A stretch of DNA of 64,000 nucleotides from Tetracentron sinense. Its lineage: Eukaryota > Streptophyta > Magnoliopsida > Trochodendrales > Trochodendraceae. This document shows positions 1 to 64,000 of the stretch, in pieces (within the stretch, counting starts at the first letter, position 1; the number at the start of each line of letters is the position of its first letter). The translations under genes were made by a program, and so were the position numbers. Below the pieces are notes generated by a model. It saw only the letters and a program-made list of their open reading frames with translations. It was not told the origin of the DNA and did no database searches. The stretch covers positions 28,092,445-28,156,444 of the forward strand of contig CM026570.1 in NCBI GenBank assembly GCA_015143295.1. The letters run 5' to 3'.

Positions 1-613
1 TGCAGGAGAGGGATTTGAGAGTTTACACGAGGAGAAAGAAACTGGAGCCCGAGATAGCCGAGTCACCACTTCAAATCATATCGAATTTAGGTAACATCCT
101 TCATGTAGGTTATTCCTTATCACCTGAGGTGTCTTTCAGTAATATTTAGCTTGTTTATGATTCTAATCTTCTAATTGCAATTTATAAAGGAAATAGTACT
201 TGTACTCAACAATCAACATCCAATATCTAATTGCATTTCCCATCAGTCTCAACTCTCAATCTCCATCTTATCATTCCATTATAGCCTCTATTTCCACAAT
301 GTCTTTGTTGTCCAGTATATCAGATACTCTATCTCATCCTAAGTGGAAAGATGCCTTGGAAAAAAAAACATGGGAGTTAGCCAATCTTCATAAAGGAAAG
401 TGGTTGATTGGGTACAAATGGGTCTATTCAGTAAAACACAAGGTAGAGGGGTCAGTGGACAGGTTTAAGGCAAGATTGGTTGGAAAAGGGTATATGTAGA
501 CTTATGGTAGCAAATCTCTCTTAGTAGTCAGCTGATCTTCCAATAACCAAGACAAACTCTATTAGAGTCATTCTATCTATGGCTGAATATTTTTTGGCCT
601 CTAAACCAACGTG
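1..613 (+). pseudogene. Copia A, integrase-RT linker and start of RT (decayed)
   Basis: Remnant of a Ty1/copia pol gene on the plus strand. Bases 3-150 read QERDLRVYTRRKK, typical of the linker between integrase and reverse transcriptase. Bases 200-499 give the conserved RT start, with WKDALEKKTWEL followed by GYKWVYSVKHK and FKARLVGKGY. Past a stop at 498-500 the KTNSIRVILSMAEY block follows, then DV at 612-617, where a LINE interrupts the gene. The frame changes more than once and there are several stops, so this is a fossil. The gene resumes at 4078. Neither LTR of this element is in the window. Family assignment is from motif order; the lineage within copia is undecided. Confidence 0.85.
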
Positions 614-755
614 ATGTTTTTTTTTTTTAATTGAAAAAAAACTATATAGAATATAAAAAGAAGTACCAAAAGGATCTAAGGGAAACAGAGACAATGGGAA
701 AGTTTACAAGCACATAAACTCAACCAAGAACAAACTGCCCGTCCAAAAAAGTATA

Positions 756-1942
756 TCAGCCCACCACTTCCCTCAACGCTTCCGCATCAAAATATAAGCC
801 CGCCCATTCCAACACCACCATGCGAAATCGCCCACATAGATGCTCCACGGAGGAGGAATCCTCAAAAACCCTGATATTCCTTTCCTTCCATATCATCCAA
901 GAAATCGCCCCTAGAAGCACTACCCAAATCGCCTTCCTGGCCCCATCCACAATCATTGTAGGCCAACTGGATAAGAAGTTATGAAAGGACGAGGGAAAGA
1001 CCCATGCCACCCTCACTCAAGAAAGAAAAAAATCCCATATGCCAAACACAGTAGGACAGTGCAACAAGAGATGATCCACCAACTCTTCCACTTGAAGGCA
1101 CAAAAAACATCGGTTTGCCATTCGCCACCCTTTATGCTATAAATGGTCACATGTTAGAATTTTATCCAGCGCTGTATTCTATAGGAAGAATGATACCTTG
1201 GATGGAATACCGGGATTCCACACAATTCTATGAGGAAACGACCCAGATGGAACAGGATACAAAGAGTGAGAGAGGGATCTAACTGAGAATCGACCATGGT
1301 TGTCTCGAGCCCAAATCCTAATGTCCCTAATCTCTGCACAAGGGGATACCGAAGTAACCCTCTCCAAAAGACAGGACAAATCCTCAATCTCCCAATCATT
1401 CAGATCCCTACGCAACCTCGAACCCCACACCACCCCCTCCCCTAACCTCTGAAAAGAATCCCCAACTAATGCCTTCTTATTAGAAGCTAGCATAAACAAG
1501 TTTCCAAAGTCATCCTTCAGCCTAGTGTTCCCGCACCACACATCCAACCAAAACCTAACTTCAGACCCCCTCCCGACTTTAAAACGAGTGAACAGTAGAA
1601 CTAAATTGGCATTTGCCATAATACCCTTCCAAAGACTTTGACCATGCAAAACCTAACTTCAGACCCCCTCCCGACTTTAAAACGAGTGAACAGTAGAACT
1701 AAATTGGCATTTGCCATAATACCCTTCCAAAGACTTTGACCATGCAAAACCTTAACCTCTTTAGGAACCCAACATGAAGATTCCTCATATTTGGTTGTGA
1801 TCACCACACGCCACAAACTATCACTCTCCTCCCCGAATCTCCAAATCCATTTCCCTAGCAACGCCTTGTTCACCAGCACTAGGGGTTTAAGATTTAAACC
1901 CCCACTCTCTTTGGACCTGCACACATGATTCCAGCCAACCAA
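756..1942 (-). pseudogene. LINE ORF2 C-terminal region (zf-RVT-like) and 3' end
   Basis: Minus-strand C-terminal part of LINE ORF2, after the RT. Readable blocks are WNHVCRSKESGGLNLKPL near 1940-1880, LLGKWIWRFG near 1860-1830 and FWLDVWCGN near 1560-1530. WNPGIPSKVSFFL (about 1217-1179) resembles the plant zf-RVT domain that follows RT in L1-like elements. The last open stretch, 1016-756, has WMIWKERNIRVFED, common near the end of plant LINE ORF2. A 98-bp tandem duplication at 1549-1744 breaks the frame. Below 756 is the 3' UTR and the A tail (T run on the plus strand). Confidence 0.8.
1549..1744. repeat. 98-bp tandem duplication inside the LINE
   Basis: Bases 1549-1646 and 1647-1744 are the same 98-bp segment twice in a row. 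The next bases begin the unit a third time for about 8 bp (CAAAACCT), suggesting duplication at a microhomology. Since 98 is not a multiple of three it shifts the ORF2 frame. The copies show almost no divergence, so the event is younger than most LINE mutations. Confidence 0.9.
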
Positions 1943-2158
1943 ATGGTACTTTACTTTGTCCCCTTGGCCATGCTACAGGAAATCCCTCTGGAGTTTCTCA
2001 ATTTTAGCAGCCACCGAGTGCGGGATTGTAAGGGTTGACATAAAATATGTACGCAGGCTGTTTAAAGTGCTACGGATAAGTGTCAATTTCCCTCCTTTAG
2101 ATAAACAAGAAGACTTCCACCTGGCTAGGCAATTGGCTACCCACTCCAAGACAGGGGC

Positions 2159-3317
2159 TCACACCTCTGAATTTTTAAAATTCACACCCAACGGCAAACC
2201 TAAATACACCGACAGGAGAGAACCCACAGCACACCCCAGGCAAACTGCTAGCCTATCTAGGTTTAGAACCACCCCTACACTCACAATCTCTAACTTTCCC
2301 AAGTTAACTTGTAAACCAGACACTGCTTCAAACCACCAAAGAGGACATCTGAGATAGAGAAGGTCTCCACTCTGGGCCCGATAAAAGATAAGTGTGTCAT
2401 CGACAAATTGAAGATGGGAAATACGAAGCCCATTGGATCCCATCGGGAACCCTTCGAACACTCTCCCCTCAGCTTGAGATAACATTCTACCCAAGGCCTT
2501 CGAGACAATCACAAACAGAAAAGGAGAAAGAGGATCTCCTAGTCGAAGACCCCTAGAGCTAGGAAAATAACCCACCGGATTCCTGTTTACTAGGATGGAG
2601 AAAGATACAGAAGACAAACACACCCAAATCCAATGTCTCCACTTACCCAAAACCCATCCTCTCAAGCAAATAATCCAGGAAGCCCCAGTTGACATGATCA
2701 TAAGCCTTTTCCATGTCCACCTTACAAAGGAGACCCAGGATCTTAGATTTGGATCGGGCGTCAATACATTCATCAGCTATCCAGATTCCATCGATTATTT
2801 GATGCCCGCCTACGAACGCACCCTGATGAGGAGAGAAAATGGATGACAACACTACCGTTAAGCGGGAGGCCAACACCTTAGATAAAATTTTGTAAACACT
2901 GCTAACCATGCTAATGGGGCGAAAATATTTGAGGTCCACCACACCATCCTTTTTTAGGATCAATACAAGGAACGTGCTATTGAGCACTCTATCAAAACAA
3001 CCGCTCTCATATAACTCCTACATCACCTCCATAAAATCACTCCCCACTATCTCCCAACATGACTTATAGAACTCAATGGAGAATCCATCTGGGCCTAGTG
3101 CCTTATCCCCTGCTAAACTCCTAATTACTCCAAGCACCTCCTCAACCTCGAATGATGCTTCTAGAGCCCCACTTTGGTCTGGAGACAGGACATTAAAAGG
3201 TAAATTGTCCAATTTATGGTGCCAACTCTCTCTTTCACAATACAAATCCCAGTAATATGATATGACACTATCTGCAATCTCACCCCTCGACTCCTTCCAA
3301 CACCCCTCCACCCTCAA
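2159..3317 (-). pseudogene. LINE ORF2 reverse transcriptase (broken)
   Basis: Reverse transcriptase domain of the LINE, minus strand, in at least three frames. The 3317-3018 part has GPDGFSIEFYK, the start of the RT palm (usually GPDG[FM]). The 2987-2643 part has [41 protein letters not shown] and [13 protein letters not shown], which carries the first catalytic aspartate. The 2773-2159 part has RGLRLGDPLSPFLFV and LQFVDDTLIF. The last is the [FY]xDD catalytic box, here FVDD. All key boxes are present in order, but frameshifts and stops divide them. The function in an intact relative is to copy the element RNA at the nicked chromosomal site. Confidence 0.9.
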
Positions 3318-3659
3318 CTTGGATATAAAATTCTTCTTCCTATGAAAGTTAGCCGATCTTTGGAAAAAATTGGTGTTTCAGTCCCCCTCTTTAAGCCAAC
3401 GAATTCTGGATTTTTCTTTCCAACTGATTTCTTTCATTCTGAAAAACGAAACATATTCCAGACGCTTAGACTCTCTTTCCCGCTGGTCTGCTGGTGTGAG
3501 CTCACTATTTTGGGCTATGCCATCTAGCCCATCAATCTCCCTTAAGAGTTGAGCTAACCTATTCAGGATATTCCTGAACACCTCTTTGTTCCAAATTTTC
3601 AAATTCACTTTAAGAGCCTTAAGCTTCAAACCGAACCTCGTGCTGGCCGAACCCCAGCC

Positions 3660-4070
3660 CTAATGGTTAGACCACACCTCGGCCACTAAAACCTTAAACC
3701 TCTCATCCTCAAGCCACATATTCTCAAAACAAAACGGACTAGAACCCCCAGACAAACTCCCTAACTCTAAGAGGATGGGGCGATGATCAGAGATGGGCCT
3801 AAGAAGGGATGATTGGATAGAACTCGGGAAGTGAGAATCCCAAGCAAGGTCAACTAAAAATCTGTCCAACCTACTCGCACTCCGGTTAGCTCCAAGTTAG
3901 GACTAGGTGACTTGAGCACCCCTCATCGGGTAGTCTACCAACCATGACGAAAGATGAAAGCACCAAACCGCCTCATCTTGGCCAAGATAGGACCGCCCCC
4001 TTTCCTATCATATGAAACCTGATGTTATTAAAATCTCCACCTAAGCATCACGGAGCCCCCCATCTCACAC
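3660..4070 (-). pseudogene. LINE ORF2 endonuclease C-terminal fragment
   Basis: Minus-strand remnant of the apurinic/apyrimidinic-like endonuclease that nicks target DNA for L1-type elements. The visible motif is LLRPISDHRPILLEL at about 3830-3760, the SDHRP block that carries the last catalytic histidine of the fold. Near the truncation point a GDFNN-like block is readable (about 4045-4020). A stop and frame changes separate the two. It continues in the same direction into the RT region. The catalytic N-terminal half is absent because the element is truncated, so no nuclease could be made. Identification is by motif and by position upstream of RT. Confidence 0.75.
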
Positions 4071-4077
4071 CAACATT

Positions 4078-4745
4078 ATGTTAAGAATGTATCTCTATAC
4101 AAATATCTGGAATAAGGGACTGTGTACAGACTGAAAACAACATTATACGGGTTGAAACAATCACCATGAGCATGTTTTAATAGATTTAATAGTTCTATGA
4201 AGAGGATGGATACATATAGTGTCAGGTTGATCACACATTGTTTATAGACGTACTAAAGTAGTAGCAAAACTGTTCTTATAGTTTATGTGGATGACATAGT
4301 GGTAACTGGGGATGAATAGGAAGAAATTCAGTATCTTAACAAATACTTTGGGAAAGAGATGAGATCAAAGACCGTGGCTTCTTAAAGTACTTTCTTGGCA
4401 TCCAGGTGGACAATCTAAGAAGAGTATTTTTATCACTCAGCGGAAGTATGTTCTAGATATAAACCTTAAAGAAATAGGAAAACTATGATCAAATACTCTT
4501 ACTAAACAAAATCATAGGTTGAATATCAATATGGTGATCGTTTGATTGAAGTGGATCAATTTCAGCGATTAGTGGGCAAGTTGATTTCTCTCTCTTACCA
4601 GGCCAAACATTGCATATGCATTGTGTGTTATCAGTTATACACTGGCCAAAATCTATACACTTGGAGGCTACCTACAGAGTTCTAAGGTATCACACGTCTT
4701 TACTAGGGAAAGGAATTTCATTTTCTAACCATGGACATTTGAGAG
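4078..4745 (+). pseudogene. Copia A, RT to RNase H (decayed), cut by copia B
   Basis: Continuation of copia A after the LINE. In order it shows KN from the DVKN box and YRLKTTLYGLKQSP (the LYGLKQ block). The catalytic VYVDDIVVTGDE follows at about 4279-4316, then KYFLG (near 4385), VDQFQRLVGKLISLSYTRPNIAYAL and HLEATYRVLRYH, which lead toward RNase H. Several in-frame stops and small indels are present. At about 4745 the homology stops abruptly and minus-strand copia B begins, so RNase H and the 3' LTR of A are not here. Confidence 0.85.
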
Positions 4746-5265
4746 GCTCAATCCCAACATTTGGCATTTTCTATCTCATAGAATCTTTATTCCGAGAATA
4801 TAGGATGCCTCTCCAAAGTCTTTCATTGAGAAATGCTGAGAAAACCAAATTTTGACTGATGACAACATCCCTACATCATTCCAATGAGTAGGATTTCATC
4901 TACATAAAGAATTAGGTATAATACCGCTCTCCCACTGTCCTTTTTATATATACAAGATTCTTCCAAATTCTTTGATGGAAAGATCAAATCTTTGGTTCCA
5001 ACTTCTAGAAGGTTGTTTCAAACCATATATCGACTTGTTGAGCTTGCATACCTTGTTCTCCTGGTTAGGAGCAATGAAGCCCTCAAGTTGCTTCATATAG
5101 ATATCTTCATCAAAAATTCCATTAAGAAAAGCAGTTTTGACATCCAATTGCCATATCTCATAGTCATGGTTTGCAACTATAGCCAGTAATATCCTGATGG
5201 ATTGGAGCATAGCTACAAGTGAAAAAGTATTCTCATAATCAACTCCTTAAATTTGTGTGTAACCT
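4746..5265 (-). pseudogene. Copia B RT fragment left of copia C
   Basis: Minus-strand RT sequence of copia B. Translation from 5210 downward gives SIRILLAIVANHDYEIWQLDVKTAFLNG, then IYMKQLEGFIAPNQ and KLNKSIYGLKQ. These are the LDVKTAFLNG and YGLKQ boxes of copia RT. The same protein stretch occurs in copia C at 14413-14201, at lower divergence from an intact frame. The fragment ends on the right at TTTGC (5266-5270), the TSD of copia C, and continues at 28814. On the left it ends abruptly at copia A. Not functional. Confidence 0.85.
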
Positions 5266-7536
5266 TTTGCTGAAGGGGGATCCGAATAAAAATTTATGCG
5301 AAAACTGGATCCCGATGATCTTTACACCATATAAAGCAACTAAAATTATCTACTCGTTTTAGTCATATTACCTCGATGAATGATGTTCACCGGTGAAGCA
5401 AAAACCAACTCGAACCGTCAGAACTCTTTGTAGATATTTCTCGAAGAAATACTCGAAGCTCGATCCTTGTTCTTCGCTATCCCCACGAAGCTTTTGGAAT
5501 CTCTACTTGGAATTGAAGAAGCAAGAAGAAGAAGATGGATTGTTGATGTAGACTTTTTATCACCAATAACCTTAGAGTTAAAAACCCTAAAGTTGAAAAA
5601 CCCAACTTGGAAGACCCTATATAGCTCACGAAAATCCTAGGGACACTCCCTAGGGGCTCACGGTTGTAGAGGAGAAGAGAGAAAATTGAGAGAGAGACAG
5701 TGCTCCAAGGTTTGGGGGGTTGAGGTATATTTATAGGACTTTGGATCTTATCCTAATCCCAACACAATTACAACTAATCCCTTTAGGAGTTATTTATTAA
5801 TAATAACTCTTATTATTAATTAAAATAAAATCCTAGTTTAACTATAACTACTCTAGTTATAGTAAACCTACTAATTTAGGAGTCCTTGTCAAAAGAACAT
5901 TCCTTAATTATTGGGATTAGTCAACAACCAACCAAAAAAGAAGAATCCTAATCAAATTAGGAGACCACCACAAAGGAGGGGAGGGAGCTATAGGGGATTC
6001 TAAGACTCCTAGTTGTAATCCAATTACAACTTATCTTAATCTTCCTTGCATTCCAAGTATTGGAATTTAATTCCATAATTAAAAGAGTTATTATTCAATC
6101 ATTATTCAACTAACCTAATCCTAATCCAATTAGGAAAGCTAAAGTGGGCACCCCATCCTAGGGTTTTAATCCATGGGTTTGGAACCATATTAAAGGTCCA
6201 TACTTTATAGGTTTATGGATATGGGTCAAACCCATTTCCCCTTTAATTAGGTTAATTAAATAATTACTAATATAATCTTTCAATTTAAATTAATAATTAA
6301 TTTAAACCATAGATTAACATTAACTTCTAATCAATGATTAACATTTAATCATTTAAATAATTGATTAATATTTAATCAATTTTCAAGCTTGTATTTCTTA
6401 TATGAGCATCTCCACAGATTGCTCTGGGACATTCTTACCTTGGCTTATCCAATGTTATCCCATTGACCCTAAACAGGAATTACATCGGAATTGTAAGTGA
6501 CGTGAGATATCCATGTTGCAATTGATTCCCAGTGTAAGAACATTAACAAATACGGATCCCCCCACATGACCTTTTTAATTCAGTTGATCCTTCCAATTAC
6601 ATTATCCTTAATGGGCCTTCGAGATTATTTATACTATCTAACTCATAGCCCTTGCACATCATCTGGGTTTCCAATACTTCTGATTAAGCCATGAGAAACA
6701 TTTTCTCATGTAAAACATTTTGAGAAAAATATTTTTATAAGTATAATATATTTTAAATAAAATATATTTCAAACTTATTTTTGTTTCAAAATTACCTACA
6801 CAGGATTTAAGCTTAATCGAGTGTCTTACCCAAAACTTAGATAATCTCTCAAATTAATGAGTATGGATTCCTTGTTTGAAATTCATTTTGACTCGAATAG
6901 CTTTCTAACTATCCAACTATCACTGTATCGTATTCCCTAAGGTAGAGAATACTTTTGTGGAATCAAAACAGTCAGATTACTGTTCAGTTATAAATGAACT
7001 CATCAGATCTAAGGATCATTGAAACTGTTCAATGTGAATGAGAAACCAACTATCTAATAGTATGTTTATGTAAGGGGTCTCTCATTGAATGCAATCAGTC
7101 AGTGTACATTTAAGCACCCATATGCTGATGTGTAGTCTCCATTACAATAATTTGAGATAAAACTACATCTCAACTATTGAGAACATCTTAGCATAGTGGC
7201 AGCCATATAAGTGAAGTGCTCAGCTTCACCCATAGCTGTGACTATATAAGGTATAAGAAACTAGAAAGTTATTGTAACGCCCCAAAATCCCACCTAGGAG
7301 AGATGAGGCTTTGGCGACGTCACTTACACTTAAAACCATCCTGCAAGAGTATACAAGGCGTGCCAAAATAGTGAATTGAAATTTCCTTTAATAACTTAAC
7401 AGTATCCCAAGGACAACTGTATACAATAACTGAACATAAGCCAAAGCATATACAAGAAATCCTTAACCTGAGTTACCCACTCAAGTGAGGCAATATCCCC
7501 AAAAATAAAAACCCAAAATACATGTCTCTCTCTCAC

Positions 7537-7668
7537 TCAACCCAACCGTAGGCCACATGCCGAGACTCCTAATATCTGGGTAACCATCCGAATCACCTCC
7601 TGCTCTCCCTGAGCTACCTCGATCCAAGGGACCAGAGTCCCTATCTCATATAGTGTACCTGCCGACAT
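7537..7668 (-). CDS. Conserved LTR micro-ORF, divergent copy (solo LTR I)
   Basis: Open frame of 44 codons including stop, starting ATG TCG GCA GGT (M-S-A-G), directly downstream of the conserved LTR hairpin. It contains LVPWIEVAQGEQEV, keeping the P-W-[VI]-E core of the sister copies at 17552, 22759, 39232, 48095, 52761, 53659 and 57747, but the acidic tail has drifted. No known domain; function unknown. It lies inside a solo LTR, so there is no downstream gag. Expression is not shown by the sequence. I call it because the reading frame and core recur in many LTR copies, not because of this copy alone. Confidence 0.3.
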   Translation of the reverse strand: MSAGTLYEIGTLVPWIEVAQGEQEVIRMVTQILGVSACGLRLG

Positions 7669-7994
7669 AAAAGTACGGCTGAGCATGGAATACTCAGCGA
7701 GTACAAGCTACCAGGTACCAATAGTAATAACATTAACATGCCATACAGGACACAGTTCATCATAAAGTTACATGATCAGAGTGCGGAAGGAAACAAGGTA
7801 ACAATTACATAATCCTGAACAAAATCAATTAAATCATATTCTAACTTCATGCTTTACCATACATATTTCAATGTCTTATAAGTCTTGTAGGTTCCTTATG
7901 CGAGTTCTTATAGCCTTTCTTATGAGCTTACGAGTTCTTCTGAGCTTTCGACTTCTTATAACTTTCTTGTGAGCATACAAGTTCTTGTGAGTTA

Positions 7995-8215
7995 TTCACT
8001 AGTGGCGCCCTTCGTACCATCCCACTAAACACCCACCCAAAGTAGCTTGGGAATATCAGATGGTTAGTGGCGCTCCCCGGGCCATCCCACTATCTTACGA
8101 GTTCTTACAAGTTCATCCTTAGTGGCACCTTTTGTACCATCCCACTAAACACCCACCCAAAGTAGCTTGGGAATATCAGATGGTTAGTGGCGCTCCCCAG
8201 GCCGTCCCACTAATT
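7995..8215. repeat. About 120-bp direct repeat (2 copies) in solo LTR I
   Basis: Two copies of a segment running from AGTGGCGCCCTTCGTACCAT through AAGTAGCTTGGGAATATCAG to the paired GTGGCGCTCCCC block, starting near 8000 and 8121. The flanks hold many short ACGAGTTCTT-type repeats. It lies in the part of the LTR that varies most between copies. Confidence 0.75.
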
Positions 8216-9537
8216 TACAAGTTCTTAAGAGTCCTTCAAGTCCTTACAAGTTCTTACGAGTTCTTTACTAGTTCATATTCTCTTGAAATTGGGTATGTCT
8301 AGCTGCCGTTCATAGTCCGTCGCAACTAGCATCCCTTATGCTTGGCCTCTGTTATTCTTGTTCTTGTTGTTTCATATACGTATATTTTTGAAATAGGTTC
8401 GTGCATGCGCGTGTGCGTGTGCTTGACAATTTGTGAGCATAATAACCTGAATTAAAGGGACATCATACGGGATTTATAATTTCCCCTAGGCATGTGAGTT
8501 TTAAAGTCAAAATATTGAGTGTTCTAGCATAGGTGCACCTTTGAGAAAATCTTCCTAATTCATGCTTCATATTCTTGGTTCTAATTCTAATTCATGCATT
8601 TGAACGACCACCTAGCATTTGACATCATTGTAGATCTTTTTATTCATGTTTTTCCTATTCAAGCGTTTCACCATTGGGACTTCATATAGCATTTCCACTT
8701 TCTATTGATAGTCATGTGCGTATGTAAGCAATATAAAGAGCATTTGATCAATTTCACCTCTTAGGGAACAATACCAAAATCATGCACGTTATAGACTTAA
8801 TTAAACATACTACTTCTCATACAAGCATTTTAACAAACATGTGGTGTTCAACATTGTTATACTCATTTATGCATATTTTTCTTGTTCTAACATCTCATCA
8901 AACACATGGTGTGTTCATTATGAGTACAATACCCTTCCACCATTTTCCAACATACATCCATCACAACACATGGCATCCAATCGCCTCATCCACATCCAAC
9001 ATCTCCCCTCCACGATTGCCTCTCTATCTTGTTTGTTTTAGGGATTTAATAAAGTAAAACAAGAAAAAAATAAACTAAAGAAATCCACAAACATGCTTTT
9101 AAAACAACCTAGGTTATTACTAAAGTAGTTAGTAGGGTGTACTAACCTTGAAATCAAGGCTTGACCTTGAAGAAACCTTGAAATCGAACCTCAAATGGTA
9201 GGGAAGAACCCTTACTTGAAGAAGGCTTGATTTGGGGAAGGAACCCCTTTCAAAATGCCGTAGGATCGCTGCCCTAGCTTGGAATGGGAATGCCACACGA
9301 GTTTGAGGTTGGATTTGATGAATCCAAGCCCTTTTGGGATGATCTTGGGTGTTTAAACCCTTGATTCACTCTCAAGTTGAAACCCTAGGTTAGAACCCCT
9401 TTCTCCTCTCCCACTCTCTCTCAAATATCTGCCCTAAGGGTTTATGAAACCCTTAGGCTCGTGCAAGGCTTATAAAGCAAGGGTGAAATGCCCAAATGAC
9501 GAAAAAGCCCTTACCAAAATTTCTGCAAAAACACGAA

Positions 9538-9727
9538 GACCGAGCGATCGGTGTTAATGACCGATCGATCGGTTGCCTACCGATCGATCGGTTTCATAAC
9601 CGAGCGATCGGTTAAAATTTCACTCTCTGGAAAATTTCCCCATACAAAAAATCTTGACCAGTCGATAGCCTCCGATCGATCGGTTTTGGACCGATCGATC
9701 GCTGCAATGGACCGAGCGATCGGTTGC
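9538..9727 (-). repeat. Palindrome cassette of solo LTR I (ACCGATCGATCGGT class)
   Basis: Seven sites of the form CCGAxCGATCGG occur in 190 bp, several of them the perfect 12-bp palindrome CCGATCGATCGG. A spacer containing GACTGGTCAA, TTTTGTATGGGG and CCAGAGAG separates two groups. The cassette lies upstream of the TATA-like box on the LTR strand. Confidence 0.9.
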
Positions 9728-10144
9728 CTGCAGGTCCAGACTGTTTTGGCCAGATCTTTTGACTCGCTCGTCGGATTTTGACGATTCAACTCGCGTTGGG
9801 TTCGTACTTCGAAAAGGAACATTTCTGACGTTTCGGAATTTCCCATTTCTTCCTTATTTATTAATTATACCTCTTTGAAGGCAAGATGGCAACGAAAGTG
9901 TCGTGCATTAAATGTGAAAAGGTCCGGGGCTCTACAGTTATATCTGCCTGTGATAATCCAACCACATAACTTTCCATCAATATATTCTTAGGGCCTTTAT
10001 CGATATCTCATATCATATATATCATCTTATGATCATGGTCAATTACCCATAATGAATATACAATAGATAAAGAAGAAGTCTTTATTAATCAAATTAAAAA
10101 GAATCTTACAATCTAAATGACTTTTCTAGGCATCATGTCTAACA

Positions 10145-10284
10145 ATCTCCCACTTGCCCTAAAAGTCACTGTGCCATAGATTTCACTCTCATACTATCTA
10201 AATGTGTTACAAATACTTTATCTGATAAAGCTTTAGTCATCAGGTCAGCAACATTAAGTTGAGACCTAATCTTTGTAACAATAA
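10145..10284 (-). other. Copia C 3' end with polypurine tract
   Basis: Internal sequence between 3' LTR and solo LTR. Directly next to the LTR the minus strand reads AAGTGGGAGATTGTTAGAC, the usual plant copia polypurine tract followed by the LTR start. The rest encodes the decayed end of RNase H and no longer holds an open frame. Confidence 0.85.
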
Positions 10285-10578
10285 TGTCGCGACCCAAAAC
10301 CCACCCTAGGAGTTAGAGTGAACTTTGGACGACTAATCATGACTTGCTTGACAACTAACCTGCAAAACCCACAGAGCATATACAATAGAGGATATAAACA
10401 GTGGAAACATACTCTAACATAGCACAGCGGAAGACTACCAAACCTCTATGTATATACATACACAAATCCAAGTTTATACAAAAAGTAATCCATACGAAAG
10501 AGTGGACATGCCCGCCAAAATACATAAATCTAACTCTCATCTCACCCACAGCTAATCCACTCAGAATCTAATCACCAC

Positions 10579-10689
10579 CTACTGATAACCCTCTACGGGA
10601 GGTTCCTCCAAAGGCTCCTCGGCGTACTCCTCTTCCACCCATGGACCAGGAGCACAAACATCAAATGGGGCAGCAGCTCCCTCAGAACC
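10579..10689 (-). CDS. Conserved LTR micro-ORF, copy 1 of the duplication (ATG lost)
   Basis: Open frame of 37 codons with stop TAG, reading GSEGAAAPFDVCAPGPW and then VEEEYAEEPLEEPPVEGYQ. It is the typical form of the acidic LTR micro-ORF. The codon that is ATG in most copies is TTG here, so if translation depends on that ATG this copy is silent. It sits just after the GCTGAG/CTCAGC hairpin at 10709-10729. The same frame is repeated identically at 10982-11092. No recognised domain; function unknown. Confidence 0.3.
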   Translation of the reverse strand, partial: GSEGAAAPFDVCAPGPWVEEEYAEEPLEEPPVEGYQ

Positions 10690-10981
10690 TGCCGACAAAA
10701 GAAGTACGGCTGAGCATGGAATACTCAGCGGGTACTAAATACTAACCAACTTGACAACTAACCTGCAAAACCCACAGAGCATATACAATAGAGGATATAA
10801 ACAGTGGAAACATACTCTAACATAGCACAGCGGAAGACTACCAAACCTCTATGTATATACATACACAAATCCAAGTTTATACAAAAAGTAATCCATACGA
10901 AAGAGTGGACATGCCCGCCAAAATACATAAATCTAACTCTCATCTCACCCACAGCTAATCCACTCAGAATCTAATCACCAC

Positions 10982-11092
10982 CTACTGATAACCCTCTACG
11001 GGAGGTTCCTCCAAAGGCTCCTCGGCGTACTCCTCTTCCACCCATGGACCAGGAGCACAAACATCAAATGGGGCAGCAGCTCCCTCAGAACC
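10982..11092 (-). CDS. Conserved LTR micro-ORF, copy 2 of the duplication (ATG lost)
   Basis: Exact second copy of the frame at 10579-10689, produced by the 403-bp tandem duplication. It has the same TTG in place of ATG, the same PFDVCAPGPWVEEEY core and the same TAG stop. It is preceded by its own copy of the hairpin. No independent evidence of function. Confidence 0.28.
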   Translation of the reverse strand, partial: GSEGAAAPFDVCAPGPWVEEEYAEEPLEEPPVEGYQ

Positions 11093-11454
11093 TGCCGACA
11101 AAAGAAGTACGGCTGAGCATGGAATACTCAGCGGGTACTAAATACTAACCAACAATTATAGCGTAGAAATAGCAATACATAATCAGGAGCAATTCATATA
11201 TGTCAAACGGAAACAATTCACATCATACAAGGAAGTAAAGCAGTTTATAATCATGCTTGTAATTCGTAGAAAACCGATAAATCCTCTTGAAACATCGTGT
11301 GCTTGACTTGACTTGAAATATCTTTTTGTACTTGAAAGCTTGTCATGTCTATCTTGCTTGATTCTTGTATGTCGTGTCATGTCATGCATGTCATGCGTGC
11401 TTGCTTGTGATCATGTAACTTGTGAGATATCCTTGTGAGGTGTCCTTGTGAGAT

Positions 11455-11605
11455 GCCTTGAGAGGGAAGGGAGACCCTTCTTTATGCAATGCACTTGCGA
11501 GGGAAGGGAGACCCTTCTTTATGATATGTATGTACTTGCGAGGGAAGGGAGACCCTTCTTCATGATATGCACTTGTGAGTGAGGGGAGACCCCTCGTGGA
11601 ATGTT
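11455..11605. repeat. GAGGGAAGGGAGACCCTTCTT minisatellite
   Basis: Three to four degenerate units of about 45-50 bp built on GAGGGAAGGGAGACCCTTC. Homologous blocks occur in solo LTRs at 18018-18165, 53230-53325 and 54150-54275 with different copy number. Confidence 0.75.
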
Positions 11606-12515
11606 GGTTCTTGTCTTCTTGTGAAAAGCGAGGTAAAACATATCGTAGGATATGTCCCACCTCTAACCATGTTCTTGAAAACCTCGATAAATCATGCCAT
11701 GCATGCCGTGCTCGTGGAAACCGTGTACATACTTGCATTCAAATTTAAAGATGACATTTGGGTAATTTCACAACACATATAGCATCAAAGATTGAGTAAT
11801 GTAGTATTCATAGCATTATGGGAAAACAGGAAACACACTATCATAGTTCCTAGCAATATTCATAATTTATTAGGCATGCATTTCCAGATTTTCAGCTCAC
11901 TGTGTTCACCTTGGCATTTCATCAAACATGGTGTGTTCATTATGGATTTACCCTACAACATGCTTTTCTAGATGGGTTTTACTCAAATCATACATGTACA
12001 TTCATTATTGGAACAATGCCCTTCCCCATTTGTTCATCACACACAACCATTGGCATCCAATCACCCATTCCATCTCCATTCACCATTCACCATTCACCAT
12101 TCACCATTTACCATTTATCCATCTCATAGCACATGTGTAAATGAAAGAAAATGAAGAGAAAAGAAGGGGAAAGAGGAACTATAACTAGGAGGGTAGTAAG
12201 AAGCACCGACTTTGAAGAAATGAGGAAGAAACCCCTTTCCAAAACGACTGTGTAGCTGCTGCCCTAGTTTGAGGAGATGCTTCTCACGAGTTTGTGCCTT
12301 GATCTTGAAGAAAAACGGGCTGGAGGTTGATCTAGGGTTTCAAACCCTTTGATTTCTCTCCCAAATGGAAACCCTAGGTTGGAATCGCCTTCTCCTCTTT
12401 CTTCTATTCTCTCAAACTCTCTAAGTGTCGAATGATGCCCTAAAGGCTCAGATTAAACTCTTAAGGTAAGAGTGAACTGACCAAAAGACCGAAATACCCT
12501 TATTGGGATTTCTGC

Positions 12516-13326
12516 GAATAGTGCTGTGAATATTGCCAACTCGTTGTGCTGTGAATAGTGCCAACTCGTTGTACTGTGAATAGTGCCAACTCGTTGTGCT
12601 GTGAATAGTGCCAACTCGTTGTGCTGTGAATAGTGCCAACTCGTTGTGCTGTGAATAGTGCCAACTCGTTGTACTATGAATAGTGCCAACTCGTTGTGCT
12701 GTGAATAGTGCCAACTCGTTGTGCTGTGAATAGTGCCAACTCGTTGTGCTGTGAATAGTGCCAACTCGTTGTGCTGTGAATAGTGCCAACTCGTTGTACT
12801 GTGAATAGTGCCAACTCGTTGTGCTGTGAATAGTGCCAACTCGTTGTGCTGTGAATAGTGCCAACTCGTTGTGCTGTGAATAGTGCCAACTCGTTGTACT
12901 ATGAATAGTGCCAACTCGTTGTGCTATGAATAGTGCCAACTCGTTGTGCTGTGAATAGTGCCAACTCGTTGTGCTGTGAATAGTGCCAACTCGTTGTGCT
13001 GTGAATAGTGCCAACTCGTTGTACTATGAATAGTGCCAACTCGTTGTACTATGAATAGTGCCAACTCGTTGTGCTGTGAATAGTGCCAACTCGTTGTGCT
13101 GTGAATAGTGCCAACTCGTTGTACTATGAATAGTGCCAACTCGTTGTGCTGTGAATAGTGCCAACTCGTTGTGCTGTGAATAGTGCCAACTCGTTGTGCT
13201 GTGAATAGTGCCAACTCGTTGTACTGTGAATAGTGCCAACTCGTTGTACTATGAATAGTGCCAACTCGTTGTGCTGTGAATAGTGCCAACTCGTTGTGCT
13301 GTGAATAGTGCCAACTCGTTGTGCTG
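12516..13326 (-). repeat. 25-bp tandem array, about 32 copies
   Basis: Unit GTGAATAGTGCCAACTCGTT plus GTGCT on the plus strand, period 25 bp, with only T/C and A/G variants (GTGCT, GTACT, ATGAA). Each unit holds the dyad CAAC-TC-GTTG. It replaces the palindrome cassette of sister LTRs and is followed by two GTTGTACAAC palindromes at 13348-13380. Because 25 is not a multiple of 3, all frames are open over long stretches; those frames are not genes. Confidence 0.95.
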
Positions 13327-13616
13327 TACAAACGTGCCCGTGGTGAGTTGTACAACGTGCCCGTGGTGAGTTGTACAACGGATGCACACAGTATACGTTT
13401 TCCTACAGGTACAGACTGTTTTGGCCATATCTTTTGACTCGTTCGTCCGATTTTGACGATTCAACTTGCGTTGTGTTCGTACTTCGAAGAGGAACAATTC
13501 TGACATTTCAAAATTTCCAAATTCTTCCTCATTTATTAATCATACCTCTAAAAAGGCAAGATGACAACGAAAGTGTCATGTATTAAGCATGGAAAAGTCT
13601 GGGGCTCTACAAATAA

Positions 13617-15428
13617 TATCTTGCCTTATCTCTCAATAATCTCATTAATGAGAAGGTACTTCCTCTAAGTAAAAAGTAAGCACATAATCCCAAGTCCTTT
13701 TCAGGTACTTCATGATGTGCTTCACACAAGTCCAATTATCTGATACGTGGATTGCTTAGGAACTGACTAACAACTCCCACTGCATGACAAATATCCAATC
13801 TAGAACATAGCATGGCATACATGAGGCTCCCAACTGCCAAAGCATAATGGCACCTTTTCATCTGCTCGGTCTCATCAGCTGATGTAGGGGGCATCTTTTT
13901 AGACAAAGTAACACCATGTCTAAAAGGAATGAGTGTTGTCTTATAATCACTCATATTGTACCTAGACAAAATCTTGTCTATGTAGGAAGTTTGGGTAAAT
14001 CCCAACATTCGGCATTTCCTATTTCTTAAAATCTTTATTCCAAGAATATAGAATGCCTCTCCCAAGTCTTTCATTGAGAAATGCTGAGAAAGCCAAATCT
14101 TGACTAATGATAACATCCCTACATCATTCCCAATGAGTATGATGTCATCTACATAAAGAATTAGGTATACTACCTCTCTCCCATTGTCCTTCTTATATAT
14201 TCAAGATTCCTCTAAATTCTTTTGGAATTCAAATTCTTTTATATAAAGATCAAATCTTTGGTTCCAACTTTTGGAACCTTGTTTCAAACCATATATCGAC
14301 TTGTTGAGCTTGCATACCATGTTCTCTTGGTTAGGAGCAATGAAGCCCTCTGGTTGCTTCATATAGATGTCTTCATCTAACATTCCATTAAAGGAAGCAG
14401 TTTTGACATCCATTTGTCATATCTCATAGGCATGGTGTACAACAATAGCCAGCAATATCCTAATGGATTTGAGCATGGCTACAGGTGAAAAGATATCCTC
14501 ATAATCAACTCCTTGAATTTGAGTGTAACCTTTTACAATAAATCTAGCTTTATAGGTCTCCACGTTACCATCGGCACCCTTCTTCCTTTTGTAAATCCAT
14601 TTGCATCCAATTGGTCTTATACCATCTAGTGGATCTACTAAAGTCCAGACGTCATTGTCATACATGGAATCTATTTCAGCATTCCTGACTTTATTCGATT
14701 GAGATACATCTACATCTAATGTAGCTTCTTGATAAGTATTAGGATCCGTATCCTCATCCTCAGGGGTAACTAGATAAACCTCATTATTGTAATACTGAAG
14801 TTTGTTTGGTGGTCTAGAAACTCTTTCAGACCTTCTCAGTGGAATAAAATTTGAAGAATCAGTAGAGGAAGGATTAGGTTCATCTTGGATACTAGCTGAG
14901 TTGTCTTCCATTTCATGAAATTCAACCTTCTTAAGAAGTTCTATTTCTTCCTCTAAGAAAGTGGCATGATGCCTAACAACTATTGTTAGGTCTACCTTGG
15001 AGTAGAAATAGAAACCCTTAGTTTCTTTTGGATACCCTACAAAGTTCCATTTTTCTATCCTAGATTCCAACATAGTGGGTTCAAGTTTGTGAACATGCGC
15101 AGGACAACCCCATACACTTAGATGTTGTAAACTAGGTTTTCGTCCAGTCCATAATTCATAGGGTGTAATCGGTATAGACTTAGAAGGAACCCGGTTCAGA
15201 TGTAAATGGCAGTTTGTAATGCATATCCCCAAAGATAGGAAAATACATCGGCATGGCTCATCATAGAGCGAACCATATTTAATAAGGTCCGGTTTTTTCA
15301 TTCAGAAACTCCATTTTGTTGAGGTGAGGCAGAACTTTTCCATTGTGAGATAATCTCATTATCTCTTAAGTAATCCATAAAATTGTTGGTGAGGTATTCA
15401 CCACCTCGATCTGATCGACGTATCTTTA
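13617..15428 (-). pseudogene. Copia C pol: integrase end, RT and RNase H (broken)
   Basis: Minus-strand pol. From 15301 downward: PSKSIPITPYELWTGRKPSL and WGCPAHVHKLEP, the integrase C-terminal region, then RRSERVSRPPNK in the linker. RT begins at NAEIDSMYDNDVWTLVDP, followed by GCKWIYKRKKGADG and SPVAMLKSIRILLAIV. Past a frame break come DVKTASFNGMLDEDIYMKQPEG and NKSIYGLKQ (14413-14201), and at 14116-13736 FSMKDLGEAFYILGI with ALAVGSLMYAMLCSRLDI leading to RNase H. The stretch that should hold YVDD (around 14150) is damaged. The upstream half of integrase is lost to solo LTR E, which is inserted at 15429. Not functional as it stands. Confidence 0.88.
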
Positions 15429-15708
15429 TTAAAGCCTTAAGATCATTTTCTTAAGTTCAAATTTGGATTTTCGAAGTCGGATCTATTGAAAATCTGGGTT
15501 ACTTAAATCCATTTGTAGACTAGTTGGATTTAGGGGAAATTATTCCATGAATAAAGAAGAATTAGAAGATTCTAAACAGCCAGAATTGTTCCTCTTAGAA
15601 TGATGAGTTCAATGCAAGATGAATCGTCAAAATCCAACGAACGAGTCAAAAGTTATGGCCGAAATACCAAAATGGAAAAAATCTGGAAATTTACTGTTAG
15701 ATTTACAA

Positions 15709-15872
15709 ATGATCGTACAGACCCTACGAACGATCGTAGGTGAGCTACGATCAATCATAGAATTTCAGAAATGGGAAAAATTCTCAGCAACGTTTACGAT
15801 CGATCGTAGGAAACTACGAGCGATCGTAGTATATTTACAATCAATCGTAGATATATTACGACCGATCGTAAG
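15709..15872 (+). repeat. Palindrome cassette of LTR E (TACGATCGATCGTA class)
   Basis: Seven sites of the form TACGAxCGATCGTA in about 165 bp. One is the perfect 14-bp palindrome; the others have one or two changes. Same core as the other class (CGATCGATCG), but the outer bases are TA/TA rather than AC/GT. TATAAATAAG follows about 50 bp downstream. Confidence 0.9.
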
Positions 15873-15923
15873 TCACAGACCCAGAAATTTTATATGGGAT
15901 TTTTAAGGTTTCTACCCTTTGCC

Positions 15924-15933
15924 TATAAATAAG
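15924..15933 (+). promoter_or_regulatory. TATA box of LTR E
   Basis: TATAAATAAG just downstream of the palindrome cassette, in the position where U3 ends in sister LTRs (16889, 38291, 47167). Inferred core promoter of the LTR. Confidence 0.6.
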
Positions 15934-16713
15934 GGGTGACTTTTGGGGTTTTGGTTTAGCCTAAACCTAAAAGAGACTAAGAGAGATTGAGAGGGAGGAG
16001 ATTAGGGAGCAACCAAGGAGGGTTTTTGGATTGGAGATCAAGGCTTGGATTCTCCATTTAAGCTTGGATCTCCTTCAAGCAAGGATCATCCTTCACCAAG
16101 TTGGGATTCCCTGTAGAGCCCCGGAATTTAGGTTCACTGTTCATGTAATAGTGTTGTGAATAGTGCATTCAAGGCCAAAAGCCTTAATGAAATTGTGGGT
16201 TCATGTTTTATAATGAAAGAAAGTTTTGAATGAATCAAAATATGTAGGGAAAGTGTTTTTGGGGTTAGGGATAAATGAAAAATGAGAGTATAACATACTC
16301 CAAGTGTCAAAGAATGGGATGCCTGAACATACCCTCAACTTTAAAGAGCTCTAGAATTCTCACCGCTGATTGGAATTGAGTGATTCTTAAATTTTTGGAA
16401 AGTTATTGAAACCCTCTTTAAGGTTGATGTTTATCACTTTTTCATATATATTTTGAGTCGAGATTGGGTCAAACGTTAGATTTCCAGAAACAAGTCTGCT
16501 GAAAATCTGAGCCGCTGAAATCCATTTTCGGACCAGTCAGATTTATCGGCAAATTGGTCTATGAAAAATGAAGAATTAGAAATTTTACGAAACATAAAAG
16601 TTGTTTCCCTTCAAAAGAAGAATCCAACGCAAGTTGAATCGTCAAACTTGGATAAGTGAATCAAAAGTTATGGTTGAAATACCAAAGTGAGAAAAACTCA
16701 GGCCTGTCATAAC

Positions 16714-16772
16714 TTCACTAGTCGACGAGTGGACTTCACTAGTCGACGAGTGAGCACCACTCATCGACGAAT
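16714..16772 (+). repeat. Palindrome cassette of LTR F (GTCGAC class)
   Basis: Three sites in a row: ACTAGTCGACGAGTG twice, then ACTCATCGACGAATC. The symmetric ideal is CTCGTCGACGAG. It is shorter than in other LTRs and has a GTCGAC core in place of CGATCGATCG. TATAAATAG follows at 16889. Confidence 0.8.
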
Positions 16773-16888
16773 CAGCCCCGAAAATGCCCAAAAATGTCCC
16801 AAAACAACCCAGAACTCTTCCATCAACCTTGGGAGATATTTTGTGATATTTTCCTAGGATATTTTGGGATTTTTGACAACCTTTAGAC

Positions 16889-16897
16889 TATAAATAG
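16889..16897 (+). promoter_or_regulatory. TATA box of LTR F
   Basis: TATAAATAG about 120 bp downstream of the cassette, followed by a purine-rich leader. Inferred start region of LTR transcripts. Confidence 0.6.
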
Positions 16898-17551
16898 ATG
16901 AGATTTCGTGGGTATGGATTTACCCAAACCTAAGCTTGGATTTTTGAGAGATTGAAGAAGAGAAGAAGAAGAAGAACACGTTGATTTCTCAAACCATTCT
17001 TCTCAGACCAAAGTGAAGCTAAATCCTTGCTTCTAAGGTTGGTATTTTAGTATTTTTGATGTTTTAGAACTTGGGTTTTCTACCCAAGGTGATTCTCAAG
17101 TTCTAAAATCAAAAGAGGGGTTTTTGGTTTTTTTTCCAATTAAGGTTCCAGCTATCTCAAAGCTTCATCCAAGTTTCCTCAAGCTTGATTTTGATCCACA
17201 GAAGTGTAAAAACTTCCTTTTAAGGTAGATATAATCTACTATCTAGCTTTGTTATGAATTGTCGCGCCCCAAAACCCACCCTAGGAGTTAGAGTGAACTT
17301 TGGACGACTAATCATGACTTGCTTGACAACTAACCTGCAAAACCCACAGAGCATATACAATAGAGGATATAAACAGCGGAAACATACTCTAACATAGCAC
17401 AGCGGAAGACTACCAAACCTCTATGTATATACATACGCAAATCGAAGTTTATACAAAAAGTCTCCAAAAGAAAGTGCAGACATGCCCGCCAAATACATGA
17501 ATCTAACTCTCATCTCACCCACAGCTAAACCACTCAGAATCTAATCACCAC

Positions 17552-17671
17552 CTACTGATAACCCTCTACGGGAGGTTCCTCCAAAGGCTCCTCGGCGTAC
17601 TCCTCTTCCACCCATGGACCAGGAGCACAAACATCAAATGGGGCAGCAGCTCCCTCAGAACCTGCCGACAT
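17552..17671 (-). CDS. Conserved LTR micro-ORF with ATG start (solo LTR G)
   Basis: A 39-residue open frame: ATG TCG GCA GGT start (M-S-A-G), then AAAPFDVCAPGPWVEEEY and AEEPLEEPPVEGYQ, stop TAG. Acidic (many E, few basic residues), with no signal peptide, membrane segment or known motif. It begins 10 bp after the GCTGAG/CTCAGC hairpin. GTCGGCAG just before GGT also resembles a 3' splice site, so the frame might instead be a downstream exon of an LTR intron starting at AAG|GTCGG near 18820. Related frames lie in ten other LTR copies of this window. Function unknown. Confidence 0.4.
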   Translation of the reverse strand: MSAGSEGAAAPFDVCAPGPWVEEEYAEEPLEEPPVEGYQ

Positions 17672-19138
17672 AAGAAGTACGGCTGAGCATGGAATACTCA
17701 GCGGGTACTAAATACTAACCAACAATCATAGCGTAGAAATAGCAATACATAATCAGGAGCAATTTATATATGTCAAACGGAAACAATTCACATCATCCAA
17801 GGAAGTAAAGCAGTTTATAATCATGCTTATAATTCGTAGAAAACCGAAAAATCCTCTTGAAATATCGTGCACTTGACTTGACTTGAAATATCTTTTTGTA
17901 CTTGAAAGCTTGTCATGTCTATCTTGCTTGATTCTTGTATGTCGTGTCATGTCATGCGTGCTTGCTTGTGATCATGTAACTTGTGAGATATTCTTGTGAG
18001 ATGTCCTTGTGAGATGCCTTGAGAGGGAAGGGAGACCATTCTTTATGCAATGCACTTGCGAGGGAAGGGAGACCCTTCTTTATGATATGTATGCACTTGC
18101 GAGGGAAGGGAGACCCTTCTTCATGATATGCACTTGTGAGTGAGGGGAGACCCCTCGTGGAATGTTGGTTCTTGTCTTCTTGTGAAAAGCGAGGTAAAAC
18201 ATATCGTAGGATATGTCCCACCTCTAACCATGCTCTTGAAAACCTCGATAAATCATGCCATGCATGCCGTGCTCGTGGGAACCGTGTACATACTTGCATT
18301 CAAATTTAAAGATGACATTTGGGTAATTTCACAACACATATAGCATCAAAGATTGAGTAATGTAATATTCATAGCATTATGGGAAAGCAGGAAACACACT
18401 ATCATAGTCCCTAGCAATATTCATAATTTATTAGGCATGCATTTCCAGATTTTCAGCTCACTGTGTTCACCTTGGCATTTCATCAAACATGGTATGTTCA
18501 TTATGGATTTATCCTACAACATGCTTTTCTAGATGGGTTTTACTCAAATCATACATGTACGTTCATTATTGGAACAATGCCCTTCCCCATTTGTTCATCA
18601 CACACAACCATTGGCATCCAATCGCCCATTCCATCTCCATTCACCATTCACCATTCACCATTTACCATTCACCATTCACCATTCACCATTCACCATTCAC
18701 CATTCACCATTTACTATTTACCATTCATCCATCTCATAGCACATGTGTAAATGAAAGAAAATGAAGAGGAAAGAAGGGGAAAGAGGAACTATAACTAGGA
18801 GGGTAGTAAAAAGTACCGACCTTGAAGAAATGAGGAAGAAACCCCTTTCCAAAACGACTGTGTAGCTGCTGCCCTAGTTTGAGGAGATGCTCCTCACGAG
18901 TTTGTGCCTTGATCTTGAAGAAAATGGGCTGGAGGTTGATCTAGGGTTTCAAAACCCTTTGATTTCTCTCCAAAATGGGAACCCTAGGTTGGAATCGCCT
19001 TCTCCCCTTTCTCCTATTCTCTCAAACTCTCTAAGTGTCGAATGAAGCCCTAAAGGCTCGGGTTAAACTCTTAAGGTAAGAGTGAACTGACCAAAAGACC
19101 GTAATACCCTTACTGGGATTTCTGCAATGACGCGAGGA

Positions 19139-19738
19139 TCGTGAATAGTGCCAACTCGTGGTGGCGTAAATAGTGCCAACTCGTGGTGCCGTGAATAGTG
19201 CCAACTCGTGGTGGCGTGAATAGTGCCAACTCGTGGTGGCGTGAATAGTGCCACTCGTGGTCCGTGAATAGTGCCACTCGTGGTGCTTGTGAATAGTGCC
19301 ACTCGTGGTGCTTGTGAATAGTGCAAACTCGTGGTGCTTGTGAATAGTGCCAACTCGTGGTGGCGTGAATAGTGCCAACTCGTGGTGGCGTGAATAGTGC
19401 CAACTCGTGGTGGCATGAATAGTGCAACTCGTGGTGCCGTGAATAGTGCCAACTCGTGGTGCTGTGAATAGTGCCAACTCGTGGTGGCGTGAATAGTGCC
19501 AACTCGTGGTGGCATGAATAGTGCCACTCGTGGTGCCGTGAATAGTGCCAACTCGTGGTGCTGTGAATAGTGCCAACTCGTGGTGGCATGAATAGTGCCA
19601 CTCGTGGTCCGTGAATAGTGCCACTCGTGGTGCTTGTGAATAGTGCCACTCGTGGTGCTTGTGAATAGTGCAAACTCGTGGTGCTTGTGAATAGTGCCAC
19701 TCGTGGTCCGTGAATAGTGCCACTCGTGGTGCTTGTAC
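19139..19738 (-). repeat. About 24-bp tandem array with CACTCGTG dyads
   Basis: About 25 degenerate units of GTGAATAGTGCC(A)ACTCGTGGTG plus a variable tail (GC, CC, CTT, TCC). It is homologous to the 12516-13326 array but with GTGG in place of GTTG. Where the extra A is absent the dyad is CCAC-TC-GTGG. All-frame openness is an array artefact. Confidence 0.93.
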
Positions 19739-20449
19739 AACGTACCCGTGGTGAGCTGCACAACGTGCCCGTGGTGAGTTGTACAACGTGCCCGTGGTGA
19801 GTTGTACAACGGATGCAAACAGTATACGTTATCAGAGTACGTTGTCTGTGCCACGATTTCCTACAGGTACAGACTGTTTTGGCCATATCTTTTGACTCGT
19901 TCGTCCGATTTTGACGATTCAACTTGCGTTGTGTTCGTACTTCGAAGATGAACAATTCTGACATTTCGAAATTTCTAAATTCTTCCTCATTTATTAATCA
20001 TACCTCTTAAAAAGGCAAGATGACAACGAAAGTGTCATGTATTAAGCATGAAAAAGTCTGGGGCTCTACATGAATTCCCTTTGTTATTCACTCTATGATG
20101 TTTCCTACAAAAGTAATTCTCTATGTTTAAGAATGTTTAGATTTCTATGATGTATGATACTTTATGCATATGCCTCAATGCTATTAAGGTATTTTATGAT
20201 CTCCATGATACTCATAAGAGCTATGTGCTATGTTTAAGATATTCTAGGTCTAACATGATACTCAAATTTCTCACATGTTATATTCCGAGCTTTCAAAGGA
20301 TTATGTTATTATGTCAAAAGGTTTAGTCTCGCATGAATCGGATTTCTCATAGGTTGGATGTTTCAAAATTCATAAGAAATGTTTAAGGAAATCTCATAAG
20401 AACTCACAAGTTATTTTGCGGGATCATAGATGCTCACAAGTATCTCAAA

Positions 20450-20640
20450 AGCTTATTCATATCTCACAAGGCATTATTCATATCTCGCAAGGCATCATTC
20501 ATATCTCACAAGGTATTCATATCTCACAAGGCATTCATATCTCACAAGGCATCATTCATATCTCTCAAGGCATTCATATCTCACAAGGCATCATGCATAT
20601 CTCACAAGACATCATATGTGGCTCACATGACTCATAAGAA
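20450..20640 (+). repeat. CATATCTCACAAGGCAT tandem repeat in LTR F
   Basis: Nine or more units of 17-21 bp (ATTCATATCTCACAAGGCAT and shorter forms). It lies in the variable inner part of the LTR, before the hairpin. A frame through it (HISQGI repeats) is only the repeat read as protein. Confidence 0.85.
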
Positions 20641-20903
20641 CTCATAAGCATTTTTAAGAACTCATAAGCGATTGATTTACGCACGACCTCATAAGATACG
20701 TTTTGTTTTCTACGAAAGCTCAAAAGATAAGGTTTAAAAAGTTATGCATTTATACAAGTATGATTCCAAGTTCAGTTTAAAGTATGAAATATGAATTGTT
20801 AATTCTCTATGTGCTCGCATGATATTGTTGGCTTATAACACTGTTAGCTAGTATTTTGTACCCACTGAGTATTCCATGCTCAGCCGAATTGTTGACTTTG
20901 GTA

Positions 20904-21029
20904 GGTTTTGTGAATGCACCTGCTCTTGAGCCTTGGATAGAGGAGGAGTACTACGAGCCTGAGCCTGCTATGGTTCACTACCAAGATGATGGAGCTCTAG
21001 ATAGGGGGCCCTATCTAGACTATTGTTGA
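20904..21029 (+). CDS. Conserved LTR micro-ORF (solo LTR F, no ATG)
   Basis: A 42-codon open frame from GGT to TGA reading NAPALEPWIEEEYYEPEPAM and then VHYQDDGALDRGPYLDYC. The hairpin precedes it at 20866-20885. The ATG of other copies is ACTTTG here, so translation would need splicing or another start. The tail (HYQDDG, then LD, ending in C or Y) matches the two LTRs of the complete gypsy and not solo LTRs G, J, K and L, so there are at least two subtypes of the tail. Function unknown. Confidence 0.32.
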   Translation, partial: GFVNAPALEPWIEEEYYEPEPAMVHYQDDGALDRGPYLDYC

Positions 21030-21989
21030 GTGATGTGAGGTAGAAGGTCATGTCTTTTGAAAGTAAGAAATATCCACTTTAGATTATATATTTTGACAGT
21101 ATTGAGGGTGGGACTTGTCCACTTCATACTTAAAGTTTACTATGTTATGTGATTCAAACTTGAACCTAATGATAGGAGTACGTTATTTTAAATTGCTTCC
21201 GCTTTGTTTTAGTTATATGTATAACTTGTGGGCTCTGACAGGATGTTAAGTATGTCTTATGTGTCATACGGGATGGTTTGACACGGCGGTCACGGGCTAA
21301 AGTATCCCTAACTCCTAGGGGGTATTTTAGGTCGCGACATTCCCAACCAAGGAGGGTTCTTCTTCAAGATTTGAAGTTAATCCTCAAGGTTAGCACACCC
21401 TCCTAGCTAATATTAGTAATAACCTAGGTTTTCTCTTTGAAAATGATGTTGCTTGAGTTTACACATCCCTCTTATTGAAATGCTTCATTTTTCCCAAAAA
21501 TAAACAAGATAAGTGAAATGGTGGTGAATAAAATGAATGATGTGTGATGGAAAAATGTGAGGGGCAAGGTACTCATAATAAACACACACAAGATGTTTGA
21601 TGATATGCTTGAAAAAGAAAACCATGAAATTAAAAGACTATAGAGATATGGAATGCTATGTGTACGATGAAATGCATATGTGGAAGATAAGAGAAAAATG
21701 CTATAATTGTTTCCTTAAATTCTCACAAGTTTATATAGATGTTGAAATGCCACATGATGTTTAGTTTCATGTCTCTACGATGTCTCACATTGTTATGCGC
21801 GAGCATGAATGCACACATGAATTGAATCCTCAAGTACAATTACATGAAGTTAAACACGAGATAAGAATAAGATATTGGGAACAATAAGAAAAGTTTATAC
21901 AAAGAGGAAACTCATAAGAAGTGAAACAAACAAGTGTAAATATAAGGAAAATAAGCAAGACCTCATAAGCTTAAGTGTGATAAGGATGT

Positions 21990-22220
21990 TATCAAGGAAG
22001 TTGGTAGCCCCAGTTAAGGGTGCTAAACTCTAGCTCACAAGAAAGGCTCATAAGATATTGTCAAGGAGGTTGGTAGCCTTAGTTAAGGGTGCTAACCTCT
22101 GGCTCACAAGAAAGGCTCATAAGGATATTGTCAAGGAGGTTGGTAGCCCCAGTTAAGGGTGCTAACCTTTGGCTCATAAGAAAGGCTCCTAAGGATATCG
22201 TCAAGGAGGTTTGCAACCTT
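21990..22220 (+). repeat. About 70-bp tandem repeat in LTR E
   Basis: Three full units and a partial fourth of TCAAGGAGGTTGGTAGCC, then AGTTAAGGGTGCTAACCTCT, then GCTCACAAGAAAGGCTCAT. Starts near 21991, 22061 and 22131. Confidence 0.85.
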
Positions 22221-22224
22221 TGAC

Positions 22225-22572
22225 TCATAAGGATCTCATAAGGAACTCATAAGGAATCTCATAAGGAAATTCATAAGGAACTCATAAGGAATCTCATAAG
22301 GAAACTCATAAGGAAACTCATAAGGAACTCCTAAGGAACTCATAAGGAATCTCATAAGGAAACTCATAAGGATCTCATAAGGAACTCATAAGGAACTCAT
22401 AAGAAAACTCATAAGGAACTCATAAGGAATCTCATAAGGAAACTCAAAAGGATCTCATAAGGAACTCATAAAGAATCTCATAAGGAAACTCATAAGGAAC
22501 TCATAAGGAATCCCATAAAGAAACTCATAAGGAACTCATAAGGAAACTCATAAGAAAAACTCATAAGGACTT
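22225..22572 (+). repeat. CTCATAAGGAA short tandem repeat
   Basis: About 30 units of 11-13 bp (AACTCATAAGG, AATCTCATAAGG) over 350 bp. Directly follows the 70-bp repeat and probably arose from its CTCATAAGG end. Confidence 0.9.
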
Positions 22573-22758
22573 ATATAATACACAGACGCGTTTTGGTTTG
22601 CATGGGAATTATGAATTGATTAATGCTTTTGTATGATGTTGTTTTAAATGATTATGAATTGTACTCTTCCAGCGCTTACATATGAAATTTGTTCGTTATT
22701 ATTATTGTTAGCTAGGAGTTTGTACTCACTGAGTATTCCATATTCAGTCGTACATCTT

Positions 22759-22914
22759 ATGTCAGCAGGTACACGTGCCCCTTTTGACATCTGTGCTCCA
22801 TGTCCTTGGATAGAGGAGGACTATGACGAGGAGGAACCATACATGGAGCTAGTAGTAGAGCCTCAGGTGGAGGCAAGGGACTTAGACCATTGGCCCCATG
22901 GGGGTGACCAGTGA
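22759..22914 (+). CDS. Conserved LTR micro-ORF with ATG start (solo LTR E)
   Basis: A 51-residue open frame, the longest copy: ATG TCA GCA GGT start, APFDICAPCPWIEEDYDEEE, then a longer tail ending in DLDHWPHGGDQ and TGA. It keeps M-S-A-G, A-P-F-D-[VI], P-W-[VI]-E and the acidic run of the copies at 17552 and 52761. The hairpin upstream (22728-22749) is weakened. Many changes from other copies fall at third codon positions (GCC/GCT, GAG/GAA, ATA/GTG). No known domain. It lies in an old LTR whose first bases have decayed, yet it is still open. Confidence 0.4.
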   Translation: MSAGTRAPFDICAPCPWIEEDYDEEEPYMELVVEPQVEARDLDHWPHGGDQ

Positions 22915-23181
22915 GAGAGAGTTATATTTCTTTTGTATTTTGATAGGTGGGCATGTCCACCTTTACTGTTATGTTATATATAAAACTTGGAATACGAAAC
23001 ATCTATAAAAAGAAAAAAGTTGGTTTGTGCTTCCGCAATATTTTAACTTCCACACTTTGCATTATATCTCTATTAGATCATGTTATGCCTTGTTCATTAC
23101 AGGATGGTTTACCAGGTTAAGTATAGTCACACCTAAAGTATCCCTAAACTCCTAGGGGGTATTTTAGGGCGCGACACTTTA

Positions 23182-24034
23182 TGGATTTGCCAGTTTGATT
23201 CTCTACTTCTAATCTAAATTCTTTGAACTTTTCAAAAGTATCAAATTTGTGTTGCATCAAATAAACATATCCATATCTAGAATAGTCATCGGTAAATTTG
23301 AAAAAATACCGGTATTGTCATCGTGCAACAATGTTAAATGGACCACATACATCACTATGTATGAGTCTCAACTTATCTTCAGCTCTTCCTACCTTTTTAG
23401 GGCTAGGCTTCATGGTCATCTTCCCTTCGAGACAAGACTCGCAGGTAAGGAGTGGTTCTACCTTGAGAAATTCAAGGGGACCATCTTTTACCAACCTCTT
23501 GATCCTATCAAGATTAATATGACCAAGTCTCTTATGTCAAAGATAAGTAGACTCTGTGCAATGTCTCTTCATTCCAAACATTCTAGATGATGAGGCATTG
23601 TCACTTTGTAGGCATTCATTATTTACTAAAGAAAATATTAAATAAAGACCATTAATGAGATTACCAGTAATCAAGACCATTCCATCTTTCTTGATTTCAA
23701 CAATTGAATTAAAAACGATTGAAAATCCACAATGTAAAAGTCTAGATATTGAAATAAAATTCTTGTGTGTGCTAGGCACATCAAAACAGTCTTCTAAAAC
23801 TAATGTCTTTCCATAAGGTAAATAAAGAGTAAAACCGCTTATTAACTTGATTGCAACTTGTGCACCCTTGCTAACTTTAAGCCTCTGCTCCTGTCTTGTT
23901 GATTTCCTGGTTTCCTTGAATCCCTGCAACCAATTGCAAACATGTACAGTGGATTCAGAATCCATGCACCATGAATTAGGGAAACCTTCTAGAAAGTTTG
24001 ACTTAACAGTAAATAGTCCTTCAAAGCATCTCAT
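23182..24034 (-). pseudogene. Copia C protease and pre-integrase region (broken)
   Basis: Minus-strand part of pol upstream of integrase. At 24000-23920 it reads FPNSWCMDSESTVHVCNWLQGF, the copia protease site. The family norm at this place is D-S-G-[AS]-T; here it is D-S-E-S-T. Copia B has the same change. Then come GKTLVLEDCFDVPSTHKNFI and SRLLHCGFSIVFN, the body of the protease fold, and a C-terminal stretch leading to the pre-integrase zinc finger, interrupted by frameshifts. The region ends at solo LTR E on the left. It would cut the polyprotein if active; a missing glycine in the active loop makes that doubtful. Confidence 0.8.
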
Positions 24035-24083
24035 ACCTTGAGTACTAGCGCAACCCTTCTTAAGAGTTGTAAGGTAAGTCCCT

Positions 24084-24892
24084 TCATTTCCTCTTCCAAT
24101 GGCCTACTTTACCACAGTGGAAACAATTTCCCTTGCCTTTGATTTTCTTACCAACATCTCCTGAAGAACCTTTGGCAACTTTTGCCTTACCCCAATTGTC
24201 TTTAAACTTTCCTTTATCCTTGTTTCTTTTCCTTTTCTTTTCAGACACTATCACAGGTATAGCTCTTTCAACAAACATAATTTCACCATCAATATCTTTT
24301 CTGATATCATCTTCTACAACCAAGAGTGAGTCTAACAACCCACTAAGAGATATCTCTAACTTGTTTATACTGTAATTCACTACAAACAAGATGAATGACC
24401 AAGGGAGTGACAGTAGAATAGTATTGATTTTGGTGATATGATCCATCTCTCAACCGTACATCTCCAATTCTTTAATAAAACCCATCATCTTCATGACGTG
24501 TTCTCTAACAGAAGTTCCCTCTTTCATCTGGTGGTGAGAAGAGACCTTAACGTTGTTTGTTTGACAGACTTATTCTCTACACCAAACATCTCATGAAGGT
24601 GTTGCAAAATGTCTGAAGTATTATCCATATCCTTATGATGATTATATAGGATATTGGATAATGATGCTAACACCCAATCTCTTGCTATCTGATTAAAACA
24701 ATTCCATAAATCAGCTTCAACCAATAGATCTGGTGTTGAATCGGGGAGAACCATAGGTTTAGGAGTTATAAGACACAGGGTAAGCTTTTCAGCTGAGTGT
24801 ACCAGGTATATCCTAAATTCCCAGTCTACATAGTTAGTTCCAACTAACTTCTCATCATGAAGAATTTCAATCAATGGGTGAAGGCCTGTCAT
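24084..24892 (-). pseudogene. Copia C gag (broken)
   Basis: Minus-strand gag. It starts MTGLHPLIEILHDEKLVGTN followed by YVDWEFRIYLVHSAEKL. That is the usual copia gag opening (a short N-terminus, G-x-N-[FY]-x-x-W, then A-E-K-L). The next part has WVLASLSNILYNHH and LHEMFGVENK, then a frameshift near 24524. The second frame, 24446-24084, has DHITKINTILLSLPWSF, a lysine-rich stretch and CFHCGKVGHWKRK, the CCHC zinc knuckle. In an intact relative gag packs element RNA into cytoplasmic particles. The frameshift separates knuckle and N-terminal half. Confidence 0.85.
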
Positions 24893-26592
24893 GATCTAAT
24901 CAAATGACAAAAAAGATAGTATTAGGGATCTATTATATCCATTAATTACTATTAGATTATGGGTCTATTTCTAATAGTATTGCCAATTTAGGAAGTTTCA
25001 ATTGGCATCGAATACCTAGACACTGGCTTAATGTAATCCTGCCTTTGGGCACAATATCACATCTCCTTGAACAGGCAGATAGAAACTATCTTCTCTATTT
25101 TCACAGATCTCATCTTGTGAATCTTGGAGCATTCGATCAACTGTCTGATCTATAAGGGATGTTATACTCACACTTTGTTATTATTGTACATCTCGTATTC
25201 ATGTTTCCACCTACCATGAACCTAATAAACACCTAATGAAAGCTCACACTTTGGCGTTATTATTCTCACTATTTTCTTATACAGTTTTCACCATGTTCTC
25301 ACATAGGTGAGAGGAATTGGGCTTGGCTTTGGCCTGTCAGCTTACTCACACTCCCCACTATGAGATCATATAGTGTATGGTAGAAGATCATAATACTTAG
25401 AGACTTGTCCCCAGTCATATATACACATGATATATATAAGGGCAATTATTTTAGTAGAATAATTAAACAACAAATAACAGATATCATCTTATGATAAAAT
25501 AAACAAGTATCATCTCATGATAAACAATAATAAACTACATATGAGATTAATCGCTATGGGTCAGTGAAATTAAAATGCATGGATGCAAGAGAATGAGATA
25601 ACAATAAAGGCAGCTCACAAACTCCTTCGCGATCCCTTCCTTTATCATCTTATCAAGATCATCATCGCAACATCCTCCTTCACAGCATCTCCACCAATGC
25701 ATAATATGGAATTTAAATGACATCAGGGAAACCAGTATTCCATTCATCATTTTCAGGGAAACCGAATGAATCTGCCCTTTACAGATTTTCCAAAAACCTA
25801 CTACATATTATCCTCTAATATGAATGCATGAATGATAAAAAAATTTATCATAAATTCGACCCATAACTTTAATCTCACATAATTAGATGCAACATGATGA
25901 TGGAGTATTTTTTTCTTATTTTAAAAGATTTAAAATATTGATAACAATTATCAATTGGCTCGATAAAATCTATACCTTATGTAGATCAAACCCCGGATAA
26001 TAAAATAATTGTATATTTCATAAAATTATTTTTAAAACATAAGTTAGAATTTCTTAAATCCCTACAATATTTTATTCCTTACTTGAATGCAAGATCCTTT
26101 CTCGAATGCAAGATCCTTTCATAAAGATTGGTTTTATATTATCCAAGATTGGTTCTACTATTATCCAAGAATAGAATAAAAAATTAAGAGAATCAAAAAT
26201 CCTAAATATGATCTCATCATAAAATAGGGTCTTCAAAATTTTGAAATAAAATCTATTTACTGAAAAAAATCATTCATTAATTATTTTAAAACAATTCATA
26301 AATATTTATTAAATGATCAAATCATTTTAAAAGAAATTTCAAAATAAACTCTTTATTTTGAATTTAATTATATCACATATAATACTAGTTTTTAACATTA
26401 TTTAATTATCATTATTATCAAATATCATTCAATAATATAATAAAATAATTATTTTTTTATTTATTCATCTCATGAACAAATAAAATAAAACTATAGCATA
26501 TTGAATAGATTTAAATTAAACTCATCTATTGAATTAAATTATCCATTTAATTCTCTTATTAAAATAAACAAAAAATACTCCCTAACCATGAG
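24893..26592 (-). other. Copia C leader between 5' LTR and gag, no gene
   Basis: About 1.7 kb, very AT-rich toward the LTR (many TTAATTATTTAAA-type stretches at 25850-26580). Same order as the copia B leader (32640-34341). No frame of substance; probably an untranslated leader with packaging signals. Confidence 0.7.
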
Positions 26593-26605
26593 CTCTGATA
26601 CCACT
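26593..26605 (-). other. Copia C primer binding site (initiator tRNA-Met)
   Basis: On the minus strand the LTR end CCCCTTCA is followed by AG and TGGTATCAGAG, then CTCATGG. TGGTATCAGAGC is the standard complement to the 3' end of plant initiator tRNA-Met. Confidence 0.92.
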
Positions 26606-28813
26606 TGAAGGGGGATCCGGATAAAAATTTATGTGGGAACTGGATCCCGATAATCTTTACACCATAGAAAGAAACTAAAATTATCTACTCGTTTTAGTCA
26701 TCTTACCTCGATGAATGATGTTCACCGGTGAAGCAAAAACCAACTCGAACCATCAGAACTCTTTCTAGAGATTTCTCGAAGAAATACTCGAAGCTCGTTC
26801 CTTATCCTTCGCTATCCCCGCAAAGCTTTTGGAATCTCTACTTGGAATTGAAGAAGTAAGAAGAAGAAGATGGATTGTTGATGTAGACTTTCTATCACCA
26901 ATAACCTTAGAGTTAAAAACCCTAAAGTTGAAAAACCCCAACTTGGAAGACCCTATATAGCTCACGAAAATCCTAGGGACACTCCCTAGGGGCTCACGGT
27001 TGGAGATGAGAAGAAAGAGAAAATTGAGAGAGAGACAGTGCTCCACAGTTTGGGGGTTGAGGTATAGTTATACGACTTTGGATCTTATCCTAATCCCAAT
27101 ACAATTACAACTTATCCATTTAGGAGTTATTTATTAATAATAACTCTTATTATTAATTAAAATAAAATTGTAGTTTAACTATAACTACTCTAATTATAGT
27201 AAGCCTACTAATTTAGGAGTCCTTATCAAAAGAGGATTCCTTAATTATTGGGATTAGTCAACAACCAACCAAAAAAGAGGAATCTAATCAAATTAGGAGA
27301 CCACCAAAAAGGGGGGGGGGGGGGGGGCGTGAGCTATAGGGGAGTCTAAGACTCCTAGTGGTAATCCAATTACAACTTATCTTAATGTTCCTTGCATTCC
27401 AAGTATTGGAATTTAATTCCATAATTAAAAGAGTTATTATTCAATCATTATTCAACTAACCTAATCCTAATCCAATTAGGAAAGCTAAAGTGGGCGCCCC
27501 ACCCTAGGGTTTAATCCAAGGGTTTGGGCTCATATTAAAGGTCCATACTTTATGGGTTTATGGATATAAGTCAAACTCATTTCTCCTTTAATTAGGTTAA
27601 TTAAATAATTACTAATATAATCTTTCAATTTAAATTAACAATTAATTTAAACCATAGATTAACTTTTAATCAATGATTAACATTTAATCATTTCAATAAT
27701 TGATTAACATTTAATAAATTTTTTAGCTTGTATTTCTTATGTGAGCATCTCCACAGATTGCTCTGAGACATTCCTACCCTGGCTTACCTAATGTTATCCC
27801 ATTGACCCTAAACAGGAATTACATCGGAATTGCAAGTGACATAAGATATCCATGTTGCAATTGAATCCCACGAACATTAACCAATATGGATCCCACCACA
27901 TGAACTTTTTAATTCAATTGATCCTTCCAATTACATTATCACTAATGAGCCTTCGAGATTATTTATACTATCTAACTCATAGCCCATTGCACATCATCGG
28001 GGTTTCCAATACTTCTGATTAAGCCATGAGAAACATTTTCTCATGTAAAACGTTTTGAGAAAAATATTTTTATTAGTATAATATATTTTAAATAAAATAT
28101 ATTTCAAGCTTGTATTGTTTCAAAATCACTGGCGCATGATTTAAGCTTAATCGACTGTCTTACCTGGAACTTGGATAATCTTTCAAATTAATGAGTATGG
28201 ATTTCTTGTTTGAAATTCATTATGACTCGAATAGCTTTCTAACTATCTAACTGTCACTGTATCGTATTCCCTAAGGTAGAGAATACTTTGGTGGAATCAA
28301 AACAGTCAGACTACTGTTCAGTTATAAATGAACTCATCAGATCTAAGGATCATTGAAACTATTCAATGTGATTGAGAGACCAACTATCTGATAGGATGTT
28401 TATGCAAGAGGTCTCTCGTTGAATACAATCAGTCGGTGTACATTTTAGCACTCATATGCTGATGTGTAGTCTCCATTACAATAGTTTGAGATAAAACTAC
28501 ATCTCAACTATATATTGAGAACATCTTACCATAGTGGCAGTCATATAAGTGAAGTATCCAGTTTCACCCATAGTTGTGACTATATAAGGTATAACGAACT
28601 GGAAAGTTATATCTGCCTGTAATAATCCAATCACATAACTTTCCTACAATATATCCTAAGGACCTTTATCGATATTTCATATTGTATAGATCATCTCATG
28701 ATCATGGTCAATTACCCATAATGAATACACAATAGAGAAAGAAGAAGTCTCTATTAATCAAGTTAATAAGAATCTTACAATCTAAATGGCTTTTCGAGGC
28801 ATCATGTCTAACA
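26606..28813 (-). repeat. Copia C 5' LTR (2208 bp)
   Basis: Runs on the minus strand from TGTTAGACATGATGCC at 28813 to CCCCTTCA at 26606. Uninterrupted partner of the 3' LTR at 5271-10144. It holds a run of 17 G at 27311-27327 where other copies have broken G tracts. The TSD TTTGC follows at 28814-28818. Confidence 0.93.
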
Positions 28814-29922
28814 TTTGCAACAAGTCTTGCTTTATAGGTCTCCACGTTTCCATCGGCACCCTTCTTCCTTTTGTAAATCCATTTGCATCCAATTGGCCTC
28901 ATACAATCTAGTGGAACTACTAAAGTCCAAACGCCGTTTTCTTACATGGAATCTATTTAAGCATTCATGGCTTTATTCCATTGAGATGCATCTACATCTA
29001 ATGTAGCATCCTGATTAGTATTAGGATCTGTATCCTCATCATCAGGGGTAACTAGATAAACCTCATTATTAAAATACTGAAGTCTATCTGGTGGTCTAGA
29101 AACTCTTTCAGACCTTCTCAGTGGAACAGAATTAAAAGAATCAATAGTGGAAAGATTAGGTTCATTTTAGATACTGACTGTGTTGTCTTTCATCTCACGA
29201 AATTCAACCTTCTTAAGAATATCCATTACTTCCACCAAAAAGGTGGCATAATTCCTAACAACTATTATTTGGTCTACCTTAGAGTAGGAGTAGAAACCCT
29301 TAGTTTCTTTTGGATACCCTACAAAGTTCCATTTTTCTGTTCTAGATTCCAGCTTAGTGGGTTCGAGTTTGTGAACATGGGTAGGACAATCCCAAACCCT
29401 TAAATATTGTAAACTAGGTTTTTGCCCAGTCAACACTTCATAGGGTGTAACCGGTATAGACTGAGAAGGAACCCGGTTCAGTATGTAAATGGCAGTTTGT
29501 AAAGCATACCCCTAAAGATAGAATGGTACATCGGCATGGCTCATCATAGAGCGAACCATATCTAATAAGGTTAGGTTTCTTCTTTCAGAAACTCCATTTT
29601 GTTAAGGTGAGGCAAGACTTGACCATTGTGAGATAATCTCATTATCCTTTAAGTAATTCATAAAATCATTGGTGAGGTATTCACCACCTCGATCTAATCG
29701 AAGTGTCTTTATGGATTTGTTGCTTGATTCTGAACTTCTAATCTGAATTCTTTGAACTTTTAAAACGTATCAGATTTGTGTTACATCAAATAGACATATC
29801 CATATGTAGAATAGTCATTGGTAAATGTGACAAAATATCGGTATTGCCCTCGTGCAATAATGTTAAATGGACCATATACATCACTATGTATGAGTATCAA
29901 CTTTTCTTCAACTCTTCCTACC
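28814..29922 (-). pseudogene. Copia B integrase to RT linker (broken)
   Basis: Minus-strand pol of copia B between solo LTR D and copia C. From the right it shows LILIHSDVYGPF and TFTNDYSTYGYVY, the integrase core with its first aspartates. Next is a damaged stretch and then MLTGQKPSLQYLRVWDCPTH with YPKETKGFYSYSKVDQ. The linker is followed by RPIGCKWIYKRKKGADG near 28900-28850, at the start of RT. Many stops. It is homologous to 15428-14530 of copia C, which allows exact placement of the copia C target site. Confidence 0.85.
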
Positions 29923-30221
29923 TGTAAATCCCTAAGTAGGTGGTGGCAAATTCCGTGATCGTTAGATAGGTCATGTGAGTCGAGTCGGGTTTAACTTGTC
30001 AGAAGAGAAGAGCTAAAGCATAAAGAAGATTGAAGAAAGTGAAGAAAAAGCTCATACTCTGGATCTAGAAAGGTAATTGACTTAGAGACCCCTACCTAGG
30101 TTGGATTTGACTTAGATAACTCTAAACATACCTAGGAGGATAGTTTTAAACCTAATAAAGTTGTTTGATCTTAGTTGAATCAAATAAACATGAAATGAAT
30201 CATGGTTTGAAAAAATTATGT

Positions 30222-30400
30222 CTCAACCGATCGCTCGGTATTGAGACCGATCGATCGGTGGCCTACCGAGCGATTGGTGGCTATCGACTGGACAAAAAAT
30301 TTGTATGGGGTATTTTTCCAGAGAGATGATTTTCAACCGCTCGATCGGTTAGAGCGGTTTTGGACCGAGCGATCGGTAATGTGCACCGATCGATCAGTCC
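30222..30400 (+). repeat. Palindrome cassette in solo LTR D (ACCGATCGATCGGT class)
   Basis: Six or seven sites such as ACCGATCGCTCGGT, ACCGATCGATCGGT and ACCGAGCGATCGGT. Between them is the spacer CTATCGACTGGACAAA, TTTGTATGGGG and CCAGAGAG, also present in the cassettes at 9538, 38070, 46926, 55189 and 59278. CTATATAAAC follows about 45 bp downstream. Confidence 0.9.
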
Positions 30401-30442
30401 CCGTAAAAAGAATTTTTATTTTTCTGGATTCTTTTTTAAACC

Positions 30443-30452
30443 CTATATAAAC
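30443..30452 (+). promoter_or_regulatory. TATA box of LTR D
   Basis: CTATATAAAC following the palindrome cassette, the same arrangement as in the Tekay LTRs. Inferred. Confidence 0.6.
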
Positions 30453-31130
30453 AACTTTTTGGAGACCTAATTCGTATCTTTGTTTATTTTTGAAAGAGTA
30501 GAGGTCTGAGAAACTCCTCTAGGGTTTTTCCTATTGTTCTTATTAGATCTTTGTTGATCCCTCATCTTTCTTTGATCCTAGAGAATGCAAGTATAGATCT
30601 AAACCTTTGATCTTGCATTGTATGATCTCAGATCTATATGAGATCCCTCTAGGGTTTGAAACTTCCTAAATTGATTCACAACCCTACACCTTGTGTGTGT
30701 GTCCGGTGTTTCATCCGGAGCCTTCGTGGAAGGAGATCGATCGTGTGTGATCGTGGTTTTGAAGTAGCTTAAGAAGATTTGGTCGGTGTGGAACCGAAGC
30801 TGCTACGGCGGAGATCGAACCTGCTGGTTCGTGGAAATCAAGAGTAAGAGTCTATACCTAGGAACGTCATTTTTGTTTTGGTAAGGTCTTATCTTGTACT
30901 TGAAATCTTTTCATAGTGAAGTTTATTGCTGGACGAGGTCCTGTGGTTTTTTTCCCGTTAGGGTTTTCCACGTAAAAATCTTCTGTGTTTGATTTGTGTG
31001 GATTGTCTGAGTGAATTGTTCATTGATTTCTAAACATATTAATTGAAAAATTAAAATTGGTTAGAAATTATTAAATAGACCTATTCACCCCCCTCTAGGT
31101 CTTAGAGATCATTGATCTGGATAAATTTCA

Positions 31131-31866
31131 TTACCTTTTGAGGGTAAGGCTTCTTGGTCATCTTCCCTTCGAGACAAGAATTGCAAGTAGGGAGTGGTTC
31201 TATCTTGAGGAATTCAAGGGGACCATCTTTTACCAACCTCTTGATCCTATCAAGATTGATGTGACCAAGTCTCTTATGCCAAAGATAAGTAGACTCTATG
31301 CAATGTCTCTTCATTCCAGACATTCTAGATGATGAGACATTGTCACTTTGAAGACATTCATTATTTACCAAAGGAAATATTAAATAAAGACCATTAATGA
31401 AATTACTAGTAATCAAGACCATTCCATCTTTCTTGATTTCAACAATTGAATTAAAAATGATAGAGAATCCACAAAGCAAAAGTCTAGATACTGAAATAAA
31501 ATTCCTGTGTGCACTAGGCACATCAAAATAGTCTTCTAAAACTAATGTCTTTCCATAAGGTAAATAAAGAGTAAAACCGCTAATTGACTTGACTGCAACT
31601 TTTGCACCCTTGCTAACTTTAAGCCTCTGCTCCTGTCTTGTCGATTTCCTAGTTTCCTTGAATCCCTGCAACAAATTGCAAAAATGTACAGTGGATTCAG
31701 AATCCATGTACCATGAATTAGGGAAACCATCCAGAAAGTTTGAATTAATAATAAATAGTACTTCAAAGCATCTCATACCTCGAGTACTGGCGCGACCCTT
31801 CTTAAAAGTTGCGAGGTTAGTCCTACAGTTCCTCTTCCAATGGCCTATTTTACCACATGGAAACAC
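31131..31866 (-). pseudogene. Copia B protease and pre-integrase (mostly open)
   Basis: Minus-strand frame of 254 codons. NSWYMDSESTVHFCNLLQGF is the protease site, again with D-S-E-S in place of D-S-G-A. Then come YGKTLVLEDYFDVPSAHRNF, SRLLLCGFSIIFNSIVEIKK and LWHKRLGHINLDRIKRL with CNSCLEGKMTKKP. The last two form the H-H-C-C pre-integrase zinc finger. The frame ends at solo LTR D. It is better preserved here than in copia C, even though B is the older insertion. Function in an intact relative: polyprotein cleavage and the start of integrase. Confidence 0.85.
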
Positions 31867-32633
31867 TTTTCCTTGCCTTTCTTAACCTTGCCAGCATCTC
31901 CTGATGAACCTTTGGCAACTTTTGCCTTACCCCAGTTGTCTTTAAACTTTCCTTTACCCTTGTTTCTTTTCCTTATCTTTTCAGACACTATCACAGGTAT
32001 AGGTCTTTCAACAAACATAATTTCACCATCAATATACTTTCTGATCTCATCTTCCACATCCAATAGTGAGTCTAATAACCCACTAAGAGTCATCTCATAC
32101 TTGGTTATGTTGTAATTCACTACAAACAAGTTGCATGACCGAGGGAGTGACTGTAGAACTGTATTGATTTCGGTAATATGGTCCATCTCTCCACCATACA
32201 TCTCCAATTCTTTAATATAACCCATCATCTTCATGACGTGTTCTTTGAATGGAGTTCCCTCTTTCATCTCGGTGGTAAGAAGAAACCTTAATGTTGTTTG
32301 TTTAGCAAACTTATTCTCTACACCAAACATCTCATGAAGGTGTTGCAAAATATCAGAAGTATTATCCATATCCTTATGATGATTATATAGGATATTGGAT
32401 AATGAAGCTAACACCCAATCTCTTGTTGTCTGATTAGAACGATTCCATAAATCAGCTTCAGCCAACAAATTTGGTATTGAATCTGGGAGAACCATAGCTT
32501 TACGAGTTGTAAGACATAAGGTAAGCTTTTCAACAAAGAGTACCAGGTATATCCTAAATTCCCAATCTACATAGTTAGTTCCAACTAACTTCTCATCATG
32601 AAGAATATCAATCAATGGGTGTAGGACTATCAT
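31845..32633 (-). pseudogene. Copia B gag (long open frame)
   Basis: Minus-strand frame of 262 codons. It opens MIVLHPLIDILHDEKLVGTN and YVDWEFRIYLVLFVEKL, then has LHEMFGVENKFAKQTTLRFL, MGYIKELEMYGGEMDHITEI and LFVVNYNITKYEMTLSGLL. A basic tail, GKGKFKDNWGKAK, ends at CFHVVK, where a frame change breaks the CCHC knuckle (expected CFHCGK). It is otherwise nearly complete for a copia gag. It follows a 1.7-kb AT-rich leader and overlaps the next frame by about 20 bp. Confidence 0.85.
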
Positions 32634-32639
32634 GATCTA

Positions 32640-34341
32640 ATCAAATGACAAATAAGATAGTATTAGGGATCTATTGAATTCATTAATTACTATTAGATTA
32701 TGGGCCTATTTCTAATAGTATTGTCAATTTAGGATGCATCAATTGGCATCGAATACCTAGACACTGGCTTAATGTAATCTTGCCTTTGGGCATAATATCA
32801 AATCGCCTTGAATAGGCAGATAGAAACTATCTTCTCAATTTTTACAAATCTCATCTTGTGAATCTTTGAGCATTCGATCTTCTATCTTATTCATAAGGGA
32901 TGTTATACTCATGTTTTGGTGTTATTGTATGACACCTCTTATTCATGTGCCCACCTACCATGACCTAATACAGACGTAACGAAAGCTCATGCTTTAGTGT
33001 TATTGCTCCCACTATTTGCTTATAAAGTTTTCACCATCTTTTCACATAGGTGAGAGGGATTGGGCCCAGCTTTGACCTATCAGCTTACTCACACTCTCCA
33101 CTATAAGATCACATAGTGTATGGTAGAAGATCATAATACATAGGTACTTGTCCCTAGTCTTATATACACATGATATATAAGGGCAATTATTTCAACAGAA
33201 TAATTAAACATATTTAAACAGATATCATCTCATGATAAAATAAATAAGTATCATCTCATGATAATTAAATAATAATAAACTTCATATGAGATTAATCGCT
33301 ATGGGTCAGTAAAATTAAAATGCATAGATGCAAGAGAATGAGATAAGAATAAAGGTAACTTGCAAACTCTTTCGCAATTCCTTCCTTTATCATCTTATCA
33401 AGATCATCATCATCGCAGCATCCTCCTTCACAGCATCTCCACCAATGCATAATATGAAAATTAAATGGCATTAAGGAAACTAGATTTCCATTCGCCCTTT
33501 TTAGGGAAACCGAATAAATCTGCCTTTTACAGATTTTCCAAAAACCTACTACATATTATCCTCTAATATGAATGCATGATAAAAAACTTATCATAGTATA
33601 AATTTGACCCGTAACAGTAATCTCATACAATTAGATGCAATATAGTGATAGAGTAATTTTTTTGACATTTTTAAAAGATTAAAAAATTGATAACAATTAT
33701 CAATTTGCTCGATAAAATATATATCTCATATAGATCAAACCTCGGACAAAATAAAAAAATTATATTTTCCTTTTAAAAAATTTCATAAAACTATTTTTAA
33801 AATATAAGATAGTATTTTCTTAAATCTCTACAATATTTTATTCTTAACGCAAATGCAAGATCCTTTCATAAAGATTGATTCTACTATTATCCAAGATTGT
33901 TTCTAATATTATCCAAGATTAAAATAAAAAATTAAAAGAATTGAAAATCCTAAATATGATCTTATCACAAAATAGGGTTTTATAATTTTTCGAATAAAAT
34001 ATAATTATAAGAAAAATCATTCATTAATTATTTTAAACAATTAATAAATATTAAATGATCAAATCATTTTAAATGGATTTTCAAAATAAACTATTTATTT
34101 CAAAAATCATATCACATATATAATACAATTTTTTTAAAATTAATTAATTATCATTATCAAATCTCATTCGATAATATAATAAAAATAATTATTTATTTAT
34201 TCATCTCATGAACAAATAAAATAAAACTAGAGCATTATTAAATAGATCAAAATTAAATTCATCTCATGAATTAAATTATCTATTTAAATATCTTTTAAAA
34301 TAAACAAAAAATATTCCCTAACCATGAGCTTCGACACCACT
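32640..34341 (-). other. Copia B leader, no gene
   Basis: AT-rich leader between gag and 5' LTR, colinear with 24893-26592. The primer site region at 34330-34341 reads GTGGTGTCGAAGCTCATGG on the minus strand, a mutated form of TGGTATCAGAGCTCATGG. Confidence 0.75.
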
Positions 34342-36496
34342 TGAATGGAAATGCAGATAAAAATTTATGCAGAAAACTGGATCCTGAGGGTCTTTACACC
34401 ATAAAAAGCAACTAATACTATCTACATGTTTTAGTAAAATTACCTCGGTGAATGATGTTCACTGGTGAAGCAAAAAACAACTCGAACCGTCAAAACTCTT
34501 TGTAGAGATTTCTCGAAGAAATACTCGAAGCTCGATCCTTGTTCTTCGCTATCCCCGGGAAGCTTTAGGAACTTTACTTGGTCTTGAAGTAACAAAGAGA
34601 AGAAGAAGAGATGTTGGTGTAAACTTTCTATCACCCAAACCTTTAGGGTTCAAAAACCCTAAGCTTCAAAACTTGAAAACACCAAAGGGGGCTCACGAAA
34701 TTGGAGGGAGATGAATCTCCCTTGTGGTTCATGGTTTTGGAGAGGGGAAGAGAAAAAATTAATGAATGATTAATTCTCCTACGGTTGGGGATTTTATAGA
34801 GATTAGTATCTTATTCTAATCGTACACAAAGTAGGGAACATCCCTTTTTAGAAAGTTACCAAATAATGATAACTCTTATCATTAATTAAAACAAACTTTC
34901 TAATTAAGGTTCCCTTTTCCTAAAATGATTCGATAATTAAAGGGGTGTAACTAATTCATAGATTCTAGGAATCCCAACAACCTAACAAACTCCTAACAAT
35001 TTAGGAATTCAAATCCAATTAGGAAACCCCACAATGGGGTGGGCGTGAGCTATAGGGGGGCGTGAGCCCATGGTGCTTAGTCTCCAAGTTTTAATAAAAC
35101 TCCACAATTTTTCCTTTTGTTTCTTTTTTACCAAGATTGGAATCTAATCCCATAAATTTAGGAGTTAATATTTAATAATTATTTAACAAACACAATCCTA
35201 ATTTAATTAGGAAATTAAATGGGTGCCCCACCCTAGGGTTTTAATCCATGGGCTTGGCCCACTAATAAGGTCCATATTTTAGGAGTTTATGGATATGGGT
35301 CAAACCCATTTCCCCTTATTTAGTGTTGATTAAATAATAATTATTATTATCCTTTAATTTAAATTAACAATTAATTTAAACCATAGATTAACTTTTAATC
35401 CATTTTATTAATGATTAACTTTTAATCAACTAAATTATAGATTAACATTTAATCTATTATTGAGCTTGTATTTCTTATGTGAGCATCTCCACAAATTACT
35501 CTAGGACATTCTAACCCTGGCTTACCCAATGTTATCCCATTGACCCTAAATAGGAATTACATCGGAATTGCAAGTGACGTGAGATATCCATGTTGCAATT
35601 GAATCCCAGTGTAAGAACATTAACCAAAAAGGATCCCGCCATATGAACTTTTTAATTCAATTGATCCTTCCAATAACATTATCCTAATGGGCCTTCGAGA
35701 TTATTTATACTATCTAACTCATAGCCCATTACACATCATCCGGGCTTCCAAGACTACTGATTAAGCCATGAGAAACTTTTTCTCATGTAAAACATTTTGA
35801 GAAAAACCTTTATTATGTATAATATATTTTAATAAAAAATATATTTTAAACTTGTTTGATTTCAAAATCACCTGCACGGGATTTAAGCTTAACCGACTGT
35901 CTTACCCGAACATGAATAATCTCTCAATTTAATGTATGGATTTCTTTTTTGAAATTCATCATGACTCGAACAGCTTTCCGACTATCCAATTGTCACTGTA
36001 TCGTATTCCCTAAGGTAGAGAGTACTTTGGTGGAATCAAAATAGTCAGATTACTACTCAGTTATAAATGAACTCATCAGATCTAAGGATCATTGAAACTG
36101 TTCAATGTGAAGGAAAGACCAACTATCTGATACTATGTTTATACAAGAGGTCTCTCATTGCATGCAATTAGTCAGTGTACATTTAAGCACCCATATGCTG
36201 CTGTGTAGTCTCCACTACAATAGCTTGACATAAAGCTAAATCTCAACCATTTAGAACATCTTAGCATTGTAGCAGCCATATAAGTGAAGTGCCCAGCTTC
36301 ACCTATAGTTGTGACTATATAAGGTATAAGGAACTGGAAAGCTATATCTACCTGTGATAGTCCCATCACATATCTTTCTTACAATATATCCTAATTACCC
36401 ATAATGAATACACAATAGATAAAGAAGATGTCTCTATTAATCTAATTAATAAGAATCTTACAATCTAAAGGACTTTTCTGGGCATCATGTCTACCA
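34342..36496 (-). repeat. Copia B 5' LTR (2155 bp)
   Basis: Minus strand from TGGTAGACATGATGCCC at 36496 to TTTCCATTCA at 34342. Same internal order as the copia C LTRs but more diverged, consistent with B being older than C. Confidence 0.9.
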
Positions 36497-37118
36497 ATTG
36501 CCACGTTCGGTTAGATTTGGGTTGCATCAACTTCAGTGCTCCAATGCCACACCCTATCGAATGAGGTGTATTGATACTTTCATTGTACTAAAATTATATG
36601 ATGGAGTGTTTTCATTACGGTGTACGGTGTGCATGTTTTTTACCTAAGCCAATGGAATGGGTGTACCTATCACTTAGTACACCAACATTGTACAAAACCC
36701 TAGAGGTGAGTGTCTAGCGGATCACACCCACCTTCCATTCGCTCTACCCGGTTTGAACTTTGAAGCTTTATGAGGATAAAGCTTAGGATATGCTAATGTT
36801 ACTTTCTTTTGAGACTTACAATAACACGTCTTTATCAATAAAGAAAGTGAGTTTGAAAGAAAGTGATGATAGCATTGCATTAAAGCATGCTTATCCTTAT
36901 CCACCATTATCTTTCCTCTCCACTCATAATAAACCACCTAGTGACCCACCTTGTCACGTTTCTCTCTCAATCATTATCCAAATAAGAGATCAAGGATTCA
37001 AAAAAGGGAGAGAGATAAGTATCTCTCGGTTTTGAAGGGTTGAATAGAGGAGAGCACAGCAAAAAAACAAGAAAAAAATCTCTCAGATATGGAGAGAGCA
37101 AGTACAAAAAAGAGAGTA
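36497..37118. other. Unassigned stretch right of copia B
   Basis: About 620 bp with no convincing gene or element ends. 36930-37118 is rich in GAGAGA and CTCTC and resembles the sequence right of the hAT element (48830-49150), so it is probably the same host repeat. I see nothing to annotate in 36497-36930. Confidence 0.4.
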
Positions 37119-37479
37119 AGGGGAACTAGGGGTGCACATGGGTACGGGTCAAACTGTGAACCCGGACTGCACTGACCAATACGGTTCGGTTTGGTTCGAT
37201 TTTTTTTAAGGCATGGTTCGATTTTGGGTCCTATTTTCCTTAAACCGATTTTATGCAATTCGGTTCTAGTTTGTTCCAATTTGAAACCGAACGGAACTTA
37301 GAACCGAATGTAGAACGACGAATCGAACCAAACTTAGAACCGAATGTGGAACCGAAAATCAAAAACCGTATGAGAACCGAACCGAACCAGTTTTGTGTTC
37401 TATAAATATTAATGTAATATACCAAACTTAAGGGTGATAAAACTGTAATTTACCAATAATATAAAGCCTCACTACCCCT

Positions 37480-37690
37480 TCTCAACCCTAAACCCTAACT
37501 TCATTTAAAAAACGTCTTCACCGTTTCTTCTTCCGTAAATCTCTGGATGCTCTCATCTTCTGCAAAATATTTCTTTCTTTCTTGGAATTTTCTCATCAAC
37601 AAGTAACAATTAAAGGAGCGAAAGAGAAGCCATGGTGCCACCATCACTTCCCTCTTCGTTCCCGACAAAGATGGTATCTTTTTCTACTTT
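37480..37690 (+). pseudogene. Possible captured promoter and first exon inside the hAT element
   Basis: CAACCCTAAACCCTAAC at about 37484-37500 contains the telo-box AAACCCTAA, common in promoters of plant ribosomal-protein and translation genes. It is followed by a pyrimidine-rich leader and ATG at 37632 in the context AGCCATGGTGCC. The frame reads MVPPSLPSSFPTKM and then meets GTATCTTTTTC at 37672, which could be a splice donor. Alternatively the second ATG, followed at once by GTATCT, is the exon end. I do not recognise the protein. A chance telo-box is possible. The gypsy insertion at 37845 would cut any intron. Confidence 0.3.
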
Positions 37691-38069
37691 CTTCTTTTCT
37701 TTTTTAGTTCATCTGTTTGTTTCAAGACTACATAAGTTAGTGGTATTTGGTTTCTTTGTATTTGAAGCAAATATTGTTGATGTTATTCTCGGATTCGACT
37801 CTCTTGAACCATATCTCATGAGTTCTATCTTTATCTTCCCTTTTTGTAGAACCCCGAATCTTCATTTCATTAAGTAGTGAATAGTGTTCAAGTGTAATCT
37901 TGTACACTAATGAGATTATGATAATAGAAATGTTTGGATATATGGTGTACAAGTGTTGATGGGTATATATAGCCTAAAGGAGTGTGTTTTGAGTGTATAA
38001 GGTATTTGAATTGGATTAGAGAAGGTTAAAGTAGTGGAAAAAGGGTCTTATAGCAAAAACAGGGGAGCA

Positions 38070-38234
38070 CCGACCGCTCTGTGATAACACCGGTTGACCG
38101 GTCATCTACCGATCGCTCGGTAGCTGTTGACTGGTCAAAGATTTTGTATGAGAAAAATTTCCAGAGAGGGTGTTTTCAACCGATCTCTCAGTCGAAACCA
38201 CCGATCGCTCGGTCCTGACCACCGATCGATCGGT
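38070..38234 (+). repeat. Palindrome cassette, gypsy 5' LTR
   Basis: Sites ACCGGTTGACCGGT, ACCGATCGCTCGGT (twice) and ACCGATCGATCGGT, plus degenerate ones, around the spacer with GACTGGTCAAA, TTTTGTATG and CCAGAGAG. Lies about 60 bp upstream of TATAAAAGG. Confidence 0.88.
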
Positions 38235-38290
38235 TATACGTAAATTTTCTTCAGTAAGGGCTTTAAGTCTTAACCATCACCCCCTTTGCC

Positions 38291-38299
38291 TATAAAAGG
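38291..38299 (+). promoter_or_regulatory. TATA box of gypsy 5' LTR
   Basis: TATAAAAGG; the 3' LTR has the same at 47167-47175. Probable core promoter of the element. Confidence 0.7.
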
Positions 38300-39231
38300 C
38301 TCAGCTCGTGCCTTAGGGTTTCAGAAAACCTTGAGACATATTTTTGAGAGAGTTTGAGAGGGAGGAGGAAGGAGAAAGCTAGGGTTTGATCAAAGCTTGG
38401 AGAAGAAGATCAAATCTTCTCTTCTTTGGTGATTTTCAACAAGGAACTTGAAGTTCTCACTTGTTCCAAGCATTTGGAATCGAATCCCTCGATTTCACCA
38501 AGGTAGATACATTCTACTACCAATCTTGTGATAATGCTAGTTACTACATGATGTTCTTCTTATTCTATACAATAAATCTTGTTTTGATATAGTGTGTGAT
38601 GTTGTTTTTATACTTGGATGTAAACTACTACTATTATGCACTCTATGTGTTTGGTTTAATGCCTCTAAGGGCTTTTATGTTTAAATATGCTATTACTCTC
38701 ATATGTTCTCACGTCTTGTATGAATCGGGGTTTTTCCATGGATTTCTCAAATTTCTAGAAGAGGTTTTTAAGTAAGGGACTCACATGATGATTTTAAGAA
38801 ACTCCATGATATTGTTTAAGATTGGTTCACAAGCTCCAATGATCATATCAAACTCACAAGAACTCTATGATAATGTCTAAGATCGATGTACAAGCTCTAA
38901 GGATCATAAATGTAAATGTTCTAAGATCTCTATGGTTTTGCTCTATGGCTTTGCTCTACGGTATTGCTCTACGTCTCTATGGATCATAAATGACTCTAAG
39001 GAACTCTATGGACTTAACTCAAAGAACTCACAAGACTATGATTATCTCATGACTCACACGGTTTTGGTTTTTGGATTTCATCATATGTGCTATTTCACGG
39101 TTTCTACACTTCGATATGTTTTAAGGATTTTAGTCTCCATGATTTGCATGCTCCATGATATTATTACTTATTGTTAGTAGTATGTATACGCTGAGTATTC
39201 CACACTCAGCCGATATTTGTTATCATCGGCA

Positions 39232-39366
39232 GGTGCTCGGGTTCCTTTCGACTTGTGTGGTTCGAAGCCTTGGGTAGAGGAAGAATACTACGACCCGGAG
39301 CCTTCTATGGAACACTACCAGGATGATGGCTCGCTAGATAGGCGTCACGACTTTGATTTCTGTTGA
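39232..39366 (+). CDS. Conserved LTR micro-ORF, gypsy 5' LTR
   Basis: 45 codons with stop, from GGT: GARVPFDLCGSKPWVEEEYY, then DPEPSMEHYQDDGSLDRR and a tail HDFDFC. The ATG of other copies is TCA here, and ATCATCGGCAG just upstream is a good 3' splice-site look-alike, so it may be read as a second exon behind AAG|GTAGAT (about 38500). It ends 263 bp before the LTR end and is not in frame with gag. The 3' LTR copy at 48095-48229 is also open, with several amino-acid changes (E/K, D/N, C/Y). Function unknown. Confidence 0.38.
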   Translation, partial: GARVPFDLCGSKPWVEEEYYDPEPSMEHYQDDGSLDRRHDFDFC

Positions 39367-39632
39367 CTACGATAGTTAGAAAGATATGATATTTTGTTAA
39401 GTGGGAGTGGGACTTGTCCACTCCATATTTTGGATATATATAGGTATTTTGTTGTTTCAAACTTAGACAAAGTAATAGGAGTGTTTAATTATATATTCTG
39501 CTTCCGCTATGTATGTCTGTGTACTCTGACAGGTTGTTACTTGTGCCTTATGTATCATATAGGATGTATGATACGGCAGTCACGAGCTAAAGTATCCTTA
39601 ACTCCTAGGGGGTATTTTGGGTCGCGACAGAC

Positions 39633-39645
39633 TTGGTATCAAAGC
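39633..39645 (+). other. Gypsy primer binding site
   Basis: TTGGTATCAAAGC starting 4 bases after the LTR end. It differs from the standard initiator tRNA-Met site TGGTATCAGAGC at one base. Confidence 0.9.
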
Positions 39646-40026
39646 TTTAGGGATTGGTTTCCCTTGGGCTAAGCAGTAGTGAGTCCTCTGAGTTGAACTT
39701 AGAGCTCAGATGGAAGTGTTGTTTTAAGTTTGCTAGCATGACATAACCGGTATCAAGCGAATCCTTAGGTCGGTCTAGGATCCTAGTTTAGATGTCAATT
39801 TAGACTATGTCCTTAGTCTTATCCCAAAAGTAAGGGTTGATACGCAACAGAGGGGTCTTAGCTACACTAGAAAACTCTAAGTTATAATTGTGTGATTATG
39901 TGTATACTTTGATGTATACTATATGCGGTTATTAGCATTTCATGTTCATTGAATTGCTATGCATTGTGTGAAGATTGGTATCCAAGTTAGACTCATGTTT
40001 TGCCATTGATCTCAGGATTTTACATT

Positions 40027-41103
40027 ATGAGATACGGCAATCGGGGTCATGGTTACCATACTCGAAGATCAGAGGGTGAGGTTCCAAGAGAGGAAGAGCC
40101 GCTTTACTTCACAAATGCTATGGATTCCATAGCAGAGACTTTGGCTTTGTTGGCAACCAGACCTGCTGTGATTACTCCTACCCCACCGACTACTCATGTG
40201 CCTCCGCCAGTGCATCACACCGTGGGACTTGAAGCTTTCCAGAGACTACGGCCTCGTACATTATATGGGACTCTGGACCAATGGTGGTAGAGGCATGGAT
40301 TATGCAGTTGGAGAAGACCTTTCGAGCTCTCCGCTGTACTGAGGAGCAGTGGGTTGAGTGGGCTTCCTTCGTGATGGAAGGTGAAGCCGAGCATTGGTGG
40401 AGAGCTGCCCAAAGGCAGAGGGATGTTGCGAAGGCAGGGGAACCCTGGACATGGGCGGAGTTCCTGAACACCTTCCACGAGCAGTATTTTCCCAAATTTA
40501 TTCAGGAACATAAGGCAAGGGAATTCATGCTCTTAGAGCAGGGAGCGATGAACGTAGCTGAGTACGAGGCTAAGTTCACCGAGTTGTCAAGATTTACTCC
40601 ACATCTGGTCATGACTGAAGATCGGAGGGTCAGAAAATTTGAGATGGGGTTGAAGGCGTTCATTCATGATAGGGTGTCCATCCTCCAAGTAGAATCCTGG
40701 AGGGAGATAGTGGGAAAGGCAAAGATCGCCGAGAAGAATGTAGAGTTTATCAGGAGAAGGGATAGTGGCTTCGGGAGGAGCATGTCCCGGGGTCAGTCTA
40801 ATGGTTCGGCACAGTCCAAAAAGAGAACAGGACTGCTCCATATCAGTTCCCTCAGTCGATGTCGGCTCAAAGGCCTCCTTTTGTGCCTCATACACCATGC
40901 CCTACAACGTCACGGGCTACGAGGGCTATGCCTCTGGCTTCCTCCGCATCGCAGGCATTCGAGGAGTGCGTCGTATGTGGTCGTTGGCACAAGACTGGGG
41001 ATCGCCAAAGATTATCGAGTGGATGCTTCCACTGTGGTGAGGTTGGTCACATGATATGGGATTGCCCATGCAAGCAGTCACAGACTAGGCCACAGGGAGT
41101 CTG
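40027..41103 (+). pseudogene. Gypsy gag (frameshifted)
   Basis: Gag begins MRYGNRGHGYHTRRSEGE and runs to about 40290, where the frame changes. The next frame (40281-40850) has MQLEKTFRALRCTEEQWVEW, AEHWWRA, the motif WAEFLNTFHEQYFP and AKFTELSRFTPHLV. This is the retrotransposon gag domain of Del/Tekay chromoviruses. A further shift near 40850 leads to SGCFHCGEVGHMIWDCPC (about 41030-41080), the CCHC knuckle. At least two frameshifts are needed, so the protein is not made. In an intact element it would form the particle and bind RNA. Confidence 0.9.
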
Positions 41104-41401
41104 ACCTCCAGGTAGGCAGACTTCGCTTTAGGGGTCTTCATCTTAGGCCTCCAGATCCTTGCCGCCAACCCAGCAGCCTCGTCAAGCAAATCAGGGCAGG
41201 GTATTTGCCATAACCGATCGAGACGCACAGGCATCTAATGATGTTGTGCAAGGTACGCACGAGTTTGAGATTATTAAAATTCTAGAGTTGCCATGATGTA
41301 TTATATGTATATATTCTATGTAGTGTTTTGTTATGCGTGTATCAACATGTATTAGGTATGTAGTTATTTTATAAATTGGGTAGTTAAAATTCACAAGTTC
41401 G

Positions 41402-44400
41402 TTGCTAGTAAATGAGTGTTTAGCACGGATGTTGATCGACACGGGATCCACTCATTCATTCGTCTCGCCTAGTTTTGCCGAAGGCTTTACATCTGAGCCA
41501 AGTAAGCTACTTCAAGAGTTGTCCATTTTGACTCCACTGAGTAAGTCTGTTGAGGCAGATAAAGTGTATCTGGGCAGTGTTGTGCAAGTTATGTAGCATA
41601 AGTTGCCAGTCGACCTGATCATTCTGGGATTTCAGGATTGGGATTTCGACGTTATCCTAGGTATGGATTGGCTCTCAGCTCACCACGGACATGTGGCGTG
41701 TTTCGAGAAGGTTGTGAACTTTAAACCCACTAGGTTGAAGCCATTTCATTTCAGGGGATTTCAGAAGAGAGACATTACTCGCTTTGCAGCTCTCTGTCTC
41801 GCGAATGTAGAGGTACAAGACTCCACACCCATTCCGGTTGTGTGTGAGTATATGGATGTTTTTCTAGAGACCTTACCGGGATTACCTCCTGATTGGGCAA
41901 TCGAGTTTGCGATTGAGCTAGCTCCAAGCATGGCTCCGATTTCTAGGGCTGCGTATAGGATGGCCCCTATCAAGCTTAAAGAGTTAAAGGAGTAGTTGGA
42001 AGAATTTCAAGGCCTTGGCTTCATCCAGCCAAGTGTCTCACCTTGGAGAGCTCCGGTGCTCTTCATGAAAAAGAAAGATGGGTCGATGCAGATGTGCATT
42101 GACTACAGGTAACTAAACAAGGTCACTATCAAGAATCGTTATCCATTGCCTTAGATAGATGACTTGTTTGACCAGTTGAAGGGTGCAAAATTCTTCTCAA
42201 AGATTGACCTTCAATCTGGGTATCATCAGTTGAAGATCAAGGCAGAAAACATTCTGAAGACGGCATTCAGAACCCAATATGGTCACTATCAGTTGTTGGT
42301 TATGTCTTTTGGTCTGACTAACGCGCCGGCTACATTCATGGACCTGATGAACCGGGTGTTCAAATTGTCTCTCGATCAGTGTATGATCATATTCCTAGAT
42401 GATATCCTTGTGTATTCACAAACACAGGATGATCACACAAGAGATCTCCGTGTGGCATTACAGACTCTTCGAGAGCATCGCCTGTATGCTAAGTTGAGCA
42501 AGTGCGAGTTCTGGCTGAATAAAGTGTCGTTTCTTGGTCATGTGGTGTCTGTTGAGGGTATCTCAGTTGATCCTATGAAGATCGAGGCAATGATGAATTG
42601 GGAGAGGCCGAAGAGCATTATTGAGATTCACAGTTTTCTCAGCTTGGTAGGATACTACAGGAGGTTCATGGAGGGATTCTCTAGCTTGGCGGCTCCGCTT
42701 ACCTGCCTCACGCGAAAGAACACTAGGTTCACTTCCAGTGAGAAGTGTGAGGCAAGCTTCCTAGAGTTGAAGAAGAAGCTTACTACTGCCCCTGTTCTCA
42801 CAGTTCCGTCTGTGAGTAATGGCTTCAAAGTCTACAGTGATGCTTCACTTGTTGGGCTTAGGTGCGTTCTTATACAGCATAAGCAGGTGGTTGCCTATGC
42901 TTCCTGCCAGTTGAAGGAGCATGAGCAGAACTACCCAACGCACGATCTAGAGCTTGCCGCCATCATCTTTGAACTAACGATTCGGCGTCACTACCTCTAT
43001 GGGAAGAGTTCGTTATGTTCACGGATCACAAGAGCTTGAAGTATCTCTTCTTCCAGAAGGAGTTGAATATGAGACAGCGCCGATGGATGGAGTTCATGAA
43101 GGACTACGATTGTTCCATTCAGTATCATCCGGATAAGGCGAACGTAGTAGCCGATGCTCTTAGCAAAAAGCCTTACGGGGTTATGGCTAACGTGAGGGTC
43201 CAAGAATGAAATTTATTGAAGGATATGTGTAACCTAGACACTACCCTCAGACATGCTACCTATGGGCCGGTGATGTCAAACATCTCAGTTAGGCCGCATA
43301 TCTTGGACCAAATCAAGGAGTTGCAGATTTAGACGCTGAGTTGCTTGCTTACCGAGACAAGTCGGTTAGCAGTGGCAGTCAGGAGTTTGCTTTGAATGGT
43401 GATGGTGCCATCACATTCAAAGGCAGGTTATGTGTTCCCACTAACACAGTGTTAAAGGGTGAGATTTTGGACGAGGCTCATCAATCCAAATACACGGTAC
43501 ATCCGGGAGGTACTAAGATGTACCAGAATCTCAAGAGGCACTATTGGTGGCGAAACATGAAGGGGAAAGTCATAGAATGCTTTTCTAGATGTTTGGTGTG
43601 CCAACAGGTGAAGGCCGAGCATTAGAGGCCAGCAATTCTTTTACAGTCTCTCCCTATTTCGGAATAGAAATGGGAGAATATCTCGATGGATTTCATCGTT
43701 GGCTTACCATGGACGACGAAGAGCTTCGATGCTATCTAGGTGATAGTGGACAGATTGACGAAGTCTGCGCACTTTCTTCCATACCGGACTACTTTCAATT
43801 CAAATCAATTGGTAGCTTTGTATGTTAAAGAGGTGGTCTGTCTACACGGGTGCTGGTTTCCATCGTGTCTGATTGAGATCCAAGGTTTACTTCCAGGTTC
43901 TGGAAAACTTTTCAGAGTGTTATGGGTTCTCGGTTAGATTTCAGCACCACCTTTCATCCTCAAACCGATGGGCAAACTGAACGGGTGAACCAGGTTGTAG
44001 AGGATATGCTCCGAGCTTGCATGTTGGACTTTCAGGGCAGTTGGGAGGAACACTTGCCGTTGGTTGAGTTTGCCTACAACAACAGTTACCAGGCAAGCAT
44101 CCAAATGGCACCTTTTGAAGCTCTATATGGTTGAAGTTGTAGATCTCCTCTATACTGGGATGAAGTTGGTGAGAGGAAGGTACTGGGTCCTAAATTGATC
44201 AAGCGGACCGCAGGAAGGGTCAAGCTCATCAGGGAGCTGTTGAAAACTGCTCAGGATAGGCAGAAAAGCTATGCGGACACTCGCCACAGAGATTCGGAAT
44301 TCCAAGTTGGGGACTGGGTCTTTGTGAAGATTTTGCTTAGTTGGGGAATCTTGAGGTTCGGAAAGAAAGGGAAGCTCAACCCTCGATACATAGGGCCATT

Positions 44401-44725
44401 CGAGATCATCACTAGGTTTGGTGAGGTTGCTTACAGGATCGCCCTACTGCCTCACATAGCAGCGGTCTATAATGTATTTCACATTTCCATGCTCAGGTAA
44501 TACATTCCGGATCCGTCTCACGTCATTGCTCTTGATCCCATGGAGATTCGAGAGGATCTCACTTTGGTTGAGCAACCAGCTCAGATCTTGGATCGTCGAG
44601 ATCAAGTCTTGCGCACCAAGACTATTCCGTTAGTCCTTGTGAAATGGCAGCACCATTCTGCAGAAGAGGCTACGTGGGAGCGTGAAGTTGAAGTGAGGGA
44701 AAAGTACTCTCATTTGTTTCCTTGA
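41402..44725 (+). pseudogene. Gypsy pol: protease, RT, RNase H, integrase, chromodomain (broken)
   Basis: In order: protease MLIDTGSTHSFVSP (41429-41470); GMDWLSAHHGHV; RT with [35 protein letters not shown], catalytic FLDDILVYS (42391-42417) and [19 protein letters not shown]. RNase H follows: [20 protein letters not shown] and, after a frameshift near 43010, [11 protein letters not shown] and [12 protein letters not shown]. Integrase has an H-H-C-C finger (HQSKYTVHPGG, CLVCQQVK), a damaged core with VDRLTKSAHFLPYRTTF, and FHPQTDGQTERVNQ. The C-terminus has KLNPRYIGPFEI and PLVLVKWQHHSAEEATWERE, a chromodomain-like block. At least eight stops or shifts (for example 41594, 41993, 42107, 42151) kill it. 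Confidence 0.93.
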
Positions 44726-44731
44726 TGTTAT

Positions 44732-46623
44732 TGTCACATCCCAAAATACCCCCTAGGAGTTAGGGATACTTTAGCTTGTGACCGCCGTATCATACATCCC
44801 GTATGACACATAAGGCATACTTATCATCCTGTCAGGATATGCAAGTTATAACACATAGCGGAAATAAAGCAGAAACAATTTATAATAACACTCCTATCGT
44901 TAGGTTCAAGTCTGAACCAACAGAACATATCTAAGTCTTTTAGCATGCTTTTCTTCTTAACATCATAATATAAACAACATCTAATCAAAAGTGAACTAGT
45001 TAGCCTTTTTATTCGTTGGTTTAAGTCATAGCATCATCATAATTGAATTAGTAGAATTGCCTACTAGTTCATAACACAAAGTAAAGGATTCTATCTTGAA
45101 TTTTAATAGGGATTATGGCATGAAATTTAGTAGAGTATATCTACACTCTTTCCTTCAAGGTACATGATTTACCTCTTGTTTTTCCTAGATGAATCCTAAC
45201 ATGGATGTCAAGTAGAAACCATCTACATATTCGAGGCCTTGAACCTCGATTTTTATTTCATTTCATAATATACCACAAAAGTAATATACCTTACTCTTCT
45301 TTAAAATCCATACATCATTATAACCAAAATCATAGTTTACAAAGAACAAGATCCAATACCTTGATTTCATTTCATTAGTTTCAATAGTTTATGCCAATAA
45401 AAGTTACAAGCCATCAATGAATCATAACATGGAGAGTTCTACTTTCTAAGCATGAAGGGATCATGACAAAGTAGTTAGTAGGTTGTTCTACCTTAAAAAG
45501 GAAGTTTTTACACTTCAGTGGGCTGAATCAAGCTTGAGGAAATTTTGGTTGAAGCTTTGGAAAATCTGAACCTTAATTGGAAAACAAACCATAAACCCCT
45601 CTTTTGATTTTTGAATTTGAGAATCACCTTGGGTAGAAAACTCAAGCTCTAAAACACCAAAAATAGTAAAATACCAACCTTAGAAGCAAGGATTTAGCTT
45701 CACTTTAGTCTGAGGAGAACGGTTTGAGAAATCAAAGTGTTCTTCTTCTTCTTTTCTTCTTCAATCTCTCAAAATCCAAGCTTAGTTTTGGGTAAACCCA
45801 TACCCACGAAATCTCATCTATTTATAAGCTAAAGGGTGTCAAAAATCCTAAAATATCTTAGGAAAATATCCCAAAATATCTCCCAAGGTCGGTGGAAGAG
45901 TTCTAGGCTGTTACAGGGTCGTTTTTGGCATTTTCGGGGCTGACTCGTCGACGAGTGACGCTCACTCGTCAACTAGTGAAGTCCACTCGTCGACTAGTGA
46001 AGTTAAGACAGGCCTGGGTTTTTCCCGCTTTAGTTTTTCAACCATAACTTTTGACTCGCTTATCTGATTTTGACAATTCAACTTGTGTTGGATTCATATT
46101 TTAAAGGGAAACAACTTTCATGTTTTGCAAAATTGTTAATTCTTCTTTATTCATGGACCAAATTTCCCTTAAAGCTGACTGGTCCGAAAATGAGTTCCAG
46201 TAGCCTAGATTTTCAGCAGACTCGTTTCTGGAAATATGACGTTTGACCCAACCTCTGCTGAAAATCTGAAAAGGTGATAAACATGAACCTAGAAGAAGGT
46301 TTCAATACCTTTCTAAAAATTCAGGAATCACTCGATTCGGATCCCCGGTGAGAATTCTAGAGTTCTTTAAAGTTGAGGGTATTTTTAGGCATCCCTTTCT
46401 CTGACACTTGGAGTATGTTATACTCTCATTTTTCGTCTGTCCCCAACCCCCAAAAACACTTTCCATACATATTTTGATTCTTTCAATACCTCCTTTCATT
46501 ATAAAACATGAACCCACAATTCCATTAAGGCTTTAGGCCTTGAAAAATACTATTTACCGCACTATTCACATACTATTCATAGCACTATTCACAGCCTAGT
46601 GAACTTGGTTCCGGGGTTCTACA
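44732..46623 (-). mobile_element. Solo LTR H, Tekay-type, inverted inside the gypsy 3' region
   Basis: 1892 bp flanked by GTTAT at 44727-44731 and 46624-46628. On the minus strand it begins TGTAGAACCCCGGAACC and ends GGGATGTGACA. It follows the pol stop by a few bases. It is a close relative of solo LTR F (same cassette class, TATAAATAG at about 45826-45818, same leader). It lacks the hairpin and micro-ORF region, the only LTR of this kind here that does. Opposite orientation to the host LTRs makes an inverted repeat within one transcription unit. Confidence 0.93.
45944..46010 (-). repeat. Palindrome cassette of LTR H (GTCGAC class)
   Basis: Three sites: ACTCGTCGACGAGTG (perfect CTCGTCGACGAG), ACTCGTCAACTAGTG and ACTCGTCGACTAGTG. 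Same class and position as in LTR F. Confidence 0.85.
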
Positions 46624-46690
46624 GTTATGTTCATGTAATTGTTTCTTTTTGTTCTTTTGGTGTCGTTCAAATTTCGAGGATGAAATTCTT

Positions 46691-46703
46691 GTAAGGGGGA
46701 GGA
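46691..46703 (+). other. Gypsy polypurine tract
   Basis: GTAAGGGGGAGGA directly in front of the 3' LTR start TGTAGAACCCC; priming site for plus-strand synthesis. Confidence 0.88.
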
Positions 46704-46925
46704 TGTAGAACCCCGAATTTTCATTTCACTAAGTAGTGAATAGTGTTCAAGTGTAGTCTTGTACACTAATGGGATTATGATAATGGAAATGTTTGGATAT
46801 ATGGTGTATATGTGTTGATGGGTATATATTGCCTAAAGTAGTGTGTTTTGAGTGTACAAGGTATTAGAATTGGATTGGAGAAGGTCCAAGTATTGGAAAA
46901 AGGGTTTTAGAGCAAAAACAGGGGA

Positions 46926-47111
46926 GCATCGATCGCTCGGTGATAACACCGATCGACCGGTCATCTACCGACTCGCTAGCTATCAACTGGTCAAATATTT
47001 TGTATGGGGAAAATTTCTAGAGAGGGTGTTTTCAACCGATCTCTCGGTTGAAACCACTGATCACTTGGTAAGCCACCAATCGTTCGGTCCTGACCACCGA
47101 TCGATCGGTTA
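46926..47111 (+). repeat. Palindrome cassette, gypsy 3' LTR
   Basis: Homologous to 38070-38234. The sites have drifted (ATCGATCGCTCGGT, ACCGATCGACCGGT, ACCAATCGTTCGGT) with one ACCGATCGATCGGT left. It is about 20 bp longer, through one extra site. Confidence 0.85.
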
Positions 47112-48094
47112 TACATAAATTTTCTTCATTAAGGGTTTTTAAGTCTTTAACCATCACCCCTTTGCCTATAAAAGGCTCAGGTCGTGCCTTAGGGTTTCAG
47201 AAACCCTTGAGGCATATTTTTGAGAGAGTTTGAGAGGAATGAAGAAAGAGAAATCTAGGGTTTGCTCAAAGCTTGGAGAAGAAGATCAAATCTTCCCTTC
47301 TTTGGTGATTTTCAACAAGGAACTCGAAGTTCTCACTTGTTCCAAGCATTTGGAATCGAATCTCTCGATTTCACCAAGGTAGATACATTCTACTACCAAT
47401 CTTGTGATAATACTAGTTACCACATGATGTTCTTCTTATTCTATACAATAAATCTTGATTTGATATGGTGTGGGATGTTGTTTTTATACTTGGATGTAAA
47501 CTACTACTATTATATACTCTATATGTTTGGTTTAATGCCTCTAAGGGCTTTTATGTTTAAATATGCTATTACTCTCATATGTTCGCATGTCTTGCATGAA
47601 TCGGGGTTTTACCATAGATTTCTCAAAGTTCTAAAAGAGGTTTTTAAGTAAGGGACTCACATGATGATTTTAAGAAACTCCATGATATTGTCTAAGATCG
47701 GTTCACAAGCTCCAAAGATCATATCAAACTCACAAGAACTCTATGATAATGTCTAAGAACGATGTACAAGCTCTAAGGATTATAAATGTAAATGTTCTAA
47801 GATCCCTATGGTTTTGCTCTATGGTATTGCTCTACGTCTCTATGGATCATAAATGACTCTAAGGAACTCTAAGAACTTAACTCAAAGAAATCACAAGGCT
47901 ATGATTATCACATGACTCACACGGTTTTGGTTTTCGGATTTCATCATATGTGCTATTTCACAGTTTCTACACTTCGATATGTTTTAAGGATTTCAGTCTC
48001 CATGATCTACATGCTTCATGATATTATTGCTTATTGTTAGTAGTATGTATATGCTGAGTATTCTACGCTCAGCCGATATTTGTTATCATTGGCA

Positions 48095-48229
48095 GGTGCT
48101 CGAGTTCCTTTCGACTTGTGTGGTTCAGAGCCTTGGGTAGAGGACGAATACTACAACCTGGAGCCTTTTATGGACCACTACCAAGATGATGGCTCGCTAG
48201 ATAGGCGTCATGACTTTGATTTCTATTGA
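48095..48229 (+). CDS. Conserved LTR micro-ORF, gypsy 3' LTR
   Basis: Same length and frame as the 5' LTR copy (39232-39366): GARVPFDLCGSEPWVEDEYY, NLEPFMDHYQDDGSLDRRHD, FDFY, stop TGA. It keeps P-W-V-E and HYQDDGSLD. No ATG at the usual place. The two LTRs were identical when the element inserted, so the differences arose afterwards and none created a stop; with so few changes that alone proves little. Confidence 0.33.
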   Translation, partial: GARVPFDLCGSEPWVEDEYYNLEPFMDHYQDDGSLDRRHDFDFY

Positions 48230-48829
48230 CTACAATAGTTAAAAAGATATGATATTTTGTTAAGTGAGAGTGGGGCTTGTCCACTCCACATTTTGGATAT
48301 ATATATACAGGTATTTTGTTGGTTCAAACTTGGACCGAGCAATAGGAGTGTTTAATTATATATTCTGCTTCCGATATGTATGTCTGTGTACTCTAATAGG
48401 TTGTTACGTGTGCCTTATGTATTATATGGGATGCATGATACGGTAGTCAGGAGCTAAAGTATCCCTAACTCCTAGGGGGTATTTTGGGTCGCGACACTTT
48501 TTTGTAACACAATCTTTTTTACTTTATGATTTTCAGTTTCTGATGATGAATTGCTTCTGGGTATTTTAATTTTTGTATGGGGTTTTTATTTCAATGTTAA
48601 AATGGAACCCCATTTGGAATTTCATTGGGAATTTGATGTTAAATTGAAGTAAACCCGTGGGTAGAACCGAACTGAACCGAGGCTCTACGGTTCGATCCTA
48701 GGTTGGTTTTCTTCCAAACCGAGGTTCAATGATTCGGTCCTAGGTTGGATTTTTTAGAACCGAAGTTCATCAGTTCGGTCCCAAAAATTCTCATAACCAA
48801 ACCGAACCGTGTGCATCCTTAAGGGGAAC

Positions 48830-49884
48830 AGAGATCTCCAATAGTGGAGATCTCTCTCTTCTCAACAGCATGCTCTACCTATTTCTCTCTTTCTAAAGTT
48901 GATCAATGAAGTCTACAGCATACCAAAAGGGAGGGGCAGGAAATAAGAAATAGAAAGTGTGGGGCTTTCGGTTTGCCCATAATAGTACGCTACCGAGAGA
49001 CCCTCTATTCTCTCTCTCTCGGTTTGGTGGGCTACACAAGGAGGAGAGAACCAAAAAAAAACGAGACCTCTCACACAAAGGTCTCTCTCTCTATCTTCTT
49101 CTCTCTCAGTGGATCCATACAAAACAAAGGTTGCGGCATACCTAATGGAAGATAGCACAGGCTGAAGAAGAAAAGAAAATGGGTTGGGGCTCTCGGCTTG
49201 CTCATCTGTTCAAGGTGATAGTCCATCTCACCAGATTCTCTCCTCTAGGCATAGTCTAAAGGCTATGTGCTTGATGATCAGGTAGGGGGCAGAAGAAAAG
49301 AGAGACATCTGAAAGAGGTCTTTCTCTCGAAAACTATCTCTCAGTCTTAGGCAATCCAAGAGCAAACTGTATGCATAAATATATAGGCTCTTGTCAGACT
49401 CGATACAACAACCATAGAAGAACGGGGTGTCAAACAACCAAGAGAATGAATTCTCAGTTCTCACATAGAGGAAAACAATTGGTGGCAGCCTACACAACAA
49501 TGGTGAGAGCATTGTTCTCTCATATAGTGGAGAATACAAGCAATAGCCTACTCAAATAGGGGGGCTCTCGTTCTCTCCAACAGAGGAGAACAAATACATA
49601 CAACATGCAGTGCATCTTCCTTACAGGTGGCAGCGATCCTAATAGCTCGGGACCAGCCTTCAGGCAAGATCGTACAATAGCATGCCTTCATGCTAGACCA
49701 CACCACCCCCCTTCGGAGCGAAACATGTTGGACTAGCCTTTAGGAATATTTTATTGGTCTAGCCTTCGAGCTAGGCTTTTATATGGGCATGCCTTGATCA
49801 AAATACTCAGGCATCATCATCACCCCATCAACTAAGGGGTCCAAACAAATGAAGAGTGCACCCATCCGAGTGCACACCAAGTAG
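48830..49884. other. Host repeat region, no gene recognised
   Basis: GAGA/CTCT-rich sequence (GAGATCTCTCTC, CTCTCTCTCGGTTTG, repeated AGAGGAGAAC) continuing from 36930-37118 across the hAT element. Short frames here are low-complexity and unrelated to known proteins. Possibly the interior of a non-autonomous LTR element. Confidence 0.4.
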
Positions 49885-50112
49885 GGTGGTTCCATTACTC
49901 TATGATAGGTCAGCCCAAAAGGCATACGTCAAACACTGGGCCAAGCCAAACAGGCTGTCCCAAATCCCAACAGTCCGCATTGGAAATGCCGCAATTATTG
50001 TGGCCGACCATAGGACTTGTTGGCTATGAGCCCCCATTGTCCAAGTTAGTTATAAGAACTCCCCCTTTTTAAAATCCATCAAAGGGAGGAGTTGCTGCCC
50101 AATTTTCTATAG
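49885..50112 (+). repeat. Direct repeat, left copy (about 230 bp)
   Basis: From GGTGGTTC through GCCGCAATTATTGTGGCCGA and AGGACTTGTTGG to AAAGGGAGGAGTTGCTGCCC. It matches 51439-51670. The end has a purine tract followed by TGCTGCCCAATTTTC, which looks like a polypurine tract and LTR start. Confidence 0.85.
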
Positions 50113-50475
50113 GATATATCCAAATTAAATGATCCAATGGGTCGCTCCAGATGGATAAACCCTACGGGTCGCACCAAGTGTAACCGACCCTATGGGTCAC
50201 ACCAAATTCAACCAACCCTATGGGTCGCTCTAGAAGCAACTGACCCTATGGGTCGCTCCAGAAGCAGCTGAACCTAGGGGTCGCTCCAAATGCAATTGAC
50301 CATACGGGTAGCTCTAAAAGCAACTGCTCCAAAAGCAACTGACCCTATGGGTTGCTCCAAAAGCAACTGACCCTACGGATCGCTCCAAAAGAAATTAACC
50401 CTATGGGTCGCTCTAGAAGCAATTGACCCTACGGGTCACTCCAGAAGCAATTGACCTTACGGGTCGCTCCATCAA
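50113..50475 (+). repeat. 28-bp tandem array (CCCTATGGGTCGCTCCAG)
   Basis: About 12 degenerate units of CCCTATGGGTCGCTCCAGAA plus GCAACTGA. Lies between the two direct-repeat copies. No coding sense is apparent. Confidence 0.9.
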
Positions 50476-51045
50476 CAAAGACCTCAATGAGGCACTTGTA
50501 ACGCCTACATGGGATCTGGGCAATCCCATTGAATAAATATAAATACTTTATTCAATATTTTTTCTTCTTTATTTTTCTTCTTAATCAGAGGTTCTTCCCC
50601 AAATCGGGAAGGTAATTAAAAGTCTGAGTTTAATCAAATTAGAAGGATAGTCCCCCACACAAAATAATAAACTCCATGTAACAATAGAGGAAATTTGATA
50701 AGCAAAGAAAAATTTTGCGATTACAAATTAATGGTTTATATGCCTGGTGGGACATCCTTCTCCTCTCATCTTTGATGAAGAATTAAAAAATAAAAGAAGA
50801 ACAAAAAATAGGAAAGTGAGTAATCATTTCCCCTATTTTCTCTTCGGTTTTGGTGCAGGATAATCGAGACCATCTACATCCGTCCGGCATATGTGCTATG
50901 TGCCTCTGATGCCGATCCCAACAACTCACCCTCTTACTTGGGCAGAGGTTGCTGCGGCCCCAATCTTGAGGTCTCGGTCTACTAGTCAAAACCTCAATGA
51001 AAGTCTTGCTTCCCCTCCACGGAGGAATCAACCCTTCCAGGTCCA
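50476..51045. other. Spacer between two arrays
   Basis: About 570 bp without recognisable features. AT-rich part at 50530-50720 and a mixed part to 51045. No gene seen. Confidence 0.5.
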
Positions 51046-51420
51046 CGGATAGGGTGCATCCCTAAGGGTGCACTACGGAGCAGGTGTATCCCTAAGGATA
51101 CACCCCAGACAGGGAGCATCCCCAAGGGTGCACCACGGAGCAGGTGCATCCCCAGGGATACATGTCGGACAAGGTGCATCCCCTAGGATGCATCATGGAG
51201 TAGTTGCATCCCCAATGATACACCATGGATAGGGGCATCCCTCAGGATGTCCCACGGAGAGGCTGCACCCAAGAGCATGTGCCACAGAACAAACACATCC
51301 CCCAGGATGCGCCACAGATTGGGTGCATCCAATTCGATGCCCCATGGATAGAATGCATCCTACATGATGCATCCTGGGCAAAGTGCATCTCAATTGGATT
51401 GTACCACGGAGAGTGTACCC
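51046..51420 (+). repeat. 30-bp tandem array (GGTGCATCCCCAAGG type)
   Basis: About 12 units of GGTGCATCCCCAAGGGTGCA plus CCACGGAGCA with much divergence. A period of 30 gives a 10-residue protein repeat (IPQDAP type) in one plus frame, 51225-51497, but I see no ORF beyond the array. Confidence 0.88.
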
Positions 51421-51438
51421 AGCCCACACACATTACAA

Positions 51439-51670
51439 GGTGGTTCTACAACTCTGCAACAGGTCAACCCAAAAGGCAGACCTATGTCAAACACTGAGCC
51501 AAGCCTAACAGGCTGTCCCAAATCCAAATAGTCCGCATTGGAAACGCCGCAATTGTTGTGCCCGACCATAGGACTTGTTGGATATAAAACCCCTCAGTCC
51601 AAGTTGGCTGTTGGACTCCCCCTTTAAAAAATTCTTCAAAGGGGGGAGATGCTACCCAATTTTCACTAGG
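51439..51670 (+). repeat. Direct repeat, right copy (about 230 bp)
   Basis: Second copy of 49885-50112, period about 1554 bp, ending CAAAGGGGGGAGATGCTACC. Roughly 85-90 percent alike by eye. Followed by another tandem array. Confidence 0.85.
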
Positions 51671-51773
51671 GTAAAAGGTCAATACCAAGGGCCTCAAGGA
51701 CTTAAGGAACAATCCCTCCAATAACTTTAAAAAATACAAAGAAATTAGGGAAGATAGCTCAAGGCACTCATCC

Positions 51774-52448
51774 GTGAATAAGAAACATCCACGGACAGAA
51801 TTCACGGAACAAGGTCCAAAACATCCCACTGATGGGAATCAAAGACTATCCACGGACAGAACTCCAAGAAGGTCCATGGATGGGAGATCTAGACTATCCA
51901 CAGACAGAGTTCCAAGACTATCCATGGACAGAATTCCAAGACTGTCCATGGATAAAAATTCAAAACCATCCACAGATGAAAATTCATCACCGTCCATGGA
52001 CAGATACTCAAGACAATCCATGGACAGGCCCAAGCCTGGTATAGGCACCGAAGATCCAACCACCCAGAACAGAGGCCCAAGCCAGTTCGAGGGTCAGAGG
52101 CATGGCCCCTTCACAGATACAGGTCCAAGCCAATCCGTGGACATGGTCCACGGACAAAGGTTCCTGAACAAAGGGGGAGATCCCCGGACAAGCACTCTGC
52201 CATCCAAGGATAATTTTCTCTCCAAAAAGGACAAAAGTTAGCAGTATACAGCCAACAAAAGAAGAGTTCTCTTCGAAGAAAGTTCATTACCTAATGATGT
52301 TATCAAGTTAAGGCAAGAAGGAGCAAGATTACAAGTGTCCGTAAACAACACAATGGGCATTAACAACAGTGATCAAGATCATCTGGCTGTTAATGCAAGA
52401 ATTACTTTGAATTTAGAACTGGCAGACAGGAATTTGCTGTTTAGGCTG
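51774..52448 (+). pseudogene. Repeat-containing reading frame of unknown element
   Basis: Frame from ATG 51774 to TAG 52241, continuing in the same frame after that stop to 52448. It then crosses the solo LTR insertion to resume at 57098. The first part has an 8-residue repeat (24-bp period): STDRVPRLSMDRIPRLSMD. The second part has RRVLFEESSLPNDVIKLRQE, LQVSVNNTMGIN and ARITLNLELADRNLLFRLGP, a normal, non-repetitive protein sequence. I do not recognise it. It could be the end of a gag or extra ORF of a Tat-like element. One internal stop and the later TGA after PHAF mean it is not intact. Confidence 0.45.
51850..52035 (+). repeat. 24-bp in-frame tandem repeat
   Basis: About eight units of CCATGGACAGAATTCCAAGA plus CTAT, period 24, keeping the reading frame of the host ORF (DRxPRLSM). 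Confidence 0.88.
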
Positions 52449-52760
52449 TGTCGCGACCCAAAACCCACCCTAAGAGTTAGAATGAACTTTGGATGACTAA
52501 TCATGACTTACGTGACTTGCTTGACAACCCATCCTGCAAAAACCCACAAACCATACACAATAGAGTACATAAATGGCGGAAACATTCACTAACATAGCAC
52601 AACGGAAGACTTAATCCAAACCTCTACGTGTATAAACATATACATGATCCAAGTTGGTACAAAAGAAAAATACACCAAAAGAAAGTGCGGACATGCCCAC
52701 CAAAATACATGGATATAATCTCATCTTCCCCACAGTTATTCACTCAGAATCTACCACAAC

Positions 52761-52880
52761 CTAATAGTGGCCCTCACCCTGAGGATCCTCCACAGGCTCC
52801 TCAACGTACTCCTCCTCCACCCATGGGCCGGGAGCAGAGACATCAAAAGGAGCAGCCGCTCCGCTATCACCTGCCGACAT
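52761..52880 (-). CDS. Conserved LTR micro-ORF with ATG start (solo LTR J)
   Basis: 39-residue frame: M-S-A-G, then DSGAAAPFDVSAPGPWVEEE, YVEEPVEDPQGEGHY, stop TAG. It is the standard form, shared with K and L. The start ATG lies 10 bp after the hairpin GCTGAG/CTCAGC (52911-52891). Compared with solo LTR G the frame differs at many third positions and at few conserved residues. Strongly acidic; no known motif. Its LTR was cut by K between this end and the promoter, so this copy can hardly be expressed from its own LTR now. Confidence 0.42.
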   Translation of the reverse strand: MSAGDSGAAAPFDVSAPGPWVEEEYVEEPVEDPQGEGHY

Positions 52881-53658
52881 AAGAAGTACGGCTGAGCATG
52901 GAATACTCAGCGGGTACCAAACACTAACAAACAGCCATAGCATAGCAATTACAATATAAGACAGGAAGCGATTCATATCATAACAAAAAGGTAAAACAGT
53001 TTATATACATGCTTGCATTTCATAAATAAAAAAAACTGATAAATCTCTTGAAAACATCGTGCACTTGACTTGACTTAAAATCCTCATTTCGTGCTTTAAA
53101 ACTTGTCTTGTCTTGTGTCTTGTTTTGTCATGTCGTGTCATGCTTGTATCATGCGTGTACCATGCCTGTCATGGGTGCTTGCTTGGGAGTTCAACATGCT
53201 CATGTACTTGTGAGATGAGCTTGTGAGATGCCTTGAGAGGGAAGGGAGGCCCTTCTTTCATGATATGCCTTGAGAGGGAAGGGAGACCCTTCTTTAATGC
53301 AATGCACTTGTGAGTGAGGGGAGACCCCTCATGGAAGGGAGGGAAGTGTAAACTCCCTCCTAAGATGTCGCGACCCAAAACCCACCCTAGGAGTTAGAGT
53401 AAACTTTGGACGACTAATCATGACTTACTAGACAAACCATCCTGTAAAAACCCACAGAGCATATACAAAGAGGATATAACAGCGGGAACATACACTAACA
53501 TAGCACAGCGGAAGACTTAACCAAACCACTATGTATATACATAATTGATCCGAGTTACACAAAAGGAGTCCAAAAGAAAGTGCGGACAGGCCCGCCAAAA
53601 TACATGGATATACATCTCTCAACTCACCCACAACTATCCACTCAGAATCTACCACCAC

Positions 53659-53778
53659 CTAATAATAACCCTCACCCTGAGGTTCCTCCACAGGCTCCTC
53701 AAAGTACTCCTCCTCCACCCATGGGCCAGGAGCACAGACATCAAAAGGAGCAGCCGCTCCGCTATCACCTGCCGACAT
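53659..53778 (-). CDS. Conserved LTR micro-ORF with ATG start (solo LTR K)
   Basis: 39-residue frame: M-S-A-G, DSGAAAPFDVCAPGPWVEEE, YFEEPVEEPQGEGYY, stop TAG. ATG TCG GCA GGT starts 10 bp after the hairpin (53809-53789). Nearly the same protein as the J copy (differences S/C, V/F, D/E, H/Y). Since K lies inside J, the two come from separate insertions and their common frame is inherited. Function unknown; no neighbouring gene gives a clue. Confidence 0.42.
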   Translation of the reverse strand: MSAGDSGAAAPFDVCAPGPWVEEEYFEEPVEEPQGEGYY

Positions 53779-55188
53779 AAGAAGTACGGCTGAGCATAGA
53801 ATACTCAGCGGGTACCAAATACTAACCAACAGTCATAGCATACAGATAGCGATACATAGAGCAGGAAATAATTCACACATATAAAGCAGGAATAATTCAT
53901 ATCATAACAATAAAGTAAAGCAGTATATAATCATGCTTGCATTCATAAAAGCCGATAAAACCCTTGAAAACACCGTGCGCTTGACTTGACTTAAGGTGCC
54001 ATTTTCGTGCTTGAAAACTCGTCTTGTCTATCTTGCTTGATTCTTGTATATCATGTCATGTCATGCATGTCATGCGTGCTTGCTTGTGATCATGTAACTT
54101 GTGAGATACACTTGTAAGATGTACTTGTGAGATGCGCTTGTGAGATGCCTTGAGAGGGAAGGGAGACCCTTCTTTAGCAATGCACTTGAGAGGGACCCTT
54201 CTTCATGATATGTATGTACTTGCGAGGGAAGGGAGGCCCTTCTTTATGCTATGCACTTGTGAGTGAGGGGAGACCCCTCGTGGAATGTTTATTCTTGTTT
54301 TCTTGTGAAAAGCGAGGTAAAACATATCGTAGGATATGTCCCACCTCTAAACTTCGTTCTTGAAAATACGATAAATCGTGTCATGCATGCCGTGCTCATG
54401 GTGGTCGTGTGCATACTTGCAATTGAATTTAAATATGACATGTTTGGGGAATTCACAATACATTGCACATCACCATTTAAACAAGTAACAAATTAAACAA
54501 TTTAGGGAAAATGCAAAAACACACTATCTTAACCCAAACAATTTCCATAAACTTTAAGCATGCATTTTCTTAATTTATTATTCATTTTATTCACCTTAGC
54601 ATTCCATCAAACATGGTATGTTCATTATTTGTTAACCCTACAACATGCTTTTCTAGGTGGGTTATAATTCCATCATACATGTTTGTTCATTATGGATACA
54701 ATGCCCTCCCCATTTCAATTATCACAACACAACCATTGGCATCCAATCGCCCATTCCATCTCCATTCACAACATCCACACATCCCAACTCATAGCACAAG
54801 TATAGATGAAGGAAAACAAAGAAACATGGAGGAAAAGAGGAACTATAACTAGGAGGGTAGCAAGAAGTACCGACCTTAAAAAATGAGGGAAAGAATACCC
54901 TTCCAAAACGTGCATGAGTTGCTGCCCTAGCTTGGGGAAAGTGCTCCTTATGAGCTTGAACCTTGATCTTGAAGCAATCCAAGCTTGAGGTGATCTAGGG
55001 TTCACAACCCCTTTGATTTCTTCTCAAAAATCAAACCCTAGGTTAGGAAAACCCTTCTCTTCTCTCTTCCTCTCTAATATCTTCAAAGTGTGGTAAATGA
55101 GCCCTAAAGGCTTGGGCAACCCTTAAGAGTAAAGAGTGAAACGCCAAAAGACTGAAACACCCTTACTGAAATTTCTACAAAAACACGA

Positions 55189-55375
55189 AGACCGAGCGAT
55201 CGGTGTGTATGACCGATCGATCAGTTGCCTATCGAGCGATCGGTGAATTGACCGAGCTCCTGGTCAAAAATCAACTCTCTGGAAAATTTCCCCATACAAA
55301 TTTTTCGACCAGTCGATAGCTACCGATCAAGCGGTTTTGGACCAATCGATCACTCCATGGACCGAGCGATCGGTG
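55189..55375 (-). repeat. Palindrome cassette of LTR K (ACCGATCGATCGGT class)
   Basis: Sites ACCGAGCGATCGGT, ACCGATCGATCAGT, ATCGAGCGATCGGT, ACCAATCGATCACT and similar, seven in all, around the same spacer (CTCTCTGG, CCCCATACAAA, GACCAGTCGATAGC on the plus strand) as in LTRs I, L, D and the gypsy. Confidence 0.88.
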
Positions 55376-56462
55376 CTCTGTAGGTCCAAACTGTTTTGGC
55401 AATATCTTTTGACTCGTTCGTCGGATTTTGACGATTCAACTTGCGTTGGGTTCGTACCTCGAAAAGGAACATTTCTGACATTTTGGAATTTTTAATTTCT
55501 TCTTTATTTATTAATTGTACTACATTAAAGGCAAATTATCTACGAAAGTGCCATGTATTACGCATGAAAAAGTCTGGGGCTCTACATAAGAAATGCTTGT
55601 TCTTGTCATCTTGTCAAAAGTGAGGTAAAACATATCGCAAGATATGTCCCACCCCTAACATCCTTACTCTTGCAAAACCATCGGTAAAAACATGTCATGC
55701 ATGCCGTGCTCGTGGAATCGTGTGCATACTTTCATTTGAAATTGAATATGACAATTTGGGGATTTCACAAAACACAGAGCATCACAATTTAGCAAGTGAT
55801 AATGTATGCCATTTAAAGGAAAGCAAGGAATCACACTATCATAAGCCCTAGCAATCTCCATAAGCAATTAAGTATGTCATTTCTTAGTTTACAATTCATT
55901 TCATTCACTTTGGCATTTCATCAAACATTTGGTATGCGCATTATGGTTAATCCTAAATCTTAAATTTTTAGGTGGGTTAACGATCACAACACACATGTGT
56001 ATTCATTATTGGTACAATGCCCTCCCCAGTTCATTCATTTCAACAAACACATGGCATCCAATCGCCCATTCACATGCACACCACCATCCATTCATCCATT
56101 CATCCCCACATTCTCTTGTTTATAAATTTAGGGAAAGACGTAAAATAAAAGAGACTATGAACTAGGAGGGTAGTGTAGGGTACCGACCTTGATTTGGGGT
56201 TGAATAACACCCTTGATGTGGATTCCAACTTGAGGAAGAACTCCCACTTGGGTATGGAGAACTCGTGATGCTTTGGGGAAGCCCCTTGCTTGTAATTTCC
56301 CAAGCTTGAACTCCCTTTGATCTCTCAATCCAAGCTCCTTGGAGGATTTCCTCAAAATCCTCTCTTCCTCTTTCTCCCCTTTTCTCTCCTCTAGGTTAGA
56401 AATGCCCCCAAAATGAGGATCCCTAACAAGAAAAGGGTTTAAAACCCTCAAATCCAGAATCT

Positions 56463-56730
56463 GCTACCGCATGCGATCGATCGCACACTTATCTGCGATC
56501 GATCGCAGGTCCTTGCGATCGATCGCACCTGGATGCGATCTATCGCACATGAACCTGAACATTTCTGGTCTGATTTCCCCCTACATGCGATCGATTGCAC
56601 ACTCTTGCGATCGATCGCAGATCCCTGCGATCTATCGTACCTGGGGATCCATCTATCACATATGGCCCTGAGAGTTTGGGACCCATTTCGCCTACATGCG
56701 ATCAATCGCACCAAACTTGCGATCGATCGC
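56463..56730 (-). repeat. Palindrome cassette of LTR J (TGCGATCGATCGCA class)
   Basis: About nine sites, at least four with the perfect 12-bp palindrome GCGATCGATCGC. The variants are GCGATCTATCGC, GCGATCGATTGC and GCGATCAATCGC. The spacers differ from the other class (CATTTCTGGTCTGATTTCCC). Confidence 0.92.
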
Positions 56731-57092
56731 ACCTCCCAGATCTTGTTGTTTTCTCTTATTTTTCCTTACTTTGGTAATTTGGCCATAACTTTTGACTCGG
56801 TTGCCCGATTTTGACGATTCAACTTGCGTTGGATTTGTCTTTCGAAGGGAAACATTCTTGGTATGTTAGAATTTCTAATTTCTTCTTTATTTATTGACTA
56901 AATTGCCCCTGAAGTCAACTGATCAGCAAATGGGTTTCAATAACTCGGGTTTTCGATATATTCGACTTAGGAATACTACTTCTTAACACTTAGAGTTGTT
57001 CAAAATTTCTCATTTCATAGAAATGGAAGATTACAGGGGCTTCATATCTTGGCACGGGTCCCAATACATGACAAAAAGTCTGGGGCTCTACA

Positions 57093-57180
57093 GGCTGGGT
57101 CCGCATGCTTTCTGAGGTACTAACCTTGCAACTTTCACATCAATAATGACATCTGTTCGTCATCAACACCAGTGGCCTCC
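57093..57180 (+). other. Host fragment between solo LTR J and solo copia LTR
   Basis: 88 bp of host sequence. It continues the frame from 52448 (GPHAF, then TGA) and is rejoined at 61720 after the copia LTR. It bears the TSD halves GGCTG (57093-57097) and CCTCC (57176-57180). Confidence 0.8.
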
Positions 57181-57746
57181 TGTTAGACATGATGCCCCAA
57201 AAAGTCATTTAGATTGTTAAATTCTTATTAATTTTTTTAATAGAGACTTCTTCTTTATCTATTATGCATTCATTATGGGTAATTGACCATGATCATGAGA
57301 TGATCTATACGATATGCGATATCGATAAAGGTCCTTAGGATATATTGTAGGAAAGTTATGTGATTAGATTATCACAGGCAAATATAACTTTCCGGTTCCT
57401 TTTACCTTATATAGTTATAGCTGTGGGTGAAGCTGGGCATGTCGCGCCCCGAAACCCACCCTAGGAGTTAGAGTGAATCTTGGACGGCTCATCATGACTT
57501 GCAAGACTTGCTTGACCAAGATAACCTGTAAAAGACCTAGAGCATAGACCATAGAAGACATAATAGCGGAAACATAATTACAATGCACAGCGGAAAACTT
57601 AACCAAAAACCTCTATGTGTATATACATATACATGATCCAAGTTATACAAAAAGATACACAAAAGAAAGTGCGGACAGGCCCGCCAAAATACAAGAATAT
57701 ATCTCTCTTAACACACCCACAGCTATTCACTCAGAATCTACCACCT

Positions 57747-57866
57747 CTAATAATAACCCTCTACCGGAGGTTCCTCTATAGGTTCCTCGACATACTCCTC
57801 TTCTACCCAAGGGCTGGGAGCATAGACGTCAAAAGGGGCAGCCGCTCTGCTATCACCTACCGACAT
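57747..57866 (-). CDS. Conserved LTR micro-ORF with ATG start (solo LTR L)
   Basis: 39-residue frame: M-S-V-G, DSRAAAPFDVYAPSPWVEEE, YVEEPIEEPPVEGYY, stop TAG. It begins at ATG TCG GTA GGT, 10 bp after the hairpin (57897-57877). The core A-A-A-P-F-D-V and P-W-V-E-E-E-Y is unchanged although the LTR as a whole is clearly diverged from K and J. Acidic; no known domain. Function unknown. Confidence 0.42.
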   Translation of the reverse strand: MSVGDSRAAAPFDVYAPSPWVEEEYVEEPIEEPPVEGYY

Positions 57867-58142
57867 AAGAAGTACGGTTGAGCATGGAATACTCAGCGTG
57901 TACCGAATACTAACCAACAGTCATAGCAAAACAATAGCAATATAGGAAGCAGGAAGCAGTTCACAGATATAAAGTAGGAACAATTCATATCATCACGAGA
58001 AAGTAAAGCAGTTGATAATCATGCTTGCATTCATAAAAGCCGATAAAATCCTTGAAAACATCGTGCACTTGACTTGACTTAAAACCTCCTTTTCGTGCTT
58101 AAAACTTGTCATGTCATGCTCTTGCTTGTGATCATGCTTGCT

Positions 58143-58372
58143 TGGGTGTGCCTAGCTGCCATTCATAGACCGTCGCAACTAGTATCCCCTATGCTGGACT
58201 GGGTATGCCTAGATGCCGTTCATAGACCGTCGTAACTAGTATCCCCTATGCTAGACTGGGTATGCCTAGATGTCGTTCATAGACCGTCGCAACTAGTATC
58301 CCCTATGCTGGACTGGGTATGCCTAGATGTCGTTCATAGACAGTCGCAACTAGTATCCCCTATGCTGGACTT
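58143..58372 (-). repeat. About 57-bp tandem repeat, four copies
   Basis: Units contain GGGTATGCCTAGATGCCGTT, CATAGACCGTCGCAACTAGT and ATCCCCTATGCTGGACT. A single related unit is in solo LTR I at about 8289-8345, so the amplification is specific to L. Confidence 0.9.
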
Positions 58373-59277
58373 GTGATATCGGAGCAAAGCATATCTTAGC
58401 AAATGCCCTACCCCTAAGCAAAACATATCTTAGGATATGTCCTACTCCTGACACTCGAAAACCTGATAAAGCTTATCATGCATGCCATGCTCGTGGAATC
58501 GTGTACATACTTGCATTTGAATTTAAATATGGCAATTGGGTAATTCACAATACATATAACATCGATAATTTGAGCAAGTCAATATTCATGCAATTTAGGG
58601 AAAGCAAGGAAACACACTATCATAGGCCCTAGGAATTTCTATAATTAATTAAGCATGCATCTCTTAATTTACAACTCATTTTATTTACCTTGGCATTTCA
58701 TCAAACATGGGGTGTGTTCATTATGTATTAACCCTACATCATGCTTTTCTAGGTGGATTGATGTTCACATCACACATGTATGTTTATTATGGATACAATG
58801 TCCTCCCCATTTCATTCATCCCATCATTCACACGGCATCCATTCGCCCAAATCCATCCTCACACAACCATTCCATTCACATCCCAATAGGTTCATACTTT
58901 AGGAAAACAATAAAAGGAAGGAAAGAATGGGGGATATGAACTAGGAGGGTAGTAAAAGGTACCGACCATGAAAAGTGGAAGAAAACACTTGCAAGAGTCG
59001 AGGTTGGACGCTGCCCTAGCTTTGAAGAACGTGCTCCTCGCTTGCTTGAAGATGGATTTGAAGAATCCAAGCCTTGAGGTGAGATCTAGGGTTCTTGGAC
59101 TCTTGATTTCTCTCAAGATGCAACCCTAGTTGAAAACCCCTCTTCCTCTCCTCTACTCTCTCTTAAAATGCTGCCCTAAGGGTTTATGAAACCCTTAGGC
59201 TCGAGTAAGCCATTATAGGCGAGGTGAAAATGCCCAAAAGATGAAAAAGCCCTCAATGAAAATTCTACAAAAACGCG

Positions 59278-59468
59278 AAGACCGAGCGATCGGTGATTAT
59301 GACCGATCGATCGGTTGCCTACCAAGCAATCGATGTTCTTGACCGAGCAATCGGTCAAAAACATACTCTCTGGAAAATTTTCCCATACTAAAAAGTTAAC
59401 CAGTCAATAGGTACCGATCGATCGGTTTTGGACCGATCGATCGCTATTAATGACCGAGCGATCGGTGC
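59278..59468 (-). repeat. Palindrome cassette of LTR L (ACCGATCGATCGGT class)
   Basis: Seven sites including ACCGATCGATCGGT (twice), ACCGAGCGATCGGT (twice) and ACCGATCGATCGCT, with the same central spacer as LTRs I, K and D. Confidence 0.9.
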
Positions 59469-61719
59469 TCTGTAGGTCCAAACTGTTTTGGCCATATCTT
59501 TTGACTCGTTCGTCGGATTTTGACGATTCAATTTGCGTTGGTTTGTACTTCGAAAATGAACATTTCTGACATTTCAAAATTTTTATTTTCTCCCTTATTC
59601 ATTGACCAAATTACCCCTAAAGTTAACTGATCCGTAAATGGAGTTCAATAAACCGGATTTTTAACATATCCGACTTAGGAATCCCCCTTCCTAACACTTA
59701 TCATTCTTTAAAATTTCTCCTTCCATGGGAATGGAAGATTACAAAGGCCTAAAGCCTTGGCACAAATTCCAATACATGGGCAAAAGTTTCGGGTTTCTAC
59801 AGGGCACTTCACTTATATGGCTGCCATAATGCGAAGATGCTCTCAATAGTTGAGATGTAGTTCTATCTCGAACTATTGTAGTGGAGACTACATATCAGCA
59901 TATGAGTGCTTAAATGTACACTGACTGATTGCATTCAATGAGAGACCTCTTGCATAGACATACTATCAGATAGTTGGTCTCTCATTCACATTGAACAATT
60001 TCAATGATCCTTAGATCTGATGAGTTCATTTATAACTGAACAGTAATCTAACTGTTTTGATTCCACCAAAGTATTCTTTACCTTAGGCAATACGATATAG
60101 TGACAGTTGGATAGTCTGAAAGCTGTTTGATTCATAATGAATTTCAAACGAGAAATTCATACTCATTAATTTGAGAGATTATCCAAGTTCTGGGTAAAAC
60201 AGTCAATTAAGATTAAATCATGCGCAGGTGATTTTGGAACAAAACAATTTTTAAATATATTTTATTTAAAATGTATTATACTTATAAAAATGTCTTTCTC
60301 AAAATGTTTTACATGAGAAAATGTTTCTCATGGCTTAATCAGAAGTCTTGGAAACTCGGATGATGTGCAATGGGCTATGAGTTAGATAGTATAAATAATC
60401 TCGAAGGCCCATTGAATTAAAAAGTTCATATGGCGGGATCTGTATTGGTTACTGTTCATACACTGGGATTCAATTGCAACATGGATATCTCACGTCACTT
60501 GCAATTCCGATGTAATTCCTGTTTAGGGTCAATGGGATAATATTGGGTAAGCCAACGTAAGAATGTCCCAGAGCAATCTGTGGAGATACTCACATAAGAA
60601 AAACAAGCTCATAGATTGATTAAATGTTAATCAATTATTTAAAAATGATTAAATGTTAATCATTAATTAAATAGATTAAAAGTTAATGTATGGTTTAAAT
60701 TAATTATTAATTTAAATTAAGGGATTATATTAGTAATTATTTAATTAACCTAATTAAAGGGGAAATGGATTTGACCCATATCCAGAAACCAATAAGGATG
60801 GACCTTTAAAATGGGCCCAAACCCATGGATTAAAACCCATGAATGGGGCGCCCACTTTAGTAATCCTAATTGGATTAGGACTTGGTTACTTGAATAATTA
60901 TTAAATAATAACTCTATTTACTATGGAATTAAATTCCAATGGTTGGAATGCAAGAAGGATTAAGAAGAGTTGTAATTGGATTACAACTAGGAGTCCTAGA
61001 CTCCCCAAAGCTCACGCCCCCTTTGGAGAAATCCTAATTGGATTAGGATTGGTTGGTTGTTGACTAATCCCTTTAATTAAGGAATCCCTTTTGGAAAAGG
61101 ACTCTTTAATTTGTAGGATTACTATAAAAAAAGTAGTTATACTGAAACTAGGATTTATTTAAATTAATAATAAGAGTTATTATTAATAAATAACTCCTAA
61201 AGGGATAAGTTGTAGTTGGAGTAGGATTTGGATTTGATCCAATCTATAAATACCCCAACACCCAAAACATATGGAGAGGAATTCTCATTAATTCTCCAGA
61301 ATTTTTTTTCTCCCTCTCCTCCTCTCCAAAACCGTGAGCCCCTAGGGTATTCCCTCGGGATTTTCGTGAGCTACAAGGGTGCATCCAAGTTGGGTTTGTC
61401 GATTCAAGGGTTTTGAACCCTATGGTTTTGGGTGATAGAAAATCTACACCATTACTCAATCTTCTTCTTGTTTCTTCAATTCCAAGTAGAGATTCTAAAG
61501 CTTCGTGGGGATAGCGAAGAACAAGGATCGAGCTTCGAGTATTTCTTCAAGAAATCTCTACAAAGAGATCTGACGGTTTGAGTGGATTTAGCTTCACCAG
61601 TGAACATCATTCACCGAGGTAATATAACTAAAACTCCTAGATAATTTTAGTTGCTTTCTATGGTGTAAAGATCCTCACGATCCAGTTTCCGCATAAATTC
61701 TAATCTGGATCTCCCTTCA

Positions 61720-62029
61720 CCTCCTTCCAGAGATATAGGGCCATTCTGAGGCAGAGCAAGTGCTGAACCAGGAAGAAAAACCAGAATACCATATGACCCT
61801 AGGATTAAAGTGCTTAAGAAAAGCACTTCTGCTTTTGAGATGACCAGGAAGAAAACTCCTAAGGAAATCCTTCAACTTAGAAATCGGAAATACCCTTTGG
61901 TTCTGTCAAAGAAAGTTGTACGGTAGCTGGCCCGGGTCGATCTCCTCCCCACATCCATGTTTTTCAACTAATGAGAAGCCGAGATCATTAGAGACACCAC
62001 CAATCAAAATCCGGGTGTGATTGGTCACC
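61720..62029 (+). other. Host sequence after copia solo LTR, no clear gene
   Basis: Continues the host from 57180. A mixed plus-strand reading (PGRKTRIPYDPRIKVLKKST, EMTRKKTPKEILQLRNRK, YPLVLSKKVVR) is protein-like and basic but broken by stops; not recognised. It may belong to the element whose frame begins at 51774. Confidence 0.4.
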
Positions 62030-63411
62030 CACAAATAGAACCCTCGATTTCAAAGAAAATCGAGATTGGGCCCGGGTATTCTCTTATGAATTGGGGAAGG
62101 TGTTAGGCACCCCACCTCATCCGTCGAATGACGGTTACCTCTTAATTTTCTCCATTAAATTAATTTAAAATTATTTTCTCTTCTTTGTTTGCCCCTTTTT
62201 ATTATTTCGAAATTGGAAAGCCACCCCTCCTCGACCGAGTTAGAGTGATTTTCTCTCTACTTGAGCAGCAAAACCCCTTTTCCCTAAATCGGTGAATAGT
62301 CACGCTCTCTCCTCGACCGAGTTAAGAGGGACCCCACCTATGTTTGGGTGGAAAAGGGATAAAAAACTACTAACAATAACCAAGAAGACTGAAATAAAGA
62401 GGTCGAAGATCTGGTCTTCCGGCCCTTTCCTTCACCCGGATTTCCTCTTCCGCACAACCGTGTAGAGGAAAATCCCCGAGCTACTAAGAGAAAGTGAGGG
62501 AAGAAGAGACTTGGACGGGTAGAAGTAGAGGATGGGGATGTAGCATACCTTTTCCCTTTTTATATGCTCCAAGTGTTTGAAGAGAAGAGAATGATTCGAC
62601 GAGATCCGAACTCCGATGGTTTTTCCCCAAAGTTGGTGAAGATCAATCTTAAGTTGATAGCTTGATGGCTGGAATTTCTGGACTTAGGGGATTCTAAGCT
62701 TGCTTTCCTAGTCTAGGGGTCTCCAAAGGTTAGGGGTTTTCAAATATTCAAAAGTTCTTCTCAAGGCTCAAGGTTGCAAGTTTCAAAGTTCTCCCTAGAT
62801 TTTTCCAGATTTTAAAGGTGAGGAATGGGTTGGGGTGAGGCTCCTTTTATGGGGTGAAAAATAGGGTTCTCGCTCTTTCTGGCTGATGTGGGACTAAAAA
62901 TAATCCAAAACCCAAAAAAAATGAAAAGACATGCAAACCGAAGACGGAATTAGGGTTTCCGTACCACGCCTTCTTAAAAGCAGCGGAAAGGATTTTGGAC
63001 AAAACAAAGAATCACGCCTTTTTAAAAGTCGCAGGATCAAAATTTCACTAAAAACTGGTCCGAGCTGTTTCAAAAGCCGTGGTATCAAATTTGCACTAAA
63101 AACGAGTCTGAGCTGTTTCAAAAGGTGCGGGAACAAATTTGCACTGAAAATGGGACCGAGCTGTTTCAAAAGGCGCGGAAAGGATTTTGGACAAAAAAAA
63201 GAACCGCGCCCTTTAAAATGGCGCTGGACATTTTCAAAATTGAAACAGGCCCTTCCACTTGGGCTTTGGCTGATTAGGCTCCGGTTTAACTGGGGCTTCC
63301 CTTTTATCTTTGACCTTGGATATATTGGAGTCCGAATCTAATCTTGGAGTTCACCATTCGATGCTAGGAGCTAAAAAAAGGATTGGGGCGTGCAAAAATG
63401 GGGTGTCTACA
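62030..63411 (-). repeat. Tat/Ogre-like LTR (minus orientation)
   Basis: On the minus strand it starts TGTAGACACCCCATTTTTG at 63411 and includes GGGGTGCCTAACACCTTCCC at about 62118-62099, a block I know from plant Tat-type LTRs. The purine run GCAAAGAGGGGCAGC (63426-63412) directly before the start looks like a polypurine tract, so this would be a 3' LTR. The far end near 62030 is uncertain. A CCATAAAAGG box on the minus strand (about 62857-62848) could be its TATA box. Confidence 0.6.
62970..63411 (-). repeat. Left arm of a large inverted repeat
   Basis: Matches the reverse complement of 63559-64000 over about 440 bp with small differences; spacer about 150 bp. It contains a roughly 57-bp direct repeat with GAGCTGTTTCAAAAG, three units at 63060-63180. 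The right arm runs off the window. Confidence 0.88.
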
Positions 63412-63558
63412 GCTGCCCCTCTTTGCCGGATTTGCTTGCAAAGAACGACAAAGAAGAATAGACATAAGCCCATTTTTGCACTTGAAAGCTAATGTGTGCA
63501 TCCTTGATTGAGTCAAACATTTTTCACAAATAATTTTTTTCAAAATTGTTTAAAAGCT
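63412..63558. other. Spacer of the inverted repeat (polypurine side of a Tat-like element)
   Basis: Starts GCTGCCCCTCTTTGCCGG, the complement of a purine tract, then GCTTGCAAAGAACG and an AT-rich part. No gene. Confidence 0.6.
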
Positions 63559-64000
63559 TTAGACACCCCATTTTTGTATGCCCCAATCCTTTTTTTAGCT
63601 CCAAGCATCGAATGGTGAACTCCAAGATGAGATCCAGACTCCAATATATCCAAGGTCAAAGATAAAAGTGAAGCCCCAGTCAAACCCGAGCCTAAATCAG
63701 CCAAAGCCCAAGTGGAAGGGCCTGTTTCAATGTTGAAAATGTCTAGTGCCCTTATAAAGGGCAGGGTTCTTTTTTTTGTCCAAAATCCTTTCCGCGCCTT
63801 TTGAAACAGCTCGGTCCAGTTTTTAGTGCAAATTTGTTTCCGCACCTTTTGAAACAGCTCGGACCCGTTTTTAGTGCAAATTTGATCCCGTGGCTTTTGA
63901 AACAGCTCGGACTCAGTTTTAGTGAAATTTTGATCCCACGGCTTTTAAAAAGGCACGATTCTTTGTTTTGTCCAAAATCCTTTCCGCGGCTTTTAAGAAG
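63559..64000 (+). repeat. Right arm of the inverted repeat (Tat-like LTR start, plus orientation)
   Basis: Begins TTTAGACACCCCATTTTTG, the same start as the left LTR but facing the other way, with TTATAAAGGGCAG at about 63749 as a TATA-like box. The three GAAACAGCTCGG units are also present. Truncated by the window end. Confidence 0.85.

What the first reader, a model, noticed from the sequence alone, without database searches (positions are those of the whole stretch)
9538..59468. Palindrome cassettes in LTRs change both arms together, element by element
Nearly every gypsy LTR here has, upstream of its TATA box, 3-9 short palindromes. Within one LTR all sites agree, but between LTRs the outer bases differ and stay symmetric: AC..GT (9538, 38070, 46926, 55189, 59278), TG..CA (56463), TA..TA (15709), all around CGATCGATCG; CTCGTCGACGAG in F and H (16714, 45944). 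The arrays at 12516 and 19139 keep a dyad too (CAAC-TC-GTTG, CCAC-TC-GTGG). Paired arm changes across a whole cluster are not expected of drift. They suggest sites read by a symmetric DNA-binding protein, or by strand-symmetric silencing or methylation (three CpG per site), with turnover of the recognised sequence. I know of no description of this.
Basis: partly seen in the sequence, partly recalled or inferred. Interest (0 to 1): 0.9.

Follow-up and report, generated by a model that had tools for sequence, protein, structure and literature searches.

The report
Palindrome arrays in plant retrotransposon promoters
Many long terminal repeats in this plant genome carry a row of short mirror-image DNA words near their promoter; different element lineages use different words but mostly keep the mirror symmetry, which looks like docking sites for a two-part regulatory protein, and a similar arrangement is already known from another retrotransposon group.

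Summary
The palindromes are real: 26 perfect 14-mers against 4.9 expected, 14 of them inside ten LTR cassettes that make up 2.6% of the window. A TATA-like box follows 8 of the 10 cassettes. Two related LTRs carry 25-bp arrays instead.

In the 1.16-Gb genome CGATCGATCG occurs 74,402 times (reversed-letter control 822). AC..GT (30,033), TG..CA (6,889), TA..TA (4,871) and TC..GA (266) flank it symmetrically; chimeras AC..CA/TA number 1,376, about 12,300 if arms combined freely. In 80 LTRs chosen by an upstream block alone, the most repeated 14-mer is a dyad of at least 6/7 in 52 (random letters: 1.8%). The outer bases are the best conserved columns of three classes.

Limits: symmetry is not strict. 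AG..GT, broken in one arm, has 12,183 copies; the 19139 array is mostly asymmetric; classes follow LTR descent, so independent switches are few (about ten changes on a tree).

The kind is not new: Sirevirus (Ty1/copia) LTRs carry palindromic boxes before the TATA box, different in each element (PMC2829016). Here at least one bearer is a Ty3/gypsy chromovirus.

Best reading: enhancer arrays for a dimeric DNA-binding protein whose recognised outer bases differ between LTR lineages. No binding was tested.

The parts
9538..9725 (-). ACC cassette, 7 sites in layout 3 + conserved middle spacer + 4 (c09)
12516..13380 (-). 25-bp tandem array in the place of the cassette, 32 CAACTCGTTG dyads (c12)
15704..15870 (+). 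TAC cassette, 7 sites (c15)
16714..16772 (+). ACTCG/CGAGT-class cassette, 3 sites (c16)
19139..19811 (-). 25-bp tandem array, 13 CAACTCGTGG and 9 CCACTCGTGG units (c19)
30226..30399 (+).
29923..31130 (+). solo LTR (TG..CA ends, about 5-bp target duplication with one difference) that carries c30, inside a copia-type element
   Evidence: 23177-23394 and 23390 onward align to 29707-29923 and 31132 onward; junction letters; copia domains 31102-32636
37845..48496 (+). Ty3/gypsy chromovirus with two LTRs 91% alike (37845-39629, 46704-48496): gag, protease, RT, RNase H, integrase, chromodomain in separate pieces; nested insertion inside
38065..38235 (+). ACC cassette of the 5' LTR (c38); its second site is ACCGGTTGACCGGT
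38291..38297 (+). TATA box downstream of c38
45943..46003 (-). ACTCG/CGAGT-class cassette, 3 sites (c45)
46924..47110 (+). ACC cassette of the 3' LTR (c46)
47167..47173 (+). TATA box downstream of c46
15924..15930 (+). TATA box downstream of c15
16889..16895 (+). TATA box downstream of c16
55189..55375 (-). ACC cassette (c55)
56463..56737 (-). TGC cassette, 9 sites, with an internal 112-bp period (79% matches) (c56)
59278..59468 (-). ACC cassette, 7 sites (c59)
9726..9835 (-). U3 block next to the cassette, shared by LTRs of several classes; also at 13396-13505(-), 15581-15690(+), 16596-16705(+), 19854-19963(-), 46010-46118(-), 55378-55483(-), 56756-56865(-), 59470-59575(-)
   Evidence: 30,612 genome copies of its 21-base core at up to 2 mismatches, control 0

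Best explanation
Each cassette is a proximal enhancer in the U3 part of an LTR: 2 to 10 twofold-symmetric sites, mostly 14 bp (two 5-bp arms around a 4-bp centre), mostly 19-22 bp apart; in the CGATCGATCG classes they usually form two or three groups around a longer spacer. The row ends 44-116 bp before a TATA-like box in 8 of the 10 window cassettes. I infer that a homodimeric DNA-binding protein, most likely a host transcription factor or a family of them, reads the two arms, and that LTR lineages differ in which outer bases are read. Shown: the sites, their symmetry, position, genome-wide spread, conservation of the outer bases, descent of each class with its LTR lineage, and the same ACC cassette in LTRs whose upstream parts do not align. 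Inferred: that a protein binds, that it activates transcription, that it is a dimer and host-encoded, and that symmetry is kept because both arms must match it.
For: Excess over shuffles. Motif chosen by repetition only, in LTRs chosen by the upstream block only: dyad of at least 5/7 in 15 of 17 and at least 6/7 in 11 of 17 (9 of the 17 are the window's own LTRs, 8 come from a 200-kb sample and all 8 reach 5/7); at least 6/7 in 52 of 80 and at least 5/7 in 61 of 80 further LTRs; random letters of the same composition give 1.8% and 16%. Arm pairing over 308 core-A sites: pair 1, 271 (141 expected if arms were independent); pair 2, 232 (114); both outer bases complementary in 213 of 308; majority arms exact complements in 51 of 55 LTRs, in six classes AC, TA, TG, GA, GG, TC, the last two by one LTR each. 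Whole-genome counts against independent arms: AC/AC 30,033 (18,214), TG/TG 6,889 (638), TA/TA 4,871 (319), TC/TC 266 (about 1), AC with TG or TA 1,376 (12,318). Outer two bases, which were not used to find the sites, against spacer and against the next two bases outward: 0.885, 0.786, 0.646 (30 ACC LTRs); 0.920, 0.601, 0.574 (10 TAC); 0.923, 0.484, 0.514 (6 TGC). Centre pair 6/9 not T-A in 122 of 308 sites, as for a spacer between half-sites. Neighbours 19-22 bp apart in 171 of 253. One cassette in LTRs with three different upstream parts. TAC and GAC cassettes with sites masked partly align.
Against: AG..GT, broken in one arm, is a stable site: 12,183 copies, second site in 23 of 30 ACC cassettes. 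About 25% of cores have flanks not counted here. 19 of 80 block-selected LTRs gave a dyad of 4/7 or less; 15 of these have words of the 20-25-bp array type. Phase is coherent at 10.0-10.2 bp (0.62, 0.56) but not at 10.5 (0.10), so a same-face argument is weak. Class follows descent, so independent symmetric changes number about ten; the expected counts above ignore descent. LTRs were grouped by their commonest left arm before the conservation count, which helps the left outer bases to agree. No protein was identified and nothing was tested at the bench.
Confidence: 0.55

Rival explanations
1. Founder amplification with drift: each LTR lineage by chance amplified a different palindrome in its U3, and the sites of an LTR agree only because they are copies; symmetry has no function.
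For: Class follows the LTR tree, 10 changes for 8 labels against 35.4 in shuffles. Cassettes do grow by duplication: 112-bp period in c56 and two identical 21-bp units in c16, a 41-bp duplication with repeated spacers in L050, 25-bp arrays. Spacer homology between classes is absent for AC-GA (z -0.6) and TG-GA (z -1.2).
Against: Outer site bases are conserved above spacers although neighbouring CpGs decay. Founders would have to be near-palindromes again and again, in about ten word classes. In most cassettes read by eye the spacers between copies differ while the sites agree (L050 is an exception).
Confidence: 0.2
2. Nucleic-acid structure and silencing: the self-complementary sites pair with each other in RNA or single-stranded DNA; hairpins feed small-RNA silencing or are kept for another structural role.
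For: Sense cassettes fold more stably than shuffles, z -3.9 to -7.7 in 6 of 6 folded, of 10 (60 shuffles each). Palindrome-rich LTR regions of maize Sireviruses are small-RNA hotspots (passages in PMC5311732 and PMC10760457).
Against: Any array of palindromes folds well, so the z-scores do not discriminate. Pairing between neighbours does not need each single site to be a palindrome. Asymmetric sites of one cassette mostly point the same way (111 pairs same, 24 opposite), which worsens pairing; many of these pairs are related by descent. The cassette lies upstream of the TATA-like box in the 8 cassettes where one was found.
Confidence: 0.17
3. Sequence-specific anti-silencing target: the arrays are read by a protein encoded by the elements, as VANC proteins read motif arrays in VANDAL transposons, with co-evolution of protein and motif.
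For: VANC targets are short motifs in arrays in non-coding parts that diverge together between related elements (PMC5735166, PMC10398659; passages). Site classes here differ between related LTRs.
Against: The one element examined shows only gag, protease, RT, RNase H, integrase and chromodomain in the pieces scanned; it is decayed and not all frames were scanned. The same ACC cassette serves LTRs with three different upstream parts, which suits a host factor better.
Confidence: 0.08

Closest known systems
Sirevirus 'RM' boxes (Bousios et al. 2010, PMC2829016; abstract and passages seen)
   Same: Palindromic repeated motif, 8 to 32 copies in an element, clustered in the LTR a short way upstream of the TATA box, CpG-rich, a different palindrome in many of the elements (Table 3). 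The Vitis element's box CGGTCGACCG is the core of the class ACCGGTCGACCGGT seen here (L046, L094, and with one change c38 site 2); with this many words such a match may be chance.
   Different: Sireviruses are Ty1/copia, and the authors report the motif absent from the classic retrotransposons they compared; the bearer 37845-48496 here is Ty3/gypsy with a chromodomain. Most classes here lack the CGG..CCG order. Cassette sharing between LTR families and arm-paired differences within one genome were not in the passages I saw.
Palindromic structures in maize Sirevirus LTRs (Bousios et al. 2016, Genome Res; not held; known here only through passages of PMC5311732 and PMC10760457)
   Same: Palindrome clusters in the regulatory part of the LTR, of high variability, hotspots of small-RNA mapping.
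Plastic CpG islands in Del (Ty3/gypsy) LTRs (PMC4029996; outline and passages)
   Same: CpG-rich stretch in gypsy LTRs that varies between lineages.
   Different: 'inverted repeat' and 'dyad' do not occur in its main text and 'palindromic' counts 0 in the listing; the cluster with all eudicot elements predominantly had no LTR island.
VANC target arrays of VANDAL transposons (PMC5735166, PMC10398659; passages)
   Same: Short motifs in arrays that differ between related elements and diverge together.
   Different: The motifs named in the passages (YAGTATTAY, AGTTGTCC, AGTTGTAC) are not 14-bp palindromes, and 'palindrom' counts 0 in both texts; the reading protein is encoded by the element.

Membership tests
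Sirevirus RM boxes | palindromic motif repeated in the LTR | tested here: met
Sirevirus RM boxes | cluster a short distance upstream of a TATA box | tested here: met
   TATA-like box 44-116 bp downstream of 8 of 10 window cassettes; none found for 55189 and 56463
Sirevirus RM boxes | at least 8 copies per element | tested here: inconclusive
   2-10 sites per LTR; element totals not counted
Sirevirus RM boxes | CpG island | tested here: met
   CpG observed/expected 1.61 in the ten cassettes, 0.50 elsewhere in the window; no island finder was run
Sirevirus RM boxes | CGG..CCG core signature | tested here: not met
   AC, TG, TA, GA, GG, TC classes lack it; ACCGGTCGACCGGT has it
Sirevirus RM boxes | carried by a Ty1/copia Sirevirus | tested here: not met
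   37845-48496 has Ty3-type gag, RVT_1, RNase H, H2C2 integrase and chromodomain; the other LTRs were not assigned
VANC targets | array of short motifs in a non-coding part, differing between related elements | tested here: met
VANC targets | element encodes a VANC-type reader | tested here: inconclusive
   none in the pieces scanned of one decayed element
Dimer-bound transcription-factor site array | twofold symmetry and conservation above the surroundings | tested here: met
   with the AG..GT exception
Dimer-bound transcription-factor site array | protein binding and effect on transcription | not testable with these tools
   no binding or expression data at hand

The most novel reading that the evidence does not exclude
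In one plant genome the enhancers of an LTR superfamily that includes Ty3/gypsy chromoviruses have changed the sequence that they offer to a dimeric DNA-binding protein about ten times, each time in both arms and at nearly all sites of the cassette (for example TA..TA and GA..TC, a transversion, on partly homologous cassettes), and cassettes are shared as modules between LTR families. This would be a natural record of cis-trans specificity turnover with tens of thousands of copies, driven by host factor change or escape from a repressor.
Probability: 0.35. Interest if true: 0.75.

Novelty: new variant of a known kind. Interest (0 to 1): 0.5.

Why it matters
If the sites bind a protein, the LTRs of this genome are a library of natural variants of one enhancer design: the same 10-bp core with at least six symmetric outer pairs, thousands of copies each for three of them, with insertions that could be dated. 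That would make it testable which factor activates a major plant retrotransposon group and how fast its recognised sequence turns over. It also extends palindromic promoter boxes, described for Ty1/copia Sireviruses, to a Ty3/gypsy chromovirus, so either they are older than that split suggests or they were acquired repeatedly.

Tried and rejected
Rejected: (a) counting the six ACC cassettes as separate evidence; they are one cassette. (b) Two-helical-turn phasing as strong support; phase at 10.5 bp is 0.10. (c) CpG methylation as the general cause; the repeated word of L126 has no CpG, though some of its sites do at their edges. (d) Folding energy as evidence for RNA structure; any palindrome array gives it. 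(e) Strict covariation; AG..GT sites refute it. (f) Arm conservation as first measured (ACC 0.88 against 0.76, TAC 0.86 against 0.59) is partly circular, since the sites were found by their core; one search repeats it on the outer two bases alone. (g) Spacer homology between all classes: AC-TA exceeds the dinucleotide null (z 6.2), but its reverse-complement control scores higher than the real one (7.28 against 6.79), so it is not counted; AC-TG z 4.4, TA-TG 5.6, TA-GA 4.3; AC-GA -0.6 and TG-GA -1.2. In one search only one TAC row (L042b) of five aligned with GAC rows above z 3; many pairs were tried there. (h) One site of c46 was entered one base off (47055 for 47056); its spacings stay within 19-22 bp when set right.

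Led nowhere: plant LTRs in IMG/VR and GTDB contigs. U3-block pattern: 0 in viral contigs, 0 in genome contigs. Two-site pattern: 24 viral loci, of which one has a single ACC-type site and none a cassette. RT as query: none confirmed. Rfam and tRNA scans of the window: 0. Literature searches by sequence words: 0 papers; 21 papers, titles and abstract starts seen, none on retrotransposon LTRs by title; further searches. My statement that I saw no earlier description for Ty3/gypsy rests on these searches of open-licence PMC papers only.

Not reached: counts of GACGATCGATCGTC, GGCGATCGATCGCC and TTTCGTCGACGAAA.

Full report
WHAT IS THERE. The window is angiosperm DNA with nested LTR retrotransposons; the RT piece at 42155-43036 has its named relatives, among the best 120 listed, mostly in flowering plants such as Tanacetum, Hibiscus, Cucumis, Solanum and Helianthus. 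It lies in an unnamed 1.16-Gb assembly at G000:C20:28092445-28156444. Fourteen-mers with perfect dyad symmetry number 26 against 4.9+-2.2 in shuffles, and 6/7 dyads 197 against 96+-9; 14 and 34 of them lie in ten cassettes of 1,660 bases together. The ten cassettes hold 58 of the 60 places that match a class word; two more decayed sites were added by eye for the spacing count. CpG observed/expected is 1.61 in the cassettes and 0.50 in the rest of the window.

ANATOMY. Site = two 5-bp arms around a 4-bp centre. In the AC, TG, TA, TC, GA and GG classes the form is NNCGA-NCGN-TCGNN; others are ACTCG-N4-CGAGT, TTTCG-N4-CGAAA, ACCGG-N4-CCGGT and CAACG-N4-CGTTG. The centre pair 6/9 is T-A in 186 of 308 sites. 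Neighbouring sites are 19-22 bp apart in 40 of 41 close pairs of the window and in 171 of all 253 neighbouring pairs of the larger sample. The ACC layout is three sites, a conserved spacer, three or four sites. A TATA-like box follows 44-116 bp downstream in 8 of 10 cassettes.

THE ACC CLASS IS ONE CASSETTE. The six ACC cassettes of the window align over sites and spacer. Their upstream flanks fall into three sets that do not align with each other: 9538/55189/59278; 38065/46924; 30226. Downstream, the promoter part of 38065/46924 does align with that of 9538 and 59278 (72-76% over 86-123 bp), while neither flank of 30226 aligns with the others. 30226 lies in a solo LTR of about 1.2 kb in a copia-type element; 38065 and 46924 are the LTRs of a gypsy chromovirus. 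So a cassette, with or without the core promoter, can pass between LTR families, or it outlasts the divergence of its surroundings; I cannot tell which.

EXCHANGE OF CASSETTES. LTRs with the same U3 block (GCAAGTTGAATCGTCAAAATC, 30,612 genome copies at up to 2 mismatches, control 0) carry ACC, TGC, TAC, ACTCG-class cassettes or 25-bp arrays. In 12516 and 19139 the flanks on both sides are homologous to those of 55189, while an array stands in the place of the cassette.

UNBIASED SAMPLE. In 200 kb taken at one fixed position on each of 20 contigs, all 8 LTRs found by the U3 block alone bear a repeated word of at least 5/7 symmetry, 4 of them at least 6/7. Of the first 100 block matches listed on contig C1 I fetched 80 for this test; 6 others had been fetched earlier for other reasons and 14 were not fetched. 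In the 80, the most repeated 14-mer is a dyad of at least 6/7 in 52 and at least 5/7 in 61; random letters of the same composition give 1.8% and 16%. Of the 19 at 4/7 or less, 15 have words of the array type. All 100 listed places match the block exactly and lie on one contig, so the sample favours young copies and that contig.

CONSERVATION. Sites were found by their 10-bp core, so the fair measure is the outer two bases on each side. Their mean pairwise identity per column is 0.885 in 30 ACC LTRs, 0.920 in 10 TAC and 0.923 in 6 TGC; spacers score 0.786, 0.601 and 0.484; the next two bases outward 0.646, 0.574 and 0.514. Rows were grouped by their commonest left arm, which favours agreement on the left side only.

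GENOME COUNTS. CGATCGATCG 74,402 (control 822); AC..GT 30,033 (control 3); AG..GT 12,183 (0); TG..CA 6,889 (1); TA..TA 4,871 (13); AC..CA or TA 1,376 (9 and 4); TC..GA 266 (5); other flanks 25%. ACTCGTCGACGAGT 2,111 (1). If arms combined freely, AC/AC would be 18,214, TG/TG 638, TA/TA 319, TC/TC about 1 and AC with TG or TA 12,318 (arm frequencies are lower bounds, since 25% of the cores were not typed). These expectations ignore descent, so they show linkage of the arms, not the number of events. Of the 100 listed chimeras 97 are AC..CA, many in pairs about 7.0 kb apart, which suggests one young family with a fixed asymmetric site.

HOW MANY EVENTS. On a tree of 70 downstream flanks, cassette left out, eight site labels need 10 changes (least possible 7; shuffled 35.4; 132 columns, many forks weak; 12 of the 70 rows had been fetched by site class). 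Class is therefore mostly inherited. The classes are the independent units: six outer dinucleotides on one core, each with its exact complement on the other side. If arms were unrelated, a class would be symmetric in both bases with chance 1/16. GG and TC rest on one LTR each in this sample; TC is backed by 266 genome copies.

ARE WHOLE CASSETTES SWITCHED? With sites masked, the spacers of a TAC cassette (L042b) and two GAC cassettes align (z 5.4 and 5.2); over 18 TAC and 3 GAC spacers the mean score beats dinucleotide shuffles (z 4.3) and the reversed and reverse-complement controls. The change T1-A14 to G1-C14 is a transversion pair and cannot come from cytosine decay. This is the best single case of a coherent two-arm difference. 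It is not overwhelming: four of five TAC rows showed no such match above z 3. L050 shows a TGC cassette in which one duplicated unit has become a perfect TAC site; that can be two transitions. One-arm TG..TA and TA..CA sites are common in TGC cassettes, as expected of decay.

WHAT SPEAKS AGAINST STRICT SYMMETRY. Both outer bases pair in 213 of 308 sites, not in all. The second site of ACC cassettes is AG..GT in 23 of 30 and has 12,183 copies. The third is AC..GA in 8 of 30. The 19139 array has 13 asymmetric and 9 symmetric units.

MECHANISM. Position before the TATA box, conservation of the outer bases, a free centre, repetition and re-use in different LTRs are what a dimer-bound enhancer array predicts. 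RNA or DNA structure is possible but predicts neither individual palindromes nor the common orientation of asymmetric sites (111 pairs against 24). An element-encoded reader is not excluded. I give 0.55 to the dimer enhancer.

PRIOR ART. Palindromic RM boxes upstream of the TATA box, different between elements, were described in Sireviruses in 2010 (PMC2829016; abstract and passages). Later work links them to small RNAs (seen only in passages of PMC5311732 and PMC10760457; the 2016 paper itself is not held). CpG islands in gypsy Del LTRs are known (PMC4029996; outline and passages). Co-diverging motif arrays are known from VANDAL elements (PMC5735166, PMC10398659; passages). New here, as far as the searches show: the Ty3/gypsy bearer, the sharing of one cassette between LTR families, and quantified arm-paired differences within one genome.

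Noticed in passing
window 10347-11153: A 403-bp tandem duplication with 100% identity in an LTR-like repeat; also a 98-bp tandem repeat at 1549-1752 with 100% matches. Recent events or assembly effects.
   Followed up: no
L038 1446-1760 and 3500-3800: CGGAAATATTTCCG palindromes repeated in another kind of repeat, without the U3 block of this family.
   Followed up: no
L081, L091, L108, L115, L118, L138, L145: LTRs of the 12516/19139 type carry a patchwork of 20-25-bp arrays; L145 begins with GCAATCGATCGCTCGGTTATGC, which looks like a leftover first ACC site from which an array unit could have grown.
   Followed up: partly
G000:C1:36984498/36991518, 37215046/37222058 and others: ACCGATCGATCGCA sites in pairs about 7.0 kb apart, suggesting a young family with a fixed heterotypic site.
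   Followed up: no
window 46547-46595, and upstream flanks of c38 and c46: The word GTGAATAGTG of the 25-bp arrays also occurs outside the arrays, near the start of other LTRs, a possible source of the array unit.
   Followed up: no
P0023 and P0114: Plant-type gypsy RT fragments filed under Bifidobacterium longum and Snodgrassella on contigs of 1.0-1.4 kb, probably plant contamination of bacterial assemblies.
   Followed up: no
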